Shown: piece after piece, positions 1-64,000 of the stretch
How positions within the stretch are numbered: position 1 is the first letter of the stretch
Layout of the letters: each line of letters opens with the position of its first letter
Assembly: GCA_009602725.1 (NCBI GenBank)
Contig: WELB01000055.1
Location: 49,688-113,687, forward strand
From: Spirogloea muscicola
Lineage: Eukaryota > Streptophyta > Zygnematophyceae > Spirogloeales > Spirogloeaceae
Reading direction: 5' to 3'
DNA: 64,000 bases
The notes under the pieces: model-generated
What the model was told of the DNA's origin: nothing
The model's input: only the letters and a program-made list of their open reading frames with translations
The model's database searches: none
Position numbers and translations under genes: made by a program

Positions 1-1020
1 ACCCACTGCTGATTCGGCCCGCCGTTGCATCCGAAGACAATGAGCGACGTATCAGCAGCGTCGTCGGTGCCCGTGGCGTCGAGGCAGAGGACGGTTCCGT
101 TGGGCGCCTGCACGCTGATGACCGTGTGGTTGGTCCCGCTGGGCGGCCCGCCGAAGAAGCGGTCCGTGGCGGTGAAGGTCCACAGGTTCGACGGGGCCAT
201 GGCCTCGCACGGAAAGCCGCCGACCGGCTGGCCGTAGGCGTACGCTGCGCCGCCGCCGAGGACGGCGAGGCACAGCACGGCGGGGTTGCCCGTCGGCGGC
301 GGCGACACTGCCCCGTCCACTGGGCTCCCTGGCCCCACCAGGTACCCCGGCCCGCCTGCCGCCACCGGTGGTGGCGCCGCCCAGGCACATCAAACGAGTG
401 GTCAGCACTCGGTGGGCTCCACTGGGCGCGAGCTGGCTCGGGCGCTGCAGTGCCGGGCTGTGCGGGGCTCACTGGAGAAGTCCCCAGCAGTGATGAGCGA
501 CCGCCGGCTGCCTTCTGCCGCCGCTGGCAGATTGGACTCCGCACGCCACCCAACCTGCCACGCCCAGCTGTCAACCGCGCCCCTTCAGGAGTCGGCCCGC
601 ATTCCTGTCGCTGACGACGCTTTGATACCAGCGCTGCTGCACATCCCTCGCACGTCCCTTGGCACAACGTCGTCAATGGCGGCCGCAGTACGCACCTGGC
701 TGCGGAGGTCAGAGTGCCAGCTCAAGGCGCCGCCTGCCAGCGAGCGCGCACGCCGTCACGCCGTCAGCGTGCGGGCCACGGGTGCCCGTCTCAGGCTGAG
801 AACTCGGCAGGCATCGGTGTACCATGGGGACGGCGGCGAGGGCCTGGGCACCGTGGCCGGGCAGGCCAGCAGCAAGCAACGGGGACTGGGGAGGGAGCCC
901 AGGGTGCCCAGCCGAGAGGAGGAGGGAGGGCGCGCGGGGCTGGCCTGCAGCGCAGCCGAGGAGGAGGAGGAGCGCCAGCAGGCGGAGGAGCCCCGGGAGC
1001 GGCGGCGCGGCGGCGGCCAT
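1..1020 (-). CDS. Secreted beta-trefoil (R-type) lectin-like protein, 3' end missing
   Basis: Partial gene read leftward, running off the window at base 1. The ATG at 1020 opens a textbook signal peptide: about 10 residues rich in Ala/Pro, then an Arg-Leu-Leu-Ala-Leu(5) core and a GCAAG cleavage region. This implies entry into the secretory pathway. The exon at roughly 1-350 encodes two repeats of the kind found in ricin-type beta-trefoil lectin domains: one with AVLCLAVLGGG...LWTF, and one with GTVLCLDATG followed by CNGGPNQQW, the QxW hallmark of carbohydrate-binding trefoils. The two pieces are in different frames and are separated by about 350-600 bases, so at least one intron must join them. 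Its borders are not certain; GTGCCC near 845 and a CAG near 355 are candidates. A carbohydrate-binding, cell-surface or secreted role follows from the family. No catalytic domain is visible in the part present. Confidence 0.5.
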
Positions 1021-1445
1021 GGGAGCACCTTCACAGCGGCGGCGGCGGCGGCAGGGCCGACATGTGGCCTCGGGGGGGGGGGGCGCTGGCCAGCAGGGGG
1101 GTGGGCAGAGGGAATGAGCAGCTTATCCGATTTGAGCGCAGTGGCTGTGAGGGGGGGGCCCCAATCCCAAAAGGGCTGCAAAGAGAGGACTGAAAGGCAA
1201 TAGCGGAAGGTGGGGGGGGGGGGGGGGCTCCACCCACCCGGGTCGTCGCCGTTGACGCCGGGCTGCGCCAGGTGGCCCTCCGCTGTCGCGGAGCGGGGGC
1301 CTGCTTGGTGCGCCGGCCTACCCCCCCCCCCGGTTGCGCCCCCCGGTTGGCATGGGCTGTCGATGCGCCCCCTTCCGACCCAGCCCTCCTCTGCAGAGCC
1401 TGAGCATGGGATTCTGGTGACCTTTCGACTGACGGAGAAAGGGCT

Positions 1446-1520
1446 CGCCCGTGGAGAAGAGGGGCTGGCAAAGCCAGCCCAAAAAGAGTGGACAATGTCT
1501 AAAGCCAAAGAAAGAGGGAG
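1446..1520 (-). repeat. Family C retroelement 3' tail
   Basis: Read on the minus strand this is GTCCACTCTTTTTGGGCTGG, then GCCAGCCCCTCTTCTCCA. It matches tails at 17060-17115, 27468-27540 and 31690-31742. No protein-coding part remains. The surrounding 1030-1450 is G- and C-run sequence with no gene seen. Confidence 0.65.
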
Positions 1521-1724
1521 GCACTTGCGGGGGCGGCGGGATCACGCGCCCGGCTTCGCCGGTCCGGCCAGACGGTTGCCGGGTCCCGGGCATTCGCCGC
1601 CGGATTGAAAGCGTCATCTGCGTGCTGGCCGTGCGCTGCATCCCCACTTCGGACCTTATCATTCTCGTGCTGGCTGGCTGTTCACAGCCGCGCCCCATTT
1701 CGGAGAGCCACTCTCTTTTCAATT

Positions 1725-2050
1725 GAGAGTTGAGAGTCCATTGTTTTGGGCTGGCCTCTCCCAGCCACCAGTTAATCTGGCCGCGCTTGCTTCTTTTCAA
1801 ACCAAAGAAAACAGTGAGTTAGGTGAAGGGGGTGGGGCCGGGGGGGCCGCCATGGAGGCTGGCGTGGCCTGAAGCGGCGCCAACCCTGTAGCGCAACCGG
1901 CCGCCGTCGCCCCCGGATCCCCGCCTGCGGCTTTCCTGGGCCGGCACCCTCCGGTTTCCTCGCCGGTTGCCTCCCATCCCGTAAGATCAGCAAGCGCGGC
2001 CAGATTAACTGGTGGCTGGGAGAGGCCAGCCCAAAAGGAATGGACAAGGG
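1725..2050. repeat. Two family A tails in inverted orientation
   Basis: The plus-strand copy at 1735-1792 (GGGCTGGCCTCTCCCAGCC, then CCAGTTAATCTGG) faces a minus-strand copy at 1990-2049. They enclose about 190 bases of GC-rich sequence without a gene. The arrangement would fold into a long snapback. Confidence 0.7.
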
Positions 2051-2129
2051 CTGCCCGTAAACAGTGGGGGTGTACAACCTGGTCGAGGTCCATGAGCATT
2101 GGTCGATGTGGTTGTGACGGAGGCCTATA

Positions 2130-2865
2130 CAAACATCACTGATGGTGCGACGCCAACAACTCCAGAAGGACTAGCTCTAGAAGATCTGTATCAAGATGTC
2201 TACGACAAAGAAATGATAACTATACACTTTACACGGTTGATGAACCTTTTGCAGATTTGAAAGCTTTGGATTCAGACGGCAAAACAAGAACAAACTGGCT
2301 GGAGATCGACTAAATGCTCATATTGCTCTGCCCAGTACTTCGCAACATGAGCCGGATATGGTATCTCACGGCCACATTGTCCTGATTTTACGGTCCTCAT
2401 TCTAAAGTAGACATGTAAAACGATCATCAACTGTGTGAAGTGTAGCGTCATCTTTGTCTTTGTCAAACAAATTTCTGATACACATCCTTAAGAGCATAGT
2501 CGTCCTTTTGCACTTGTTGGCGTTGCACCAGCAGTAATCTTAGGTAGATTGATCTGCCCGCACCCACTCTCAGAAGATTGGCCGGCTAGTCATTCTTGCT
2601 TATCATAGTCTATGACTTCTCAATAAGCTTGACTACTGCTGGTAAGAAGCAGTAGTGGATTCATCTTGTAGACAAAGAACCTCATTGATCTTTATTTATA
2701 CATAGCTGTTTTAGTTGGAAGTAGGCGTGCAAGCCTTGATATTATCTCCCCCACTGGATCCTCTTGTAGCTGAGGTCCTAGATTCCCTTCTTCATCTGAT
2801 ACATAAGCGGAACAGGCTTGGTCATCCCTAAGACAGTGTCCACAAATTCCTACATACATCAGCGG
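2130..2865. other. Low-GC intergenic stretch
   Basis: The base composition drops clearly below that of the neighbouring repeats. I see no gene, RNA or repeat tail here. It may be intron or 3' flank of the unassigned exon at 2866-3157. Confidence 0.3.
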
Positions 2866-3157
2866 TTACTGAGTCAGGCAACCCCCCAGCAGCAGCATAG
2901 CATCACGATTGACATTGCAACCCTGGATGCGTAGCTGAACAGGTCTCGCATAGAAATTATCCTTCAGTTCGAACAGTGAGGAACCCCTGGCGTACCTCCG
3001 TACGTTGGCCTCTCTCCATTCGACCTGATGGCCTGGCGGGGCTTGCAAGAATGAACTCTGAATGAATTCTCCTGCATTCGAACCAACCACAGCGACAACG
3101 TCTGGAGAACCAGTAACAGGCTCAATAATCTGCCCAGATCTTAAGTCCATGCACTGC
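2866..3157 (-). CDS. Unassigned exon, about 95 residues to a stop
   Basis: An open frame read leftward ends at a TAA near 2866 and begins just after a good splice acceptor (ATTTTGCAG, about 3157-3165). The peptide starts CMDLRSGQIIEPVTG and contains VVAVVGSNAGEF and FYARPVQLRIQG. Its composition looks like a folded protein, not GC-driven noise. I do not recognise the family, and no upstream exon could be placed with confidence. A short direct repeat (ATGTGTCAGACTTG, twice within 45 bases) lies directly upstream at 3160-3212. Confidence 0.3.
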
Positions 3158-3454
3158 AAAATGTGTCAGACTTGATAAAAATTAGATGCACTGTAGAATG
3201 TGTCAGACTTGCTCGAAAAAATCTGTCAAATCTAGTCAGTCGACAACAGACCTGATTCGAGCAGTCAAGTCCACAATAAGAGAGAGTCCTCAAGGCTCAG
3301 ATCAAGGCTATGCTCAATAATTGCGCTACTGACACACAAGGTCACGATGTTTCGTGGTTATTCCGGTGTTACTGATTCTGATGCAATTGGTTGCGGAGTC
3401 CCTCGGAGTGAGGCTCCCTAGTGTGCGGCTGCCTTTTCTATAAGCCCACGCCTT

Positions 3455-3570
3455 CTTGGCGTGTCACAACAGGAGCGAAGGCGCCCGTCGACATTGCGGC
3501 GGCTGCGGCGGCGCTGGGGCGCTTCTGGCAAGAGCCAGACATTGGGCCGAGTGGACTGCTCAGGCCCAGA
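3455..3570 (+). repeat. Copy of a CACGCC-hairpin repeat
   Basis: It contains CCCACGCCTTCTTGGCGTG (a 6-bp stem), then GGAGCGAAGGCG, a GCGGCGGC tract and GCCAGA..TTGGGCCGAG. The same order of elements is found at 30745-30925, so this is a dispersed repeat rather than local structure. Confidence 0.45.
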
Positions 3571-3953
3571 GTTGGATTAGCACAGAAGTAGTCGACAATC
3601 AATCCTCACGTGATCAACAGAGCTAACCAACAAGTGGAGAAGAATTCCTCACGATTATTTGCTAATATGTTTTGCGTAAAATGTAGAACATCACGTAAGT
3701 AATGGTAGTTGCAATCATCTGATGGTTAGAGCACAGCTGGTGGATTTGATGTCTCCCAATATCTAATGGATGATTATCGGTTCCCAAAAGTGATTGAACA
3801 GTCTCTTACGCAAATTAGTCAGAAGGATCTCGTATGTCAGTTCTTGCGTGTTGTCGCAGGGAAAGGGTTACGTCAAGTACAGGGTCTCCTGATGATGCGT
3901 CGGCAGGTCACAAGTGTAAGAATGTGCCTCACACCTGTCGACTCACTAGCTTG

Positions 3954-4032
3954 ACGGGCACCTTCGAGCCGGCTCTGCAGCCGGCCCCCTCGGCCCCCGG
4001 CGGGCTGACCCGCCGGGACCAACTGTGCCCGT
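3954..4032. ncRNA. Possible structured RNA with three nested stems
   Basis: ACGGGCAC (3954-3961) pairs perfectly with GTGCCCGT (4025-4032). Inside are two hairpins: GCCGGC-TCTGCA-GCCGGC (about 3969-3986) and a perfect 9-bp stem CCCGGCGGG/CCCGCCGGG with a CTGA loop (3996-4017). The shape is a closed three-way junction of about 79 nucleotides. I cannot match it to tRNA, 5S, a spliceosomal snRNA or SRP RNA. It could be a fold in a repeat tail or an untranslated region. Confidence 0.3.
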
Positions 4033-4099
4033 GTGATTTGCATTCTTTCAATCTATACAAAGGGGCTCCATAAGTTCACTAACTCCAACAGGGGCCACC

Positions 4100-4446
4100 G
4101 TGCTCCCTCTGCCTCCTTCAGCGGTCTACGGCCCGCGCGCCGCACCTGCGTGCCGGCAGAGCCCTCGCTGCTGCCTCTGGCTCTGGCCAGGGGACCCGCT
4201 TCCAGGAGTCCAGCTTCTTTGGGGATAGTTTTCCGGCAGCTAGTCTGTCGGATTTGAGGCTCCTCACTCGTAACTACTGAGTGGTTCATCCTCCCCCGTT
4301 CTGCTATAGCATCTGCAGGCCCCTTAGCAGCTGCTTAGCGCCTTCTTTTTAAAGCCCCTCCATCATCCGGCCCCTTCAAACCTTGGTCAATTCTGTTTCG
4401 GGCTGGCTTCTCACAGCCCTTGCCCCCAATGGGAGTGCCACTTCTC
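4100..4446 (+). mobile_element. 5'-truncated LINE copy, family B 3' end
   Basis: A degenerate C-terminal coding remnant lies at about 4130-4230. Then comes the family's 3' region (GGCAGCTAGTCTGTCGGAT, then CTCCTCACTCGTAACTACTGA) and the tail hairpin GGGCTGGCTTCTCACAGCCC at 4403-4422, followed by the TTGCCCCCAATGGGAG second stem and CACTTCT. Confidence 0.7.
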
Positions 4447-4612
4447 TCTGACCTGAGGCTGCTTAGCAGGGTTACTGAGTGCTTCGTAGCTGTTTTGCTT
4501 CTTCTTGTGCTTATTTTTCTTAGCGCTTCCCCTGGCCCCCTTCTCGTACTTTGTTCTTCCTTGTTTGGGCTCGCTTTCCAGCCCCTATCCTCAATGGGCG
4601 AGCCCTTCTTCT
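4447..4612 (+). repeat. Family H retroelement 3' tail
   Basis: It begins TGACCTGAGGCTGCTTAGCA and ends GGGCTCGCTTTCCAGCCCC, then ATCCTCAATGGGCGAGCCCT and TCTTC. It lies directly behind a family B tail. Other copies are at 5088-5180 (-), 31276-31460 (-), 31842-32015 (+), 48655-48790 (-) and 49410-49505 (+). Confidence 0.7.
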
Positions 4613-4708
4613 TTTGCCCGCTGCTCCTCCTTGCTTGCCAGCGCCCACGCCACCTGCCTTGAGTCGCTGCCGGCCTGCTTCCTGCCGGAGCCTGCCGTCG
4701 TCACCGCC

Positions 4709-4837
4709 ATGGACAAGAAGGCGAGGAAGGAGCGCGGCACTCCCTCCAAGAGCGCCGCTTCTCCCTCGCTTGAGCCCCACCTGAGTGACGATGATATTCC
4801 GGGTCTGGGCATTCGGTTAGCCCTAACAGGGCACTAA
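4709..4837 (+). CDS. Small hypothetical open frame or orphan first exon
   Basis: An ATG in strong context (GCCATGG) opens a 42-residue frame beginning MDKKARKERGTPSKSA and including EPHLSDDDIPG. It is charged and low-complexity, like the N-terminus of an intracellular protein or a retroelement gag. No continuation could be placed. It may be a captured exon or chance. Confidence 0.2.
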   Translation: MDKKARKERGTPSKSAASPSLEPHLSDDDIPGLGIRLALTGH

Positions 4838-5087
4838 CGAATAGCCCAGCTCAACACAAGCCCCCGATGCCCCCCCGGCCCTCAGTCAGGCAACAACAAC
4901 AACAAGTACATGTTTATTTAAGGCGGGCTGGCCCACTTTGAAAGAGAAATACGGCTTCCAACTGGTGGCTGGGAGAAGAAAGTGCTCGCCCATATAGGAG
5001 AGGAGCTCGCAAAGCCAGCCCCAAAAAACAATGTCCAAAAGGGAGAGGCTAGCCCAAAAGCAATGGACAAGGTCTCAAATTATAGAG

Positions 5088-5180
5088 AGAGAAGGGCTCG
5101 CCCATTGAGGATAGGGGCTGAAAAAGGCCAGCCCAGAAAAGAATGTACAAAGGACGAGAAGGGGCCAGGGGAAGTACGAA
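5088..5180 (-). repeat. Family H retroelement 3' tail
   Basis: On the minus strand: CTTCTCGTCCTTTGTACATT, then GGGCTGGCCTTTTTCAGCCCC and ATCCTCAATGGGCGAGCCCT. A weaker hairpin tail precedes it at about 4970-5080. Confidence 0.65.
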
Positions 5181-5214
5181 GAACAACAAGCACAGAAATT
5201 ATGGGTGGCTCTCT

Positions 5215-5760
5215 CAAATTGAAGAAGAAGTGGCTCTCCCAATGGGGGCAAGGGCTGTGAGAAGCCAGCCCGAAAAGAATTGACAAGGTTCGAAGGGGCC
5301 AAACTACGAGCTAAGCAGCGACTGCGGGGCCTGAAGAGGCTATGGCAGAACGGGGGAGGATGGACCGCTTAGTAGTTACGAGTGAGGAGCCTCACATCCG
5401 ACAGACTAGCTGCCGGTAAACTATCCCCCTGACGAAAGCCGGAGGCCGCAGCGAGAGCACGGCCAGCACGCAGATGCAAGGCGTGGGCCATGGACCGCTG
5501 GAGGGAGACGGACAAGCGCATACGATACACCTGAGCCCACGAGCCAGCGGCGTTGAAGTCAGCCGGCTCACCGCGCCTGCGGGACACAGCGCGCCGTGCA
5601 AGCCTGGCCAACAGGTCGAGCCAGTGGGATCCGAGAGCCCCATGCACGTCCACAGCCAGGGGGACGAACTCGTCGGCAGCCGGGTGGTCGGCGTGTTTGG
5701 CCGCCTTGCTGCGAGCGGCCTCAAATTTGGGCCAAACGAGGAGAGCCCACTTGCTTAAGG
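5215..5760 (-). mobile_element. 5'-truncated LINE copy (endonuclease C-terminus plus family B tail)
   Basis: On the minus strand the frame from about 5760 to 5369 gives KAAKHADHPAADEF, then VDVHGALGSHWLDLLARL, NAAGSWAQVYRMRL and RAGRALAAASGFRQG. This is the C-terminal block shared by all LINE fragments in the window. The 3' region and family B hairpin follow at 5215-5345. The domain's KxxKY-like motif survives here as KAAKH. The copy lacks RT and is dead. Confidence 0.75.
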
Positions 5761-5847
5761 GCAAGGCATGTGAACAGACAGCGGAGGACCGGAGTTTGTC
5801 GTGACATGAATCTGACATTGCTGTTTCTGTTTTCGGTGGCAAGAAAG

Positions 5848-5893
5848 CAAGCGCGGCCAGATTAACTGGTGGCTGGGAGAGGCCAGCCCAAAG
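5848..5893 (-). repeat. Family A tail
   Basis: It shows AAGCAAGCGCGGCCAGATTA and GGTGGCTGGGAGAGGCCAGCC, the reverse complement of the A-type double stem. Confidence 0.65.
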
Positions 5894-5984
5894 TGGCAAG
5901 AAAGGGCTGGATGGCGCAAAAAGGAAGGTACCAATCGCCCATTTTGGCACCCCAGGTCTCAAGGGCCATCGTATCCTCAGACCG

Positions 5985-6100
5985 TCACTGAGAGTTTGCT
6001 TACTGCTGTCTCAGTCCTTAGCACTCCGACTCCTTCAGACCTTGTCCATTCTTTTGGGCTGGCCTCTCCCAGCCACCAGTTAATCTGGCCGCGCTTGCTC
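5985..6100 (+). repeat. Family A 3' unit just upstream of HGH1
   Basis: Long form of the A tail: GTTTGCTTACTGCTGTCTCA, TTAGCACTCCGACTCCTTCA, CTTGTCCATTCTTTTGGGCT, then the double stem. It ends about 200 bases before the HGH1 start codon, so it probably lies in or next to that gene's promoter. Confidence 0.7.
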
Positions 6101-6298
6101 TCACAAGGAACTCAAGGTCACCAGTCGCACGCCCGTAGCGGACCAACGTGGCCCCGCTCTGAACCCGGAGGACAAGCCCTGCCCGTCAGGGGCGCAGGGT
6201 TGAGCACCTGCCTCCCCTCGCCGCCACATCCGGCCGCCGTCGCCGCCCGCGTGGGCTCCGCCGGCCCGGCGAGCAACGCGGTAGCGCCCGCGGGGCCA

Positions 6299-8585
6299 AT
6301 GGCCGCGGAGCTGGACGAGCTGGTGGAGTTCCTGAGCTCCTCGCGCCCCGAGGTCTGCTTTGCCCTCACGGTGCCCATCGAGGAGTCTTAACGGCCCTCC
6401 ACACACCGCTCGGCCGTCGCCCGTGAAGCCGGATGGGCTCGCGGGGGCCCGCCTCCTCGTTGGAGCCTGACGGGGCCCCGAGGCGGCCCTGGCAGGTGCG
6501 CCGGGAGGCGGTGAGCATCGTGGCAGGCCTGGCGGGCAGCGAGGACGGCACCGCGGTGCTGGCCACCCGCGCCCCGGCGCTGCTGCCGCCGCTCCTGCGC
6601 CTCCTGGCTCAGGATCAGGTCCGTGCACCGCGCCTCTGCTAAACCCCAAACCCCCTGAACCCAAAACCTTAAACCCTAAGCCTTCTGCCTGCCATGCATC
6701 TCGAAGCCTCGGCCTTCGCTGGACGATGCGCCGTGGCCCACGTCGTTGCTTCCTGGTGTTAGCCCATAGGAGCGCCGCGGCACCATCCTTGCCACTGACC
6801 AACTGGGACGCCTGCAGCTGGCTGGCAGACGAACTGGGTGCAGCTTGTGCAGTGCCTGGTTGCTCAATGCTCCTCACACCGGAGACGTCGGCTGTTGCGC
6901 CAGGAGGTGGCAGCTGCCCTCGTGAACCTGTCGGCAAATGCAGGAGTGGCGGCTGCCTTGACTCAGCAAAGCGGAGTGGAGGCTGCCGTGCAGCTCCTAC
7001 TGCAGCCGCCGGCGGTGCGACCGAGTGCAGCACGGCTGCTCGTGATGCTGCTGGCCAACCTAACCCGCGAGGAGCCTGGCGCCCGGCGCATGCTGCAGGT
7101 TCCGAGCTGCCGGCGGAGACCAAGTCGCACAATTCTTGAGTACTTGCAGACCAGCAGGTGCCAGCAAAGGGCAGCCGCAGTTTGACAGCTGCTTCTATTG
7201 TCTGTGTTGCATCATTTGCAGGAGGACACCCGGGGGGAGGCAAAGGGCGAGTACCTGGCCAAGCTCCTGCAGCTCTTCCTATGGACACCGCTGGACAAGC
7301 AGCGTGAGGACCTGGTCAGCCCTTCCATCTGCTGCCTTGTCCTTACGAGTACAATCACGGCAGGCTGACGAGTTTTGCAGGGGGCCTGTGCTGCAGAAGA
7401 CGACGCCTTTGAGCACGTTGCGGCGATTATGGTCAATGTAACACGTCTCCAGGCTGGGCGGCGGCTAGTGCTGAATGCGGAGCGTGCGCTGCTGAAGCAG
7501 ATACTACCACAGATTGAGTCTCAGAGCGTCGTTCGCCGGCAGGGGGTGCGCGCCCTTTCATGCTCTTAGTTGTTTAGTTGTGGCACATGACTTCATCCGC
7601 TGAAGTCAGTCTAGACCCCTAAATGCAACAGATATTCCTCCTGAACTTCCCAGTGCTAAGCAATATCTATCCATTTTGTAGGAAGTGGTGCAACCTCTGC
7701 ACTGTCAGTGACACTGACATGCATCCTTGGACCCCTTGCCAAACGCTGGCTCTGAGGCCCGAACCTGCCTGAAGAAACTATAGTTGCGCACAGCTTGATT
7801 CAACCCTGGTCAGGTGGCAGGCACAGTGAGGAATTGCTGCTTTGAGGCTGAGACGCAGCTGGCCAACCTACTCCAAACTTCAGAATATTTGTGGCCCGCT
7901 CTGCTGCTGCCATTGGCCGGCTCCAGAGCTTACAGCGATGCAGACTGCAAAATGATGCCGGCAGAGCTCGCTGTGCCACTCTCGTTCGAGCGCCCAATTG
8001 AGGAGGACCCACATGTGAAGGTGGAGGCTGCTGAGGCTCTCTACCTTATTGCAATGCAGGTGATTAGCATCCTCGTCCTCTTGATAATCCTCAGTCGCGA
8101 ACCCTTCTTTCAGACTTCCTTGGGCTGGTGAGTATGGTTGGTCCTGCATATGGTTTTGGGGTCTGAATAGCATGATTGTTTGTGGATCTCTGTGATGGGT
8201 TGCATGAGAGCCTGGACTGTCCTGGAAAGCAGGAGGAAGGCCGCCAGGCCCTCTGGAAGGTCAATGCTCCAAGGATCCTCCAAGCGGGCTACGAGGACGA
8301 GCAGGATCCCCAGGTCAATGAAGCATACGAGCGCATTGGCTCGCTGGTGCGTCACCTCCCCTCCTTGAAGGGGGAAAAAATTAGGCTATGGCGACTACAG
8401 TGTGAGTGGGTTGCAATTCCGCTTGCTGGTCTGCCCCTAGTGGTGAGTAGCAGGGCTTAGGACGTTGCTGTTGTTGTAGCTTGGCATCTTCAATGCCATG
8501 CTATGCCTGACTGAGTCCTTGTTTAGCTGTCCCTTGTCTGATGCAGCTTGTAGAAGAAAGTGGGAAGCAGGAGCAACAGCAATAG
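6299..8585 (+). CDS. HGH1: HGH1 homologue (eEF2-folding cochaperone), complete, 8 exons
   Basis: HGH1 is a cytosolic armadillo/HEAT-type protein that in yeast links TRiC and Hsp90 to the folding of elongation factor eEF2. Exons: 6299-6352, 6496-6618, 6904-7098, 7222-7314, 7381-7545, 7814-8059, 8233-8346 and 8547-8585, all joined in phase 0, giving 342 residues. This is close to the usual length. Family landmarks in order: ELDELVEFLSSSRPE, RREAVSIVAGLAGSEDG, EVAAALVNLSAN, DDAFEHVAAIMVNV, VVRRQGVAGTVRNCCFE across the exon 5/6 junction, LLLPLAG, HVKVEAAEALYLIA, EEGRQALWKV and QVNEAYERIGSLLVEE at the end. The ATG at 6299 was chosen because the family's N-terminal repeat begins there. Splice sites are canonical GT-AG; the donors are weak but consistent. 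No lesion is visible. Confidence 0.9.
6640..6682. repeat. Telomere-like tract in HGH1 intron 2
   Basis: A run of variants of the CCCTAAA unit (CTAAACCCCAAACCCC, then CTTAAACCCTAAGCC) lies wholly inside intron 2 of HGH1. It resembles interstitial plant-type telomeric repeat. Confidence 0.55.
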
Positions 8586-10270
8586 TCAGTACATATTGTT
8601 GTGCCCACCCACAAGAGCATCCATGTTGCATTGAGCAGCTAGCAAACCTGTGGACTTGCAAGCAATGCGAACTCTGTCGGATGGCTTGGGCTTGCTTAGA
8701 GGACGCCTGTGATGGTCAAGTGAAGGTTGACGGGTATGGGAGTCGTGTAGATATCTGCAGATGAGTGTCCAACTGCGTCGGGCAGAAGGTATGTCTCGAC
8801 ATACATTTTGCAAAGCTTTTGCAAAGCTTTAGGCAAAAAAGAAGCTTTACTGACAAATTAGTCTCATTATGACATTTCCATTGCCAATAAAGCCGAAGTC
8901 AAATTTCAGCTAAGAACTACAAGTCAATCTCTTCTGTGTGCACAACCATTGTGGAAGAATGAGCACATGAATATATTGAGACCCACTTTGCATAAATTTT
9001 GATTCGGTCCTGTGCTGCTAGGGAACAGCATAGACAGAGCGACTGAGGCACAGCCGATCTAATTCTTGCCTTTTTGAAGTCGTATGTTGGCTGGAGGGTC
9101 AGTGTTCCTCTGGAAGATAGTGTTAAAGAGATGTGTAAAATAACAAATCAACACCTTCTGGTATTGCTGTCAAGTGTGGTACTTGCTGCTAAAGTGGTCC
9201 TCCTGCCTGACTTACACTTGGTGTGTGTCAAGTAGAAAGCTCAGGTCAAAAAGCTCCGAGAACCTACAGCCGAACTCTTATCAGACAGGGCTCCCCCAGA
9301 TACAGTGGGACTGAAACGTCGGTGCAAAAGACTTGCTTGCAACTTGTATTGGACCCACAGTAACACAATACAAGCGACAACGTTGTGCTTCTAGCTCGCT
9401 GCAATGCATGACACACATTGTCGCATCTTGTCACACCTCAGGTATTGATTTGGCCTCCAAGCCCTCAAGAATATGCAAGGCGCTGGCCTTACATGGCTAA
9501 TCAAGTGCACTTGGTTACTTAAGCCTGGCCTCGAACGGCAAGCTGTTCTTACTCGCTGTCTTTCTTGAAAGCATGGTCAGTGGCGGCAGAAAGCAACAGG
9601 AAGGGTGTGCCAATTCTCAAGCCCAAAAGCGTTGTTGCGGCGGTAATGGTCGGTGTACAATCCTGCAGGTGTTTGCATTGGCAAGAAGCAGCTCTGCCAG
9701 ATGGGGCGAGGGCTATGACAAGCCAGTCCACAAAGTATTGGTTATAAGGCAGAAGAGGCAGCGAAGGGGGTAGTGTGCACGTCACAGACAAGTCCGTGAG
9801 GGGCCCAAGGCGGGGCTCGACCAGGCAAGTCTCACACACTTCACCCCATAGAACTTCCACCCCTCCCAGATATATCACGTCCTGCCATCTTATGATCTTC
9901 GACCGGGTCAATGGCAACTGACAGTCCACTACCAAAGGGCTAGCATGAGCGGTCTTTTGTCCACATCAGTATCGACGACCACTGACCGTGCCGTTGAGGT
10001 AGTTGACACAGCTGCCGCCTCCCGTCGTTGTTCCAGCGCCAGCACCACGCTATCTTGTGGCACGACTCAGGGGTCCGCTGTTTATCAGCCCGAGGAAGTA
10101 AACCAGCTACCCCAGTTGTCAGCCAGGTAAAGTCCCCAGGAGTCTGTCAGGCTCCTGCGGCAGTGACAGTCCAACTACTTTCCGCCCAATGAGGATGTCT
10201 ACTCTTCAGGCATCTGTCAATCCACAAATGCGGCATTGTTAATCCATCTCGGTGAATATCGTTACATCCA
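8586..10270. other. HGH1 3' flank and intergenic DNA with a degenerate tail
   Basis: No gene is recognised. An 18-base tandem doublet (CATTTTGCAAAGCTTTTGCAAAGCTTT) lies near 8803-8830. A badly worn B-type hairpin tail (GATGGGGCGAGGGCTATGACA) sits at about 9697-9760 on the minus strand and explains the open frames there. Confidence 0.4.
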
Positions 10271-11060
10271 GCCAGCGAGCCTCAGACGCCCATGAACGTC
10301 TATTGCTAGTGTGAAAGAAATTATTGAACAGGGTTGTGGGGGTGTGTATGACCTCATTAGTCCGGGCAGCTTTATTAAATGCGTGCCCCCACTTCATGGC
10401 TGCGGGGCCAGGGTGCTTTTGTCGAAGGCGATTATGGTGCCCTTGTTAGTAATGAGCGTGAAGTCGTCACTAGGCAGGATGGCAAATTGACGCATGGTCA
10501 GCCTCCTTTTAGATGGGAATGACAGACGTGTTAGCCAAGGCAATCCGGTGAACTGCCTCTTGAAGCTGACCCGCCAATAGCTAGAGGGGCCGCCAAGGCG
10601 CGGCCAACACGCAGACGCAGACGTGGGTTTGCTATAGAGAATCTGAGTAGGCGCATGCGCCAGGGGCAGCGAGCCCGCACTGCCCTCCTGCTCGCCCGCC
10701 CTACAGCCGCTGCCGTCGGGCCACGGCTCGCCGCTCAAGCAGGTGGAGAAGGTCAAGACAGCGAGCCTCAATCGCTCCGAGGACGTCCATCGCTAGTGTG
10801 AAGTGCGCCCTAGGCGGCACTGTCAACGGCGTGCCCCGCCTTCGTGGCCGAGGGGGGCCCAGCTGGTGCGGTCGGAAGCGACCATCTTGCCCACACGGGC
10901 CATGCAGTGATTCGCGGGCAATCGACAGGCGTGATAGCGACAAGCTCGACGCGCACTTTGCGGGGCCCGGATCCTGGACGGGCTCAGAGCGGCGGCGGGA
11001 CTGGCGTCGGGCCTTACCTGGGCGGGGTCGATCGGTGATCGCCAAGGCCGATGGCCTAGG
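10270..11060 (-). mobile_element. Degenerate LINE C-terminal fragments
   Basis: Two related pieces (10272-10315 and 10760-10802) share CAGCGAGCCTCA and CTAGTGTGAA. On the minus strand the second encodes FTLAMDVLGAIEARCLDLL, clearly the same block as AMDVHGAFGSRWLDL in better copies. The rest is frameshifted. No tail hairpin is retained here. Confidence 0.5.
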
Positions 11061-11094
11061 ATAGGCCCGTCCGTTGCACTACGGTCGGGCCGAC

Positions 11095-11175
11095 TCCTAG
11101 CCAGACCTTGTCCATTCCTTCTGAGCTGGCCTCTCACAGCCACCTGCTGTCAATCTGGAAGCGCTGTCTGTTGCG
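11095..11175 (+). repeat. A/D-type tail variant
   Basis: CAGACCTTGTCCATTCCTTC is followed by GAGCTGGCCTCTCACAGCC and CTGTCAATCTGGAAGCGC, intermediate between families A and D. A family I fragment (TTTCGTGTACTTGAAACAA) follows at 11225-11290. Confidence 0.55.
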
Positions 11176-11319
11176 TCGGGGACCCAAGGCTCCCAGTGGG
11201 CGAAGCGGCCGGCACGCAGCGTGGCGAAGAAAGATTTCGTGTACTTGAAACAATCGAAAGGCCAATAATAGCCAAGTTCAGAGGCAAAGCACATCAAATG
11301 ACGTAGCGCTGCGAGCATC

Positions 11320-12640
11320 TAGCAGCTACTGGAGCTGCTAGAGAAGTAGGGCAGCAGCAGTGGCAGGCGAAGGGATGGGGGGGAAAAGAAGAAGTGGCTC
11401 TCCCAATGGGGGCAAGGGCTGTGAGAAGCCAGCCCGTAAAGAATTGACAAGGTTCGAAGGGGCCAAAGTACGAGCTAAGCAGCAACTACCGGGCCTGAAG
11501 ATGGGGAAAGGAGGGCCGGCAGAGCCCCTGGGGGTCTTTCCTGCGTCCGCTTCTGGAGCTGCTAGAGGAGTGAGGCAGTAGCAGTGGCAGGAGGAATGGA
11601 GGGGGGGGGGAAAGAGGGCCGGAAGTGCCGATTGGGGCGTTGCCGACCTGTCCTGCTGGAGCTGCGATAGGAGAGTGGGGCAGCAGCAGTGCCAGGAGGG
11701 ATGGCATGGGGGGGAAGGACGGCCGGAAGTGCCGATGAGGGCCTTGTCGACCTGGCCTATGTCTGTTGCAGGAGCTGCTAGAGGAGTGGAGCAGCAGCAG
11801 TGGCAGGAGGGAGGGCGGGGATGGAAAGGAAGACCGGAAGTGCCGATGAGGGCCTTGTCGACCTGTCCTGCGTCTGCTTCTGGAGCTGCTAGAGGAGTGG
11901 GGCAGCAGCAGTGGCAGGAGGGATGGCAGGGGGGGAATAGAGGGCTGGAAGTGTCGATGGGGCTTTATCGACCTGTCCAGCGTCCGCTGCTGGAGCTGCT
12001 AGAGGAGTGAGGCAGCAGTAGTGGCAGGAGAAATAATGGAGGGGGAAAGGAGGGCTGGAAGTGCCGCTGGGGGCCTTGTTGACCCGTCCTGCGTCCATTT
12101 CTGGAGCTGCTAGAAGAGTGGGAGGCAGCAGCAGTGGGAGGAAGGATGGAGGGGGTGGAAAGGAGGGCCAAACATGCCGATGGGGGCCTTGGCGACCAGT
12201 CCTGCGTCTGCCTCTGGAGCTGCTAGAGGAGTGGAAGCAGCAGCCGCAGCAGGAAGAATGACGGGGGGGGCGAAGGAGGGCCAGGGGTGCCACGGAGTGA
12301 AGGGAGCCGAGCCGATGGGGGCCTTGTCGACCCGACCTGCGTCCGCTTCTGGAGCTGCTAGAGGAGTGGGAGGCAGCAGCCGTGGCAGGAGGGACGGGAC
12401 GGGAGGGAAGGAGCGGGAGGGCTGGGGCATTGGGGGCTAGGCCGAAGGGGCAGGACCTGCCGCCGCGAATGCCATGGAGCCAAGGGGAGCCGTGCCGACG
12501 GGGGCCTTGTCGACCCGTCCTGCGTCTGCTGCTGGGGCTGCTTGAGGAGTGGGAGGCAGCAGTCGTGGCAGGAGGGATGGCAGGGGGTGGGAGGGAGGGC
12601 TGGCATGCCGGGGCCGCCAAGGGCGGGGTAGCCGAAGGAA
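11320..12640. repeat. Minisatellite of about 110 bp, 9-10 units
   Basis: Units begin GGAGCTGCTAGAGGAGTG and recur at about 11332, 11554, 11659, 11770, 11882, 11992, 12103, 12211, 12350 and 12533. Most are spaced 105-112 bases apart; the last two are longer. Each carries GCAGCAGCAGTGGCAGGAGG and CTTGTCGACC. The last units also contain GCCGAAGGGGCAGGA, which is found in the 5' coding part of the LINE at 52.9 kb, so the array may derive from LINE 5' sequence. The array runs into the assembly gap at 12733. Confidence 0.75.
11385..11500 (-). repeat. Family B tail inserted in the minisatellite
   Basis: GAAGAAGTGGCTCTCCCAAT, GGGGGCAAGGGCTGTGAGAA and GCCAGCCCG, then GAATTGACAAGGTTCGAAGG. This solitary tail splits the first and second minisatellite units. 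Confidence 0.7.
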
Positions 12641-12732
12641 CAGCACAAGCGAGGGTGACTGGGGAAGCTCGGCAGCCGGCAAGGCGCCGGGGGGGAGAAG
12701 GGGGGGCGAAGCTTGGCGCAGCCTTGAGCGGG

Positions 12733-13150
12733 NNNNNNNNNNNNNNNNNNNNNNNNNNNNNNNNNNNNNNNNNNNNNNNNNNNNNNNNNNNNNNNNNNNN
12801 NNNNNNNNNNNNNNNNNNNNNNNNNNNNNNNNNNNNNNNNNNNNNNNNNNNNNNNNNNNNNNNNNNNNNNNNNNNNNNNNNNNNNNNNNNNNNNNNNNNN
12901 NNNNNNNNNNNNNNNNNNNNNNNNNNNNNNNNNNNNNNNNNNNNNNNNNNNNNNNNNNNNNNNNNNNNNNNNNNNNNNNNNNNNNNNNNNNNNNNNNNNN
13001 NNNNNNNNNNNNNNNNNNNNNNNNNNNNNNNNNNNNNNNNNNNNNNNNNNNNNNNNNNNNNNNNNNNNNNNNNNNNNNNNNNNNNNNNNNNNNNNNNNNN
13101 NNNNNNNNNNNNNNNNNNNNNNNNNNNNNNNNNNNNNNNNNNNNNNNNNN
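12733..13150. other. Assembly gap (418 N)
   Basis: Run of unknown bases directly after a G-rich minisatellite end. Open frames that cross it are meaningless. Confidence 0.99.
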
Positions 13151-13152
13151 GA

Positions 13153-13450
13153 AGCAAGCGCGGCCAGATTAACTGGTGGCTGGGAGAGGCCAGCCCAAAA
13201 GAGTGGACAAGGTCTGGAGCAAGCGCGGCCAGATTAACTGGTGGCTGGGAGAGGCCAGCCCAAAAGAATGGACAAGGTCTGAAGGAGTCGGAGTGCTAAG
13301 GACTGAGACAGCAGTAAGCGAACTCTCAGTAACCTCTCGTCAGTAGATGCAAATCTGAATAGTGTCTGGAGGAGTCGGAGTGCTAAGGACTGAGACAGCA
13401 GTAAGCGAACTCTCAGTAACCTCTCGTCAGTAGATGCAAATCTGAATAGC
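13153..13450 (-). repeat. Tandemly duplicated family A 3' unit
   Basis: Two A tails lie back to back (13153-13216 and 13219-13282). They are followed by two nearly identical copies of the upstream 3' region (GGAGTCGGAGTGCTAAGGAC, then CAGCAGTAAGCGAACTCTCA) at about 13283-13366 and 13371-13450. Confidence 0.75.
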
Positions 13451-15200
13451 TAGCAGGCGGAAAGACGTCGTTGCCACCTCCCTGCACAGCGGTTCCTGGC
13501 ATCTGCAGTCCACTTGCTGGCAGGCCGCGTTTTGGCTGCTGCCGTCCCGGGTTCGACAGGCCAGCGTTTGTCCGTTCTCTGGTCACTCTGATCTGCACTT
13601 GCTGACTAGAGCTTACAAAGCGCCCACTCGCAGGAGTCATGGAGAAAGCAGATTTTTTGCTCCTTCCGACCCTTTCTAAGCTTTTACATTCCTTTAAGCT
13701 GCCCTCTCACAGCCTTCACCTTACACAAAAGTGCTGTTTCTTCGCCCTCACTTCAGACGGCGCCCTTTGCATTCGTTGCCCATTCCGCCACTTTGGACCT
13801 TGGAATTGCCTTTGTGGAGCCGGCCTTCGGTAGCCAGTGCCGCCTCCTGAAAGACCTTCTCAACCTAGTTTGCCCTTGACCGCCAAGCAGCAATGCCCTC
13901 CTCGACCGGTACTGCACTCACCTGCGCACCGCTAGACTGGCGCTGTACCACATTGGCGGCTAAGCCGTTATGATGGATGCATCTAAGATCGCTCACTTTG
14001 CATCACTCCTGTGCTGATGGCCCCATCTGAGATGTGTGCATATGTGCCTTGCAAGACCCTGTTCAAGCCGTGTGTGTGTCGCAATGATATTATCACCGCA
14101 ACCTTGGCCTGCAATCCTGCACTTGACTGGCAAATAGTGAAGCCTGCAAGGTCGATGGCGAATGCAGGAATTCGCACGATACTTTTCAGCTGTTCAGATC
14201 ATGTCCTCAAGCAACTTGCCTGACTCACGATTACTTGAGGTAGTGAGGGTGGGCTCGGCACCTGCCGATCAGACGCCAGGTCTGTGCGGCTTAAAGTTAC
14301 ATCACAGTCAGGGAGCTCTCCCCCCTAGGATTGGAGAATCTCCTTTCGGCCCCTATCGCGGACAGCAGAAAGAGGGTGGAGAAACAGCTGTAGGAGAGGG
14401 AGACTAGCTCCATTAGGCTACGCACGAGCATTGAAAGGGCTTCTCATCCCTACATGATGTATTCCTGAAAGCTGCTCAGTCCACACCTGCCCCGTGCAAA
14501 GCAGCCATCCTGCGCTGGACCTTCATATCGTCTTGTCGTGTTATCGCGATATCGCTTTATCGATTGCTTCCCCTCAGCATGCAAACGGCGATAGAGGAGG
14601 GGCAGGCGTGGAAGACGAGGGGGGCTTGAAACAACCTTTGCTCTTCCATACATGGGGCAAGGCGCTAGGATCCATCCATCCTCAGGTGCTCTGCTGTAAA
14701 TGCAGGCCTTGGCTCCTCCAGAGGAGACAAGGATGACTAAAAGCGACTGCTAAGATCTATGTACAAAAGCCAAAAGTCAGCAAACAGGATGGACAGGGCG
14801 CCATGCTTGTGGGCTGGTCGTACGTATAGGTGCTGGGGCAAGGGGCAGAAGAAGCTGACGGAGCACAGCAAGCAGCAAGTTCTTGTCAATGTCTGTGGTC
14901 AATGGAGACCTCACACCGAGGAACCAATTCCTCACGGTATCATGGCACAGGCCCCCAGCAGCAGCTTCCTACAGAAAGCCAGGACTTGCAAGGCAAGGTC
15001 TGAAGGGCGCTGCCAAGACATGAATTATTGCATGAGGTACACGTGCACAAGCAAGCTGGGCAAGTGGACGCTTTCCCGTGCGTGCTTTCACACGCACCAG
15101 GCAGGGCAGATGCTGGGCCGCTCAGGGCACCTGGCAGGACCATTCCTCTGTAGCTGGCTCATATAGCCGCATTTACAACACAGATGAGCAATTCCAATGC
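13451..15200. other. Repeat-rich intergenic DNA without a recognised gene
   Basis: 13580-13650 is a family E fragment (TCTGATCTGCACTTGCTGAC and GCGCCCACTCGCAGG), also found at 44262-44330. A worn hairpin tail follows at 13670-13715. 13800-15200 has mixed composition; I see no gene or RNA that I can support. Confidence 0.4.
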
Positions 15201-15218
15201 GGTCATGGCCCCTTTCGT

Positions 15219-15300
15219 GATTTGGCCCCTTCGAACCTTGTCAACTCTTTACGGGCTGGCTTATCACAGCCCTTGCCCCCATTGGGAGAGCCTCATTCCA
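15219..15300 (+). repeat. Family B tail
   Basis: CCCCTTCGAACCTTGTCAAC, TTTACGGGCTGGCTTATCAC, then GCCCTTGCCCCCATTGGGAG. A second, degraded tail in opposite orientation follows at 15300-15530. Confidence 0.65.
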
Positions 15301-15576
15301 AAGGTAGGCAAGGGTTACGAAAGGCCAGCCCGAGAAAGCCGGACAAGGAAATGGACTGAGAGAAAGTTTTCGAAGGGGGCGATAGCCGTGAAAGCAGAAG
15401 GGGCGAGAGCTAGGGTGAAAACAGTAGGAAGTCGTGAAAATATACAAGCGCTGTCTCAGAGCTTGCCCGGTGGGATGAATCACTCAGTAACCACGAGTGA
15501 GGAGCCGCAAATCCGGAAGGACTAGCAGCCGGAAAAGCAGCAGGAAGCCGGACGAGCGTCGGAAGAAAGAGAGAAA

Positions 15577-15840
15577 AGTGACTGTCCCGATGGGGGCAAG
15601 GGCTGTGAAAAGCCAGCCCGAAAAGAGGTGACAAAATCGAAGGGGCCAAGTGACGGAGGGGCCTAAAACGCTATGTCAGAACGGGTGTAGGATGGACCAC
15701 TCAGTAGCTACGAGTGAAGAGCCTCAAATCCGACACTAGCTGCCGGAAAACAATCCCCCTGACGAAAGCCAGAGGCTGCAGCGAGAGCACGGCCAGCACG
15801 CACATGCTAGGCGTGGGCCATGGACATGGTCGGTCCATGG
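15577..15840 (-). mobile_element. LINE 3' end, family B
   Basis: Tail at 15577-15650, 3' region with ACCACTCAGTAGCTACGAGT, and the first part of the C-terminal coding block up to GGCGTGGGCCATGGAC. Truncated at about 15840. Confidence 0.6.
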
Positions 15841-15889
15841 TCGGAAGAAGGTGGCGCTCCTAATGGGGGCAAAGAGAAGTGGCTCTCAC

Positions 15890-16322
15890 ACCCCCGACCT
15901 GCGTGCCCAGGCACGATACATGGTGCTGGTGGAGAAAGCGGCCTTTGACCAGGTGGTGGAGCTCCATCCTCAGCCTGACCTTCGAGGGCGCGCCCGGCTC
16001 CTCTCAGCTCCCCCCCCCCGGCGGCGGCCTGGTTATCAGCGCTCCCAATATACGCGGCGCTCACCATGCCAGACACGGTCGTCAGTACGGCGGTCCCCCG
16101 GCTCCTGGGCCTCCCTCCCTGCCTCGTTGGGGATAGTTTTCCGGCAGCTAGTCTGTCGGATGTGAGGCTCCTCACTCGTAACTACTGAGTGGTCATCCTC
16201 CCCCGTTCTGCCATGGCCCCGTAGTCGCTGCTTAGCTCGTACTTTGGCCCTTTCGAACCTTGTCAATTCTTTTCGGGCTGGCTTCTCACATCCCTTGCCC
16301 CCATTGGGAGGACCACTTCTTC
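15890..16322 (+). mobile_element. LINE 3' end, family B
   Basis: GGGGATAGTTTTCCGGCAGC and CTCCTCACTCGTAACTACTG, then the B hairpin at 16272-16295 and GGGAGGACCACTTCTTCCTC. The upstream part (15890-16120) carries a coding-like stretch reading ARYMVLVEKAAFDQVVEL that I cannot assign. Confidence 0.6.
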
Positions 16323-16329
16323 CTCTTCT

Positions 16330-16925
16330 TCTTCGTTGGGGTCATGCAGTGCGAGTGCGGTGCCCGCCACGCCGACCCTGCGGAGCTGGCTGCACACATG
16401 CTCCGCTGCGCGCACGGCGGCGAGAGGACCGCTTCCCACGGCCTCCTGCGAGACGGCATGCAGGGAGTGTTCATGGAGGCGGGCTACAAGGTGGCGGTGG
16501 AAAATACGTCAATCATGCCCATCTGGCTGGGCGCAGACGGTCAGCTCCACACCCGGCGCGCTGACCTAGTCGCCAACCCGCCCGGAGGAGGTCCGTGTAT
16601 CATCGCGGATGTGGTGACCACAGACACTTCGTCGACTCCGCCGCCCACCCCGCCAAGTCGGCGTCGACTGATGGGCAAGCTGTCGGTTTGCCTGCCCGGG
16701 GCAAGGAACGTAAGTACGCCGACCAGGTGATAAATTCGCGGCCCTGGCCATTGAGGTCCAGGCTTTCGGGGCTTGCGGCAGTGGCTGGCTGGATCTCCTC
16801 CAGCGACTTGCCCGGGATGCCATCGAGCGGCGGCCGGGTCTGCCAGGGGAGGTACAATTGTACATTCTTTTCTGGGCTGGCTTTTTCCAGCCCCTATCCT
16901 CAATGGGCGAGCCCTTCTCTCGGCT
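16330..16925 (+). mobile_element. LINE endonuclease-domain pseudogene with family H tail
   Basis: The best view of the C-terminal half of the LINE protein. It opens with a CCHC knuckle (QCECG...LAAHMLRC), then SHGLLRDGMQGVFMEAGY, then the restriction-like endonuclease core RRADLVANPPGGG...ADVVTTD. After a +1 shift the frame continues AKSASTDGQAVGLPARGKER and KYAD, where KERKY is the conserved KxxKY element. A second shift gives the ALAIEVQAFG and WLDLLQRLARD block. At least two frameshifts make it inactive. An H-type hairpin follows at 16862-16922. R2/NeSL-type LINEs carry this domain order. Confidence 0.75.
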
Positions 16926-17260
16926 TCAATGCTGCCGGCTCCCAGCCCAGGTATTTCGCATGAGGTTGGCGGTCTCGTTCCAGCGCTCTCCATCTGCATC
17001 GTCTCGTGTTTTGTAGTGTAGTCCTTTTTCGGCCCTTTTTTTCTTTGGCTTTGTAAATTGTCCATTCTGTTTGGGCTGGCTTTGCCAGCTTCTCTTCTCC
17101 ATGGGCGAGCACTTTCTTTCTCTCTGGCTCACGTGGTCCACACGCGCGCTTGCCGCGCTGTGGCTGCTGCCTCTGGGTCACGGCGGAGTGCCTCTTTCGC
17201 AGCTTCGAGTTATTCTGACTTGCTGTTGCTCACTCGTGGGTACTGAGTTTCCATCTGCAT
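16922..17260 (+). mobile_element. Family C LINE 3' end
   Basis: A short C-terminal remnant (GFNAAGS) is followed by GTCTCGTGTTTTGTAGTGTA and the C tail at 17055-17115 (GGGCTGGCTTTGCCAGC, then TCTCCATGGGCGAGC). A further remnant with SYSDLLLLTRGY continues to 17246. Confidence 0.65.
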
Positions 17261-17264
17261 CATC

Positions 17265-17410
17265 TCGTTGTCTAGTTGTGTAGTTTTATCTTTTCGGCAC
17301 CTTCTTTCCGAACCTTGTCAATTCTTTGTGGCCTTTGGATATTGTCCATTCTTTTCTGGGCTGGCTTTGCTAGCCCTTCTCTTTTCTTTCTATGGGCGGG
17401 CAATTTTTTC
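17265..17410 (+). repeat. Family C tail
   Basis: ATCTCGTTGTCTAGTTGTGT, then ATTGTCCATTCTTTTCTGGG and CTGGCTTTGCTAGCCC. A worn B tail in the opposite direction (17405-17530) abuts it. Confidence 0.6.
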
Positions 17411-17534
17411 TCCGAATGAGGGCAAGAGCTGTGAAAAGACAGCCCGAAAAGAATTGACAAAGGTTCGAAGGGGCCAAATGACGAAGAGGCCTAAAGTGTT
17501 ATGTCAGAAAGGGTGTAGGATAGACCACTCAGTC

Positions 17535-17640
17535 CCCCTTAGCCAGCTCATTACCCAGTTAACAGGACACTTGTAAGGCTAGATTTGGCCTCTCTTTCAA
17601 TCTCATGCGCACCGCGCGCCTTCTCTCAGTAGCTACGAGT
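17535..17640 (+). repeat. Family F 3' end
   Basis: CCCCTTAGCCAGCTCATTAC, GTTAACAGGACACTTGTAAG and CATGCGCACCGCGCGCCTTC. It is the terminal segment of the 49.6 kb LINE family. A B-type 3' region in minus orientation follows to about 17690. Confidence 0.65.
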
Positions 17641-17774
17641 GAGGAGCCTCAATCCGACAAACTAGCTGCCGGAAACCAATCTCCCTGACCATCCCCTTCT
17701 CAGGCTGGGAAAGGAAGGGGCCAGGCGGGGGCAGGCGGGCCGTGTCCCCCCCGGACCCGCCCCGCCATTCTTCT

Positions 17775-18445
17775 TCGTGCTAGCCTTTTCCAGCTCCTAT
17801 CCTCTATGGGCGGCCCTTCTCCGGGGCAAAATCTGGGCAATCTCCTATCGAGCTGGCTTTTCACAGCCATTGCCCCCATTGGGAGAGCCGCTTCTTCTCC
17901 GGGGAGGGAGGCCGGGAGAGCCGGGCCGGCACCGCACAGGCGTGCGCCGCTCGCATCGGGGCGCCGCCGCCGGCGCCGGCGCGCGCGCCCAGGCCAGTGG
18001 GCGGCGCCTTGCCGGCCCCGCCGCTGGCTCCGCTCCCGGGGCGCTGCCCGGCTTCAATGCTGCCGGCTCGGTAGCGCAGGTATTCCGCATGCGGCTGGCG
18101 GTCTTGTTCCAGCGCTCCCTGCTGGCTCACGCAGTCCTCATGCGCCTGCGCCCGCCTGGCCCCTTCGGACTTTGTCCATTCTTTTGGGGCTGGCCCTTTC
18201 CCTTTCTTCTTCTTCTCTCCCAGCCCAAGAAGGGGCTGGTCGGGGGGATTGGTTTCCGGCAGCTAGTCTGTCGGATTTGAGGCTCCTCACTCGTAGCTAC
18301 TGAGCGATTCATCCCCTACCCCATTTTAGAGATCGCGCTTCTGGCCCCCTTCGTAGTTTGGCCCCTTCGAACCCTGTCAATCCTTTTTGGGCTGCCTTCT
18401 CACAACTCTTGCCCCCATTGGGAGAGCCACTTCTTTCCCAGCCCA
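17775..18445 (+). mobile_element. LINE 3' fragments, nested families B, C and H
   Basis: An H remnant at 17778-17820 and a B tail at 17840-17895. Then a C-terminal block (GFNAAGSVAQVFRMRLAVLF) at 18047-18140, interrupted by a C-like hairpin at 18165-18235. After that come the rest of the 3' region and a second B tail at 18355-18440. Confidence 0.65.
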
Positions 18446-18494
18446 GATCCTCTATGGGTTTTGGCGCAGAACTGGCTGATCGCTTGGACAGAAG

Positions 18495-18610
18495 GCGCGC
18501 GGTGCGCATGACATTGGCAGGGAGGCCAATTCTAGCCTTACAAATGTCCTGTTAACCGGGTAATGGAGACACTAAATATCCCCGAGTGAGCACATGCATA
18601 TCAAGGAGAG
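18495..18610 (-). repeat. Family F 3' end directly upstream of SGNH copy 1
   Basis: AAGGCGCGCGGTGCGCATGA, CCAATTCTAGCCTTACAAAT, GTCCTGTTAACCGGGTAATG and CGAGTGAGCACATGCATAT. The ATG at 18594, which would extend the SGNH frame upstream, lies inside this repeat. Confidence 0.7.
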
Positions 18611-18662
18611 CTGCCTCTTGTCGCTTGCGGTCGGCACCCGGCCGTCCCCAGCCGCTCCTCCG

Positions 18663-21122
18663 ACGNCGGCGGCGCTGCAGGCCTTGGCCACGGCGCTGTG
18701 CGTGCTGGCGGCCGTGGCGCTGGGCTGGCACGCCGGCCGCACTGCCCCCGCCTGCTGGCCCCGCCTCCCAGCGCTCTACACCGGCGGCGTTGGCAGTGGC
18801 GGCGGCAGTGGCGATCGCGCCGGCCTCCCCTCTGCCGGCGGCAGCCACCGGCGGCTGCTGCAAGTGGACGACGAGCTGATGCCCACCTCCGGCAGCGACG
18901 TGCGCACCCCGCCAGCGGTCGCTCCGGACGGCAGCTTTCGTTGGGCGCCAGTGTACCAGCGCCCGGGATCTCCACACATCAGCCGTGGCGGGTGGAACCG
19001 CGACTTGACCGTACCAGCGCAGGCCTTTGTGCGCGTTGACGGCTCCTCCGTCTACACACCCGCCGACGTGCTGCGGGTAACCTCCCTCGTTCATGATGTG
19101 CCTCGGATTGGGGCGAATTGGATTCTCTGCTGCACAGCTTGCCAGTGGCGCGTCGAGGATGTCTGGTGCTAGTACTGGTAGCTACTCCCTCTTGCCTGCC
19201 CACCTGCCCGGTAGCTGAGAGCCTGCCATGCGCCGTCTACAACATGCGCCGCCCGCTGCTTGCTGCACCTGAGCGTCAAAGCCTCACGCACCCGGCTTTC
19301 CTTGCTCTTCCCATGTTCCCCCACAGCTGCTGGCTGGGAAGCGCGTGACAGTGCTGGGCGACAGCGTCACCAACCAGCTGCACGACGTTTTCGTGCTCTC
19401 ACTGCAGCGTCAGGGTTATGAGGACCACGTCACGAAGCTGCCCCGCAGGTCGGGATCAGCCCATCTCGCGTACCCCTTTTCGACACGCGCCCCAAACCCT
19501 TGTTGTCAACACCTCCGGCTCATTGAAGGCTCTGTGCTAGCTGCCCTTGACTCTAGCACAATGTCCCTACGTTTGCCTGGGACCACTGCATGCACTGCCG
19601 TCCCCGGCAGTGTAAAATATTGTCTACCACTTGGGGGAGCTTAGTTTCTGGAGGCCCCTTGCTTATGCTACCTATCCGTGCATGTTGTCTGCCCGCATTG
19701 ACATGTGTTGCCATCGAGGCAGGTACCTGTGATTTCCTCACTCTGAGCATGGCCCTCGCAACTTCTCTGTCTGCAGGTACAGCTGCAACGGCAGCCTCGA
19801 CAGCACGATGCAAGAGCTGGAGCAGAATTTCGTGCATATGACGCCCTCTATTTTCTCTGAATGGGCCTCCACCCCAGAATTTAAGAAAAGGCATTGCGAT
19901 ACCTACATAAACACCTTCGTATTTGGGGGGCCGTTCAAGAACGTGACCTGGACTTACTACCGAGGTAGCAGCGTCTCATTAGCATAAAGTCACAACATTG
20001 TCCAACATGCAAGTCACGGCTATCTATGTGCCTCAAATTTATCGAGCAGAACTGTACAATCAGAAGGCATTGTTCGATTACTGCTAGAGTGCCAGCCAGC
20101 TCAACCCCTTGGAAGGATGGGAAGAAGTCATTCAGACTGGCTCTTTCATTGGCTGACTTGCAGCTTACATGCTCATTGAGCGGGATGGGAGCAAAAAGGC
20201 AACATACGTTCTCTGGCCAGGATTGCTGGACCACATCTTTGCCAACAGCGACGTTGTGAGGCCCTCTGACTTGTCAGATAGTTGTGCTTGTTGTGCTTGC
20301 CCTCCTGATGTGGAAGAGCACCTGTCTGTGGCTAAGTTCCACGGACAGGCTACAGAACCTTTGATTAATTGGCAGCTGACATCATGTGGCTTGACTCGGT
20401 GGCCAGGTCATTGCAAATCTGGGTATTCACTACCGAATGAATGAGTGGGAGGACAGGCTTGCCTACCACTACGGCATTCTTGGTGACCGCATGGAAGCAC
20501 TGAACAGGCTTCCAGGCAAACTTGCATTCTTCCGACAGACCTTTCCTCAACACTTTTACACTACAGATGGGTCAGGTCAATACAAGATCAACACCATATT
20601 CGCCTCAGAACCAGAGTTCCACACCTGCCACTTTGCTGACAAGGTTGAGCTCCAGGTAGGTACAAGAGCAAGATATTCGCCCAGATTCTGCTACTTTTGT
20701 GTTTCAAGCGAAAGCAACTTAAGCAAGGAAGCAAAGAGTGCCTTTGCTTTAGTAACAAGTGGCTAGTAATCCTTAACCCTAAAGTATTACACCTTTTTCC
20801 GAGCAGGTCCTGGCAGGCCCTTCGTAGTCATCTAGCTGTTGGTCTGCTTTGACTTAACATTGTCTGCTTGCAGTTATGGAGGGATCGTATGCTTCACGCA
20901 GTTGCCAAGCCGAGGGGACTGGCAGTCCAGCCACTTTTTTGGGAGATGGACAAAGCGGAGTTCCACGCCACCTCTCTTCATGGCGGATACTTCCGCGATT
21001 GCACTCACTTCGCCTCAGTCCCAGAGTGGTGGGCTCCCGTTTGGGACACCATGTACCGCACCGCTGCCCAAGAACTCTGCAAGAAGCGCGAGGTTGACAG
21101 AGGATACTGCCTAGGCTTTTAA
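18663..21122 (+). CDS. SGNH/PC-esterase-like type II membrane protein, copy 1
   Basis: Likely a Golgi or ER glycan O-acyl-transferase/esterase of the GDSL-SGNH superfamily, nearest in motif pattern to trichome-birefringence-like (PC-esterase) proteins; substrate unknown. Exons: 18663-19076, 19327-19448, 19777-19964, 20164-20255, 20407-20655 and 20874-21122, about 437 residues. The N-terminus has one membrane anchor (LATALCVLAAVALGWHAG). Block I is RVTVLGDSVTNQLH (Ser near residue 151) and the C-terminal D-x-x-H is FRDCTHFASVPEWW (about 397-400). The exon structure matches copies 2 and 3 exactly. Oddity: at the start codon of the other copies this one reads ACG NCG, with an undetermined base at 18666. 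The only upstream in-frame ATG (18594) is in a retroelement tail. All later exons are open and in phase, so this is the one copy that could work. Confidence 0.7.
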
Positions 21123-22055
21123 TCTTAATGCCTTGAAGTGTTTGCACAGGCTACAAGTTCGTTTGAAGACAATCTTGCATGTAGATAATGATGAGCACGT
21201 CACGACTGTTCATAAGAGGATTTGTGACGGCAAGATGTGAGAGGCACAGACATTGTGCTGAATATGCCTGTTGTTATGATGGAGTTCACACATGCTCCAG
21301 AGTACACACAGGCACTACTCCCGCATGCAGCGTGCGCTCTGCCTTTACAGCCCCCTGCAACTCGCAGCATCCATCTCCCCAGTACCGCATCTGTATCCTT
21401 CTTATTGGCTGGTCGCTCACAGCCTGTGCACCATAGAAGGTGTTGAATGTGACCATATGGTGGAACAGCAGTTTGGGCTGGGAAACCATCTGACTGAGAG
21501 CCTACTGGGCTATGGGAGAGCTCCTGTGAGATGGGATGCCTCGAAACACTGGGCCGTTCTCGCTTGGAGGAAACCATGCAAGCTCTATGCGCCCCAGCAA
21601 TGGTTGCCACCCACCTTGGGTGCAGGCTGCGCCTGTGCTGGTCTTCTGTCTACGCGGCTATGAGCGGGATTGCGTCTGTGACGGCGCCTATCTGCTGGAT
21701 TTGTGGGGGGGGGCAAATGCCCAGCTGAAGAAACGTGATATGGAAGACGAGAAGCTGCTGATGTTGAGCGCAATCAAGAGATGCAACACAGCAGTCACAG
21801 AATTGGCATTCTTATGAGTAGTGCCTTATCACTTCCATGTGAATGTGAAATGACCAGTGTATTCCTGCCGCCTGCACCTATCGCTAAATTAGTGATAAGG
21901 TACAAGTACTTTGAAACCTGTGTAATCTGTGCTTGGTCGCATTAGTGGCAGTGGCTACCTAGTCAACCAGATTATGCAGCAGATCTGGAAAAGAAAGCAA
22001 CAACCAAAGTGAGCAAAGGCAGGCGCACAACAGTGTTGGGGGCTGAACGGCACCA
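21123..22055. other. 3' flank and intergenic DNA
   Basis: A degraded hairpin tail (TATTGGCTGGTCGCTCACAGCC) is at about 21400-21440. No gene is recognised in the rest. Confidence 0.4.
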
Positions 22056-22059
22056 CCGG

Positions 22060-22700
22060 CCGGCGCAACAGATGTGTCATCATGCCAATCTCAAGAGCCG
22101 CGAATTGGTGTATGAGGTCAGAGAGCTGGTGCAGGGGAACCAATACGGACGAACATAGCCCGAGGCAGCTGCGGTTGAAGGACCAACTTGGAGAAGCACG
22201 TCAAAGTGGAGAAAGCCCTGCAGCGACAGAAGAAGTACGACAAAAAGGAAAAAAATGCGGTCATTATATGAAAGAGGCGAATGGCCGGGCCAAAGAAGTG
22301 TACATCAAGTGATGATGGTGGTGGTGGTGGTGGTAGCTCCTCGCATCGAAAGATGGCCCAGCCATACATGATAGACGACTCATTCAAGAGGCCTTCACGA
22401 AGGAGCTTTAACAGTCAGTATACAGGCTCGAGAACTAAGCGCATCGAGTTGCAAGAAGAGCTGCGAATGGCCGGGCCAAGGAAGTGCACATCAAGTGATG
22501 GTGGTGTTGATGGTGGTAGCTCCTCTTATTACTTGATGTCCAGCCACAACATGCATGACGACTCATCAAGAGGCCTCCACGTAGGAGCAATCAAATAGAC
22601 AGTAAACACCCTCGAGATGGAAGTGCATCGCACTTCAACAGAGGAGCGGTGGCTGTGAAGGCCAGCCCAAGAAATGGACGAGGTTCGTGGCTTCAATTGG
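22060..22700 (-). repeat. Family G repeat with A/D-like hairpin
   Basis: On the minus strand it begins with GGGCTGGCCTTCACAGCC (about 22650-22668). Then follow two related segments that on the plus strand read MAGPKKCTSSD and MAGPRKCTSSD, each with a Gly/Ser run. It matches 38240-38940 in inverse orientation. Confidence 0.6.
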
Positions 22701-23935
22701 TATACAAACAGACTGAAGTGATAATGAAGACAAAGACGGTTCCTACAATTGGTATATGAACGAGCTGGATTATGCAACTAACGGAATGGGTGCGCCCTTT
22801 ACATTGGACGCTCCGAGCAAGCAAGTCTGGGCAGGCTAAATGACGAAGGCAGCCCTAAGGTAATTGGGAGTTCCCTGGCGGAATGGCAATGGCGGGGAGA
22901 GAAGCTCTGTCATGGAAGCTCGTCCACAGGAGGCAGTGGCTAGACGGAGGGAAGAAGCCCTATGCATGTAGGTGATGGCTGTGAAAGGGTAGCCGTTGCG
23001 AACGAAGAGCAGGTCTACAGAAAAGCCTCGACAACAAAGCAATACTAAATAAGCAAACCAAGTGGCTTCTATCGAATGAGTCACTCATCAACCCCACTCA
23101 GTAGCCGCAAGTTGGAATACTTAGCAACAGGGAAAAAATGCACTTTCAGATTGAGGTTGTCGCAGTGAAAGGTCAGAGCCCAAATACGTCGATTAAGATC
23201 TAACGGGGAGCTCCAACAAAAGGCCGATCATCACTCGGCATCAAGTTTGCAAAATAGAAAGCAATGCAGTAACCCCTGGTCAACAGTCGCAAGCATCAAA
23301 ATGTCTAGCAGCAAGGAAGAAGAAGAAAGAGCTCCACATTAGGTGATGGCTGCGAGAGGCCAGCCCACAAGAGAAGCGACTCTTTCAAAAGGAAGGAGAT
23401 GCAGCTCTACAAAAGAGGGCGAGGCCTGTGGAAAGCAAGCCCTTTACGGACAAGGTCCAAATCAAGAAGAAGACCATCATTTATTTGATTTATGATTTAT
23501 GAATCTTCTTAGACAAGACAACGACTGTGGAAGACCAGCCCGAATAATTATACAGCGTCAGAAGGGCCGGAAGGTCCCAAGGAACCGGAAAACGGGGAGA
23601 GCACCAAGGGTGCTTTGCTTGCTTATCAACCCCTAGTCAGCAACCGGAAGTTGGGAAGATTAGCAGCAGGAAAGAGGGAAGGGCGCTGTTCCAAAGGTGG
23701 CGAGGGCTGTGAAAAGCCAGCCCAGAAATGAAGGACGATGTACGAAGTGCCGAAGTGTGCTAAACCCACAAAGCTATGCACGTATGGCACCTTGATCCTT
23801 GTCAATTCTTCTTGGGCTTGCCATTCACTGCCCTCGCGCCACCTTCAGAAGAAGTGGCCCACCCAATGGGGCAAAGGGCTGCGAGAAGCCAGCCCGAAAA
23901 GAACCCCTTCGAAGGGGCCAAAAACACATCAATGC
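22700..23935. repeat. Cluster of worn hairpin tails
   Basis: Remnants with the CCAGCCC core: 23340-23385 (GGCTGCGAGAGGCCAGCCCA), 23515-23560, 23690-23735 (GAGGGCTGTGAAAAGCCAGC) and a better family B copy at 23845-23930. All are in minus orientation. No protein-coding sequence is seen. Confidence 0.55.
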
Positions 23936-23939
23936 AAGC

Positions 23940-23940
<1 letters not shown>

Positions 23941-24037
<97 letters not shown>

Positions 24038-24103
24038 GAGAGAGAAGAGAGGAGGAGGAGGAGGAGGAGGAGGAGGAGGAGGAGGAGGAGGAGGAGGGGG
24101 AGG
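23941..24103. repeat. Compound (GA)n/(GGA)n microsatellite
   Basis: About 105 bases of near-perfect AG repeat run into about 55 bases of GAG/GGA repeat. Long charged open frames here (Arg-Glu and Glu-Glu runs) are artefacts of the repeat. It starts directly after a family B tail. Confidence 0.95.
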
Positions 24104-24199
24104 ACAGCGGTCCCCCGCCTTGTATCCGAGGCGGCAGTCAAGGCACGGCAAGCAATCAGATGCAGTGGCGGGCAGGTATCCTAATCTGCTGCTGGCGCT

Positions 24200-26150
24200 A
24201 CTAGCAACGCTAATGTGGTCAGTCTGAGATTGGTACACAACGGTCTCCACTCCATGTGCATCCTTCCAGCTTGGTCCAGCTCAAGCGAGCAATTCTGGTG
24301 TGCCACTCGAAGGCGGTCCATTAGGAAGTTGAGAGCCGAATTAATTTACGCTGCTCAGGCTTCCAGCGAGTGACCTTGTGGAGCTGACAGCGTAATGTTG
24401 AGGCTATGCAATCATCCTCTCCCACAAGCTGAAGCGCTTGGCTTCAGTGCAAGAACGTTGGAGGAGTGGTCCAACTAACGGTGCACCACATCATGCTAGC
24501 ATATAGACGCAAGTGTATGCCCTTACACGTTACAAGAGAAGTGCATGGTTGTGCCACTGATGGACCTTTTTTGAGTAGCTATAGATGAATAGTATACCAG
24601 ATTGACTGGAGAACAGTACAGACATTATCAGAGTGCATGTCTAGTTCCTCAACATCTCGCAATCGCATCAAGCCCATGGCCGATCCTAGTGATCTAGGTT
24701 CATCTGTGCAACGTGGACGCAACAATCTCATACTTATGTACCAACTTAGAGGTCCAGCATCTGCAAAATCAGGGCTAAGAGGGATGGGAATGGTAGTGTG
24801 AGGTCGTAGCCCTGAAAGCAGGCACGTGTGGAGACGGGAAACGTGTCGATGCTTCCAACTGCTTCTAGTGGCAGATTAAGTAGCCTGCAAACCTTGCTCC
24901 AGCTCATAGGTGCAACAAATTTCCTAATACCATAACAAATGGTAACTTCTGCCTATGTTGAATTACCAGAGCAAGCTACAGGCCAAGCAGGAGCTGAGAT
25001 TGTTTCTGACCATGACATAGGGAAACACCTTAGGTACGTGCTTGCTAGGCCACACGCAGTCCCTTGGGCCGGCCTCAGCCAATGCTTTCCTAGTGCAACA
25101 AGCGTTCTCCCCAGGAGAGTAACTCCCTCGCGCTGGACAGAATGCACTAGGGGCAATAGCTGAACCTTCAGTATTTGATCTTCCTTTTGCTGAAGGAGGT
25201 GACTGACTTCCCTGCTGTCTGCGTGTCAGATCTCCAAATATTGACGAAGGGCTACTAAGATTCCGCATGGTAGATGCGCTCTTGCTCAGCTGGTATGCTC
25301 GTGCTCAACTGGATCTCCTTTCGCTTGTGCTAACCCTTCGTCAAATCAAGATTATGGTTTCTCGGAGCCATTACCCCGATATGGAGGCGCCTCAACTCGC
25401 ACCTTGTTAGCCATTCTCTTACTTTGTGCCTCGTGCTTTATAATTAGTGACCCCAACCTCAATCTGCATGGCGAGTACGCACTTTCTTTTGCCGTACTCT
25501 CTAATCATAAGGCTGCACAAGCTACCAACTCACAGCTGCACGCACGTCACTCCCTGTCTTTTCGCACACCCCAGCACAAGTAAGGCAGTAAGAACAGGTA
25601 TTGAGCACTATGTGTGCACAGAGCTAGGACATGAAGGGCGGTCGAGAGCGGTCTTTAATGGCTTCTGGCGTCTGGCTTGTATACTAAGCTGCCAAGAGTT
25701 GCACGTATGCATGCCTCCCTGCAGCCCATGGGCTTCTGAGCCTGTTGCAACTCATGAATGCACGAGCACAGAATTTCTTCTGCACATCCCCCTTTCTCGA
25801 GCTGCACTGCACCTCCTGGCTCCTGGCTCCTGTCTCCTGGCTCCTGGTCAGATTCATGTGGCAAGATTCCACTAGGAAGCACTCTTGATTGTCAGGCTGC
25901 CCAGCTGCACTCTTCAAGCCCAACGCTGACGGTCGCCCTGCCCAGGGGCAGAATGTCACACTGATTCGGGTAGGGCAGCAGAGACGTGGCTAGCAACCAA
26001 GTCAAGCGCAAACTAGCCGCAGGCCCCTTCCCTTCCTGCTACCCAAATTGAGGACTGCAAGGCTGGTGCTACCAAGAGGTGCTGCTCGCAGCACTGAATC
26101 TCGGAGAGTACAGGCATCGTCTATGAGAGGCAGAGCTGTGCAGGTAAAGG
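24200..26150. other. Intergenic DNA without a recognised gene
   Basis: The composition is closer to 50% GC than in the repeats. Open frames around 24963-25268 (-) and 25447-25875 (+) show no family resemblance. A short CTCCTGGCTC tandem lies at about 25812-25850. I cannot support a gene. Confidence 0.35.
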
Positions 26151-26157
26151 AGTGCCA

Positions 26158-26949
26158 TCATAGGCGAAGGTCAGGCGTCCAGGGGCCCTGGACGCTGGGC
26201 CGTGTGGTTACATGTCGCGTTTTCAGCTTCTTGACCTTGCGCCCGAGCGCATCGCGCAACCGGGAGGCATGTCGCTGCACGTCATCTGCGTCCAGGTTCT
26301 TGACACCGACCACGCGGCAGCTTCCATTGGCTGCAAGCGACAGTGGCGATGCGTGCTCGGCGGGCGTCAGCTAATAAGGTCAACAGCACAATTGGTCAGC
26401 AGTGCATGGGGCAGCTTGATGGTCTGTACCGACCAAGGTCGGGCGGCTTAGACTCGTCATAGCCCGCTGGCTCAGAGGTCGAGCAAGCCAGAGCAAGGGC
26501 TCAGGGCCTCAACTCAACATGGGCTGAGGGAGTCTGTTAGGTGTGTACAACCTGCAGTGCAGGAGCACAGAGGCTGGTACTGTGGACCGAACACACTCTG
26601 TGGGCTTGGGTTGTTTCTGTGTGCAAGTCGGACACAACGGGGCTTTGAGCATGGACCAGAGCTTCGCTTGGCCTCTCAGCCCAAGAGCTCTGAAGGACGA
26701 TGTTGAGGAGCTCGGAGGGAGGGGGCAGGGCGCAAGATGACCGTAGTGCGCGGCGAGGTGGGGATGGCGGCCGCGGCAGATGGCCTCCTCGACCTCCACC
26801 TGCGGGTTGGCGGCGCGGAACGCCGCCAGCAGGCCGCCGCCGCCCTCGCTCTCTGCCTGCGCGAACCGGCGCGCCCCAGCGCTGCTGCCCGACACGTCGC
26901 ATAGCGACACCACGAGTCTGCGCAGCTGCCACACGCCCAGCTTCGCCAT
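26158..26949 (-). CDS. MRPL43: Mitochondrial large-subunit ribosomal protein mL43
   Basis: mL43 is a structural protein of the mitochondrial ribosome's large subunit, with the L51/S25/CI-B8 thioredoxin-like domain. Two exons: 26949-26742 (phase 1) and 26330-26158, joined across a 411-base GT-AG intron, give 126 residues, typical for the family. Landmarks: GVWQLRRLVVSLCDVSGSSA near the N-terminus, FRAANPQVEVEEAICRGRHP before the intron, CRVVGVKNLDADDVQRHAS after it, and the conserved end TTRPSVQGPWTPDLRL. The ATG at 26949 is chosen because the family's WQLxxL motif begins about six residues later. The Gly-rich insertion between the RRF and LLAAF blocks is lineage-specific. The upstream DNA (26950-27060) is extremely GC-rich with one undetermined base (27008). 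No lesion is seen. Confidence 0.9.
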
Positions 26950-27114
26950 GGCCGTCCGCCGCCGCCGCGCCCGCGGCCGTTGGCCACGGGCGCGGCGCGC
27001 CGCGGCGNTGCGCGCCGCGGCGCCGGCGGCGCGGCGCCGGCGCCGCCGGCAGTGGCGGGGGGTAGCAGCCACGCTTGGCTGCTGTGGCAGTGTCGAAAGT
27101 AGGACAATTCATGG

Positions 27115-27320
27115 CTCTCCCAAGGAAACGAAGTTAAAGGGTTTGAGGGTTCAGGATTTAGGGTACAGGTTTACGCCTCTCCCCAAGGATTTACGTATAT
27201 TTAAAACAAACGAAGGCCAAACAGCCAAGTACAAAGGCAAGAAAATCACGTACGTAACCTATAGCAGATTGACCCGCTCAGTAAGCACGGGTCAACACGT
27301 AAAGGTCGCAAATCGATGCC
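27115..27320. repeat. Family I repeat
   Basis: CTCTCCCAAGGAAACGAAG, a telomere-like AGGGTTTGAGGGTTCAGGAT, then GCCAAGTACAAAGGCAAGAA and TTGACCCGCTCAGTAAGCAC. A second copy is at 29019-29280, with short fragments at 11225-11290 and 41100-41160. Confidence 0.6.
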
Positions 27321-27454
27321 TGAAGACCAGATGGCAGATACGAAGCCCTTCTGCGTGAGAACTTCTGCTACCAACTCGAGCTCGCCCAGCTTTCTGGTGC
27401 AAAGCATTAGCCTGAGCACGCTGGAAACAGGCCGAAACTCGTTGTCGCAAGAAA

Positions 27455-28060
27455 AGCGCGCCCGTAGAAAAGAGGGGCTGGCCAAGCCAGCCCAAAAAAG
27501 AGGACAATGTCCAAAGCCAAAGCAAGAGGAGCCGGAGAAAGGACTCCACTACAACATACTGCAGAACACAGAAACGATGCAGAGGAAAGCTCAGTACCCA
27601 CGAGTGAGCAACATCAGGTCTGAGTAGCTCGCTGCAGGGAAAGAGGCGCTCCGCCGAGACCCAGAGGCGGCCACCATAGCACGGCCTGTGCGCGTATGGA
27701 CGGCGTGGGCAAGGGAGCGTTGAAGCGATACAGCCAGGCGCATGCGGAAGACTTGTGCGAGCGACCCGGCGGCGTTGAAGCCGGGCATCGCCCCTGGCAG
27801 ACCCGGCCGCCGGTCAATGGCCTGGCGAGCAAGCCGCTGAATGAGATCCAGCCAGCGGCTGCCGAAAGCCCCGTGTACATCCATCGCCAGGGCCGCGAAT
27901 TCATCCCCCACCGGGTGATCAGCGTATTTTCGCTCCTTGCCGCGGGCCGCCTGGCCGACCGCGTGCCCTGCAAACGACGCCGATCCGCTGGGGTTGGCGG
28001 AGTCGATGCAAGAAACAACAGATATGCAGCTGGCAAGCCTATCTCAGCTGGAAACACATC
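27455..28060 (-). mobile_element. 5'-truncated family C LINE copy
   Basis: On the minus strand, from about 28000: SASFAGHAVGQAARGKER and KYADHPVGDEFAALAMDVHG, then AFGSRWLDLIQRLARQAI, GFNAAGSLAQVFRMRLAVSL and SYSDLMLLTRGY. The KxxKY element of the restriction-like endonuclease is intact (KERKY), but a frameshift separates it from the rest. Family C tail at 27465-27545. Confidence 0.75.
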
Positions 28061-28534
28061 TGCATGTCGTGCGTAGCCTAGAGTGGCAATATTCTGATGG
28101 AGAAGGTGGAAACGAGGTCCTCGTTTCTAGCCAAAGAAGCCAGCCAAAACAGCCAAAGATGACGACTGCCGCTGGCAGGAGCTGATCGGGGCGAGGGGGG
28201 CGAGGGTTGTGAACAAGCCAGCCCGAAAGAAATCGACGAGGACCGAAGCGGCCGGAATGTCTTCAGTAGACAATGGTGGCCAAGCCGGTATAGAAAAGAC
28301 AGAGAGGGAGAAGGCGCGCGGTGCGCATGAATTGAAAGCGAAGCCAATTCAAGCCAGTACATTGTTCAGGCAAAATACAAAAAGTGCAAAGAAACGAGAA
28401 AGAAGTGGCTCGCTAATGTGGTGGACCGTTCCAATCCGGGGTCTTCTGCCTTGTGCTGGCATGCTGCGGCGAACGCCGCTCGCAGCAGGGATAGCGCTTC
28501 CATCTTGACAGCAGTGGGTGTGAGAGGCCAGCCC

Positions 28535-28995
28535 AGCACGGCGACGAAGCACGCAAGCCACCTGGCAGGGGACGACTTCGTACTCCTGGCCGTGGATGTG
28601 CACGGGCTCTCGTGTCCCAGTGGCTCGACTTGTTGGCCTGGCTTACGCGGCACGTTGTGTCCCGCAGGTGAGGTGAGCAGGCTGACTTCAACCACGCTGG
28701 CTCGCTAGCTCAGGCCTTCCTAATGCGCCTCTTATCTCCCTCCAGCGACTATGGCCCACGCCCACGCCTTGCACCTGCGTGCCGGCCGTGCTCTAGCTGC
28801 AGCCTCTGGCTTTGATTAGGGGAATTGCCTTCCGGTTGCTACTCTTCGGAATTGCGGCTTCTCACTCGTGCTTACGAAGTGATCCATTCTACCCAAGCTG
28901 AGACAGCGCTTTTTGGCCCCTTCGGACCTTGTCAATTTTTTTCGGGCTGGCTCATCACAGCCCTTGCCCCCATGGTAGAGCCACTTCTTTTTTCG
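28535..28995 (+). mobile_element. 5'-truncated family B LINE copy
   Basis: ACGACTTCGTACTCCTGGCC begins the DVHG...WLDLL block in broken frames. Then come the RAGRALAAAS remnant, the 3' region and the B hairpin (GGGCTGGCTCATCACAGCCC) at 28944-28963. Confidence 0.65.
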
Positions 28996-29018
28996 GAGAG
29001 CCAGAAAGCCAAATTCCT

Positions 29019-29280
29019 AAAACTCTGAACCACAAACCCTACACTCGAAAACCTTATCCCTAAACCCTTATTCCTAAAACGAAACCCTTCTGGCTCTCCC
29101 AAAGGAATGGAGTGTGTATCAAAGTGATGGAGGGCCTGTGTGGCCAAGTACAAAGGCAAGCACATTGACTTATGTATATCACCTGCATTTAGCTGACCCG
29201 CTCAGTAACCACGAGTCAGCACATAGAGGTCGCTAACTGATGACCGTGTACCGGACGGCAATCGACCAGCTCTTGTGCCA
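29019..29280. repeat. Telomere-like tract plus family I repeat
   Basis: 29019-29088 is made of variants of ACCCTAAA. Family I follows, with TCTGGCTCTCCCAAAGGAAT, CCAAGTACAAAGGCAAGCAC and GCTGACCCGCTCAGTAACCA. Confidence 0.6.
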
Positions 29281-29324
29281 CCAGCTAAGGCTCAACTAGC
29301 TGTCTGATGCAAAGCATAAGCCTG

Positions 29325-30010
29325 AGCAAAAGACAAAGCGCTTCCAGATTGACAGCAGTGGCTGTGAGAAGCCAGTCCAAAAGAACGGACAAGGACTGAA
29401 AGGGCCAGCTCGCTGCAGACATGCTGACACTCGACGTTATCGAAATGACCAGTCGGCTTCCCGCATGCCCATCTAGGCAAATGGGGGCAAGGGCTGTGAA
29501 CAGCCAGCCCGAGAAAGTTCTACAGGGGTTCCAACAAAAGGTGGAACATATGCGCTACGAAGCAGATTTTCTGAATCCAGCCAAAGGAAGGCGCGCGGTG
29601 CGCATGACATCCGACCTGGCGGGAACTCGGAGGGGCGGTTCCGCACGTGCAGGCCTCCCGCTCTATGGCCACGTCCACCCGCCTGACGGGGCGGGACACC
29701 GGCCGCCAAAAAGTGTAAGTCGGGCCCAAACTAGCCGCGCCCCCGGCCCCACCATCTGCCGGCGCGCCACGCGGCATGCTCGGAAATCTCACCACGTCAG
29801 CGCCATGGTTGGCGTGCCGGCCGGGCCGCCCTGCCTCGAGCTTCGCTTGGGCAGGCTCCTGGCGGGCCTACTTGCCCGCTGCTGGCCGAAAAGCAAGTTT
29901 CTCTGCCCGTTGTCGCTCTCGTACTAGCGCAAGGCGCAAGGCGAGCCAGCCCACGAACGAAACAGCTCTTCCAAATTGACAACAATGGCTATGAGAGGCC
30001 AGCCCACAAA
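29325..30010 (-). repeat. Family D, B and D tails
   Basis: D tail at 29338-29400 (TTCCAGATTGACAGCAGTGG, CTGTGAGAAGCCAGTCCAAA), B tail at 29478-29520, and D tail at 29965-30015 (AAATTGACAACAATGGCTAT, GAGAGGCCAGCCCAC). 29520-29960 between them has no recognised gene. Confidence 0.55.
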
Positions 30011-30334
30011 ATGAGTAAACAATGGGTAATGGCTGGCACTCATGGGACCGACCGGCTGCACTTCGGAATGCTTCCTCCATCGTTGGCGCTGCCCCGCCTT
30101 GACCCAGTCGCTCGTGCTGACCCGCGATAATCAAGCGGGTCTAGTCTAGCGGCAGCGGTCCGTTCGTATATCTGCTTGCCTCTCCGTCCTTGGCCCGCTC
30201 TTTTAATTCTTTTTTCTGGGCTGTCTCACAGCCACCCGCCCTCCCCTGGAAGCGTCCTCCCTCAGTCACGCCATGCAAGTTGCACTCTTCGCTTTATTGA
30301 GCTTCTCCGCCAATGAGAAAGCTCGTTCAAAGCA

Positions 30335-30690
30335 AGGAAAAGCGCGGCCAGATTGACTGGTGGCTGCGAGAGGCCAGCCCGAAGAAGTGGCTCTCCCAAT
30401 GGGGGCAAGGGCTGTGAAAAGCCAGCCCGAAAAGAATTGACAAGGTTCGAAGGGGCCAAACTACGAGCTAAGCAGCGACTGCGGGGCCTGAAGAGGCTAT
30501 GGCAGAACGGGGGAGGATGGACCACTTAGTAGTTACGAGTGAGGAGCCTCACATCCGACAGACTAGCTGCCGGTAAACTATTCCCCTGACGAAAGCCGGA
30601 GGCCGCAAGGAATGGACAAGGTCTGGAGGCAAGGTAGTGGCTGGGTAAAGGTGGCTGGGAGAGGCCAGCCCAAAGGAATGGACAAAGGAA
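30335..30690 (-). mobile_element. Nested A/B tails and LINE 3' end
   Basis: The outer 3' end of an A tail (GCGCGGCCAGATTGACTGGT, GGCTGCGAGAGGCCAGCCCG) joins directly to a full B tail and 3' region (30373-30608). More A sequence (30610-30690) follows. This looks like a B-type copy inserted within the A-type hairpin. Confidence 0.65.
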
Positions 30691-30744
30691 CGCTCGTTCA
30701 CTTCTCGAAGGTACGGCTCTCCAGCGGCGATTACGCCTGATACC

Positions 30745-30925
30745 TGTGCCCACGCCCTCTTGGCGTGACACTGAACGAGCGCGCTACGCTCACTGTTGTA
30801 ACAGCGGCGGCGGCGAAGGTGGCAGCAGCAGCAGCGACGGCGGCAGCGGCAGCAACGGCGGAGGCGACGGCGGCACCAGCCAGAGTGAAAGACTGGGCCG
30901 AGATGACTTGTCTCGGCCCCGTTCC
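30745..30925 (+). repeat. Copy of the CACGCC-hairpin repeat
   Basis: CCCACGCCCTCTTGGCGTGA, GAACGAGCGCGCTACGCTCA, a GGC/AGC-rich trinucleotide tract, then GACTGGGCCGAGATGACTTG. It pairs with 3455-3570. Confidence 0.45.
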
Positions 30926-31179
30926 TCCACACCCTCATTGCTTGGTCAAGAGAAGTGAACATTGTATAATGGGGTGGGCCAAACGGCTCATCTGATCCCC
31001 AGGCCTCAAGGCCAGTGTGACCGGAGACTAATTCCTATCATTACCTACCATTTCCCACCACTGCCTAGCCGGTTCCCCACGGCTCGTCGAGGTAAATGAC
31101 ACCTTTCGACGCGCTTTCGTGGGCTTTGTCGGTCTATGATTGGGGCCTCTCGTTCTATGGTGTGGACGAGGGAAAGAAG

Positions 31180-31460
31180 AATTGGCTCTCCCAAAGGGGG
31201 CAAGGGCTGTTTCCAGCCAGCCCAGAATGTATTGACAAGGTCCGAAGGGGCCAAAAGCGCTGAAGAAGGAAGAAAAGAAGAAGAAGGGCTCGCCCATTGA
31301 GGATAGGGGCTGGAGAAAGCCAGCCCAAAAAACAATGAAGAAGGACGAGAAGGGGCCAGGGGAAGCACCAAGAAAAACAAGCACAAAGAGAATCTAAGCA
31401 AACAAGCACAAAGAGAATCTAAGCAGCTACGAAGCACTCAGTTACCCCTGCTAAGCAGCC
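31180..31460 (-). repeat. B-like tail followed by family H tail
   Basis: 31185-31250 is a B variant (GGGGGCAAGGGCTGTTTCCA, GCCAGCCCAG). 31276-31460 is a full H unit (GGGCTCGCCCATTGAGGATA, GGGGCTGGAGAAAGCCAGCC) with a duplicated 22-base AAGCACAAAGAGAATCTAAG segment. Confidence 0.65.
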
Positions 31461-31659
31461 TCAGGTCAGAGAGGGTTCCTGGGTTCCTGGAAGCGGGTCC
31501 CCTGGTCAGAGCCAGAGGCAGGGGTCGAGGGCTGTGAACAGTCAACGCGAACCCGTGGCTCTCCTAAAGGATCACTTAGCAACCACGAGTTAGGAGCCGA
31601 AGGAAAGGCCCACCCCGAAGGACCTGTACCAGAGAGAGGAGACAGACGCTTCCAGGACC

Positions 31660-31742
31660 TCGCTTCGGCTTCGGCACCTCTTTCTTTGGCTATGGACATT
31701 GTCCATTCTTTTTGGGCTGGCTTTGCCAGCCCCTCTTCTTGT
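31660..31742 (+). repeat. Family C tail abutting a tRNA remnant
   Basis: TTGGCTATGGACATTGTCCA, TTCTTTTTGGGCTGGCTTTG, CCAGCCCCTCTTCTTG. It ends two bases before the tRNA-Ile remnant. Confidence 0.7.
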
Positions 31743-31744
31743 GA

Positions 31745-31818
31745 GGCATATTAAGTCAGCTGGTTGGAGCGTCGTGCTAATAACGCGAAGGTCACAGGTT
31801 CGAGACCTGTATGGGCCA
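31745..31818 (+). tRNA. tRNA-Ile(AAU), 5' half damaged
   Basis: The anticodon arm (TCGTG-CTAATAA-CGCGA, anticodon AAU) and the T arm (ACAGG-TTCGAGA-CCTGT) are intact, and the 3' acceptor strand is ATGGGCC plus A. The 5' acceptor strand is GGCATAT instead of the complementary GGCCCAT, giving two weakened pairs, and the D stem AGTC/GAGC has two mismatches. The family C retroelement tail ends right at the 5' side. This is probably a pseudo-tRNA or a tRNA-derived element, not a working gene. Confidence 0.6.
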
Positions 31819-31841
31819 AACACTCCCTCTCAGTTTGGAGC

Positions 31842-32015
31842 CTAGCTTCTCTGACCTGAGGCTGCTTAGCAGGGGTTACTGAGTGATATGTAGCTGCTTT
31901 GTTTCTTGTTGTGCTTGTTGTTCTTAGCGCTTCCCCTGGCCCCCTCTCGTATTTTGTTCATTCCTTTTTGGGCTGGCTTTTCGAGCCCCTATCCTCAATG
32001 GGCGAGCCCTTCCCT
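31842..32015 (+). repeat. Family H retroelement 3' tail
   Basis: TCTGACCTGAGGCTGCTTAG through TTCCTTTTTGGGCTGGCTTT, TCGAGCCCCTATCCTCAATG and GGCGAGCCCTTCC. Confidence 0.7.
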
Positions 32016-32119
32016 TCCCTATGGGCGAGCACTTTCTTCCAGGAGGGGGCGGTGGCTGGGAAAACTTATTTATTCCTTCTGCTTCTGCCCTTCTCTCGCT
32101 AGGAGAGGCCAACCCAGAT

Positions 32120-32610
32120 AAAGAAGAAGTGGCTCTCCCAATTGGGGCAAGGGCTGTGAGAAGCCAGCCCGAAAAGAATTGACAAGGTTCGAAGGGGCCA
32201 AACTACGAGCTAAGCAGCGACTGCGGGGCCATGGCAGAACGGGGGAGGATGGACCACTCAATAATTACGAGTGAGGAGCCTCACATCCGACAGACAGACA
32301 GAAGAACGAGAGGAAGGCCGACCCCACGGAAGCCACCTGGGAAGCCGTGGACCCACCGAGCCGACCCGGAGACGCCGCGGTGGACCCACCAAGCCACCTG
32401 TACCCGTCGAGCCACCTGTACCCGCGGTGGATCCACCGTCCACCGGAAGGCCGGAAGCGGCTTTTCAAGCGGGGCAAGGGCTGTGAAAAATGATATGAGG
32501 AAAGGCGCTGTGAGAGAAGCGGCTCTCCCAATGGGGGCAAGGGCTGTGAAAAGCCAGCCCTGAAAGAATTGACAAAAGGTTCGAAGGGGCCAAAAGACGG
32601 GGCCCAGTTT
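32120..32610 (-). repeat. Two family B tails flanking a (CCACC)-rich stretch
   Basis: B tail with 3' region at 32123-32296, degenerate CCACCTGTACCCG-type duplications at 32330-32450, then a second B tail at 32515-32600. 32690-32840 is GA-rich low-complexity sequence. Confidence 0.6.
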
Positions 32611-33123
32611 GGAGAAGCCAGCCCGAAAAAGGTCCGAGGGCTGTCGGAGAAGGAGGCGGTGGCTCCTCCTGTGGGAGGACGAGAGAGAGCGCCACGTCAG
32701 GGGGGGAGAGGGTGGTGGAGAGAGAGAGTGGGGAGAGAGGGGGAGAAGGGGCGAGGGGGAGAGGGGAAGGAGGAGGAGAGGGGGAGAGAGAGAGCAAGCG
32801 AGCGAGCGAGCAAGCGAGCGAACGAGCAGGGAGGGGGACAAGGAGGCCCTCTAGCATTGTGGGCTGTGGCGGAGGTCGGCGGCTGTGCTGCGTGAGTGAG
32901 AGCGGCAGCTACCAGAGGTCGGCGGCTGCGCTGCGCGGCGGCTATCAAGCACGGGTTCGACGCAAAGGCATAGCCATGGCAGCAAGCTGATCTGTGAAGC
33001 TCCGGCCAGGATGCCAACCGACAAGGATGACATGGCTCGGTTGCGGTGGCAGGGGTGAGGAGGTCAGGGCACCGCCGCAGCCCTCGGTGGCGAGATCGGA
33101 GGGAGAAGGAAGACGTGTCGCCC

Positions 33124-35786
33124 ATGGGTTCTGTGGCGGCATGGCAGTGCGAGGGCCCACGGTGGCCGTGCGCACACCGGCCGGAGCGCTACAGGTGGCA
33201 GCGCAGCAACTCCCCGAGAGGGTCGTGGCCAGGAAAGCTGCAGCTGCTGGCGAGCGCCGGACCTCTGCGCTGGCTCCTGGCCGCCGCCATCGCAACCACG
33301 GTCACCTTCCTGGGCGCCATCCACCGCCGGGAGCTCGTGCAGGCCCTGTACGGTCTGATCCCCTGGTCCTCTCTCCTCTCTCCTGATGCTCTCTCGCTCG
33401 TCTCCCTCTCATAGATCTGGCTGCCTCACAATTCGAGCATCCATTGCGCGGCAGCCACTCCAGTATCATGCTGCAGAGCATCTGATGCAATTAGTTGATT
33501 TGCCCTGCATTCAATTTTCTGCAGGCAGGACGGTGGCTGGGCTGGTGCCCGACTTGTGCAGGCTGCGGGCTTCTTCGAGCAGAGTAGTGATGCGGAGGCG
33601 ACCCCTCTTGACAACATCTTCAATGGCTCCTTTGGCGGCTACGGCTACTACAAGGTCCGCGGCGGCTAGCTGCAGCTCCGCTCCTGTGCCTGCTGACGTG
33701 GCAGGTCTGGGGGAGAGGCCCTGCTGACCTGGCACTCCGCTGTGCAGGTGGGCCCGCTCCAGGTCAACCTGCGGCGCAAGGACATGGACGTGGCGTTTCT
33801 GGCCCAGCACTGGATCCCGGACGCGAAGCGCCGCCAGGTGGTGCTGGAGTGCCCTGGCCGCGCCGAGTGCCCGGCCTTCTCGTCGTGCGGCGGCAACTTC
33901 TCGGCCGTTCAGGCGTGTGCCAACAACGAGCTCACGTCGGGCCCGGCACACTACCTGCCGCCTCCGCGCAACCTCCCGCACGATTACGAGGACAAAGCGC
34001 ACCTGTACAATGACCAGTTCATCTCTCACACCTGGGTGTTTGAGAATGTCTACGTCAACGAAGCCGGCCATGTGTTCAACGAGACGCACCTCTTTGACCG
34101 CAATGGGTGCATGGCCTCTGCCGACTTCAAGTGCGTGCTGTTCACCTCCAACCTATACGCAGCCCACTGCATCCTTCCTCGCCCCTCCCTTCTTCCTCAG
34201 CTGCCACCATTGCTGCCTCCTCTTGCACGCTCGGTTAAGCCTGCTTACCAGCCCCCTCCTCCCTCACTCCCCCCTTGTTTGCTCCTGCACCTGCATAGCT
34301 TCTATGCCAATGCGACCAAGGTGTGGTACTTCCGGGACATGATGTCGGTGGCGCACTGGAATGCTGGCAACTTCTGGCACGCCGTTGTTGAGGTTCTCCC
34401 ACTCTTTGTCGCAACCGAGAAGGTCCGCGCCCACCTGCCAGGCATCCCCATTGCCCACCGCCAATGCCAGGTGTGGCGCCGGCCTCCACCCAGATTCCCT
34501 ACCTCTTCTGCAACATACCCACCCCTGCTCACAAAGTGCCCTCCTCGCTGCCCCTGCCCTTGTGCGGCCGGGCACAAGCTCCCCCTATCCTGCCTGCGGC
34601 CCCCAGCTCCCACTTGACCCTAGCTTGCCACCACTGCTGAGTTCGGTGCAGCTTGCGATGGTCGATACAATGGTGCTTGTGGACGTGCCAGTCGAGAGCC
34701 TCAACTGGTACCCGCTCCTGCCCAATGAGATCTTCCACGTGCAGCGCCTCATCCTACCAAACTATCAGGTGGGACTCGGTAGTGACCAAGTGGCATGCTC
34801 TCCTTGCATGCTGCACTCCATCTCTCCTCTCAATACCATAGTCGCCTGGCCATCTACCTCCCACCATTCCTTCCGTCAAATCAAAGCCCGGCCTTGACGA
34901 GGCTCCTTCTCCTCCACGACCGCTGGTTGGCAGACCTGCAGCCAGCCATCGAGGGCAGTGTTCTCACACCTCCGGGCTAAGTACTTCAAGCCAGACGCGC
35001 GGCGCAGCCCGCTTCGCAGTCTGAGGCCGAACAGTCACCTCCTGCCCTTATTTGGGTGAGCAGCTCACAGCTGGACTGCTCCTTGCAGCCTGCGTGCCGG
35101 AGGCCCGGCCCAACAGTTGCAATCCGACTGCCCTGCTCGCACTTTCCCCCTGCCTCAATCCTCTCGATGCCAAAAGCCCCAAATCCTCCCTCCTCCATCA
35201 TTGTGAAGGCCTGAGCTGTGGTTCGTAAAGTGACTGTTCAGACTGTATTTTCCTTCACAGTCTTGTCAAACTTTCAGCGTCCAGGCCAAGGCAGCAAGCA
35301 AGGAGTTTTACTGACATGGCCTTTGTTTGCTGCATGCGGGCCAGCCCACGGGCGACTGCGCCTGACTGGTGCGTAGTGTTGGTGAAGCGGTACTTTTCCC
35401 GACGGCTGGAGGAGACAGACGAAGTGGAAGCAGGCCTGGTGCGCATCTTTGGCGCTAGCCACGTGCGCACATTCGAGGGCGGACTGCAACCGCTGGAGGC
35501 CATGGCCTTCTTTCACAAGGTGCGGTTCATGATTGGCGTGCACGGGTCGGCCCTCACCAACATGGTATTCCAACCACGTGGGTCAGCGGTACTAGAGATC
35601 CGGCCGATCAAAGAGTGGAATACATGCTTGCACCACTTCGCGGACGCATGCGAGCTGGATTTCTACCTACTGCGGTCTACGGGCAGCCACACTACTCCGA
35701 CGTCCGTAAACGTCACTGAGCTCCTCGACCTTGTTGAACACAGTATCGCGCCACGCATCCGGAGCCCCTCCTTTGGAACAACGTAA
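33124..35786 (+). CDS. GT61-family glycosyltransferase, type II membrane protein, 7 exons
   Basis: GT61 enzymes (DUF563; plant beta-1,2-xylosyltransferases, xylan arabinosyl- and xylosyltransferases, EOGT) add pentose or GlcNAc residues in the Golgi or ER. Exons: 33124-33365, 33525-33654, 33748-34130, 34299-34470, 34652-34768, 34934-35055 and 35345-35786, summing to 535 residues. A basic cytosolic N-terminus of about 50 residues precedes a membrane anchor (LLAAAIATTVTFLGAI). Family motifs: MMSVAHWNAGNFWHAVVEVL, TCSQPSRAVFSHLRAKYF, WCVVLVKRYFSRR, VRTFEGGLQPLEAMAFFHKV and the hallmark FMIGVHGSALTNMVF near residue 450, then RGSAVLEIRP. The least certain joins are exon 1/2 (W-Q junction) and exon 6/7. 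Acceptor specificity cannot be read from sequence. No stop or shift interrupts the exons. Confidence 0.85.
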
Positions 35787-36410
35787 AGTGCAATTTTGCT
35801 GCCTGTGTGAGTCGCATTGGTGTGTATGATATTGGTAGACTCATGACGCAGGCGGTTGTACACAGCTTGGCCACAAACCCCAAGCAACAGTCACACCTTG
35901 CAAGTCGCGTGAGTGCACGCAGCTCTTGCAGCACAGCTTTTTGCTCCATGAGCGCGTATCGCAAGCTGCTCATTGCAAATTCAAAACTTCTGCCAGGTGG
36001 CAGCAGCTGCTAGTGTTTGCAATGTCTCACGAGCACCCTGTGGCAGGCTTGCTAAACAGCCAAGTTGAGGCTTTTCAGAGGAGCTGCAGGCTGCAGCTGC
36101 TCGAGATTCTTTAAATGATTGGCAAAAGCAATTGCTCTGCAGAGAGGAGAGGATTTAGTGGCGGGCTTGACAAAGGCCTGGTGGAAAGCTCCAAACAAGG
36201 CCGCCAGTGCCGACCTGACGCAGTGCCACTGGCTCTGGAGGGTGGGCGAATGGCCACAGCCGAGCACATGACACCATCATCTGGCATAATGCCCGCCGAG
36301 GCTGCATGCAAGGTTCTACTGACACGATCGCCTGCCTTTCTGACATTCCAGATTCGCCAGTGTGGGCAGCGTTCTGGGGTTCGCTTGAGAGGCAATTGCA
36401 CGCGCGTCTT
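35787..36410. other. GT61 3' flank
   Basis: No gene, RNA or repeat tail recognised. Confidence 0.35.
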
Positions 36411-36414
36411 CACG

Positions 36415-36600
36415 GGGAGAGAAGGCGCGCTGTGCGCATGAAATGAAAGCGTGGCCACTTCAAGTCAATACATTGTTCAGACAGAATCAAGTGCACAATA
36501 AACAAGGCTACATAAAAGGGGGAGGCAAAGTAGTCGACGGCATGTGACTGCTTGTTGGGCTTTCCAGCCCCTAGGACCTTGCCCACTGTTTTCTGATGTG
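36415..36600 (-). repeat. Family F 3' end
   Basis: AGAAGGCGCGCTGTGCGCAT, GAAATGAAAGCGTGGCCACT and TCAATACATTGTTCAGACAG. The related 28310-28380 and 41585-41690 copies share the TACATTGTTCAGGCA segment. Confidence 0.55.
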
Positions 36601-36713
36601 GCCCTCCCAATGTGTAGCGTTCCCGCCGTTACGGGACGCTTGACCTCGAGTTTAACGGTAACAAGTAGTATCGGTGGCGCGGACCAGTTATCTTGATTAC
36701 TCCCGCGCCCCAT

Positions 36714-36870
36714 TGACGCCAGTGACGCGTTGCGCGATGACGCGGGTGTGACGCCCTGCGCCCCAGTGACGCGCGAATGACGTGAGCGCAACTGACGCGC
36801 GTGCGAACGAGCGGGTGACGCTCGAGGTGACGCTTCGGGGTGACGCGCCTGACGGCGACGTGACGCGCAG
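36714..36870 (+). repeat. Array of twelve TGACG(C) motifs
   Basis: TGACG occurs 12 times in about 157 bases, always on the plus strand, usually as TGACGCG. Spacing is irregular (about 7-22 bases), unlike a simple satellite. TGACG is the core of bZIP (CRE/as-1) binding sites and ACGCG of MluI-type boxes. Whether it is regulatory is inference. Confidence 0.6.
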
Positions 36871-37139
36871 GCGCCGCTTTCCAGATCAGGACTCGCTCGG
36901 CGGGTTGTCACTAGACCTGCCCGTAACCAACCTTGGGCAGACCTTTTCACTGCAACCACGTCATTTCGTGCCTTTCTCCCCTGCTGCTAGGTATTCCGAC
37001 TTGGCGCTGTTGAGAAGGGGTTGCTGATGGGCTTACCGGGAATAGTAGCGACTTCGTTCGTTTGCTCAATCAGTGATGCTGGCGGGGCTCTCTTGTGTCC
37101 CTGCTATAACGTCCCCCCTGTTTGGGAGAATCAAACGGC

Positions 37140-37240
37140 ACCGGTAAGCGGCTTCACGCGCGGCTTCACGCGCGCCACACGCCAGTCACGCGCATCACGC
37201 GCCAGTCACGCGCGGCACGCGCCAGTCCCCAGGACTCGTA
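37140..37240 (-). repeat. TCACGCGC-type array
   Basis: CACGCG-containing units (TTCACGCGCG, AGTCACGCGCATCACGCGCC) recur about every 8-14 bases. Their reverse complement resembles the TGACGCG array 300 bases away. A similar GGCGCGTGCCGCGCGT tract lies at 40010-40045. Confidence 0.5.
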
Positions 37241-37308
37241 TACCATCCGTCAGGCTCGCGATCGCGAGCCCGCACATTGCGTGTCATGCGCCAGTCGTAT
37301 CGAGAAAA

Positions 37309-37740
37309 ACGCGGCCAGGTTGACTGGTGGCTGGGAGAGGCCAGCCCAAAGGAATGGACAAGGTCTGAAGGAGCCGGAGTGCTAAGTACCAAGACAGCAG
37401 CGAAGAGAGAAGGCCCGCGGTGCGCATGAAATTGAAAGGGAGGCCAATTCTAGCCTTACAAATGTCCTATTAAGTGGGTAATGATCTGGCTAAGGGGGAC
37501 ACTAAATATCCCCGAGTGAGCACATGCATATTTGACAAGCTATACTGAGGCGCCAAACCACCACCATGGAAGCCATTAGCCTGGGCTAATGCACGACCAG
37601 CACGCTGGTGTATCGCGAGTGCCTGAGAGCGCTGTAGACTCAATGATAGCCGCATTCTATAGCATGCAACGATGGCTTGCGGGACGCTAGAATGCTCTAA
37701 GCTACCCGCTCGACTACGTCGTTGGGCATCGACAAGCAAA
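37309..37740 (-). mobile_element. Family A tail plus family F LINE C-terminal copy
   Basis: A tail with long 3' region at 37309-37398, then an F copy at 37405-37740. The coding part reads VDAQRRSRAGSLEHSSVPQA, IVACYRMRLSLSLQRSQALA and HQRAGRALAQANGFHGGG, and is open. RT and most of the endonuclease are missing. Confidence 0.7.
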
Positions 37741-37879
37741 GGGGACTCTCAGTAACCTCTAGTCAGTAGATGCAACTCAGAATGCAAGTCGTATACCCAT
37801 TGTGCGGGTCCGCTCCTCCGAAGGCCGGACCTTGGGGCTTCCCTCGTCACACCCTCGGGGGAGGGGTGGCAGGTGGAAT

Positions 37880-38090
37880 GCTATAAGTAGTAGGCCGTGG
37901 CCAGACTCCTCAGTCGGACCGGTGACGCCCAGAGAGAGGCTAGCCCTGCTTGCCTGCTGCCGCAGCCGCCGCCCCAGCTCTGCTACCGCCGTCTGCTGCC
38001 CAGCCCGTCGCCGCAGTCCGTCGCTGCGGACATCGCCGGCTTTCCGCAAGTGCCACGGTTGCGCCCTATCTGGGGCCAGCTACTAATCCC
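37880..38090 (+). repeat. Family J, left arm of an inverted pair
   Basis: AGACTCCTCAGTCGGACCGG, a CTGCCGCAGCCGCCGCC tract and AAGTGCCACGGTTGCGCCC. The same order recurs inverted at 39280-39480. A TATA-like CTATAAGTAG lies at its outer edge. Confidence 0.55.
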
Positions 38091-38239
38091 ATACCCTCTC
38101 TAGAGTCGCCGCCTCCTGGTGGCGCCTCAGGGTAAGACTTCCGCTGTGCTATGTGATGCACTTGAGTGCACCGTTTGCGTTGGCGTTCCACTATGTAGGG
38201 GGGTAGTTCCTAAACCCCCTGGGTCCGACTCAATAAGGA

Positions 38240-38940
38240 CGTACTAATCCCTAACTGGGCTGGCCTTTCACAGCCACCGCTCCTCTTTCGTCATGCATGT
38301 TGTGGCTGGACATGAATTGATTGTGGGAGCTACCACCATCAACACCACCATCACTTGAAGTGCACTTCCTTGGCCCGGCCTTTCGCAGCTCTTCTTGCAA
38401 CTCAATGTGCGTCCTTCTCGAGCCTGTCTACTGACTATTATTGCTCCTTTGGCTGGAGGCCTCTTGAATGAGTCGTCTATCATGTGCGGCTGGGCCATCT
38501 TACAATTTGAGGAGCTACCACCACCACTGCCACCATTATCACTTGGTGTACATTTCTTTGGCCCGGCCATTCGCAGCTCCTCTTCCTTTATGGGCGTCTC
38601 CATCTTCTGTCGTTCTTCTTCTGCCGCAGCAGGGCTTGCTCCCTTTTGACTTGCTTCTCCAAGTTGGTCGTTCAACCGCAGCTGCCTCGGGCTGGCTTCG
38701 TCATTATTAATTTCTCTACACCAGCTATCTAACCTCGTACACCATTTTGCGGCTCTTAAGTGTTGGCATGACTGAGTGCTGCACACTGTTGCGCCGGCTT
38801 CCTCTGCTGGCGCCGTTCACTACCCAACCTTCTTGTGCAATGTGCGCTAGCCCCTCGGCCTTTGCTCCCTTTGGTGAAGTCTCTGTTCCTTTCGTTTTCC
38901 AAATCTGCTGCATATTCTGGTCGGCTAGTCAGCCACAGCC
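38240..38940 (+). repeat. Family G repeat
   Basis: It opens with GGGCTGGCCTTTCACAGCC and continues CCACCGCTCCTCTTTCGTCA and ATGCATGTTGTGGCTGGACA, then the (antisense) MAGPKKCTPSD segment with a Gly/Ser run. It is the inverse-orientation counterpart of 22060-22700. Confidence 0.65.
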
Positions 38941-39279
38941 ACTAACGCGACCAAGAACAGATGTCACAGTATTCACAGTATTCACTCCTTCTTTCTTTCA
39001 AGAATATAGCGATAGGTGCAGGCGGTAGGCAAACACTGATTTTTTGAAGTGATAGGGCACTACTCCATAGAATGTGTAACGTCCCTGTCTTCAATCACAC
39101 AGGTAGGGTCAGAACTTCCTGTTTGAGATCCGGATATAGGGTGTTTTGGAGACAACCCCCTTACAGAGTGGAACGCCAGTGCACACAGCGCACACATACG
39201 CGCACATAGCCCAGCGGAAGTCTTGCCCTGAGGCACCGCCAGAAGGCGGCGACTCGACCGAGGGTCAGCAGCTGTCCCC

Positions 39280-39480
39280 GCAAGGAGCGCAGCCATGGTA
39301 CTTATGGAGAGCCGGCGGGGCCCGCAGCGACGAGCCGCGGCGACGGACTGGGCAGCGGGCCGCAGCAGCAGAGCTGTGGCGGCGGCTGCAGGAGCAGGCA
39401 GCAGCAGGGCTGTGCCTCTCTTGGCGTCTCACGGGTCCGACTGAGGAGTCTGGCCTCGGCCTACTTCTGATAAGAGAGAA
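39280..39480 (-). repeat. Family J, right arm of an inverted pair
   Basis: Reverse complement of the 37880-38090 pattern: both translate in places to PDSSVGPV and CPxRRR, then HGCA. With 37880-38090 it brackets the family G copy. Confidence 0.55.
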
Positions 39481-39925
39481 GGCGCGCGGTGCGCTTGACG
39501 TTGAAAGTGGGGCCAATTCTTGCCTTACAAATGTCCTGTTACTTGGTAATGAGCTAGCTAAGGGGGACACAAGTGTCCCCGAGTGGGCACATGCATCTCT
39601 GACAAGCTAAGCTGAGGAGCCAAACCACCACCACGGAAGCCATTAGCCTGGGCTAATGCACGCCCAGCACGCTGGTGTATCGCAAGTACCTGGGAGCGCT
39701 GTAACGACGAAGGGCTCGCCCATTGAGGATAGGGGCTGGAAAAAGCCAGCCCAAAGAAGAATGAACTGTAAGCGTTCCATCTGCCACCCCTCCCCCGTTC
39801 TGCCATAGCCTCTTCAGGCCCCGCAGTCGCTGCTTAGCTCGTAGTTTGGCCCCTTCGAACCTTGTCAATTCTTTTCGGGCTGGCTTCTCACAGCCCTTGC
39901 CCCCATTGGGAGAGCCACTTCTTCC
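39475..39925. mobile_element. Family F copy (-), family H tail (-) and family B tail (+)
   Basis: F: 39475-39705 with GCGCGCGGTGCGCTTGACGT and the ANGFRGGG peptide. H: 39712-39765. B: 39786-39925 with the 3' region GTTCTGCCATAGCCTCTTCA and the hairpin GGGCTGGCTTCTCACAGCCC. Confidence 0.7.
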
Positions 39926-40189
39926 CCTGAGGGTGTGACGAGCGTAGCCCCCAAGGTCCTCCCCAGGAGGGGGCGGGCCTGACGAATGGGGATCCGAATC
40001 CAAGGGACTGGCGCGTGCCGCGCGTGGCGCGTGCCGCGCGTGGCCAGGGCCTCAGCCCATACTTAGCTGCACGAAGTGCAGCGTAGTTACCCATACCGTT
40101 TGGGACTCCATAAACGGTAGATACGATACGATCATGTATGATTACCGGCCCCGTTGGCACGCCCAAACGGGGGGGGAAATCACAAAAAG

Positions 40190-40815
40190 CCCTTCTGCGC
40201 TGCCCGGCTTCAACGGCGCCGGTTCGCTCGCCCCAGGTATTCCGCATGCTCCTGGCGGTCTCGTTCCAGAAAGGATGGACAAGGCCGGGAGGAGGGGTCG
40301 CGAGCTCTCGCGGGAAGCCTCTTCCAGTAGAGGGCGATGGCTGTGGTTGGCAAGCCAGAAAGAAGAATGAACAGAGAAAACAAATGGCTCTTCTAATGCA
40401 AGGCAATGGCCAGTCTTAAAGATGTACAAACAGCTCTTCCAAGAGGAGGCAGTGGCTGTGAAAGGAAGTAGCTCTCCCAATGGAGGCAAGGGCTGTGAGA
40501 AGCCAGCCCGAAAAGAATTGACAAGGTTCGAAGGGGCCAAACTACGAGCTAAGCAGCGACTGCGGGGCCTGAAGAGGCTATGGCAGAACGGGGGAGGATG
40601 GACCACTCAGTAGTTACGAGTGAGGAGCCTCACATCCGACAGACTAGCTGCCGGAAAACTATCCCCCTGACGAAAGCCGGAGGCCGCAGCGAGAGCACGG
40701 CCAGCACGCAGATGCAAGGCGTGGGCCATGGACCGCTGGAGGGAGACGGACAAGCGCATACGATACACCTGAGCCCACGAGCCAGCGGCGTTGAAGTCAG
40801 CCGGCTCACCGCGCC
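40190..40815. mobile_element. LINE C-terminal fragment (+) and family B LINE 3' end (-)
   Basis: 40195-40270 (+) is a short GFNxAGS remnant. 40466-40815 (-) is a B copy almost identical to 5215-5580, including the MAHALHLRAGRALAA and WAQVYRMRL region; it ends in a D-like hairpin (GGCTGTGAAAGGCCAGCCCA) at 40816-40836. Confidence 0.7.
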
Positions 40816-41339
40816 GGCTGTGAAAGGCCAGCCCAGAGAGATTGAACTAGGCCTAGTGTCATGAGGCGCAAAAAGCAGGATACGACTCTCCATGACTTCT
40901 GGGAATTGGACGCTCAATAATGTCAAGCCCGAAATTGCAGATCAGAAAGGACTCGAGAGCGGAAAAAGCGTCGCCATAACGGGACCCGAAGGCAGCAGCC
41001 AACGCGCGGCCTCACCGCAAGCACACAACCCGCAAGGGACGGTCAAGCATCGGCGCACGGGCAGCGGGCCCGAGCTCTTAGCCCCCCCCGTGGGTATGGT
41101 AGGAAAATTTCGTGTATTTGAAATAAAGGAAGGCCAAATGGCAAACCTGCGTAGGGGGGGGCCCACCAGGCCCCCGTTGAGGTCACCAGCCAGCTTCACA
41201 CTGACTGAAAGGATGCTGATGTGCGAGCCAATGGATGACAAGGCCAGCTCGAAATAAGATGATGTGGGTGCATCAACACGCACCCGGCAGGGCAGAGGCT
41301 GGGCCGGTTAGGGTCTCGCAGCACCACCCATCTGTGACC

Positions 41340-41470
41340 GAGAGGAGCACTTCCAAATGAGGGCAAGGGCTGCGAAAAAAAGTGGCTCTCCCAAAGGGGG
41401 GCGAGGGCTGTGGACAGAGCCCGAAATATTGCGAAAGGTCAGCCCGAAAGGACTGGACAAGAGAGGAAGC
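41340..41470 (-). repeat. Degenerate family B tails
   Basis: AAAGTGGCTCTCCCAAAGGG, GGCGAGGGCTGTGGACAGAG, then AAAGGTCAGCCCGAAAGGAC. Two incomplete tails overlap. 40840-41340 holds a family I fragment (41100-41160) and no gene. Confidence 0.5.
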
Positions 41471-41584
41471 TCTGCCGAAGGGGGCGATGGTAGTGTACGC
41501 AGAAGTTCCTCCGAAGGGAGAAGGCGGGGAGGAAGCAGTAGGGAGCCGGAGGAGCGTCGGAGTGGAGAGGAGCAGCTCTACCAA

Positions 41585-42650
41585 ACGAGAGAGAGAAGGC
41601 GCGTGGAGCGCATGAAATGAAAGGGAGGCCAATCCAAGCCAGTACAGTGTTCAGGCAGAGTCTAGTGCAAATTAAGAATGGCGACATAATACGGAGACCT
41701 TAAGTAAGGTGCCTAAGGCGACATTAGTACCCACAGGTGAGCACAAACAAATCCGACAAGCTAATTTGGGGAGCTGAGCGCCGCCACGAAAGCCGGAGGC
41801 CTGACTTAGAGCGCGCCGTGCACGTTGATGAGCCAATGCGAGCGCTGCAAACTAAGCGAAAGCCGCATTCTATAGTATGCGACTAAGGCCTGCGGGATGC
41901 TGGAGTGGCCCAAGCTGCCCCCCCGACTTCGACGACGCGCATCAACCAGCCGGGCCAGATGCTGGATCAGGGAGGACCATTTTACGCCGTAGCCTCCATA
42001 GATATCCATGGCACACAGATAAAAATGGTTCCCTCGGGGATGGTCCTGGTAGTGCCGCTCCTTGTGCTCCGCGCTGGATGTGGCCCAGCCAGACACGGTT
42101 GACGTGGGTGCGCCAGCCTTGTACGCGTCGATCAGTACCACGTCCAGGAGCAGACGAGGCCCACCACCCCGGGGGGTGGCGACCACGTCCAGGCCGCACG
42201 TATGGCTTGCCGCGCCTTGAGGAGATTGGCATGATGCCGGACACCTCTATCGCCGGATGATACCCCGCCTCTCGCACAATTCCAAACATAGTATCCCTGA
42301 GTAAGTCGTAGGAGGCAGTGCGCTCACCCCCCTCAACCCACCTCAGCATGTGCGCAGCTAGAGCGAGCTTGTCATCGGCAATATGGCCACACTCGCACTG
42401 GCGGATGCCAGCCAAGCCGGGGGGGGAAGGCCGAGGTGGTGATGGAGCCCTGTACGAAACATGTTGTCTGAGAGCCGAAGGGACTCGTGGATCGGCAGAG
42501 CATTTGCCCACTCGGACGGCGCAGCCCGAGGAGCTGATGGAAAGGAGCCGGGTGAGGCCACGTCCATCGTCCTTGAGCAGTCCCTTCAGTTCAGAGGCGG
42601 CCTGCACATCTGCAGCGTGAGTGTAATGGGCCTGCGCATTCCTGTCCATA
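41585..42650 (-). mobile_element. 5'-truncated family F LINE, C-terminal third
   Basis: From 42649 down: LKGLLKDDGRGLTRLLSIS, the CCHC knuckle (QCECGHIADDKLALAAHML), SYDLLRDTMFGIVREAGYHP, then (after a frameshift near 42190) VATPRGGGPRLLLDVVLIDA, ERHYQDHPRGNHF and AMDIYGGYGVKWSSLIQHLA. Here the KY of KxxKY is replaced (KERHY). The F 3' end is at 41585-41720. Inactive. Confidence 0.75.
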
Positions 42651-43330
42651 CAGCGTGCCCATGCCGCAAAATCTGCATGACCCTTTCAAAAGGGTGACGG
42701 CTGTGGCGCTGTGGAAGCAGTAGGTCAATTGAAGGGCGTTGCCGCGGAAGGCCGGCCGAAAGTCAGTGGACAAGGTGCGACGGGAATAAGAGGGGGCTCC
42801 TCTTTCACACGGGGCCACGGCCCTGGAAGGACCCCAGAAGAACAACTGCTCTACCCATGTAAGGCAGGGGCTGTAGATAGTCAGCCCAGAGAGTATGGAC
42901 AATACACGATTGGACACACACACAATTGGACACACAGGTCCAAAGGGCCGAAGGCACCTAATATATCACACAGCTATGCAAGAGACCACAGTGGATGGAA
43001 GCTTAGGAATCCCGACTTAGCCAGCAAGTCGGAGTACCTTGCAGCTGGAAAGGAGGCACCCCGACGAGGCCCAGAAGCAGCAGCCATAGTGCGGCCTGCA
43101 CTGCGTAAGCTAGGGAGCGTGGAAAGTGACAGGCAGCCGCCTGCGGAACACCTGGGCAAGCGACCGGGCAGCGTTGAAGCCGGGCAGCTCCTCTTGCTGA
43201 CTCTGTCGAAGAAATAGCGCTTCCAAATTGAAAGCAGTGGCTGTGAGAGGCCAGCTCAAAAGAGAGAGAGGATTGTTCATTCCCAAAGAAATGGACAAGG
43301 TCTGACAGGGCGAGGTGGCGCAATTAGCAG
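42650..43330 (-). mobile_element. Degenerate C-type LINE fragment and D tail
   Basis: A hairpin at 42860-42900 (AGGGGCTGTAGATAGTCAGCCC), a C-terminal remnant at 43015-43200 (GFNAARSLAQVFRRRLPVTF) and a D tail at 43218-43305 (TTCCAAATTGAAAGCAGTGG, CTGTGAGAGGCCAGCTCAAA). Confidence 0.5.
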
Positions 43331-43369
43331 GATGCTAAATCTCTAGGACGCCAGCAAGTAGGCTCTTAC

Positions 43370-44420
43370 TAGTCTCTAGTCAGTAAGTGCAAGTCACCAG
43401 AGCTAAGGGCAAAAAGACGTCGCCCTGACTGAAGCCGGAGGCAGCAGCCAAGGCGCGGCCTGCACGCACGAAGAGGGGCCGAGGGGGAGGGGACGGGGCA
43501 GGAAGCGGGAGGGGCGCAAGTTGCCGACCGGGCGCGGCGACGGCACCGCCCGCCCGGCGCGCTGCTGGCGCCAGCGACGCCAGCGTCGGCACCAAGTGGC
43601 CCGTGGCGCCCGCCGCGCCGTGCCGGCCGGGACCCTGGATCTTCCCAGCCCCACAATCCCGGACCCAACCTACCGCCCGACCGCCCGCCCGCCGGCCCGC
43701 CCGCCCGCCGCTTGGCATACGCCGTCGACTGCGGGCAAGCCGCGCCTCTGACCTTAGGAGCTGCCACTATCTGTCGGGTTGGCTATCCACTGCCCTCGAC
43801 CCCTTTCCTTCCTTCTTCAGCGCTTTTGGCCCCTTCGGACCTTGTCAATTCCTTTCGGGCTGGCTGTTGACAGCCCTTGCCCCCTTTGAGAGAGCCAATT
43901 CTTCTTTGGCCTGTTTGGGAGAGCCACTTCTTCTGGCTCCTCAGCTTAGCTTGTCAGATATGTACGTGCTCACTCGAGGATAATAGTGTCACCCTTAGCC
44001 AGCTCCTTGCCCCCATACCAGGACTTAATCAATGTTTAAATCGGCCTCCCTGTCAATTTCATGCGCACCGCGCGCCTTCTTTCTTTGGCAGCTGCCTCCG
44101 GTTTCTGAGGGGCCGGGCCTCGTTCTTTAGCTCTGGCTGGGTTTAGGGTACAAGACACCCCCTTAGCCAGCTCATTGCCTCGTTACCAGGACTTTGCAAG
44201 GCTCGAGTTGGCCTCCAATTTGTTTCATGCGCGCCGCGCGCCTTTCTTCTGTTCCCTCTAAATACTCTGATCTGCACTTGCTGACCAGATTATTGAGCGC
44301 CCACTCGCAGGTGTCTTGGAGAGTAGTCTCGTGCATTTTGCGCAATTCGGCCCTCGCAGACCATGTCCATTTGGTGGGGCTGGCCTCTCACAGCCATTGC
44401 CGTAGATTGGAGGAGGCATT
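43370..44420. mobile_element. Stack of LINE tails: C-terminus (-), B (+), F (+), F (+), E (+), D (+)
   Basis: 43370-43480 (-): RAGRALAAASGFSQG remnant. 43800-43945: B tail. 43985-44090 and 44150-44260: two F ends (CATGCGCACCGCGCGCCTTC and CATGCGCGCCGCGCGCCTTT). 44262-44330: family E. 44345-44420: D tail (GGGCTGGCCTCTCACAGCC). The proline-rich frames at 43480-43750 have no family match. Confidence 0.55.
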
Positions 44421-44917
44421 TTCTTTCCTTGGCGCTACAGGTGGTGACTGCTCAGTGGTCGGCCAGCTCGCCAGACCTTGGACGCCCCGACGTCGGAGCC
44501 GGGCGAGCCATCTCTCATCGTGCGCGCTCGGCAAGCGCGCCCTCGAACAGAGCAATCCCCTTTACAGCAGTGGCTGTGAGACCTTCTAACGATTCTCCGC
44601 GCTCATTCAGATGGCGATGGGGACCGCGGCGCCGCCGTTGGTCCCGCGCGAGGGCCTCCCGCGCCAGCCCCGAGCGCCAGCTCCCTGCCGCCCGGCGCCG
44701 CTCCGGTGCCGTGTCCCGGCCGCCGTGTTGGGCCCCCCCCTCTCCTCCCCTATTTGGGAGAGCCACTTCTCATTTGGGGCCTGTCCGCTGCCCGCATGAC
44801 TGCTGATACGGGGACTTGGAGCGCCTGGCCTGGCCTGTGGCTCCACTAATTGGTCCTGAGCACCGTCTGCATGCACCTGCTGGCTTTCCTAGCCGCTATT
44901 CCAATATAAGAAGGGTG

Positions 44918-44990
44918 GCTCTTCCAATGGGGGCAAGGACTGTGAAAAGCCAGCCCGAAAGGATTGACAAGGTCCGAATGGCTAAAAGCG
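44918..44990 (-). repeat. Family B tail upstream of SGNH copy 2
   Basis: GGGTGGCTCTTCCAATGGGG, GCAAGGACTGTGAAAAGCCA, GCCCGAAAGGATTGACAAGG. It ends about 95 bases before the start codon of copy 2. Confidence 0.65.
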
Positions 44991-45085
44991 CTACCTCAGA
45001 ACTGGGCCGCTCTTCCAATATCGGCAGCCGCCTTCTACCTCTTGCTGCCCCGATCGGCAACCCGGCCGCGCCGCCTGCCTCTGCC

Positions 45086-47585
45086 ATGGCGCCCGCGCTG
45101 CAGGCGCTGGCGTCGGCGCTGGGCGTCCTGGCGTCGGCCCTGCTGGGCTGGCACGGCGGCCGCAGCCTCCCGTCTGGCTCGCCGGCCCATGTGCTCGGCA
45201 TCGCGCCCCGCCGCTGGGGCGGCAGCTTCGAGGCCGAGGCCAGCCTTGCCGGCCGCCGGCGGCTGCAGGACTTGGACGACGGGGTGACTGACCACCACAC
45301 GGCCTCCACCTCCATGGACGGCTTGGGCGCCACCGTCCCGGACCTGCACGGGCCGTTTTACTGGGCGCCTGTGTACCAGCGCAAGGGATCGCCGATCATC
45401 AGCCGCGGCGGGTGGCGCCGCGATCCTGACGTCCCGCCGCAGGCCTTTGTGCAAATGATGGCACTGCCACCTACACTGCCGGAGACCTTGCGCGAGTGAG
45501 TTCCGGTGCCGCCGGCAGCATGCTTCATTGCGCCAGTCGTCCGCTCGGCAGTGTGTGGCCATTTGCCGACTGGCCTGCAATCGAGGTGCCCGCGCTGGGC
45601 TGCCGTTGCTCAACTGTACGACCCACGCAAGTCTGCCGGCTGATTTGGACGCCTCCTCTTCCTGCTTGCTCGGCCCCCGCTTCGCTCCCCGTTGCTCGCA
45701 GCTGCTGGCAGGCAAGAGGGTGACAGTGATAGGCGATAGTCTGAGCAACCAGGTGGAAGAGCTTCTGATTCTCTCCTTGCAACGCCAAGGCTACGAGGAC
45801 TACATCACCCAGTTGCCCCGCAGGTCGGGCGCGTCTCACACCTCCACTTGCCCTTTCTGACCTCCACTGCGAGACTCTCACACTCTTGCTCATGCTGTCG
45901 TCCACTCCAAAGAAAGCCCTCCTATCAACGACTTGCTGCAACTCCAAGCCTGCGCCATCGATTCTTCAAATCCTTGGCAGTGCTGTCTGTGTGTTGTTGA
46001 CTGCATGCCTTGCTTGCCTCGGATCGGCTGCTTTTCTCCATCTTAGAACCTTCCCAAGATCCAGCTGCCGTCCTCAGGCCATCAGCAATGCCACACAAGA
46101 TAGAGTTCAGAAGTGAGGCTCTAGAAGCCAAAGATGAGGTTATGGTAGACTGCAGCCAACTGTCTGTTACTTCTGTGCAGATACAGCTGCAATGGCACCT
46201 TACACAGCACAATGGAAGAGCTTGAGCAGAATTTTTACTACACGGCACCTGATGATGCCGACTATTGGCCGAGAAGTTTCTTGACAAGCAATGTGAGACT
46301 GTCCTGGACTCCTTTGCAATTGGAGGGACTCCTTTGCAATTGGAGGCCCTTTCAAGAACATGACATGGACATACTACAAAGGTGGGTCTATGTGATGAGT
46401 CCCCTTTGCAGGGAATCAGTCACAGCTGAGAAATTGCCTTGAGCAAAACGATAGCAACAAGCTTGTGACCATCTTCACATCGACACCAGCGTTCAGCAGT
46501 GTTCAGCAGACCGTTATTTTTTTAGCTGTAGGGTGAAATGGGCACCTCAACAAAACAGGCCGTGGGCTGACACTGCAGCTTACATGCTCTACGGAGCAGG
46601 ACGGAAAGAAGGGGGCGACCTACATACTTTGGCCAGGGATGCTGGACCACCTCTTGAACAATAGCGACATTGTGAGGAGCAGCAACCTGCTTATGCTACT
46701 GCTGAAGGATCTGTGACCTGCGGATGAGATCTGCATATACAGCTTGTTATAGTCTGGCATTAATAGTCGTTGTTGTCGTCAGAATGCTCCAGCTCATCAG
46801 TCGATCTTGGCCGCTTGTTGCCAGAAGGGAGCCAGCCATTGTGTCAGATACAGGAAAGCTCCAATGTTGCTCACATGCATCAAGCAACAGTGACACGCTG
46901 GACCCTGTGACTTGTATGTACAGGTGATTGCAAACTTCGGTGTTCATTATCAAATGAACGAGTCGGAAGACAGGCCTACATTCACCTACAATGTCCTTGC
47001 TGAGCGGATGGAAGCCTTTGACAAGCTTCCAGCCAAGCTTGCCCTTTTCAGACAGACCTTACCTCAACACTTTTTCAGCAAGGAAGGGTCAGGGCAGTAC
47101 AAGATAAACGTAAAGCTTCGAACAGATCTAGAGCCAGAATTTGCCACCTGCCACTATGCTGACAACATTAACATCCAGGTAGGCACAGGCACTGCGTGTT
47201 GTTTGGCTATTAATCTGGTCTTAGAAGAGAAGCAGTTGAAAGAGACAGCAGAGTGTTTAGTAGGTGGCAATATGGCAGCACTGTGCAGCCGTGACAGCCA
47301 ATACTGGCCTAATACCAGTATCAAGTCATGTCTGCAGCTTTGGAGGCATCGCTTGATGCAGGAAGCAGCCAGTCCAGGGGTCTGGCTATAATGCCAGTCT
47401 TCTGGGAGATGGACAAGCCAGAATTTCACGTTCACATATTGCCATATCCTTCACTTCGGGATTGCACACACTTTGCCTCGGTTCCGGACTGGTGGATTCC
47501 TGTCTTTGACTCCATGTACCGCACAGCTGTTACAGAGCTCTGCAAGAAGGGTGATGTAGACAGGGCATACTGTTTGGGTTTCTGA
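45086..47585 (+). pseudogene. SGNH/PC-esterase-like gene, copy 2, decayed
   Basis: Same six-exon plan as copy 1: 45086-45495, 45702-45823, 46181-46381, 46579-46671, 46924-47178 and 47338-47585. Start ATG and anchor (MAPALQALASALGVLA) are intact, GDS is present (RVTVIGDSLSNQ), and the C-terminal motif is LRDCTHFASVPDWW. Lesions relative to copies 1 and 3: one base missing near 45455 in exon 1; a 4-base loss and a 20-base tandem duplication (GGACTCCTTTGCAATTGGAG) in exon 3; one extra base in exon 4 near 46590; one base missing in exon 6 near 47372, leading to an early TAA. Exon 5 is fully open. Five independent shifts argue against assembly error as the only cause. Confidence 0.75.
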
Positions 47586-48285
47586 CATTTCCGCAAGGGG
47601 ACTGTGTCACATTGGCAGCAATTCCACGTCCAGCAACTAGGCTCTGGAGGTCAGCAGAACTAGTCTGCTGTAAGCAATATCAGTCTATAAGAGACATTGA
47701 AGGGCATGTACAGAATGTTTGGGCCAGGTTTGCACACAAGAACGGTCCACAGTACAGTGGTGCCTGCAGATTTTGAAGAATATACGAGGTGACAAGCACG
47801 TAAATTTTACCACAGGTTTGGCATCGCTTCTCACATCATCATCAGCATTGCAGCACTGAAGCCTACATGCTGAAGCCAATACTAGTGGTAGAGCTGCCCA
47901 TCTAATAGTGAAGTAGGTCTCACCATTTGTTACCACACGTGGTCCTTGTAGACACGATGCAATATCTAGAATGTCTACCAGAATACGGAGATTTGTGACA
48001 AGACAGAGGGTGAAAATGTGTAAAAATATGGCAGCTATTCAGCATTGGGTTTGTTGGGTCCTTGAATTTATTATATGAGGAACGTACTGGTCAGCCCTCT
48101 TTGAATCAGAGATCTTCGAAATTATTATTTAATTTTGTCTGGTGTACTGTGCTTTGCTTTTGGAGCAGAAGAAAGTGTGTATGGAGCGTTTCACGTAACT
48201 GGTCTGCTTGGCCCTGGAATATAGGTATCTGATCCCCTAGACCCTAAACCCTTAGCCAAAACCCGTGGACATCTGAGGCACGTCA
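47586..48285. other. Intergenic, low GC
   Basis: Downstream flank resembling that of copy 3 (AAACGGTCCACAGTACA, then GAAGCCTACATGCTGAAGCC), so the duplication unit extends past the stop codon. CTAGACCCTAAACCCTTAGC near 48238 is telomere-like. No gene is seen. Confidence 0.5.
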
Positions 48286-48499
48286 TCTAACAGTCGAATG
48301 TGAAAAAGGAGTCGCGAACTCTGCACCTCCAGCCAGCCCCGGTCAGGGATGTGCATACTTGCTGCTGCGCCCTCGCTCGGTGGGTGAACCCAATCCTGTT
48401 GTCCAAACCGCGCTCAAGAGAGATGCGTATCTGCCGCTGAGCCGCGTATTTGGCATTGGCGGGCAGACTCCATCCTACCGCCCGAACCGCTCGAAACGC

Positions 48500-49170
48500 C
48501 CGAAGAGAAGTCGAAAAAGAGAGGAAGTGCTCGCCCACAGATGGATAGGGGCTGGGAACGGCCAGCCCAAAAAGAATGAACAAGGGTCGAAGGCGCTGGG
48601 GAAGCGCTAGAAGAAAAAGCACTACAAAAAGAAAGAGAAGACACAAAAGAGAGAAGGGCTCGCCCATTGAGGATGCGGGCTGGAGAAAGCCAACCCACAG
48701 AAGGAAGTAAGCAGCTACGAAACACTCAATAACCTCTGCTAAGCAGCCGCAGGTCAGAGAAAGTGGGCTCCTGATAGCGGGTCCCCTGCCTAGGACCAGA
48801 GGCGGCGGCAAGGGCCCGACCGGCGCGGAGATGCAACGTGCGAGCCATGGACCGCTGCAACGAGACGGCCAAGCGCATGCAATACACCTGCGCAAGAAGA
48901 AGTGGCTCCCAATGAGGGCAAGGGCTGTGAGAAGCCAGCCCGGAATGAATTGACACAGGGTCGAAGGGGCCACAATGACGGAGGGGCCTGGAGATGCTAT
49001 GTCAGAACGGGTGAAGGATGGACCACTCAGTGCGCAAGACATCCGGCTGCATGGTAGTCCACCAGCTCCCCATGGAAGCGGCGGAAGATGGCGTGGCGCG
49101 AGAAAGCGCGGCCAGATTGACTGGCGGCTGTGAGAGGCCAGCCCAAAGGAATGGACAAGGTCTGAAGCGA
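48500..49170 (-). repeat. Family H, H, B and A tails in series
   Basis: H variant at 48505-48600, H at 48655-48790 (CTGCTAAGCAGCCGCAGGTC), B with 3' region at 48893-49035, and A at 49105-49168. All are in minus orientation. Confidence 0.65.
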
Positions 49171-49409
49171 GAGCTGGTTGAGCAGCTCGAGCCACCGAGC
49201 TCCCATGGCACCGTGCGTGTCGATGGCGAAAAAGCCCTAAAGCCCGCTTCAATGTTTTGACCCACCTTGACGAGTGGTGGTGGGTACCGGCAAGGTTACC
49301 AGCGGGTCAAGGTAAGTAGGTGAGAGATTAGCAGTCCCAGGCTACACTGGCCTTGGGAATCAAGGGTGGAGGAGCAGGGCAAGTATCGATCCGAGCTGCT
49401 TGGTGCTTC

Positions 49410-49505
49410 ATGTGCTAGCTTTTTAGCGCTTCCCCTTGCCCCTTTTTTCATTCATTTTGGGCTGGCCTTTCCCAGCCCCTATCCTCCAAGGGCGAGCATT
49501 TCTTC
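49410..49505 (+). repeat. Family H tail
   Basis: TAGCGCTTCCCCTTGCCCCT, ATTTTGGGCTGGCCTTTCCC, AGCCCCTATCCTCCAAGGGC. Confidence 0.65.
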
Positions 49506-49624
49506 TTCCCAGGCTACTCTGGCCTTGGGAGGGGGGAGGAGGCTGAGAGGAGCCGGGCGCGCACTCGATCGTGCGGCGAAAGGAGCTCAACTGCCTGCCA
49601 ACGGGGGCGGGGACTGTGAATCCA

Positions 49625-52600
49625 GCCCAGAGAGAGAAGGCGCACGGTGCGCATGAAATAAAAAGGGATGCCAATTCTAGCCATACAAATGTCCTTTTCA
49701 CGGGGTAATGAGCTGGCTAAGGGGGACACTAATGCCCCTGAGTCTGACAAGCTACGCTGAGGAGCCAAACCACCACCATGGAAGCCATTAGCCTGGGCTA
49801 ATGCTCGCCCAGCACGCTGCTGTATCGCGACTGTCTGCGAGCGCTGTAGACTCAAAGATAGCAGCATTCTAAAGCATGCAACGATGGCTTGCGGGACGCT
49901 AAAATGCCCTAAGCTACCAGCCCGACTACGTCGGCGGGCATCGACATGCAGTGCCCGGCGATGGAGGAGGGAAATCCACTTCGTTCCAAAGCCGCCGTAT
50001 ATGTCCATGGCGCATGAGAAGAACTGGTCGCCCCAGGGGTGGTCATTACAGTGCCTCTCCTTCTTCCTCTCCGCATGATGTGCCAACCTGGCACAGACGG
50101 TGTGGGTGCCCCTTGTTGGAATGCGTCGATGAGAACGACGTCGAGGAGAAGACGAGGCCCACCACCCCGGGGGGTGGCCACCACATCCAGACGCCTGACG
50201 TAAGGCCTGTCACGCTTCTGGAGCACGGGCATGATGCCCGGCACCTCCATGGCCGCATGATAACCTGCCTAGCGCACCAAGCCATACATAGCGTCTCTGA
50301 GGAGATTGTGGGAGGCATTACGTTCACTTCCCTCAAAACATCGAAGCATGTGGGCTGCCAAAGATACCTCATCCTCAGAACGATGGCCACATTCACACTG
50401 TCAAATGCCAGCCAAACAAAGTGGAGGGAGGCCGAGATGGTGGTGGACAGCCGTCCGGAAGAGGTCGTCGGAGAGCGGGAGGGATATATAAATCGGCAAA
50501 GCGTTGAGCCACTTCGACACCCCCGGAGAGCTGATGGAGTGGAGACGAGAGAGCCCACGCCCATCCTCCTTGAGCAAAGCTTTCAGGTGGCTCATGGCTC
50601 GCTCATTGGCTGCACGTGAAAAGCGAGCTTGAGCCTTCAAGTCAGAGCATCTTGCCCACGCTGCAAAGTCGACCTGATCTGCCGCGAGTGATGGGAAGGA
50701 GCGGAGAAGGTCTCTGCGAACGTCAGAGAGGGAGGTTTGAAAGGGCAGGGTCCCATTTGCCACGCCAGCTATTGCTGGTGCCTGTACTGGCTGACCCCTC
50801 CTGATGAAGCGCGTTGAAATTGTGGAGGCCACTTGGGCCCAACACCCCAGATGCGCCGCGCGAGCCAGGTGAGCCAGAGAGCAGCAGCCAAGGCCGCCCT
50901 TGCCTATGGGGAGTGTCATTTGTAGGAGGGCGGCAGGCGTTGTAGGGAGTGCCGGGTGGTCCAGCAGGCCGACCAGAGCCTGTTGGAGGGCTGACATCCG
51001 CAGCGGCATATATGTTGTCCAGAGAGGTGGTGGGAGGAACTGCCCGCTGCAGGTAGGTTGGGCGTTGGGTCACGCACCGGGTTAGGATAGCAACAGTCAG
51101 CTGGGAGTCATGCAATGTGGGTAGGGCTGGGAGAGTCTTAAAACTGTCGCTCGATGGTTGCCTGCACCTCCTGCCCCACCTGTGCTGCCTCGCCCAGAGG
51201 GACTCCAAGCACCATCATGCCAAGGGGGGGTTTCTGGCACCCTACCGGAAGCTGAAGGGTGGGAGGGATGCCGACTGGCGACCATGCCGTACATTTGTCG
51301 GGGCGGACTGTGAGGGCGAGAGAGTGTAGCTCACACTCCAAGGTGCTGAAGGCTCGAGTGACATCTGCAGGGGGGCCCACCAAAGTTGTGTCATCTGCAT
51401 AGCTAGGCAGAAGTACCTCTGGGTGGGCCGCCGCCGTGGTGCGCAGCGCACGTAAATGAGCCAAAGCAAACAGGAAATCACCGAGAGGGTCGCCCTGTCG
51501 GGTGCCCGTGCATGATTTTAGGACAACCTGCGAGGTGCCCGCTTCCCAAAGTAAACAAGATGCAGCCCCATACGTGCAACGAAAGAACAGGACAAGCGAG
51601 GGGAGGAAAGTGCGGAGCTCCTCTGCAACTGCTCCACAGTCGACGCAGTTGAAAGCGTCTTTGACGTCAACGGAGTGGGCCATCAAGCTGGGATTGGAGT
51701 CCGTGGCCACCCTCAGGCCATGGACAACTGCTTCTGCTCCTGCAGAGAGCCCCGCGCCGAACTGGTGTGGGGAGAAGTGAAGCTGGGCCGCTTTTCTATG
51801 CTGCTGGAAGCGTGCCTTGGAGACCAGGCGTGTGAGCACCTCACCCATAGCGATGGGCGAACGCTCCCTGTTGCTTTGGAAAGGCCGAGAAGGGTGCTGC
51901 AAGTCAGAGCCGCCCTAGCCTTGGGGGAGAGGAGGCGCCACCGCCTTTCACACTTTGTGTAAAAGGGAGAAGTCGCCAGCCTCATCGTCGAGCCAGAGCT
52001 CACGGAGATGTTCAGACAGCCAGCCCGATGGCCCGCCAGCTGCAGCTTTCCGGCTCCATATCAGCGCTGACCGCAGAGCAGCCGGATCGAGCTCCACTGG
52101 TGTTGGGGACTGAAAATCGTCGAGCCAGGGCGGAAGGTGATTTTGGGCTGGGGGATGAAGGGCCCGCAGGGCAGCCAGTGTGTCAGCGTTGTGGGGTGCC
52201 GGTGTAGCTGGATCCAAGGTTTGGGCGGCGCGTGAGAGATCCCGGCACAGCCAAAGCGTATGGCGCGGCGGACGGCTGTTGCGGCTGGGGTGGCAGGGGT
52301 CGGCCGATTGGCGTTGGACACCTGGACAGCAGCCCGATGCTCTTCCAAGAGCTGCTCCCATGCACCGCCCTCAAGGAGTTGGCAGCGCGCCAGTAGCACT
52401 GCTCGCTGGCCTGGTCCACTTGGTAAAAGGTCCCAGGACTAGTCGAGGGAGGAGCTGGAAGACCGTCCAGGCAGCGTCATCAAAACTGCTGCGCGCCATG
52501 CGGGTGAGGATAGGCCGGGTTGCACGCTGCAGGTGGGGCCGAGCCCAATGTGGAATGTGCCTCAAGGGTGGCAGGCTGGGCTCGAGAAGAACTGCATCCA

Positions 52601-53345
52601 GGTCGAGGAGCTTCGCCCAACGCCACTGAGCCGGCGAGAGAGCTGGGGGAGGGGGTGCCAGCACTGGGGTGCCGGGCTGCCGTCATCGGGTAGAGGCCTC
52701 AGCATGGGCTTGGGCCTTCAGCGAGGTGCGATTGGCCTTCTTGGAGCAGTGGTGCTCGTGGATGCGATCGCCCCGCCGGTTAGGCCAGGGCTGCTGGCAG
52801 TACCGGCAGGTTTTGGGGACAGCTGTTGCGGCGGGGCTTGTAGATGGAGCTGCTGCAGCTGCAGGGATGGCGAGAGTAGGAGGAGAGGCGGGAGGGCTGG
52901 GGCCATCGGGCCTGGGTGGCCGAAGGGGCAGGATCTGCAGCCAGGGTTGCCCCAGAGCCGTGGGGGGGGAAGGGGGGGGGGGGCGGGGGGGGGNNNNNNN
53001 NNNNNNNNNNNNNNNNNNNNNNNNNNNNNNNNNNNNNNNNNNNNNNNNNNNNNNNNNNNNNNNNNNNNNNNNNNNNNNNNNNNNNNNNNNNNNNNNNNNN
53101 NNNNNNNNNNNNNNNNNNNNNNNNNNNNNNNNNNNNNNNNNNNNNNNNNNNNNNNNNNNNNNNNNNNNNNNNNNNNNNNNNNNNNNNNNNNNNNNNNNNN
53201 NNNNNNNNNNNNNNNNNNNNNNNNNNNNNNNNNNNNNNNNNNNNNAATGGCAGCCCTCGTCGCAGCAGTCGAGCTGCGGGTGCCGTAGGAGGGGGGGGTG
53301 GGGGGGAGCCGTTGGTCCCAAGGAGCTTACGAAGCACTCAGTTAA
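49625..53345 (-). mobile_element. Near full-length LINE: zinc finger, RT and restriction-like endonuclease
   Basis: Reads leftward from the gap region. N-terminus: C2H2-like finger (CRYCQQPWPNRRGDRIHEHH, about 52735-52805). A linker region follows (52050-52660). RT: FGAGLSAGAEAVVHGL, HSVDVKDAFNCVD, GTRQGDPLGDFLF and the catalytic LLPSYADDTTLVG (YADD at 51390-51401). Thumb and C-terminal regions: LPIGKGGLGCCSLAHLARAA, WARCSDLKAQARF and LKEDGRGLSRLHSIS. Then the CCHC knuckle remnant (near 50390), endonuclease core (RLDVVATPRGGGPR, LLLDVVLIDAF, about 50110-50200), AMDIYGGFGTKWISLL and the F 3' end. At least five frame changes and an assembly gap mean this copy is not functional as assembled. Architecture agrees with R2/NeSL-type early-branching LINEs, which lack an AP endonuclease. 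Confidence 0.85.
52994..53245. other. Assembly gap (252 N)
   Basis: Unknown bases within the LINE 5' region, directly after a long G run. Confidence 0.99.
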
Positions 53346-53365
53346 CACTGTCGGGCATTGGGAGA

Positions 53366-53492
53366 GCAAGCGCGGCCAGATTGACTGTGGCTGGGAGAGG
53401 CCAGCCCAAAGGAATGGATAAGGTTTGAAGGAGCGGGAGTGCTAAGGACTGAGACAGCAGCAAGCGGACTCTCAGTAGCCTCTAGTCAGTAG
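53366..53492 (-). repeat. Family A 3' unit
   Basis: CAAGCGCGGCCAGATTGACT, GTGGCTGGGAGAGGCCAGCC, then GGAGCGGGAGTGCTAAGGAC and GCGGACTCTCAGTAGCCTCT. Confidence 0.65.
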
Positions 53493-53499
53493 TGGGAGA

Positions 53500-54340
53500 G
53501 ACACTTGCTGTTGAGCAGCCGCAGGTCGGGACGAACTTGCCTCCGAGCAGCGGGTCCCCCGGCCAGGGCCAGAGGCTGCAGCCAATGCGCCATCAGCACG
53601 TCGATGGGGACCGCCTGCGCCGCTGCTGGTGCCAAGGCTTTGGTGGCCTCCCGCGCCGGCCGGTGCGCCGGCGCCGCGCCAGGGGCCACTCGGCGTGCAG
53701 TGTCCCGGCCGCCCTCTCCCCCATCAACCGGGCCTCCTCCACCGCCCGCATCGTTGCTGCTACGTAGGTACCGAGAGCGCCTTGCTTAGCCTGGCCCACG
53801 CCTTGCAGCTGCGTGCTGGCCGTGCTCTCGCTGCGGCCTCCGGCTTTCGTCAGGGGCTAGTTTCCCGGCAGCTAGTCTGTCGGATTTTAGGCTCCTCACT
53901 TGTAACTACTGAGTGGTCCATCCTCCCCCGTTCTGCCATAGCCTCTTCAGGCCCCTTGGTCGCTGCTTAGCTCGTAGTTTGGCCCCTTCGAACTTCGTAA
54001 ATTCTTTTCGGGCTGGCTTCTCACAGCCCTTGCCCCCATTGGGAGAGCCACTTCTTTGTGGCTCCGCTAAGGAGTCCTGAGCACCGTCTGCTCGCACCTG
54101 GCTGGACTTTCATAGCCGCTCTTCCAATGCCGGCAGCCGTATTCTTCTTCGTGCTGCCCCGAAGTGCTCTCACCTCCTCCATCGCCTGGCACAACGTGTC
54201 GATGCCCGCTGACGTTGTCGGGCGGGTAGCTTGGGGCATTCTAGCGTATCGCTAGCCATCATAGCTTGCTACAGAATGCGGCTGCCATTGAGTCTGCAGC
54301 GCTCTCAGGCGCTCGCGATATACCAGCCGATCGGCCACCC
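53500..54340 (+). mobile_element. Family B LINE 3' end and family F fragment upstream of SGNH copy 3
   Basis: 53560-53800 holds GC-rich remnants. The B 3' region and tail run 53790-54055 (hairpin GGGCTGGCTTCTCACAGCCC at 54009-54028). 54195-54335 is an F coding piece with GTCGATGCCCGCTGACGTTG and GCTACAGAATGCGGCTGCC. The gene copy begins 30 bases later. Confidence 0.6.
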
Positions 54341-54364
54341 GGCCAGCGCCGCCTGCCTCTGCCC

Positions 54365-56855
54365 ATGGCGCACGCGCTATAGGCGCTGGCGACGGCGCTG
54401 TGCGTCCTGGCGGCGGCCCTGCTGGGCTGGCACGGCGGCCGCAGCCTCCTGTCTGGCCCGCCGGCCCATGTGCTCGGCATCGCGCCCCGCCGCTGGGGCA
54501 GCAGCTTCGAGGCCGAGGCCAGCCTTTCCAGCCGCCGGCGGCTGCTGCACTTGGATGACTGGGTGACTGACCAGACGGCCTCCATCTCCATGGACGGCTT
54601 GGGCGCCACCGTCTCGGACCTGCACAGGCCGTTCTACTGGGCGTCTGTGTACCAGCGTAAGGGATCGCCGCTCATCGGCCGCTCTGGGTGGCGCCGCGAT
54701 GCTGACGTCCCACCGCAGGCCTTTGTGCACCTCGATGGCACCGCCACCCATACTGCCGGAGACCTTGTGCGCGTGCGTTTCCGATGCCGCCGGAAGCACG
54801 CTTCATTGTGCCAGTAGTTAGCTGGGCAGTGGGTCGCAGTTTGCTAACCTGGCCTGCAACCGCGCTGGGCTGCCGTTGCTCAATTGTACGACCCACGCAA
54901 GTCTGCCAGCTGATCCGATGCCTCCTCCTTTGCTGGCTCGGCCCCCGCTTCGCTCCCCGTTGCTCGCAGCTGCTGGCAGGCAAAAGCGTGACAGTGATGG
55001 GCGACAGTCTGAGCAACCAATTGCACGAGCTTCTGATTATCTCCTTGCAGCGCCAGGGCTACGAGGACTACATCACCGAGTTGCCCCGCAGGTCGGGCGC
55101 GCCTCATACCTCCACTTGCCCGTCCTACCCTCCACTGCAAGTCTCTCATGGACTTGCTCATGCTTTTGTCCACTTTGGAAAAGCCTCGTTACCGACGACT
55201 TGCTGCAACTCCAAGCCTGTGCCATTACATACTTCAAGTCCTTGGCTGTGCTGTCTGTTGTGTTTTTTACTGCATGGTTGCTTGCCTCACATTGGCTGCT
55301 TCTCTCCATCTTAGAAACATCCCAAAGTCCAGCTGCCGTCCTCAGGCCATCAGCAATGCCACACAAAAAAGAATTCAATTCTTATCCAGGCGTGACTTTC
55401 TAGGAGCCAATGATGAGACTATGGTATACTGCAGCACACTGCTTGCTACTTATGTTTTGCAGATACAGCTGCAATGGCACCTTACACAGCACAATGGAAG
55501 AGCTTGAGCATAATCTTTGCTACGCGGCATATTATGATGCCGATTACTGGCCTAGAAGGAAGTTCTTGGAAAAGCAATGTGAGACTGTCCTGGTCACCTT
55601 TGTCATTGGAGGCCCTTTCAAGAATATGACTTGGACATACTATCGAGGTGGGTCTATGTGACGAGTCCCCTTAACAGGAAGTTAGTCACAGCTGAGAGGC
55701 TCCCTTGAGCAGAACAATAGCGACAAGCTTGCAACCATCTTCACATCGACACCAGCATTCAGCAGACAGGGAATCTTCTTAGCTGTAGGGTGAATTGGGC
55801 ACTTCAACAAAACAGGCCGTGGGCTTGCACTGCAGCTTACATGCTCTCCGAGCAGGACGGAAAGAAGGGAGCGACCTACATACTTTGGCCAGGGATGCTG
55901 GACCACCTCTTGAACAATAGCGACATTGTGAGGAGCAGCAACCTGCTTATGCTACTGCTGAAGGATCTGTGACCTGTGGATGAGATCTGCATGTACAGCT
56001 TGTTGTAGTCTGGCATACAACAGTCGTTGTTGTCGTCGAAATTCTCCAGCATATTGTCGATCTTGGCCGCTTGTTGCCAGAAGGGAGCCAGACATTGTAT
56101 CAGATGCAGGGAAGTTCGAAATTTAATCACATGCATCAAGCAGCTATGATAAGCTGGACCCTGTGACTTGTCTGTACAGGTGATTGCAAATCTTGGTGTT
56201 CATTATCGAATGAACGAGTCGGAAGACAGGCTTACTTACCACTACAATGTCCTTGCTGAGCGGATGGAAGCCTTTGATACAAGCTTCCAGGCAAGCTTGC
56301 TTTTTTCAGACAGTACCTCAACATTTCTACGGCAATGAAGGGTCAGGGCAGTACAATATAAACACGAAGTTGCGTACAGATCTAGAGCCGGAGTTTGCCA
56401 CCTGCCATTATGCTGACAACATCGACATCCAGGTTGGCACAGGCACCGCATGTTGCTTGGCTTTAAATCTGTTGCTGCTTGACTTCTCAAAAGAGAGGAA
56501 ATTGAAAGAGACAGCACACATATGGTTTGTGGTGTAGGTGGCAATCTGGCAGCTCTGTGCAGCCGTAACAGCTAATACTGGCCTGATACCAGCCAAAAAT
56601 CATGTCTGCAGCTTTGGAGGGATCGCCTGATGCAGGAAGCAGCCAAGGCCAGAGGTCTGGCTATAATGCTGTGGAGAGATGGACAAGCCAGAGTTACATA
56701 CTAACACATGGCCACATCCTTCGTTTCGGGATTGCACACACTTTGCCTTTGTCCCGGGTTGGCGGACTCCCGTCTTTGACTCCATGTACCGCACAGCTGT
56801 TACAGAGCTTTGCAAGAGGGGCCAGGTTGACAGGACATACTGTTTGGACTTCTGA
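54365..56855 (+). pseudogene. SGNH/PC-esterase-like gene, copy 3, decayed
   Basis: Exons by comparison with copy 1: 54365-54772, 54970-55091, 55463-55647, 55836-55927, 56180-56432 and 56612-56855. Codon 6 is a stop: the CTGCAG of copy 2 has become CTATAG (TAG at 54380-54382), before the membrane anchor. Exons 2-4 are open and in phase with SVTVMGDSLSNQLHELL intact. Exon 5 has a 2-base gain and a 4-base loss near 56280-56320. Exon 6 lacks 5 bases near 56675, shifting the frame before the RDCTHF motif. Copies 2 and 3 are much closer to each other than to copy 1, also in introns and flanks, so they arose from a later duplication. Confidence 0.8.
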
Positions 56856-59436
56856 CATTCCCGCAAGGGTCTGTCACATTGGCAGCAATTTCTGTTCAGC
56901 AACTAGGCTCTGGATGTCAGCAGATCTAGTCTTCCGTAAGAAGAATCAGAAGAAGAATCAGTCAACAAGAGGCATTGAAGGGCAGGTATTGAAATCTGTG
57001 GCAGGCCCGCACACAAAAACGGTCCACAGTACATTGGCACCTGCAGGTTCTGATGAATATACAAGGTAACAATCATCTGATATAATCCAGATGTTTGGCA
57101 TCGTTTCTTGCGTCATAATCAGCATCGCAGTACTGAAGCCTACATGCTGAAGCCAACTAGTGGTAAAGTCGACCAGCTAATTACACGTTGTTATTACACG
57201 TTATCTTAGTAGACACAATGCGACATCCAGAAATGTGAACCAGAATACGGAGAAATGTGACAAGAAAGAGGATGAAAAGATGTAAATTTGCAGCACCAGA
57301 TACATGAATAGCTGTTGTCCTGAACAATCTCACCATGAATTGCTCAACAAAGCAGACAACGATGTTGTGCTGGCACAACTCTGGTACACCTTGACAAAGA
57401 GAGCAGAATGTGGAGCTCCTTCGCTGACGAATCTCACTCGAGTTTCTAAGAGGATTATATACCACATCAGTCCTTGCTCCATGTACAGGTAGAGTACAAA
57501 TAGCCCAGAGCAAGCGCATCATCCAATATCACAAAGCCTGTCAACACAGGAGCATCGAGACATAATTGCTGCCATTTTCTACTGAGCACATACACTGTCG
57601 GACAGGCTAGTCCGTGGAGCTTAAGCGGAGGATTCAGGAACGGGGTCCTTGTGTACGGACGACTGATGAAGTGCTTAGGTCTGCGAGCGCTGCAGGCTCA
57701 GCTTGAGCCGCATCCTGTAGCCCGAAAGAAGGGCCTATGAGGCACTGTGGTGCCCCAAGGCAACCCCCTCACAACGGCGGCGTACATCTAAACCTGCTGA
57801 GCAAGACGCTGCAGGTGAGAAGGGTAGCGACTTTGCCACGTACAGGCTGCGATGCTCTGGTGCTCGTGCTCTGCTCCTGCTCAAGCCCACGTCCTGCTGG
57901 CGCCCCATCCATCCCATCGCTAATGCCTGCCTTAGCGGCCACCGCCCACCAGCTCTGCTCGCTTGCTCTGCGAGCCCAGAGTGGCCACTCAGAGTGCAGC
58001 TCGATCCTTAGCGCCGTCCATTTTGACCTTCGTTTGTTCCAAACACACGGAAGTTCTTAGCGCCGATGGCGCTGCTGTGCGCGTCGGCGGCAACCCATCT
58101 GGGCTGGCCTGGCCACTAGAGCCTACCCACCTGCTGGCTCGCACTATTGCTCGTCGTGGCACTCAGTCACGGCACCAGTGATCGTCATGAGGCGTGCGAG
58201 GCGTGGCTGGAACGACAGCACTCTGACCTGCGGCTGCTCAACAGGGGACATCAAGCACCCCCGTGGCCACTTGATTCTGTGTGCTCTAGACCTTTCTGGC
58301 CCCCTTCGAACTTTGGAAATTCCTTTTTCTGGGCTGGCTGATCACAGCCATCGCCCTCTACTGGAAGAGTCTGATTCCTTGAAGCTGACAGCTCTGCATG
58401 CCAGTGGCTGCTGCGGACTAGCTGACATTGCCGGCAAGTTACATTTGACGAAGCCACGGCTGCGGCTGCACGTGGGCCCTTGCGTCGAGGGCACTGTAAC
58501 AGCGCAACGGTTGGCACCTCAGCAGCACCACTGTGTTCCACCGCTACGCTACCTTCGGGTCCTTCCACACCTTGCTCATATTCTTATTTCGTTCATCATT
58601 TTTCAGGGCACTAAGCTCCCCTTGCGCTGTAGTCTTTTGCGGGCGAGCAATTTCTTCTTGCATAGCTGTCTGAAGTGTGTGCCTTTCGGCCTTTTGGACC
58701 TTGTCCATTTTTCCTGGGCTGGCTTTTCACAGCCCCCACCCCCTTCTGACGAGCACTGATAATGCTATGGAATGGCCTCGTCCAGCCAACGCCTTACGTT
58801 AAATACAGCTGTTCATGCGCGCCACCGTGCCGCTACATGTTGTTGCAGGATACCTTGCCGCTTTGCTCACGGTGACCACAGGCCTGGGGTTGAATAGGGT
58901 TGTGTTCAGCAGACACTCAGATATACAGACCAGAAATGGAGGTACGCCTATGCTTTCATCTTGCTATTACGGCCTACAGATGCTCTCTGAGCCAGTTTAG
59001 CATAGAACAGCACTCATGGCTTTGAATATGCTGCATGACATCAAGACTTCTTCGCTTCAATTCTGGGAGCACTGATGTCAGAAGGTGGCAATCCAGCAGG
59101 AATGTTAGAAGCTGCCAAGCTCAAGGTCCTGGAGAGAATCTGATGGGGACTGTCTCAGTATGTTCAACAATTTCCCCAAAGTGGATCTGATGAATATGTG
59201 CAGCAACCGAACATGCGGGATACTATGTTGCCATGACAAGGTTGAGTCTGAAGCTGATTAGGATGGTCGACTATTATCTGGTCTCGACAGCAATGATCAT
59301 CAGGACGCATAACTTGGACTTGCATGCACGTTTGTGCTATAATTTAGGATAAATAGAAGCTTGCACGCATGGGGCAAGGAATGTCAATTTTCTGATGCTG
59401 CTGCAACCCAGCACTGCTTTGCAAGCTGTGACTGCG
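56856..59436. other. Intergenic DNA with two hairpin tails
   Basis: 56856-57180 matches the flank of copy 2. A worn F coding piece (-) is at 57660-57770. D-like tail at 58290-58385 (GGGCTGGCTGATCACAGCC) and C/H-like tail at 58690-58760 (GGGCTGGCTTTTCACAGCCC), both (+). No gene is recognised. Confidence 0.5.
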
Positions 59437-62400
59437 TCAGCAAGTGTGACGGCACTTGCACATGAAGTCAACCTCTGTGATACGCCAGAGCTTGTACTCA
59501 TGGAAGCGATTAACTTTATTTGCCTTCCCAATAATCCAATTGTTGTGGATCACCACTGGATTTACACCAGCAGCCTGATGCAAAAAGTACATGCCACTAG
59601 TCAGTAGAGCAAACTACCACTCTGCCTTGGAGTGCTCCCTTTCCACAACCCCTTAGTAAGAGACAACTGTTAAGTACTGACATCCAACACCTTGCTGATG
59701 CAAGGCATTAATGTATGCCTTGATCATACCAACACATTTAGATTCGCTTTCACACAAGTATAGAGTTCAACATAAGGGGAGCCACATGCTTGACGCACAG
59801 CCCGTCAATCAAGTCAGAATGTGTCAGGTAACCATGAGCCTGGAGCTCATACATTCGGACACCATGAGAATGAGAGGGCTATAGACATAATCACCTGGGG
59901 CTTCTGCTCCAGGAAGAAATCCTTTCCAGAAGGGAAGAGCAGAGTGGAAAGGTTACGGGGCACAAAAGCGCCACGCTTGGCCATCTGTCGAATCTCAATG
60001 TTAAGGAGCTTCTGCTCGTGCTCCTCAATGTTTGCCTGATATGATGGAAAGAATGTGAGCTGGAGATCTTGACAATGATACCAAGCGGCTGAAAATTTCA
60101 GTAGTTGTTGCATAAGTCACGGTGTTGTCTCTCTCCTCGGACATCATCGTTTTTTCTTCAAATGCAGATCACTTGACAGTAATGTGATACATCCTCTCAT
60201 TCATTGATGACTCCATAGCCAGTAGACTGTCTAAGCCAGAGAAGCAAGCTTGGTAAGGTGCAGATGCTTCAAGTCACCAACGTGAATGACATAGACAGGC
60301 TAGTGACTTCTGACCCAGCATTTGTCTGAGGGGGCCCTCACCTCAAGATACCGTGCCTTCTCGGCTGCCGTCTTAAAGGATGCCAGCTTATGAGCTAAGT
60401 TGTCCACAAGGTCAACAAATTTGCGCGTGACAGTGTGCCATAAGGCCCGCATCCGCTTAGTGTTCCTCATGTACAAAAATCCTCCACACATGTCTCCATT
60501 GGGCTCTACCTGCAATAGTAGGACTCACGATCTGTAGAAAGTTAGCAAGAAGCTGCAACCTCAGTCTTGATGTTTGCTGCATCACTTCAACCAAAATTCC
60601 AACTTCAAGACCCAGCAAATTACGCTGCCCTGGGTTGCAGTTGTTACGCCAACTATTCTTGCGTGTACTTCTGCCTATCCTACAGATCCTTCAGACTTCT
60701 GCCTATCCTTCACCATGAGACTCCTTCCCAACTTGATCATGAACGGAGCTCTGCTACCCTGCTGCCTCTTTAAGCCATGACCTTATCTTGCACCCTTGTC
60801 ACCAACTTGCCTGAGTGCTGGAAGAAAGTGCTTCTTGAGCAGGGACAACACCTCATACCAGATGACCTAGCTCAAGTATGCATACTTCGGAATCCGAATT
60901 TCCATTAAGACCTGCATGAATGGCCTGACACCCTCCTAAGCAACTGCACAACAGCGTGGGTAGACGACGCACCTGGCCATACATGTCGACATTATTGTCT
61001 GTGAGATGCAAGAAGGGGTTTGACTGCCAAATGGAGTCGATGTCTGCCAGGAGGACGTGGTAGCCAAAGTCCAGGACAATGCCAATCACTTTAGTACGCT
61101 CCAGGATGAGCTGCTGATACTCGAGTGTCCCATAACTGAGGCCCTCCTGACGTGTTGCCGACTGGGTGTGGAGATTCACAGAAGGGGGGATCAGCTTGTC
61201 CTGCAGCCTTAGACCCACACTCCATCCCTCTGAAACCTGACCTTATCAACACGGCCCCAAGCTATCAACCATGAGTGAAGGACGGCTGGGACGGCCAGCT
61301 CCTGCTGCCTCCTTACTTGCCTGCCAATTTTGCCCCACGTACTTTCAATTCCTGTTAGAAGGTCTTGGTGAAACTTGGTCGAGACCATACCTTGAGGAAG
61401 AAGACAGCATGGCCAGCCGCCACGAGGTTGTTGGCCAGGTTCTCATCGAACGAGACGATCATGTAGTTGGTAAAGTGCAGCTCGCTGGAGTAGCAGAGCC
61501 AGTTGGAAAGCATGTCTTCCATGCCGCCATTGGCCGAGATTGCAATGATGGTGTTGTTGATGGCAATTGCCTGGACATGGAGCACATTGCACAAAGCAAA
61601 AATTGCTAAAGTTAGCTGTTAAGAGTAGAAAAAGCGTCTTCACAGTATGCCCTCATGCGTATGCAGATGCAGTACTGCACACACATGATATGGACAGCAT
61701 TGGCTGACAAGCAGGACCGAAGCTACCGGCCATTATATACTCCTGGTAATGCGCACTGCCATCCACTATGCTGCTGATTGCATCCAGAAGACTGGGGCAG
61801 TAAAGCTTGCCACACCTGGAGCATGTCCCCGAGCTCCCGGCGATTGGTGGCCATGATGCCTGGTCGCATGCTCTTGAAGCAGTAATTATATCGTCGCAGC
61901 TGCAAAAGCGGCGGTAGGTCATCCCACGCCTGCTCCTGCACGACGCCCACAAGCGACACCTCGGGCAAGCCCTCCGCTAGTTGCAGTCTCTCCGACGGCG
62001 ATTCCTGCAGCCATTCAGTAATGGAGCTAAGTTGCTGCTGACTGGTGTCTGAAACTGCACAGACAGCCAAATAGCAATCTGCAGCACCGCGAGCCAAAGT
62101 AGCTGCACTCTCAGAGTCGCATGATGTGGCACAGACTGTCAAACGGGCTAATTCAACTTTCTGACTCGAGGGTGTAGCTTGGCTCAGCTCTAGCTCACCG
62201 CAACCTTGCCTCTGTGCGCGAGCGTGGTGGCAAATGCGCCACCGTCGGGCAGGTGGGCATAGACGTTGAAGTAGAAATGGGAGTGGAGGAACTCGGCAAA
62301 GCGCGACATCCACGTGTCCTGGCATGTTGACGCGTGCTCGTCCGCCCACAGCATGTCGTCGCCCAGCGCCGGGTTGCCGTCGCGGTCCTGCCGGTGTTCC

Positions 62401-63967
62401 TCGTACCACAGCCGGAAGCTCTTCCAAGGGCCTGGGAACAGCACCTGCGCTCTGGTCGCCATCATCTGATACAGGAATGGCCGGAAGCCCTGTGGCCCCT
62501 CTTCGACCACGTCCGCATCCTGCTTGCCTGCCAGGACATGGGCGAGAGGCGCTCATGCGCCAGAAGCTGCCACAATCCAGTCCTTGTCCGACGAGCGCCA
62601 AGAAATTGCTTCCACTTCATTGACACGACTGATGGATGCTGGCAACAAGGCAAGCGAGGGTAGAGACAAGGCGGATGGGGCTGTGTGTACTCAGTCACTG
62701 GTCCGCACAGCTTACCTGCGACCTCATCCCAGCGTTGGAGCGAGAAACCATATATGGACGGGTCGTATGCGTTCTTGTCAAAGTAGTAGGCATTCAGCAG
62801 TCTCCGCAGGTACCGGTAATACACTGGCGACAGCCTGCATTAGTGCGTGCGGAGGCGTCTCGGAAAGCCAATCAATGGGTGATGTAATGCAGGTGCGCTC
62901 ACAGTAAAGAGCATCGGTGCTTCCCGCCAGAGGAGGCTGACACTTGCACACCTGGCCGTGTCCTTGACGAGGAGCACAAACTCGGCCATGCTGGCCGGCC
63001 ACCACGACTCCAGCCACCGCGGCTGCACACCCAGCGGCTCGCTGAAGTAGAAGGTGCTCTGCAGCCGAGCCACACAGCCCGAGCAGGCCAGCCAGTGTCG
63101 AAGCCAGGGTCAGCAGGGATCGCGAGGAGGGCTTGGAGGAAGTATGTCAATGCTTGACATGCAGTGGTTGCCGGAGACAGCTTCAACCAGTCTCTCAAGC
63201 ACTTGCCGAGATGCATAACTGATTCCTATTAGTTCTACATCTCCCCTCCGCGGTTGTATAAGCCGCACCTTCGGTCCATGCGGCCACGTGAAGCGCTCGG
63301 CGAGCTTGAGCAGCGAGCGCGCGCGGCGGACGTCCTGCTTGGGGTTGGCGCGCCGGCCCCGCGCCGGCACCGGGTGCGCAACGCGGATGTCCAGGAACAC
63401 GACGTCATCGCCGTAGTCCGCCGCCTCCAGGTACTCGAGGCACGTGGCCAGCGTCTCGGCGTCGGACGACGCAAACACCTACGCATGGCCCAGCCCCAGC
63501 AGCCCCCACAGCGGCTTCAGTAAGCCCCATTCCACGTGTACCAGATCTGTAAGGCTCTGCAAGCTACGGCAGAGGACATGGGTTCGGCTTCCCTCGTCCG
63601 CATGAATACAGACTATCATGAGACGCAACTGCCGGAGCAGAATCGGAGCACGGAGGAGTGACATTGGCGTCACCTGGATGCGCAGCGAGAACTCGGGCGG
63701 CGCATCGGAGGCCGCCTCGCGCTGTGGGCGGCCGGCCAGCCCGGCGGCGGCGGGGTCCTGGACCAGCAGCGACGGCTCGCGGCGCAGAAGGGCGGGCCGC
63801 CGCAGGTCCACGATCTCGCCGCCGGCGGCGGCGGCGGAGGAGGGGAAGAAGAGCGCTGGCAGGTTGCCGTGCCACGTGTGGACGCAGAGGAGCGCGGCGG
63901 CGAGGGCCAGCGAGAGCGCCGCCAGCTGACGCGCCCGCGACGCCGCCGACGGGCCCTGCCCCTTCAT
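59437..63967 (-). CDS. Two-domain glycosyltransferase: GT2-like plus GT77-like (Nucleotid_trans)
   Basis: Eleven exons: 63967-63674, 63478-63239, 63058-62944, 62823-62716, 62527-62205, 62004-61816, 61570-61391, 61200-60973, 60509-60342, 60035-59895 and 59574-59437, giving 707 residues. A membrane anchor (LAALSLALAAALLCVHTW) follows the start, as in Golgi type II enzymes. First domain (about 100-380): SSDAETLATCLEYLEAADYG, RFTWPHGPKVRLIQP, WLESWWPASMAEFVLLVKD, YYRYLRRLLNAYYFD, SIYGFSLQRWDEVAG, ATRAQVLFPGPWKSFRLWYE, the pattern of plant GT2-like proteins. Second domain (about 425-700): NGGMEDMLSNWLCYSSEL, FGYHVLLADIDSIWQSNP with its DxD (about 536-538), NGDMCGGFLYMR, HNNWIIGKANKVNRF, typical of GT77/Nucleotid_trans enzymes that transfer pentose or galactose. 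Weakest joins: exon 3/4 and the last exon, whose stop at 59437 could be followed by a further splice. Substrates unknown. Confidence 0.8.
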
Positions 63968-64000
63968 CGCCGCCGCCGCCGCGCTGCTGCCGCTGCCGGC

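Follow-up and report, generated by a model that had tools for sequence, protein, structure and literature searches.

A hairpin module in Spirogloea muscicola that ends several related LINE subfamilies at the 3' side

LINEs with a conserved 3' stem-loop are an already known kind, which the elements described here join. Those of the stringent type (UnaL2, ZfL2 and SART1) carry an apurinic-type endonuclease. Their 3' stem-loop is recognised by the element's own reverse transcriptase and is essential, and R2 also needs its 3' UTR (PMC5135761). Most LINEs with a restriction-like endonuclease (R2, NeSL and Utopia) are target-specific, and Dualen encodes both apurinic-type and restriction-like endonucleases (PMC4640811). 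In Chlamydomonas, RandI/Dualen LINEs have 3' ends shared with other elements, and SINEX elements are SINEs with a LINE tail (PMC3747384).

The Spirogloea elements resemble stringent-type LINEs in having a conserved stem-loop at the extreme 3' end followed by a short tail. They differ in that the enzyme resembles that of R2 and no apurinic-type domain was found, in that recognition of the stem-loop is presumed here, and in that four or more sister subfamilies of one genome share a module of about 65 nt. Like R2, NeSL and Utopia, they have a reverse transcriptase that matches R2 best and, as discerned by eye, a putative C-terminal CCHC and a D..K motif; unlike most of these, they appear to be scattered, with many insertions inside other LINE copies. 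With RandI/Dualen and SINEX they have in common that they are algal LINEs with 3' ends shared between elements; no SINE was seen among the 100 distinct short copies examined here and, in contrast with Dualen, no apurinic-type match lies near the listed reverse transcriptases.

Copies of the module in the window and the genome

The window, that is, the whole 64-kb stretch analysed, contains 56 exact matches to the core GGGCTGG-N3..12-CAGCC, as compared with 0.70 expected, and none of 100 shuffles equalled that number. Because eight palindromic C/H-type sites match on both strands and count double, these represent 48 distinct places, in agreement with the original prediction of more than 40 on both strands; at three of them (937, 45145 and 54424) the flanking module is not apparent by eye. 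Of the rest of the module, a GTCMATTC box (26 window matches, 3.12 expected), a T-rich spacer and a CTTCTT-like end were also found as described. Genome-wide (153 Mb), the core has 38,324 matches (19,187 and 19,137 by strand, palindromic sites likewise being counted twice), whereas the reversed pattern has 94 (52 and 42). The core density is approximately 3.5 times higher in the window than the genome mean (0.875 and 0.25 matches per kb, respectively).

Using 17 LINE 3'-end references, BLAST identified 83 LINE 3'-end copies on both strands between 1436 and 58754 (Table 1), and none in the reversed window under the same rule. Ten of the 83 are P/X ends, without the core. In 42 copies the LINE match is shorter than 100 nt, so that assigning them to LINEs depends chiefly on the module itself. 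It should be noted that a later comparison of short copies counted 86 window copies, since the overlap rule differs between the two surveys. Rfam at gathering scores reported a single tRNA in the whole window and nothing else, and no further match at E up to 1 in 30300-32700; no relatives were found in the viral contigs searched.

Table 1. LINE coding pieces, 3' ends and modules, in window coordinates (about 60 of the 83 window copies; weaker ones are left out)
Feature	Position	Strand	Evidence
H-type module	1436..1517	-	BLAST
B-like module	1644..1712	+	BLAST
A-type module; 69-nt insert, 9-nt duplication	1736..1791	+	BLAST + flanks
A-type module	1989..2053	-	BLAST
B-type LINE 3' end, read as nested in C-type LINE	4104..4444	+	BLAST
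C-type LINE 3' end, rest of host element for nested B-type	4445..4612	+	BLAST
H-type module	4974..5038	-	BLAST
C-type 3' end; 9-nt duplication	5092..5194	-	BLAST + flanks
B-type LINE: C-terminal coding ending LLTRNY*, UTR, module	5226..5719	-	tblastn + BLAST
A-type module-only insertion; 45-nt insert, 12-nt duplication CTTTCTTGCCAC	5846..5892	-	BLAST + flanks
A-type 3' end	5984..6100	+	BLAST
A-type module	11090..11165	+	BLAST
B-type 3' end	11390..11501	-	BLAST
A-type module, second tandem copy	13153..13219	-	BLAST
A-type LINE 3' end; LLTRGY* 64 nt upstream of core	13217..13600	-	BLAST
B-type module	15215..15292	+	BLAST
B-type 3' end; 10-nt duplication	15576..15825	-	BLAST + flanks
B-type 3' end	16129..16319	+	BLAST
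LINE C-terminal coding split by two module insertions	16374..17243	+	tblastn
C-type module insertion in LINE coding; duplication not clear	16858..16916	+	BLAST
H-type 3'-end insertion in LINE coding	16987..17118	+	BLAST
H-type LINE 3' end + module	17162..17411	+	BLAST
B-type 3' end	17409..17533	-	BLAST
X-type 3' end, no core	17532..17627	+	BLAST
B-type module; 67-nt insert, 11-nt duplication	17830..17895	+	BLAST + flanks
B-type 3' end; 10-nt duplication	18239..18434	+	BLAST + flanks
X-type 3' end, no core	18487..18602	-	BLAST
B-type module	23850..23922	-	BLAST
H-type LINE 3' end + module; core at 27493, 97 nt past stop	27450..27622	-	BLAST
H-type LINE C-terminal coding ending LLTRGY*	27594..28016	-	ORF reading + tblastn
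P-type 3' end, no core	28308..28372	-	BLAST
B-type LINE 3' end	28534..28988	+	BLAST
A-type module, 3' part, split by B-type insertion 30383..30607	30340..30390	-	BLAST
B-type LINE 3' end, read as nested in A-type module	30383..30607	-	BLAST
B-type module	31178..31255	-	BLAST
C-type LINE 3' end	31279..31533	-	BLAST
H-type module, 3' end not intact	31670..31739	+	BLAST
C-type 3' end	31841..32011	+	BLAST
B-type 3' end	32125..32295	-	BLAST
B-type module	32515..32599	-	BLAST
P-type 3' end, no core	36417..36523	-	BLAST
A-type 3' end	37307..37400	-	BLAST
X-type LINE 3' end, no core; coding ends LTRGY	37405..37580	-	BLAST
X-type 3' end, no core	39474..39647	-	BLAST
C-type module	39710..39766	-	BLAST
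B-type 3' end	39789..39922	+	BLAST
B-type LINE 3' end within older module; 12-nt duplication CCTTTCACAGCC	40464..40820	-	BLAST + flank comparison
P-type LINE 3' end, no core	41591..41807	-	tblastn + BLAST
B-type module	43825..43902	+	BLAST
X-type 3' end, no core	43934..44083	+	BLAST
B-type module	44915..44981	-	BLAST
C-type 3' end, second copy behind 48650..48721	48522..48635	-	BLAST
C-type module, changed core (GGGTTGG), shortly after ORF end LLSRGY*	48650..48721	-	
B-type 3' end; 9-nt duplication	48898..49031	-	BLAST + flanks
A-type module	49100..49167	-	BLAST
C-type 3' end; 12-nt duplication	49394..49506	+	BLAST + flanks
X-type LINE 3' end, without GGGCTGG core	49632..49792	-	BLAST
C-terminal coding (CCHC, putative restriction-like endonuclease), same P/X-type LINE as 51138..51914, broken frame	49742..50373	-	tblastn with LINE C-termini
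P/X-type LINE reverse transcriptase piece; X-type 3' end downstream at 49632	51138..51914	-	Pfam RVT_1 E 4.1e-10
A-type LINE 3' end; LLTRGY* 64 nt upstream of core	53364..53492	-	BLAST
B-type LINE 3' end	53792..54055	+	BLAST
Old, diverged C-like 3' end	58216..58349	+	BLAST
Old, diverged A-like 3' end	58653..58754	+	BLAST

LINE coding sequence upstream of the module

In several related LINE subfamilies the hairpin forms a conserved 3' tail, and most copies of these elements are truncated at the 5' end. We fetched 40 LINE 3' regions from 148 scored reverse transcriptase matches, a non-random set in which some subfamilies are represented by two to four copies that are almost identical. An ORF end was readable in 34 of them and in none of the other six. 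Five of the readable ends were of the P/X type; among the remaining 29, the core followed the stop within 260 nt in 28, at +53 to +113 in 27. In L089 the element's own core has one altered base and the match at +180 is another copy, whereas L103, the sole exception, has no core after the stop. ORFs of the module-bearing LINEs end in LLTRGY* or similar (A, B, C and H; more distantly Q/R), and their fast-changing UTRs, measured to a point 20 nt ahead of the core, are 33-93 nt long. The B type, known here from its C-terminal part alone, also has a LINE C-terminus upstream of the module.

The original prediction of a retroelement 3' module spread over many different families was right as to the conserved terminus, which goes with LINEs; however, the families A, B, C and H are sisters within the LINEs rather than unrelated to one another, each with LINE coding sequence upstream. 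The families appeared numerous because UTRs differ among subfamilies and, in truncated copies, flanking DNA differs. This cautions that, when a genome rich in repeats is read by eye, LINE tails that have lost their 5' part can pass for a multitude of unrelated families. The ORF tree (13 rows, the A group being represented by one) agrees with module type, with five label changes, the minimum, and thus a common single reverse transcriptase is unnecessary. An apparent module swap in L104 (B-type ORF with A-type module) was rejected, as this locus has its own B module at 163-233 and the A copy lies farther downstream. The ORF end 157 nt before the C core at 48568 belongs to the neighbouring C copy with a changed core at 48696, and so this distance was not used as evidence.

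With regard to the enzyme, the best PDB matches of a Q-type ORF were the R2 proteins 9nl3 (E 7.3e-7; 1.7e-8 with a profile) and 9dou, LINE-1 and another RNA-directed DNA polymerase matching more weakly; the reverse transcriptase is R2-like. The C-terminal CCHC and the D..K motif in LINE ORFs suggest a putative restriction-like endonuclease; the structure model of this part (pLDDT 48.8) was too poor for a fold search, and Pfam detected nothing in the LINE ORF beyond RVT_1 and a sub-threshold zinc finger. The apurinic-type endonuclease (PF03372) had 10 genome matches, none beside the 148 listed LINE reverse transcriptase places, the nearest being about 9 kb away. Among 13 distinct window ORF pieces, Pfam found one RVT_1 and nothing else. 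This only recognised reverse transcriptase of the window belongs to the P/X clade, which is without the GGGCTGG core; the hairpin is thus not required by all relatives.

Conservation of the module and the passenger question

Identity among A/B/C/H references (43 pairs of 11 references, A_104 and B_w2 being left out) was 76% in the module (shuffled 44), 41% in the UTR (shuffled 40) and 59% in coding sequence (shuffled 37), the lowest coding values being unreliable because some references contain little coding sequence. The module is far better conserved than the adjoining UTR, which is what one would anticipate if the LINE's own enzyme reads it as a signal, and the contrast between a conserved module and differing upstream sequences had been correctly perceived. 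In this genome, with its tens of thousands of LINE 3' ends, one terminal element persists in four sister subfamilies while the neighbouring sequence has drifted beyond alignment. Such a set is a naturally occurring mutational scan for the template features that an R2-like LINE enzyme may read.

Very probably, the module forms the conserved 3' end of a diverse LINE clade whose reverse transcriptase is R2-like, whose C-terminus holds a putative restriction-like endonuclease and in which no apurinic-type endonuclease was detected. As in LINEs generally, a reverse transcriptase ORF lies upstream, the 3' end is fixed and common, 5' ends vary and target-site duplications occur in excess, together with ORF linkage, extra conservation of the module and agreement of its type with the ORF phylogeny. 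The element's own enzyme would bind the module in its RNA, target-primed reverse transcription would start at the module's 3' end and early termination would leave short insertions.

It is doubtful that the 65-nt module is an interchangeable start signal across A/B/C/H enzymes and RNAs, with the very short module-only inserts being not failed LINE copies but a SINE-like class that sustains itself; if it were interchangeable, these subfamilies would compete for one common tag. The proposal of the original prediction, that a single reverse transcriptase would recognise this hairpin in whatever RNA carries it and move LINEs together with unrelated SINE-like passengers, the module being a tag in trans, is unlikely. 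The strong conservation of the module relative to the UTR would suit it, as would the many insertions holding little more than the module, and shared LINE and SINE tails are known, also in Chlamydomonas (PMC3747384). However, upstream sequences matching over at least 100 nt were UTRs and ORF ends of different LINE subfamilies, LINE coding lies upstream in A, B, C and H alike, and module type follows the ORF tree. Moreover, neither the 42 short copies of the window nor a set of 100 distinct short copies (window and fetched loci, several overlapping one another) contained a non-LINE passenger family or a shared non-LINE upstream sequence, and the latter set held no non-autonomous family with its own 5' part plus a LINE 3' tail. 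All-against-all upstream comparison of short copies yielded only LINE modules, shared subfamily UTR and overlapping loci. With the hairpin as the 3' tail of related LINEs, the pattern looks like a strong LINE expansion of the ordinary kind, not like the work of one enzyme on many unrelated RNAs.

Even less probable is that the module is conserved by common ancestry alone, as a part of young LINE 3' ends without a function of its own. Many copies are indeed near-identical and young (part of the B-type LINE, 5719-5300, has 40 scored genome matches at 98-100%, its own copy included), and covariation does not exceed that in shuffles: three pairs were altered on both sides, as compared with 1.7 +/- 1.0, so that the original prediction fell short on its own refuting condition concerning compensatory changes. 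On the other hand, between subfamilies the UTR has diverged to the shuffled level while the module holds. The hairpin is retained in A, B, C, H and Q/R by sequence conservation (copies above identity limits of 74-80%), not covariation, and is absent from P/X. A second short stem had been proposed throughout; it is compatible with the A and B folds. Single-sequence folds of these did not improve on shuffles (z about -1 to 0). In C and H, single sequences are instead predicted to pair the GTYCATT box with AATGGGCGA, giving an outer stem that encloses the hairpin. The C/H alignment comprised 44 of 54 copies, with at least 82% identity, and omission of the other ten, mostly with a 5' arm resembling flanking DNA, may favour this outer stem.

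Truncation, target-site duplications and nesting

5' truncation leaves inserts as short as 45 nt, with variable 5' ends and a fixed 3' end. Flanking repeats of at least 9 nt were present in 17 of 83 copies, as compared with 11 of 237 swapped flanks, so that target-site duplications occur in excess; about five of the 17 are built from letters belonging to the module or UTR, either of that copy or of its neighbour, and may be something other than target duplications. Helitrons have a hairpin close to the 3' end and a CTRR terminus. A hairpin near a constant 3' end, preceded by variable sequence, is reminiscent of them, but the probability that the module is one end of a Helitron or of a DNA transposon, the latter being a case that the original prediction named as refuting it, is close to nil given the upstream LINE ORF (which includes a reverse transcriptase in those families whose reverse transcriptase part was read), the duplication excess, the variable 5' ends and a CTTCTT-like rather than CTRR end.

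LINE ends abutted another LINE fragment in the same orientation in 9 of 35 cases and in the opposite one in 2 of 35; the scripted expectation of 2.59 is an underestimate, given that much of the sequence consists of LINE pieces and that nested insertion suffices to produce such joints. Template jumping was dropped as an explanation, the window cases at 4104-4612, 30340-30607 and 40464-41011 being read as nested insertions. No single insertion target was seen among the 83 scattered window copies. The 12-nt flanks of 48 copies were pyrimidine-rich (0.64 and 0.62, against an assumed 0.50).

Repeated hairpin core and the LINEs that carry it

The GGGCTGG..CAGCC hairpin core noted originally is a real repeat and is abundant in this genome. 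In the window, 56 matches were found (0.70 expected), a count that includes 8 palindromic C/H-type sites, each scored on both strands; exact matches in the assembly (153,112,186 bases, 471 contigs) numbered 19,187 + 19,137, compared with 52 + 42 for the reversed pattern. The GTCMATTC box matched 26 times in the window (3.12 expected). Core sites 937, 45145 and 54424 lacked the module when their flanks were read by eye. The module is well explained as the 3' terminus that a clade of LINEs has conserved, viewed through heavy 5' truncation. No paper on it was found in an open-access library, a search that most subscription journals fall outside.

A genome search with the reverse transcriptase piece of the window gave 1,390 first-look, unconfirmed candidates. 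Scores were obtained for 148; open frames >1,300 aa are frequent in this scored set, and several sets are mutually identical. Followed to their ends, these ORFs share a C-terminus, ...LLTRGY* or a near variant. From the scored list, 40 stretches of 801 nt covering the ORF end and 3' flank (loci L0xx/L1xx) were fetched; they are neither random nor independent, with 2-4 copies for several subfamilies. The ORF end was readable in 34 and unreadable in 6. Five of the 34 were of P/X type, a clade without the core that terminates ATGYGC.CCGCGCGCC; these relatives have a different 3' end, with a small possible hairpin. Among the other 29, a core was located within 260 nt past the stop in 28 (+53 to +113 in 27), including L089, whose own core has one base changed and for which another copy's core at +180 was counted; L103 was the sole exception. 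The stop codon precedes the A core by 64 nt (cores 13261 and 53407) and an H core by 97 nt (core 27493) in the window. The hairpin has a shorter relative in the more distant Q/R LINEs, where the GTCMATTC box is missing. One A-type LINE end (13153-13449) is tandemly duplicated in its module, over 65 nt, and in its ORF end, over 87 nt, the second leaving ...LHLLTRGY* present twice.

Features of the module-bearing LINEs and their relatives (window positions or fetched loci)
Feature	Location	Strand	Remarks
Reverse transcriptase piece	51914-51138	-	RVT_1, E 4.1e-10; sole one recognised in window
A-type module	LINEs V (L094, L095), L101/L102		LINE 3' end
B-type module	LINE at window 5719-5226, L112, L104		LINE 3' end; read over C-terminal coding
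C-type module	L083-L086, L097, L108, L109		LINE 3' end
H-type module	L087-L093, L107, L110		LINE 3' end
P/X LINE 3' ends	L071-L074, L099; window 49632-49792, 37405-37580		...TCATGYGC.CCGCGCGCCTTCTCTC-like
Module insert, 45 nt	5892-5846		12-nt duplication; clear case
B insert, 350 nt	40820-40464		Inside older module; 12-nt duplication; clear case
LINE ends with same-orientation LINE fragment behind	L072, L074, L089, L092, L101, L102, L104, L107, L108

Conservation of the module and the search for passengers

Between different A/B/C/H subfamilies, which are sister LINEs, identity over 43 pairs among 11 references was 59% in the coding end (37 shuffled), 41% in the UTR between ORF stop and module (range 16-66; 40 shuffled) and 76% in the module (range 65-87; 44 shuffled). 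Such a constant module behind an unalignable UTR accounts for the earlier impression that many different families share it. On a tree of the LINE C-terminus (13 rows, 153 columns), the six module labels required 5 changes, the minimum, versus 8.9 for shuffled labels (0 of 200 as low), and a group of A/B/C/H apart from Q and P/X had 100/100 support. The root was placed at the midpoint, so P/X may have lost the core or the others may have gained it.

The proposal that a single enzyme reads the hairpin and also moves unrelated passenger RNAs was unsupported by the copies examined. No common directly adjacent upstream sequence, except other modules and subfamily UTR, was found in the 42 short window copies or in 100 distinct short copies. 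The latter were drawn from the window plus every fetched locus, which together hold 291 copies (136 short); the null result is confined to these loci, which are a non-random sample of the genome. LINE/SINE pairs with common tails are described for Chlamydomonas (PMC3747384). A tRNA-Ile (aat) gene (31745-31818, plus strand) directly follows the 3' side of an H-type module (31670-31739, plus strand); being downstream, it is not a SINE head.

Copies and insertion sites

Across the window, BLAST with 17 LINE 3'-end references identified 83 copies, including 10 P/X ends; under the same rule the reversed window yielded none. The match was at least 100 nt long in 41 and shorter in 42, and several copies were nested within LINE coding sequence. 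5'-truncated insertions are also seen with R2 protein (PMC11331408). The target-site duplications sought beside the module appeared in excess, although not all are secure: direct repeats of at least 9 nt flanked 17/83 copies versus 11/237 with swapped flanks, but about 5 of the 17 are doubtful, being letters of the module or UTR from the same or a neighbouring copy. A near-end scan gave repeats of at least 8 nt at 16.9% of copies versus 5.9%. The 12-nt flanks of 48 copies were pyrimidine-rich (0.64 and 0.62, against an assumed 0.50).

Another LINE fragment began within 12 nt past a full LINE 3' end in the same orientation in 9/35 cases and in the opposite one in 2/35; these abutting fragments, biased towards the same orientation, are probably nested insertions. 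A 3-kb unit was present in two copies (45050-48024 and 54327-57286, 83% alike); Pfam matched none of three ORF pieces from the second.

Predicted RNA fold and the LINE enzyme

A 3' UTR stem-loop is required for retrotransposition of UnaL2, ZfL2, SART1 and R2 (PMC5135761). When two C and two H references were folded singly, GTYCATT paired with AATGGGCGA as an outer stem that encloses the hairpin (z -2.4 to -4.6); the P reference reached z -2.5, and the A, B, Q, R and X references showed no clear gain over shuffles (z -1.0 to +0.6). Against column shuffles, alignment folds gave z -6.2 for H, -5.8 for C+H, -4.3 for C, -4.0 for B and -3.0 for A, and Q/R was no better than shuffles (z -0.7). The second short stem drawn originally was retained as a local stem in A and B, whereas H and C+H retained the outer stem; C alone folded into a short outer stem and a three-pair local stem.

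The anticipated compensatory changes did not exceed shuffles. In 44 C/H copies, 91.2% of cells paired versus 91.1% in shuffles, and both-side changes numbered 3 versus 1.7 +/- 1.0 (101/500 shuffles as high); therefore, the predicted fold is supported by conservation and energy rather than by covariation. Pairing fell to 33-61% when the partner was slid. Among readable copies (many were unreadable), base M of GTCMATTC was C opposite G in 33/34 for C/H and A opposite U in 14/19 for B, which hints at a between-family paired change; of the remaining B copies, three have A opposite G, one has C opposite G and one has C opposite U.

For a Q-type LINE ORF, R2 proteins ranked first in the PDB (9nl3, E 7.3e-7; 9dou, 1.1e-6), followed by another RNA-directed DNA polymerase (4.6e-5) and LINE-1 (9.3e-5), all spanning the reverse transcriptase alone. 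Pfam recognised RVT_1 and, below threshold, a zinc finger. Reading by eye revealed a C-terminal CCHC followed by R..D..D..K..Y, a putative restriction-like endonuclease; the structure model of a window piece was poor (pLDDT 48.8). Apurinic-type endonuclease (PF03372) had only 10 genome matches versus the 1,390 candidates, and none beside the 148 listed LINE RT places. Restriction-like-endonuclease LINEs are mostly target-specific (PMC4640811). Two near-identical Q-type LINEs differ by a 149-nt internal inversion (L070 681-829 versus L069 673-821, 98.7% on the opposite strand).
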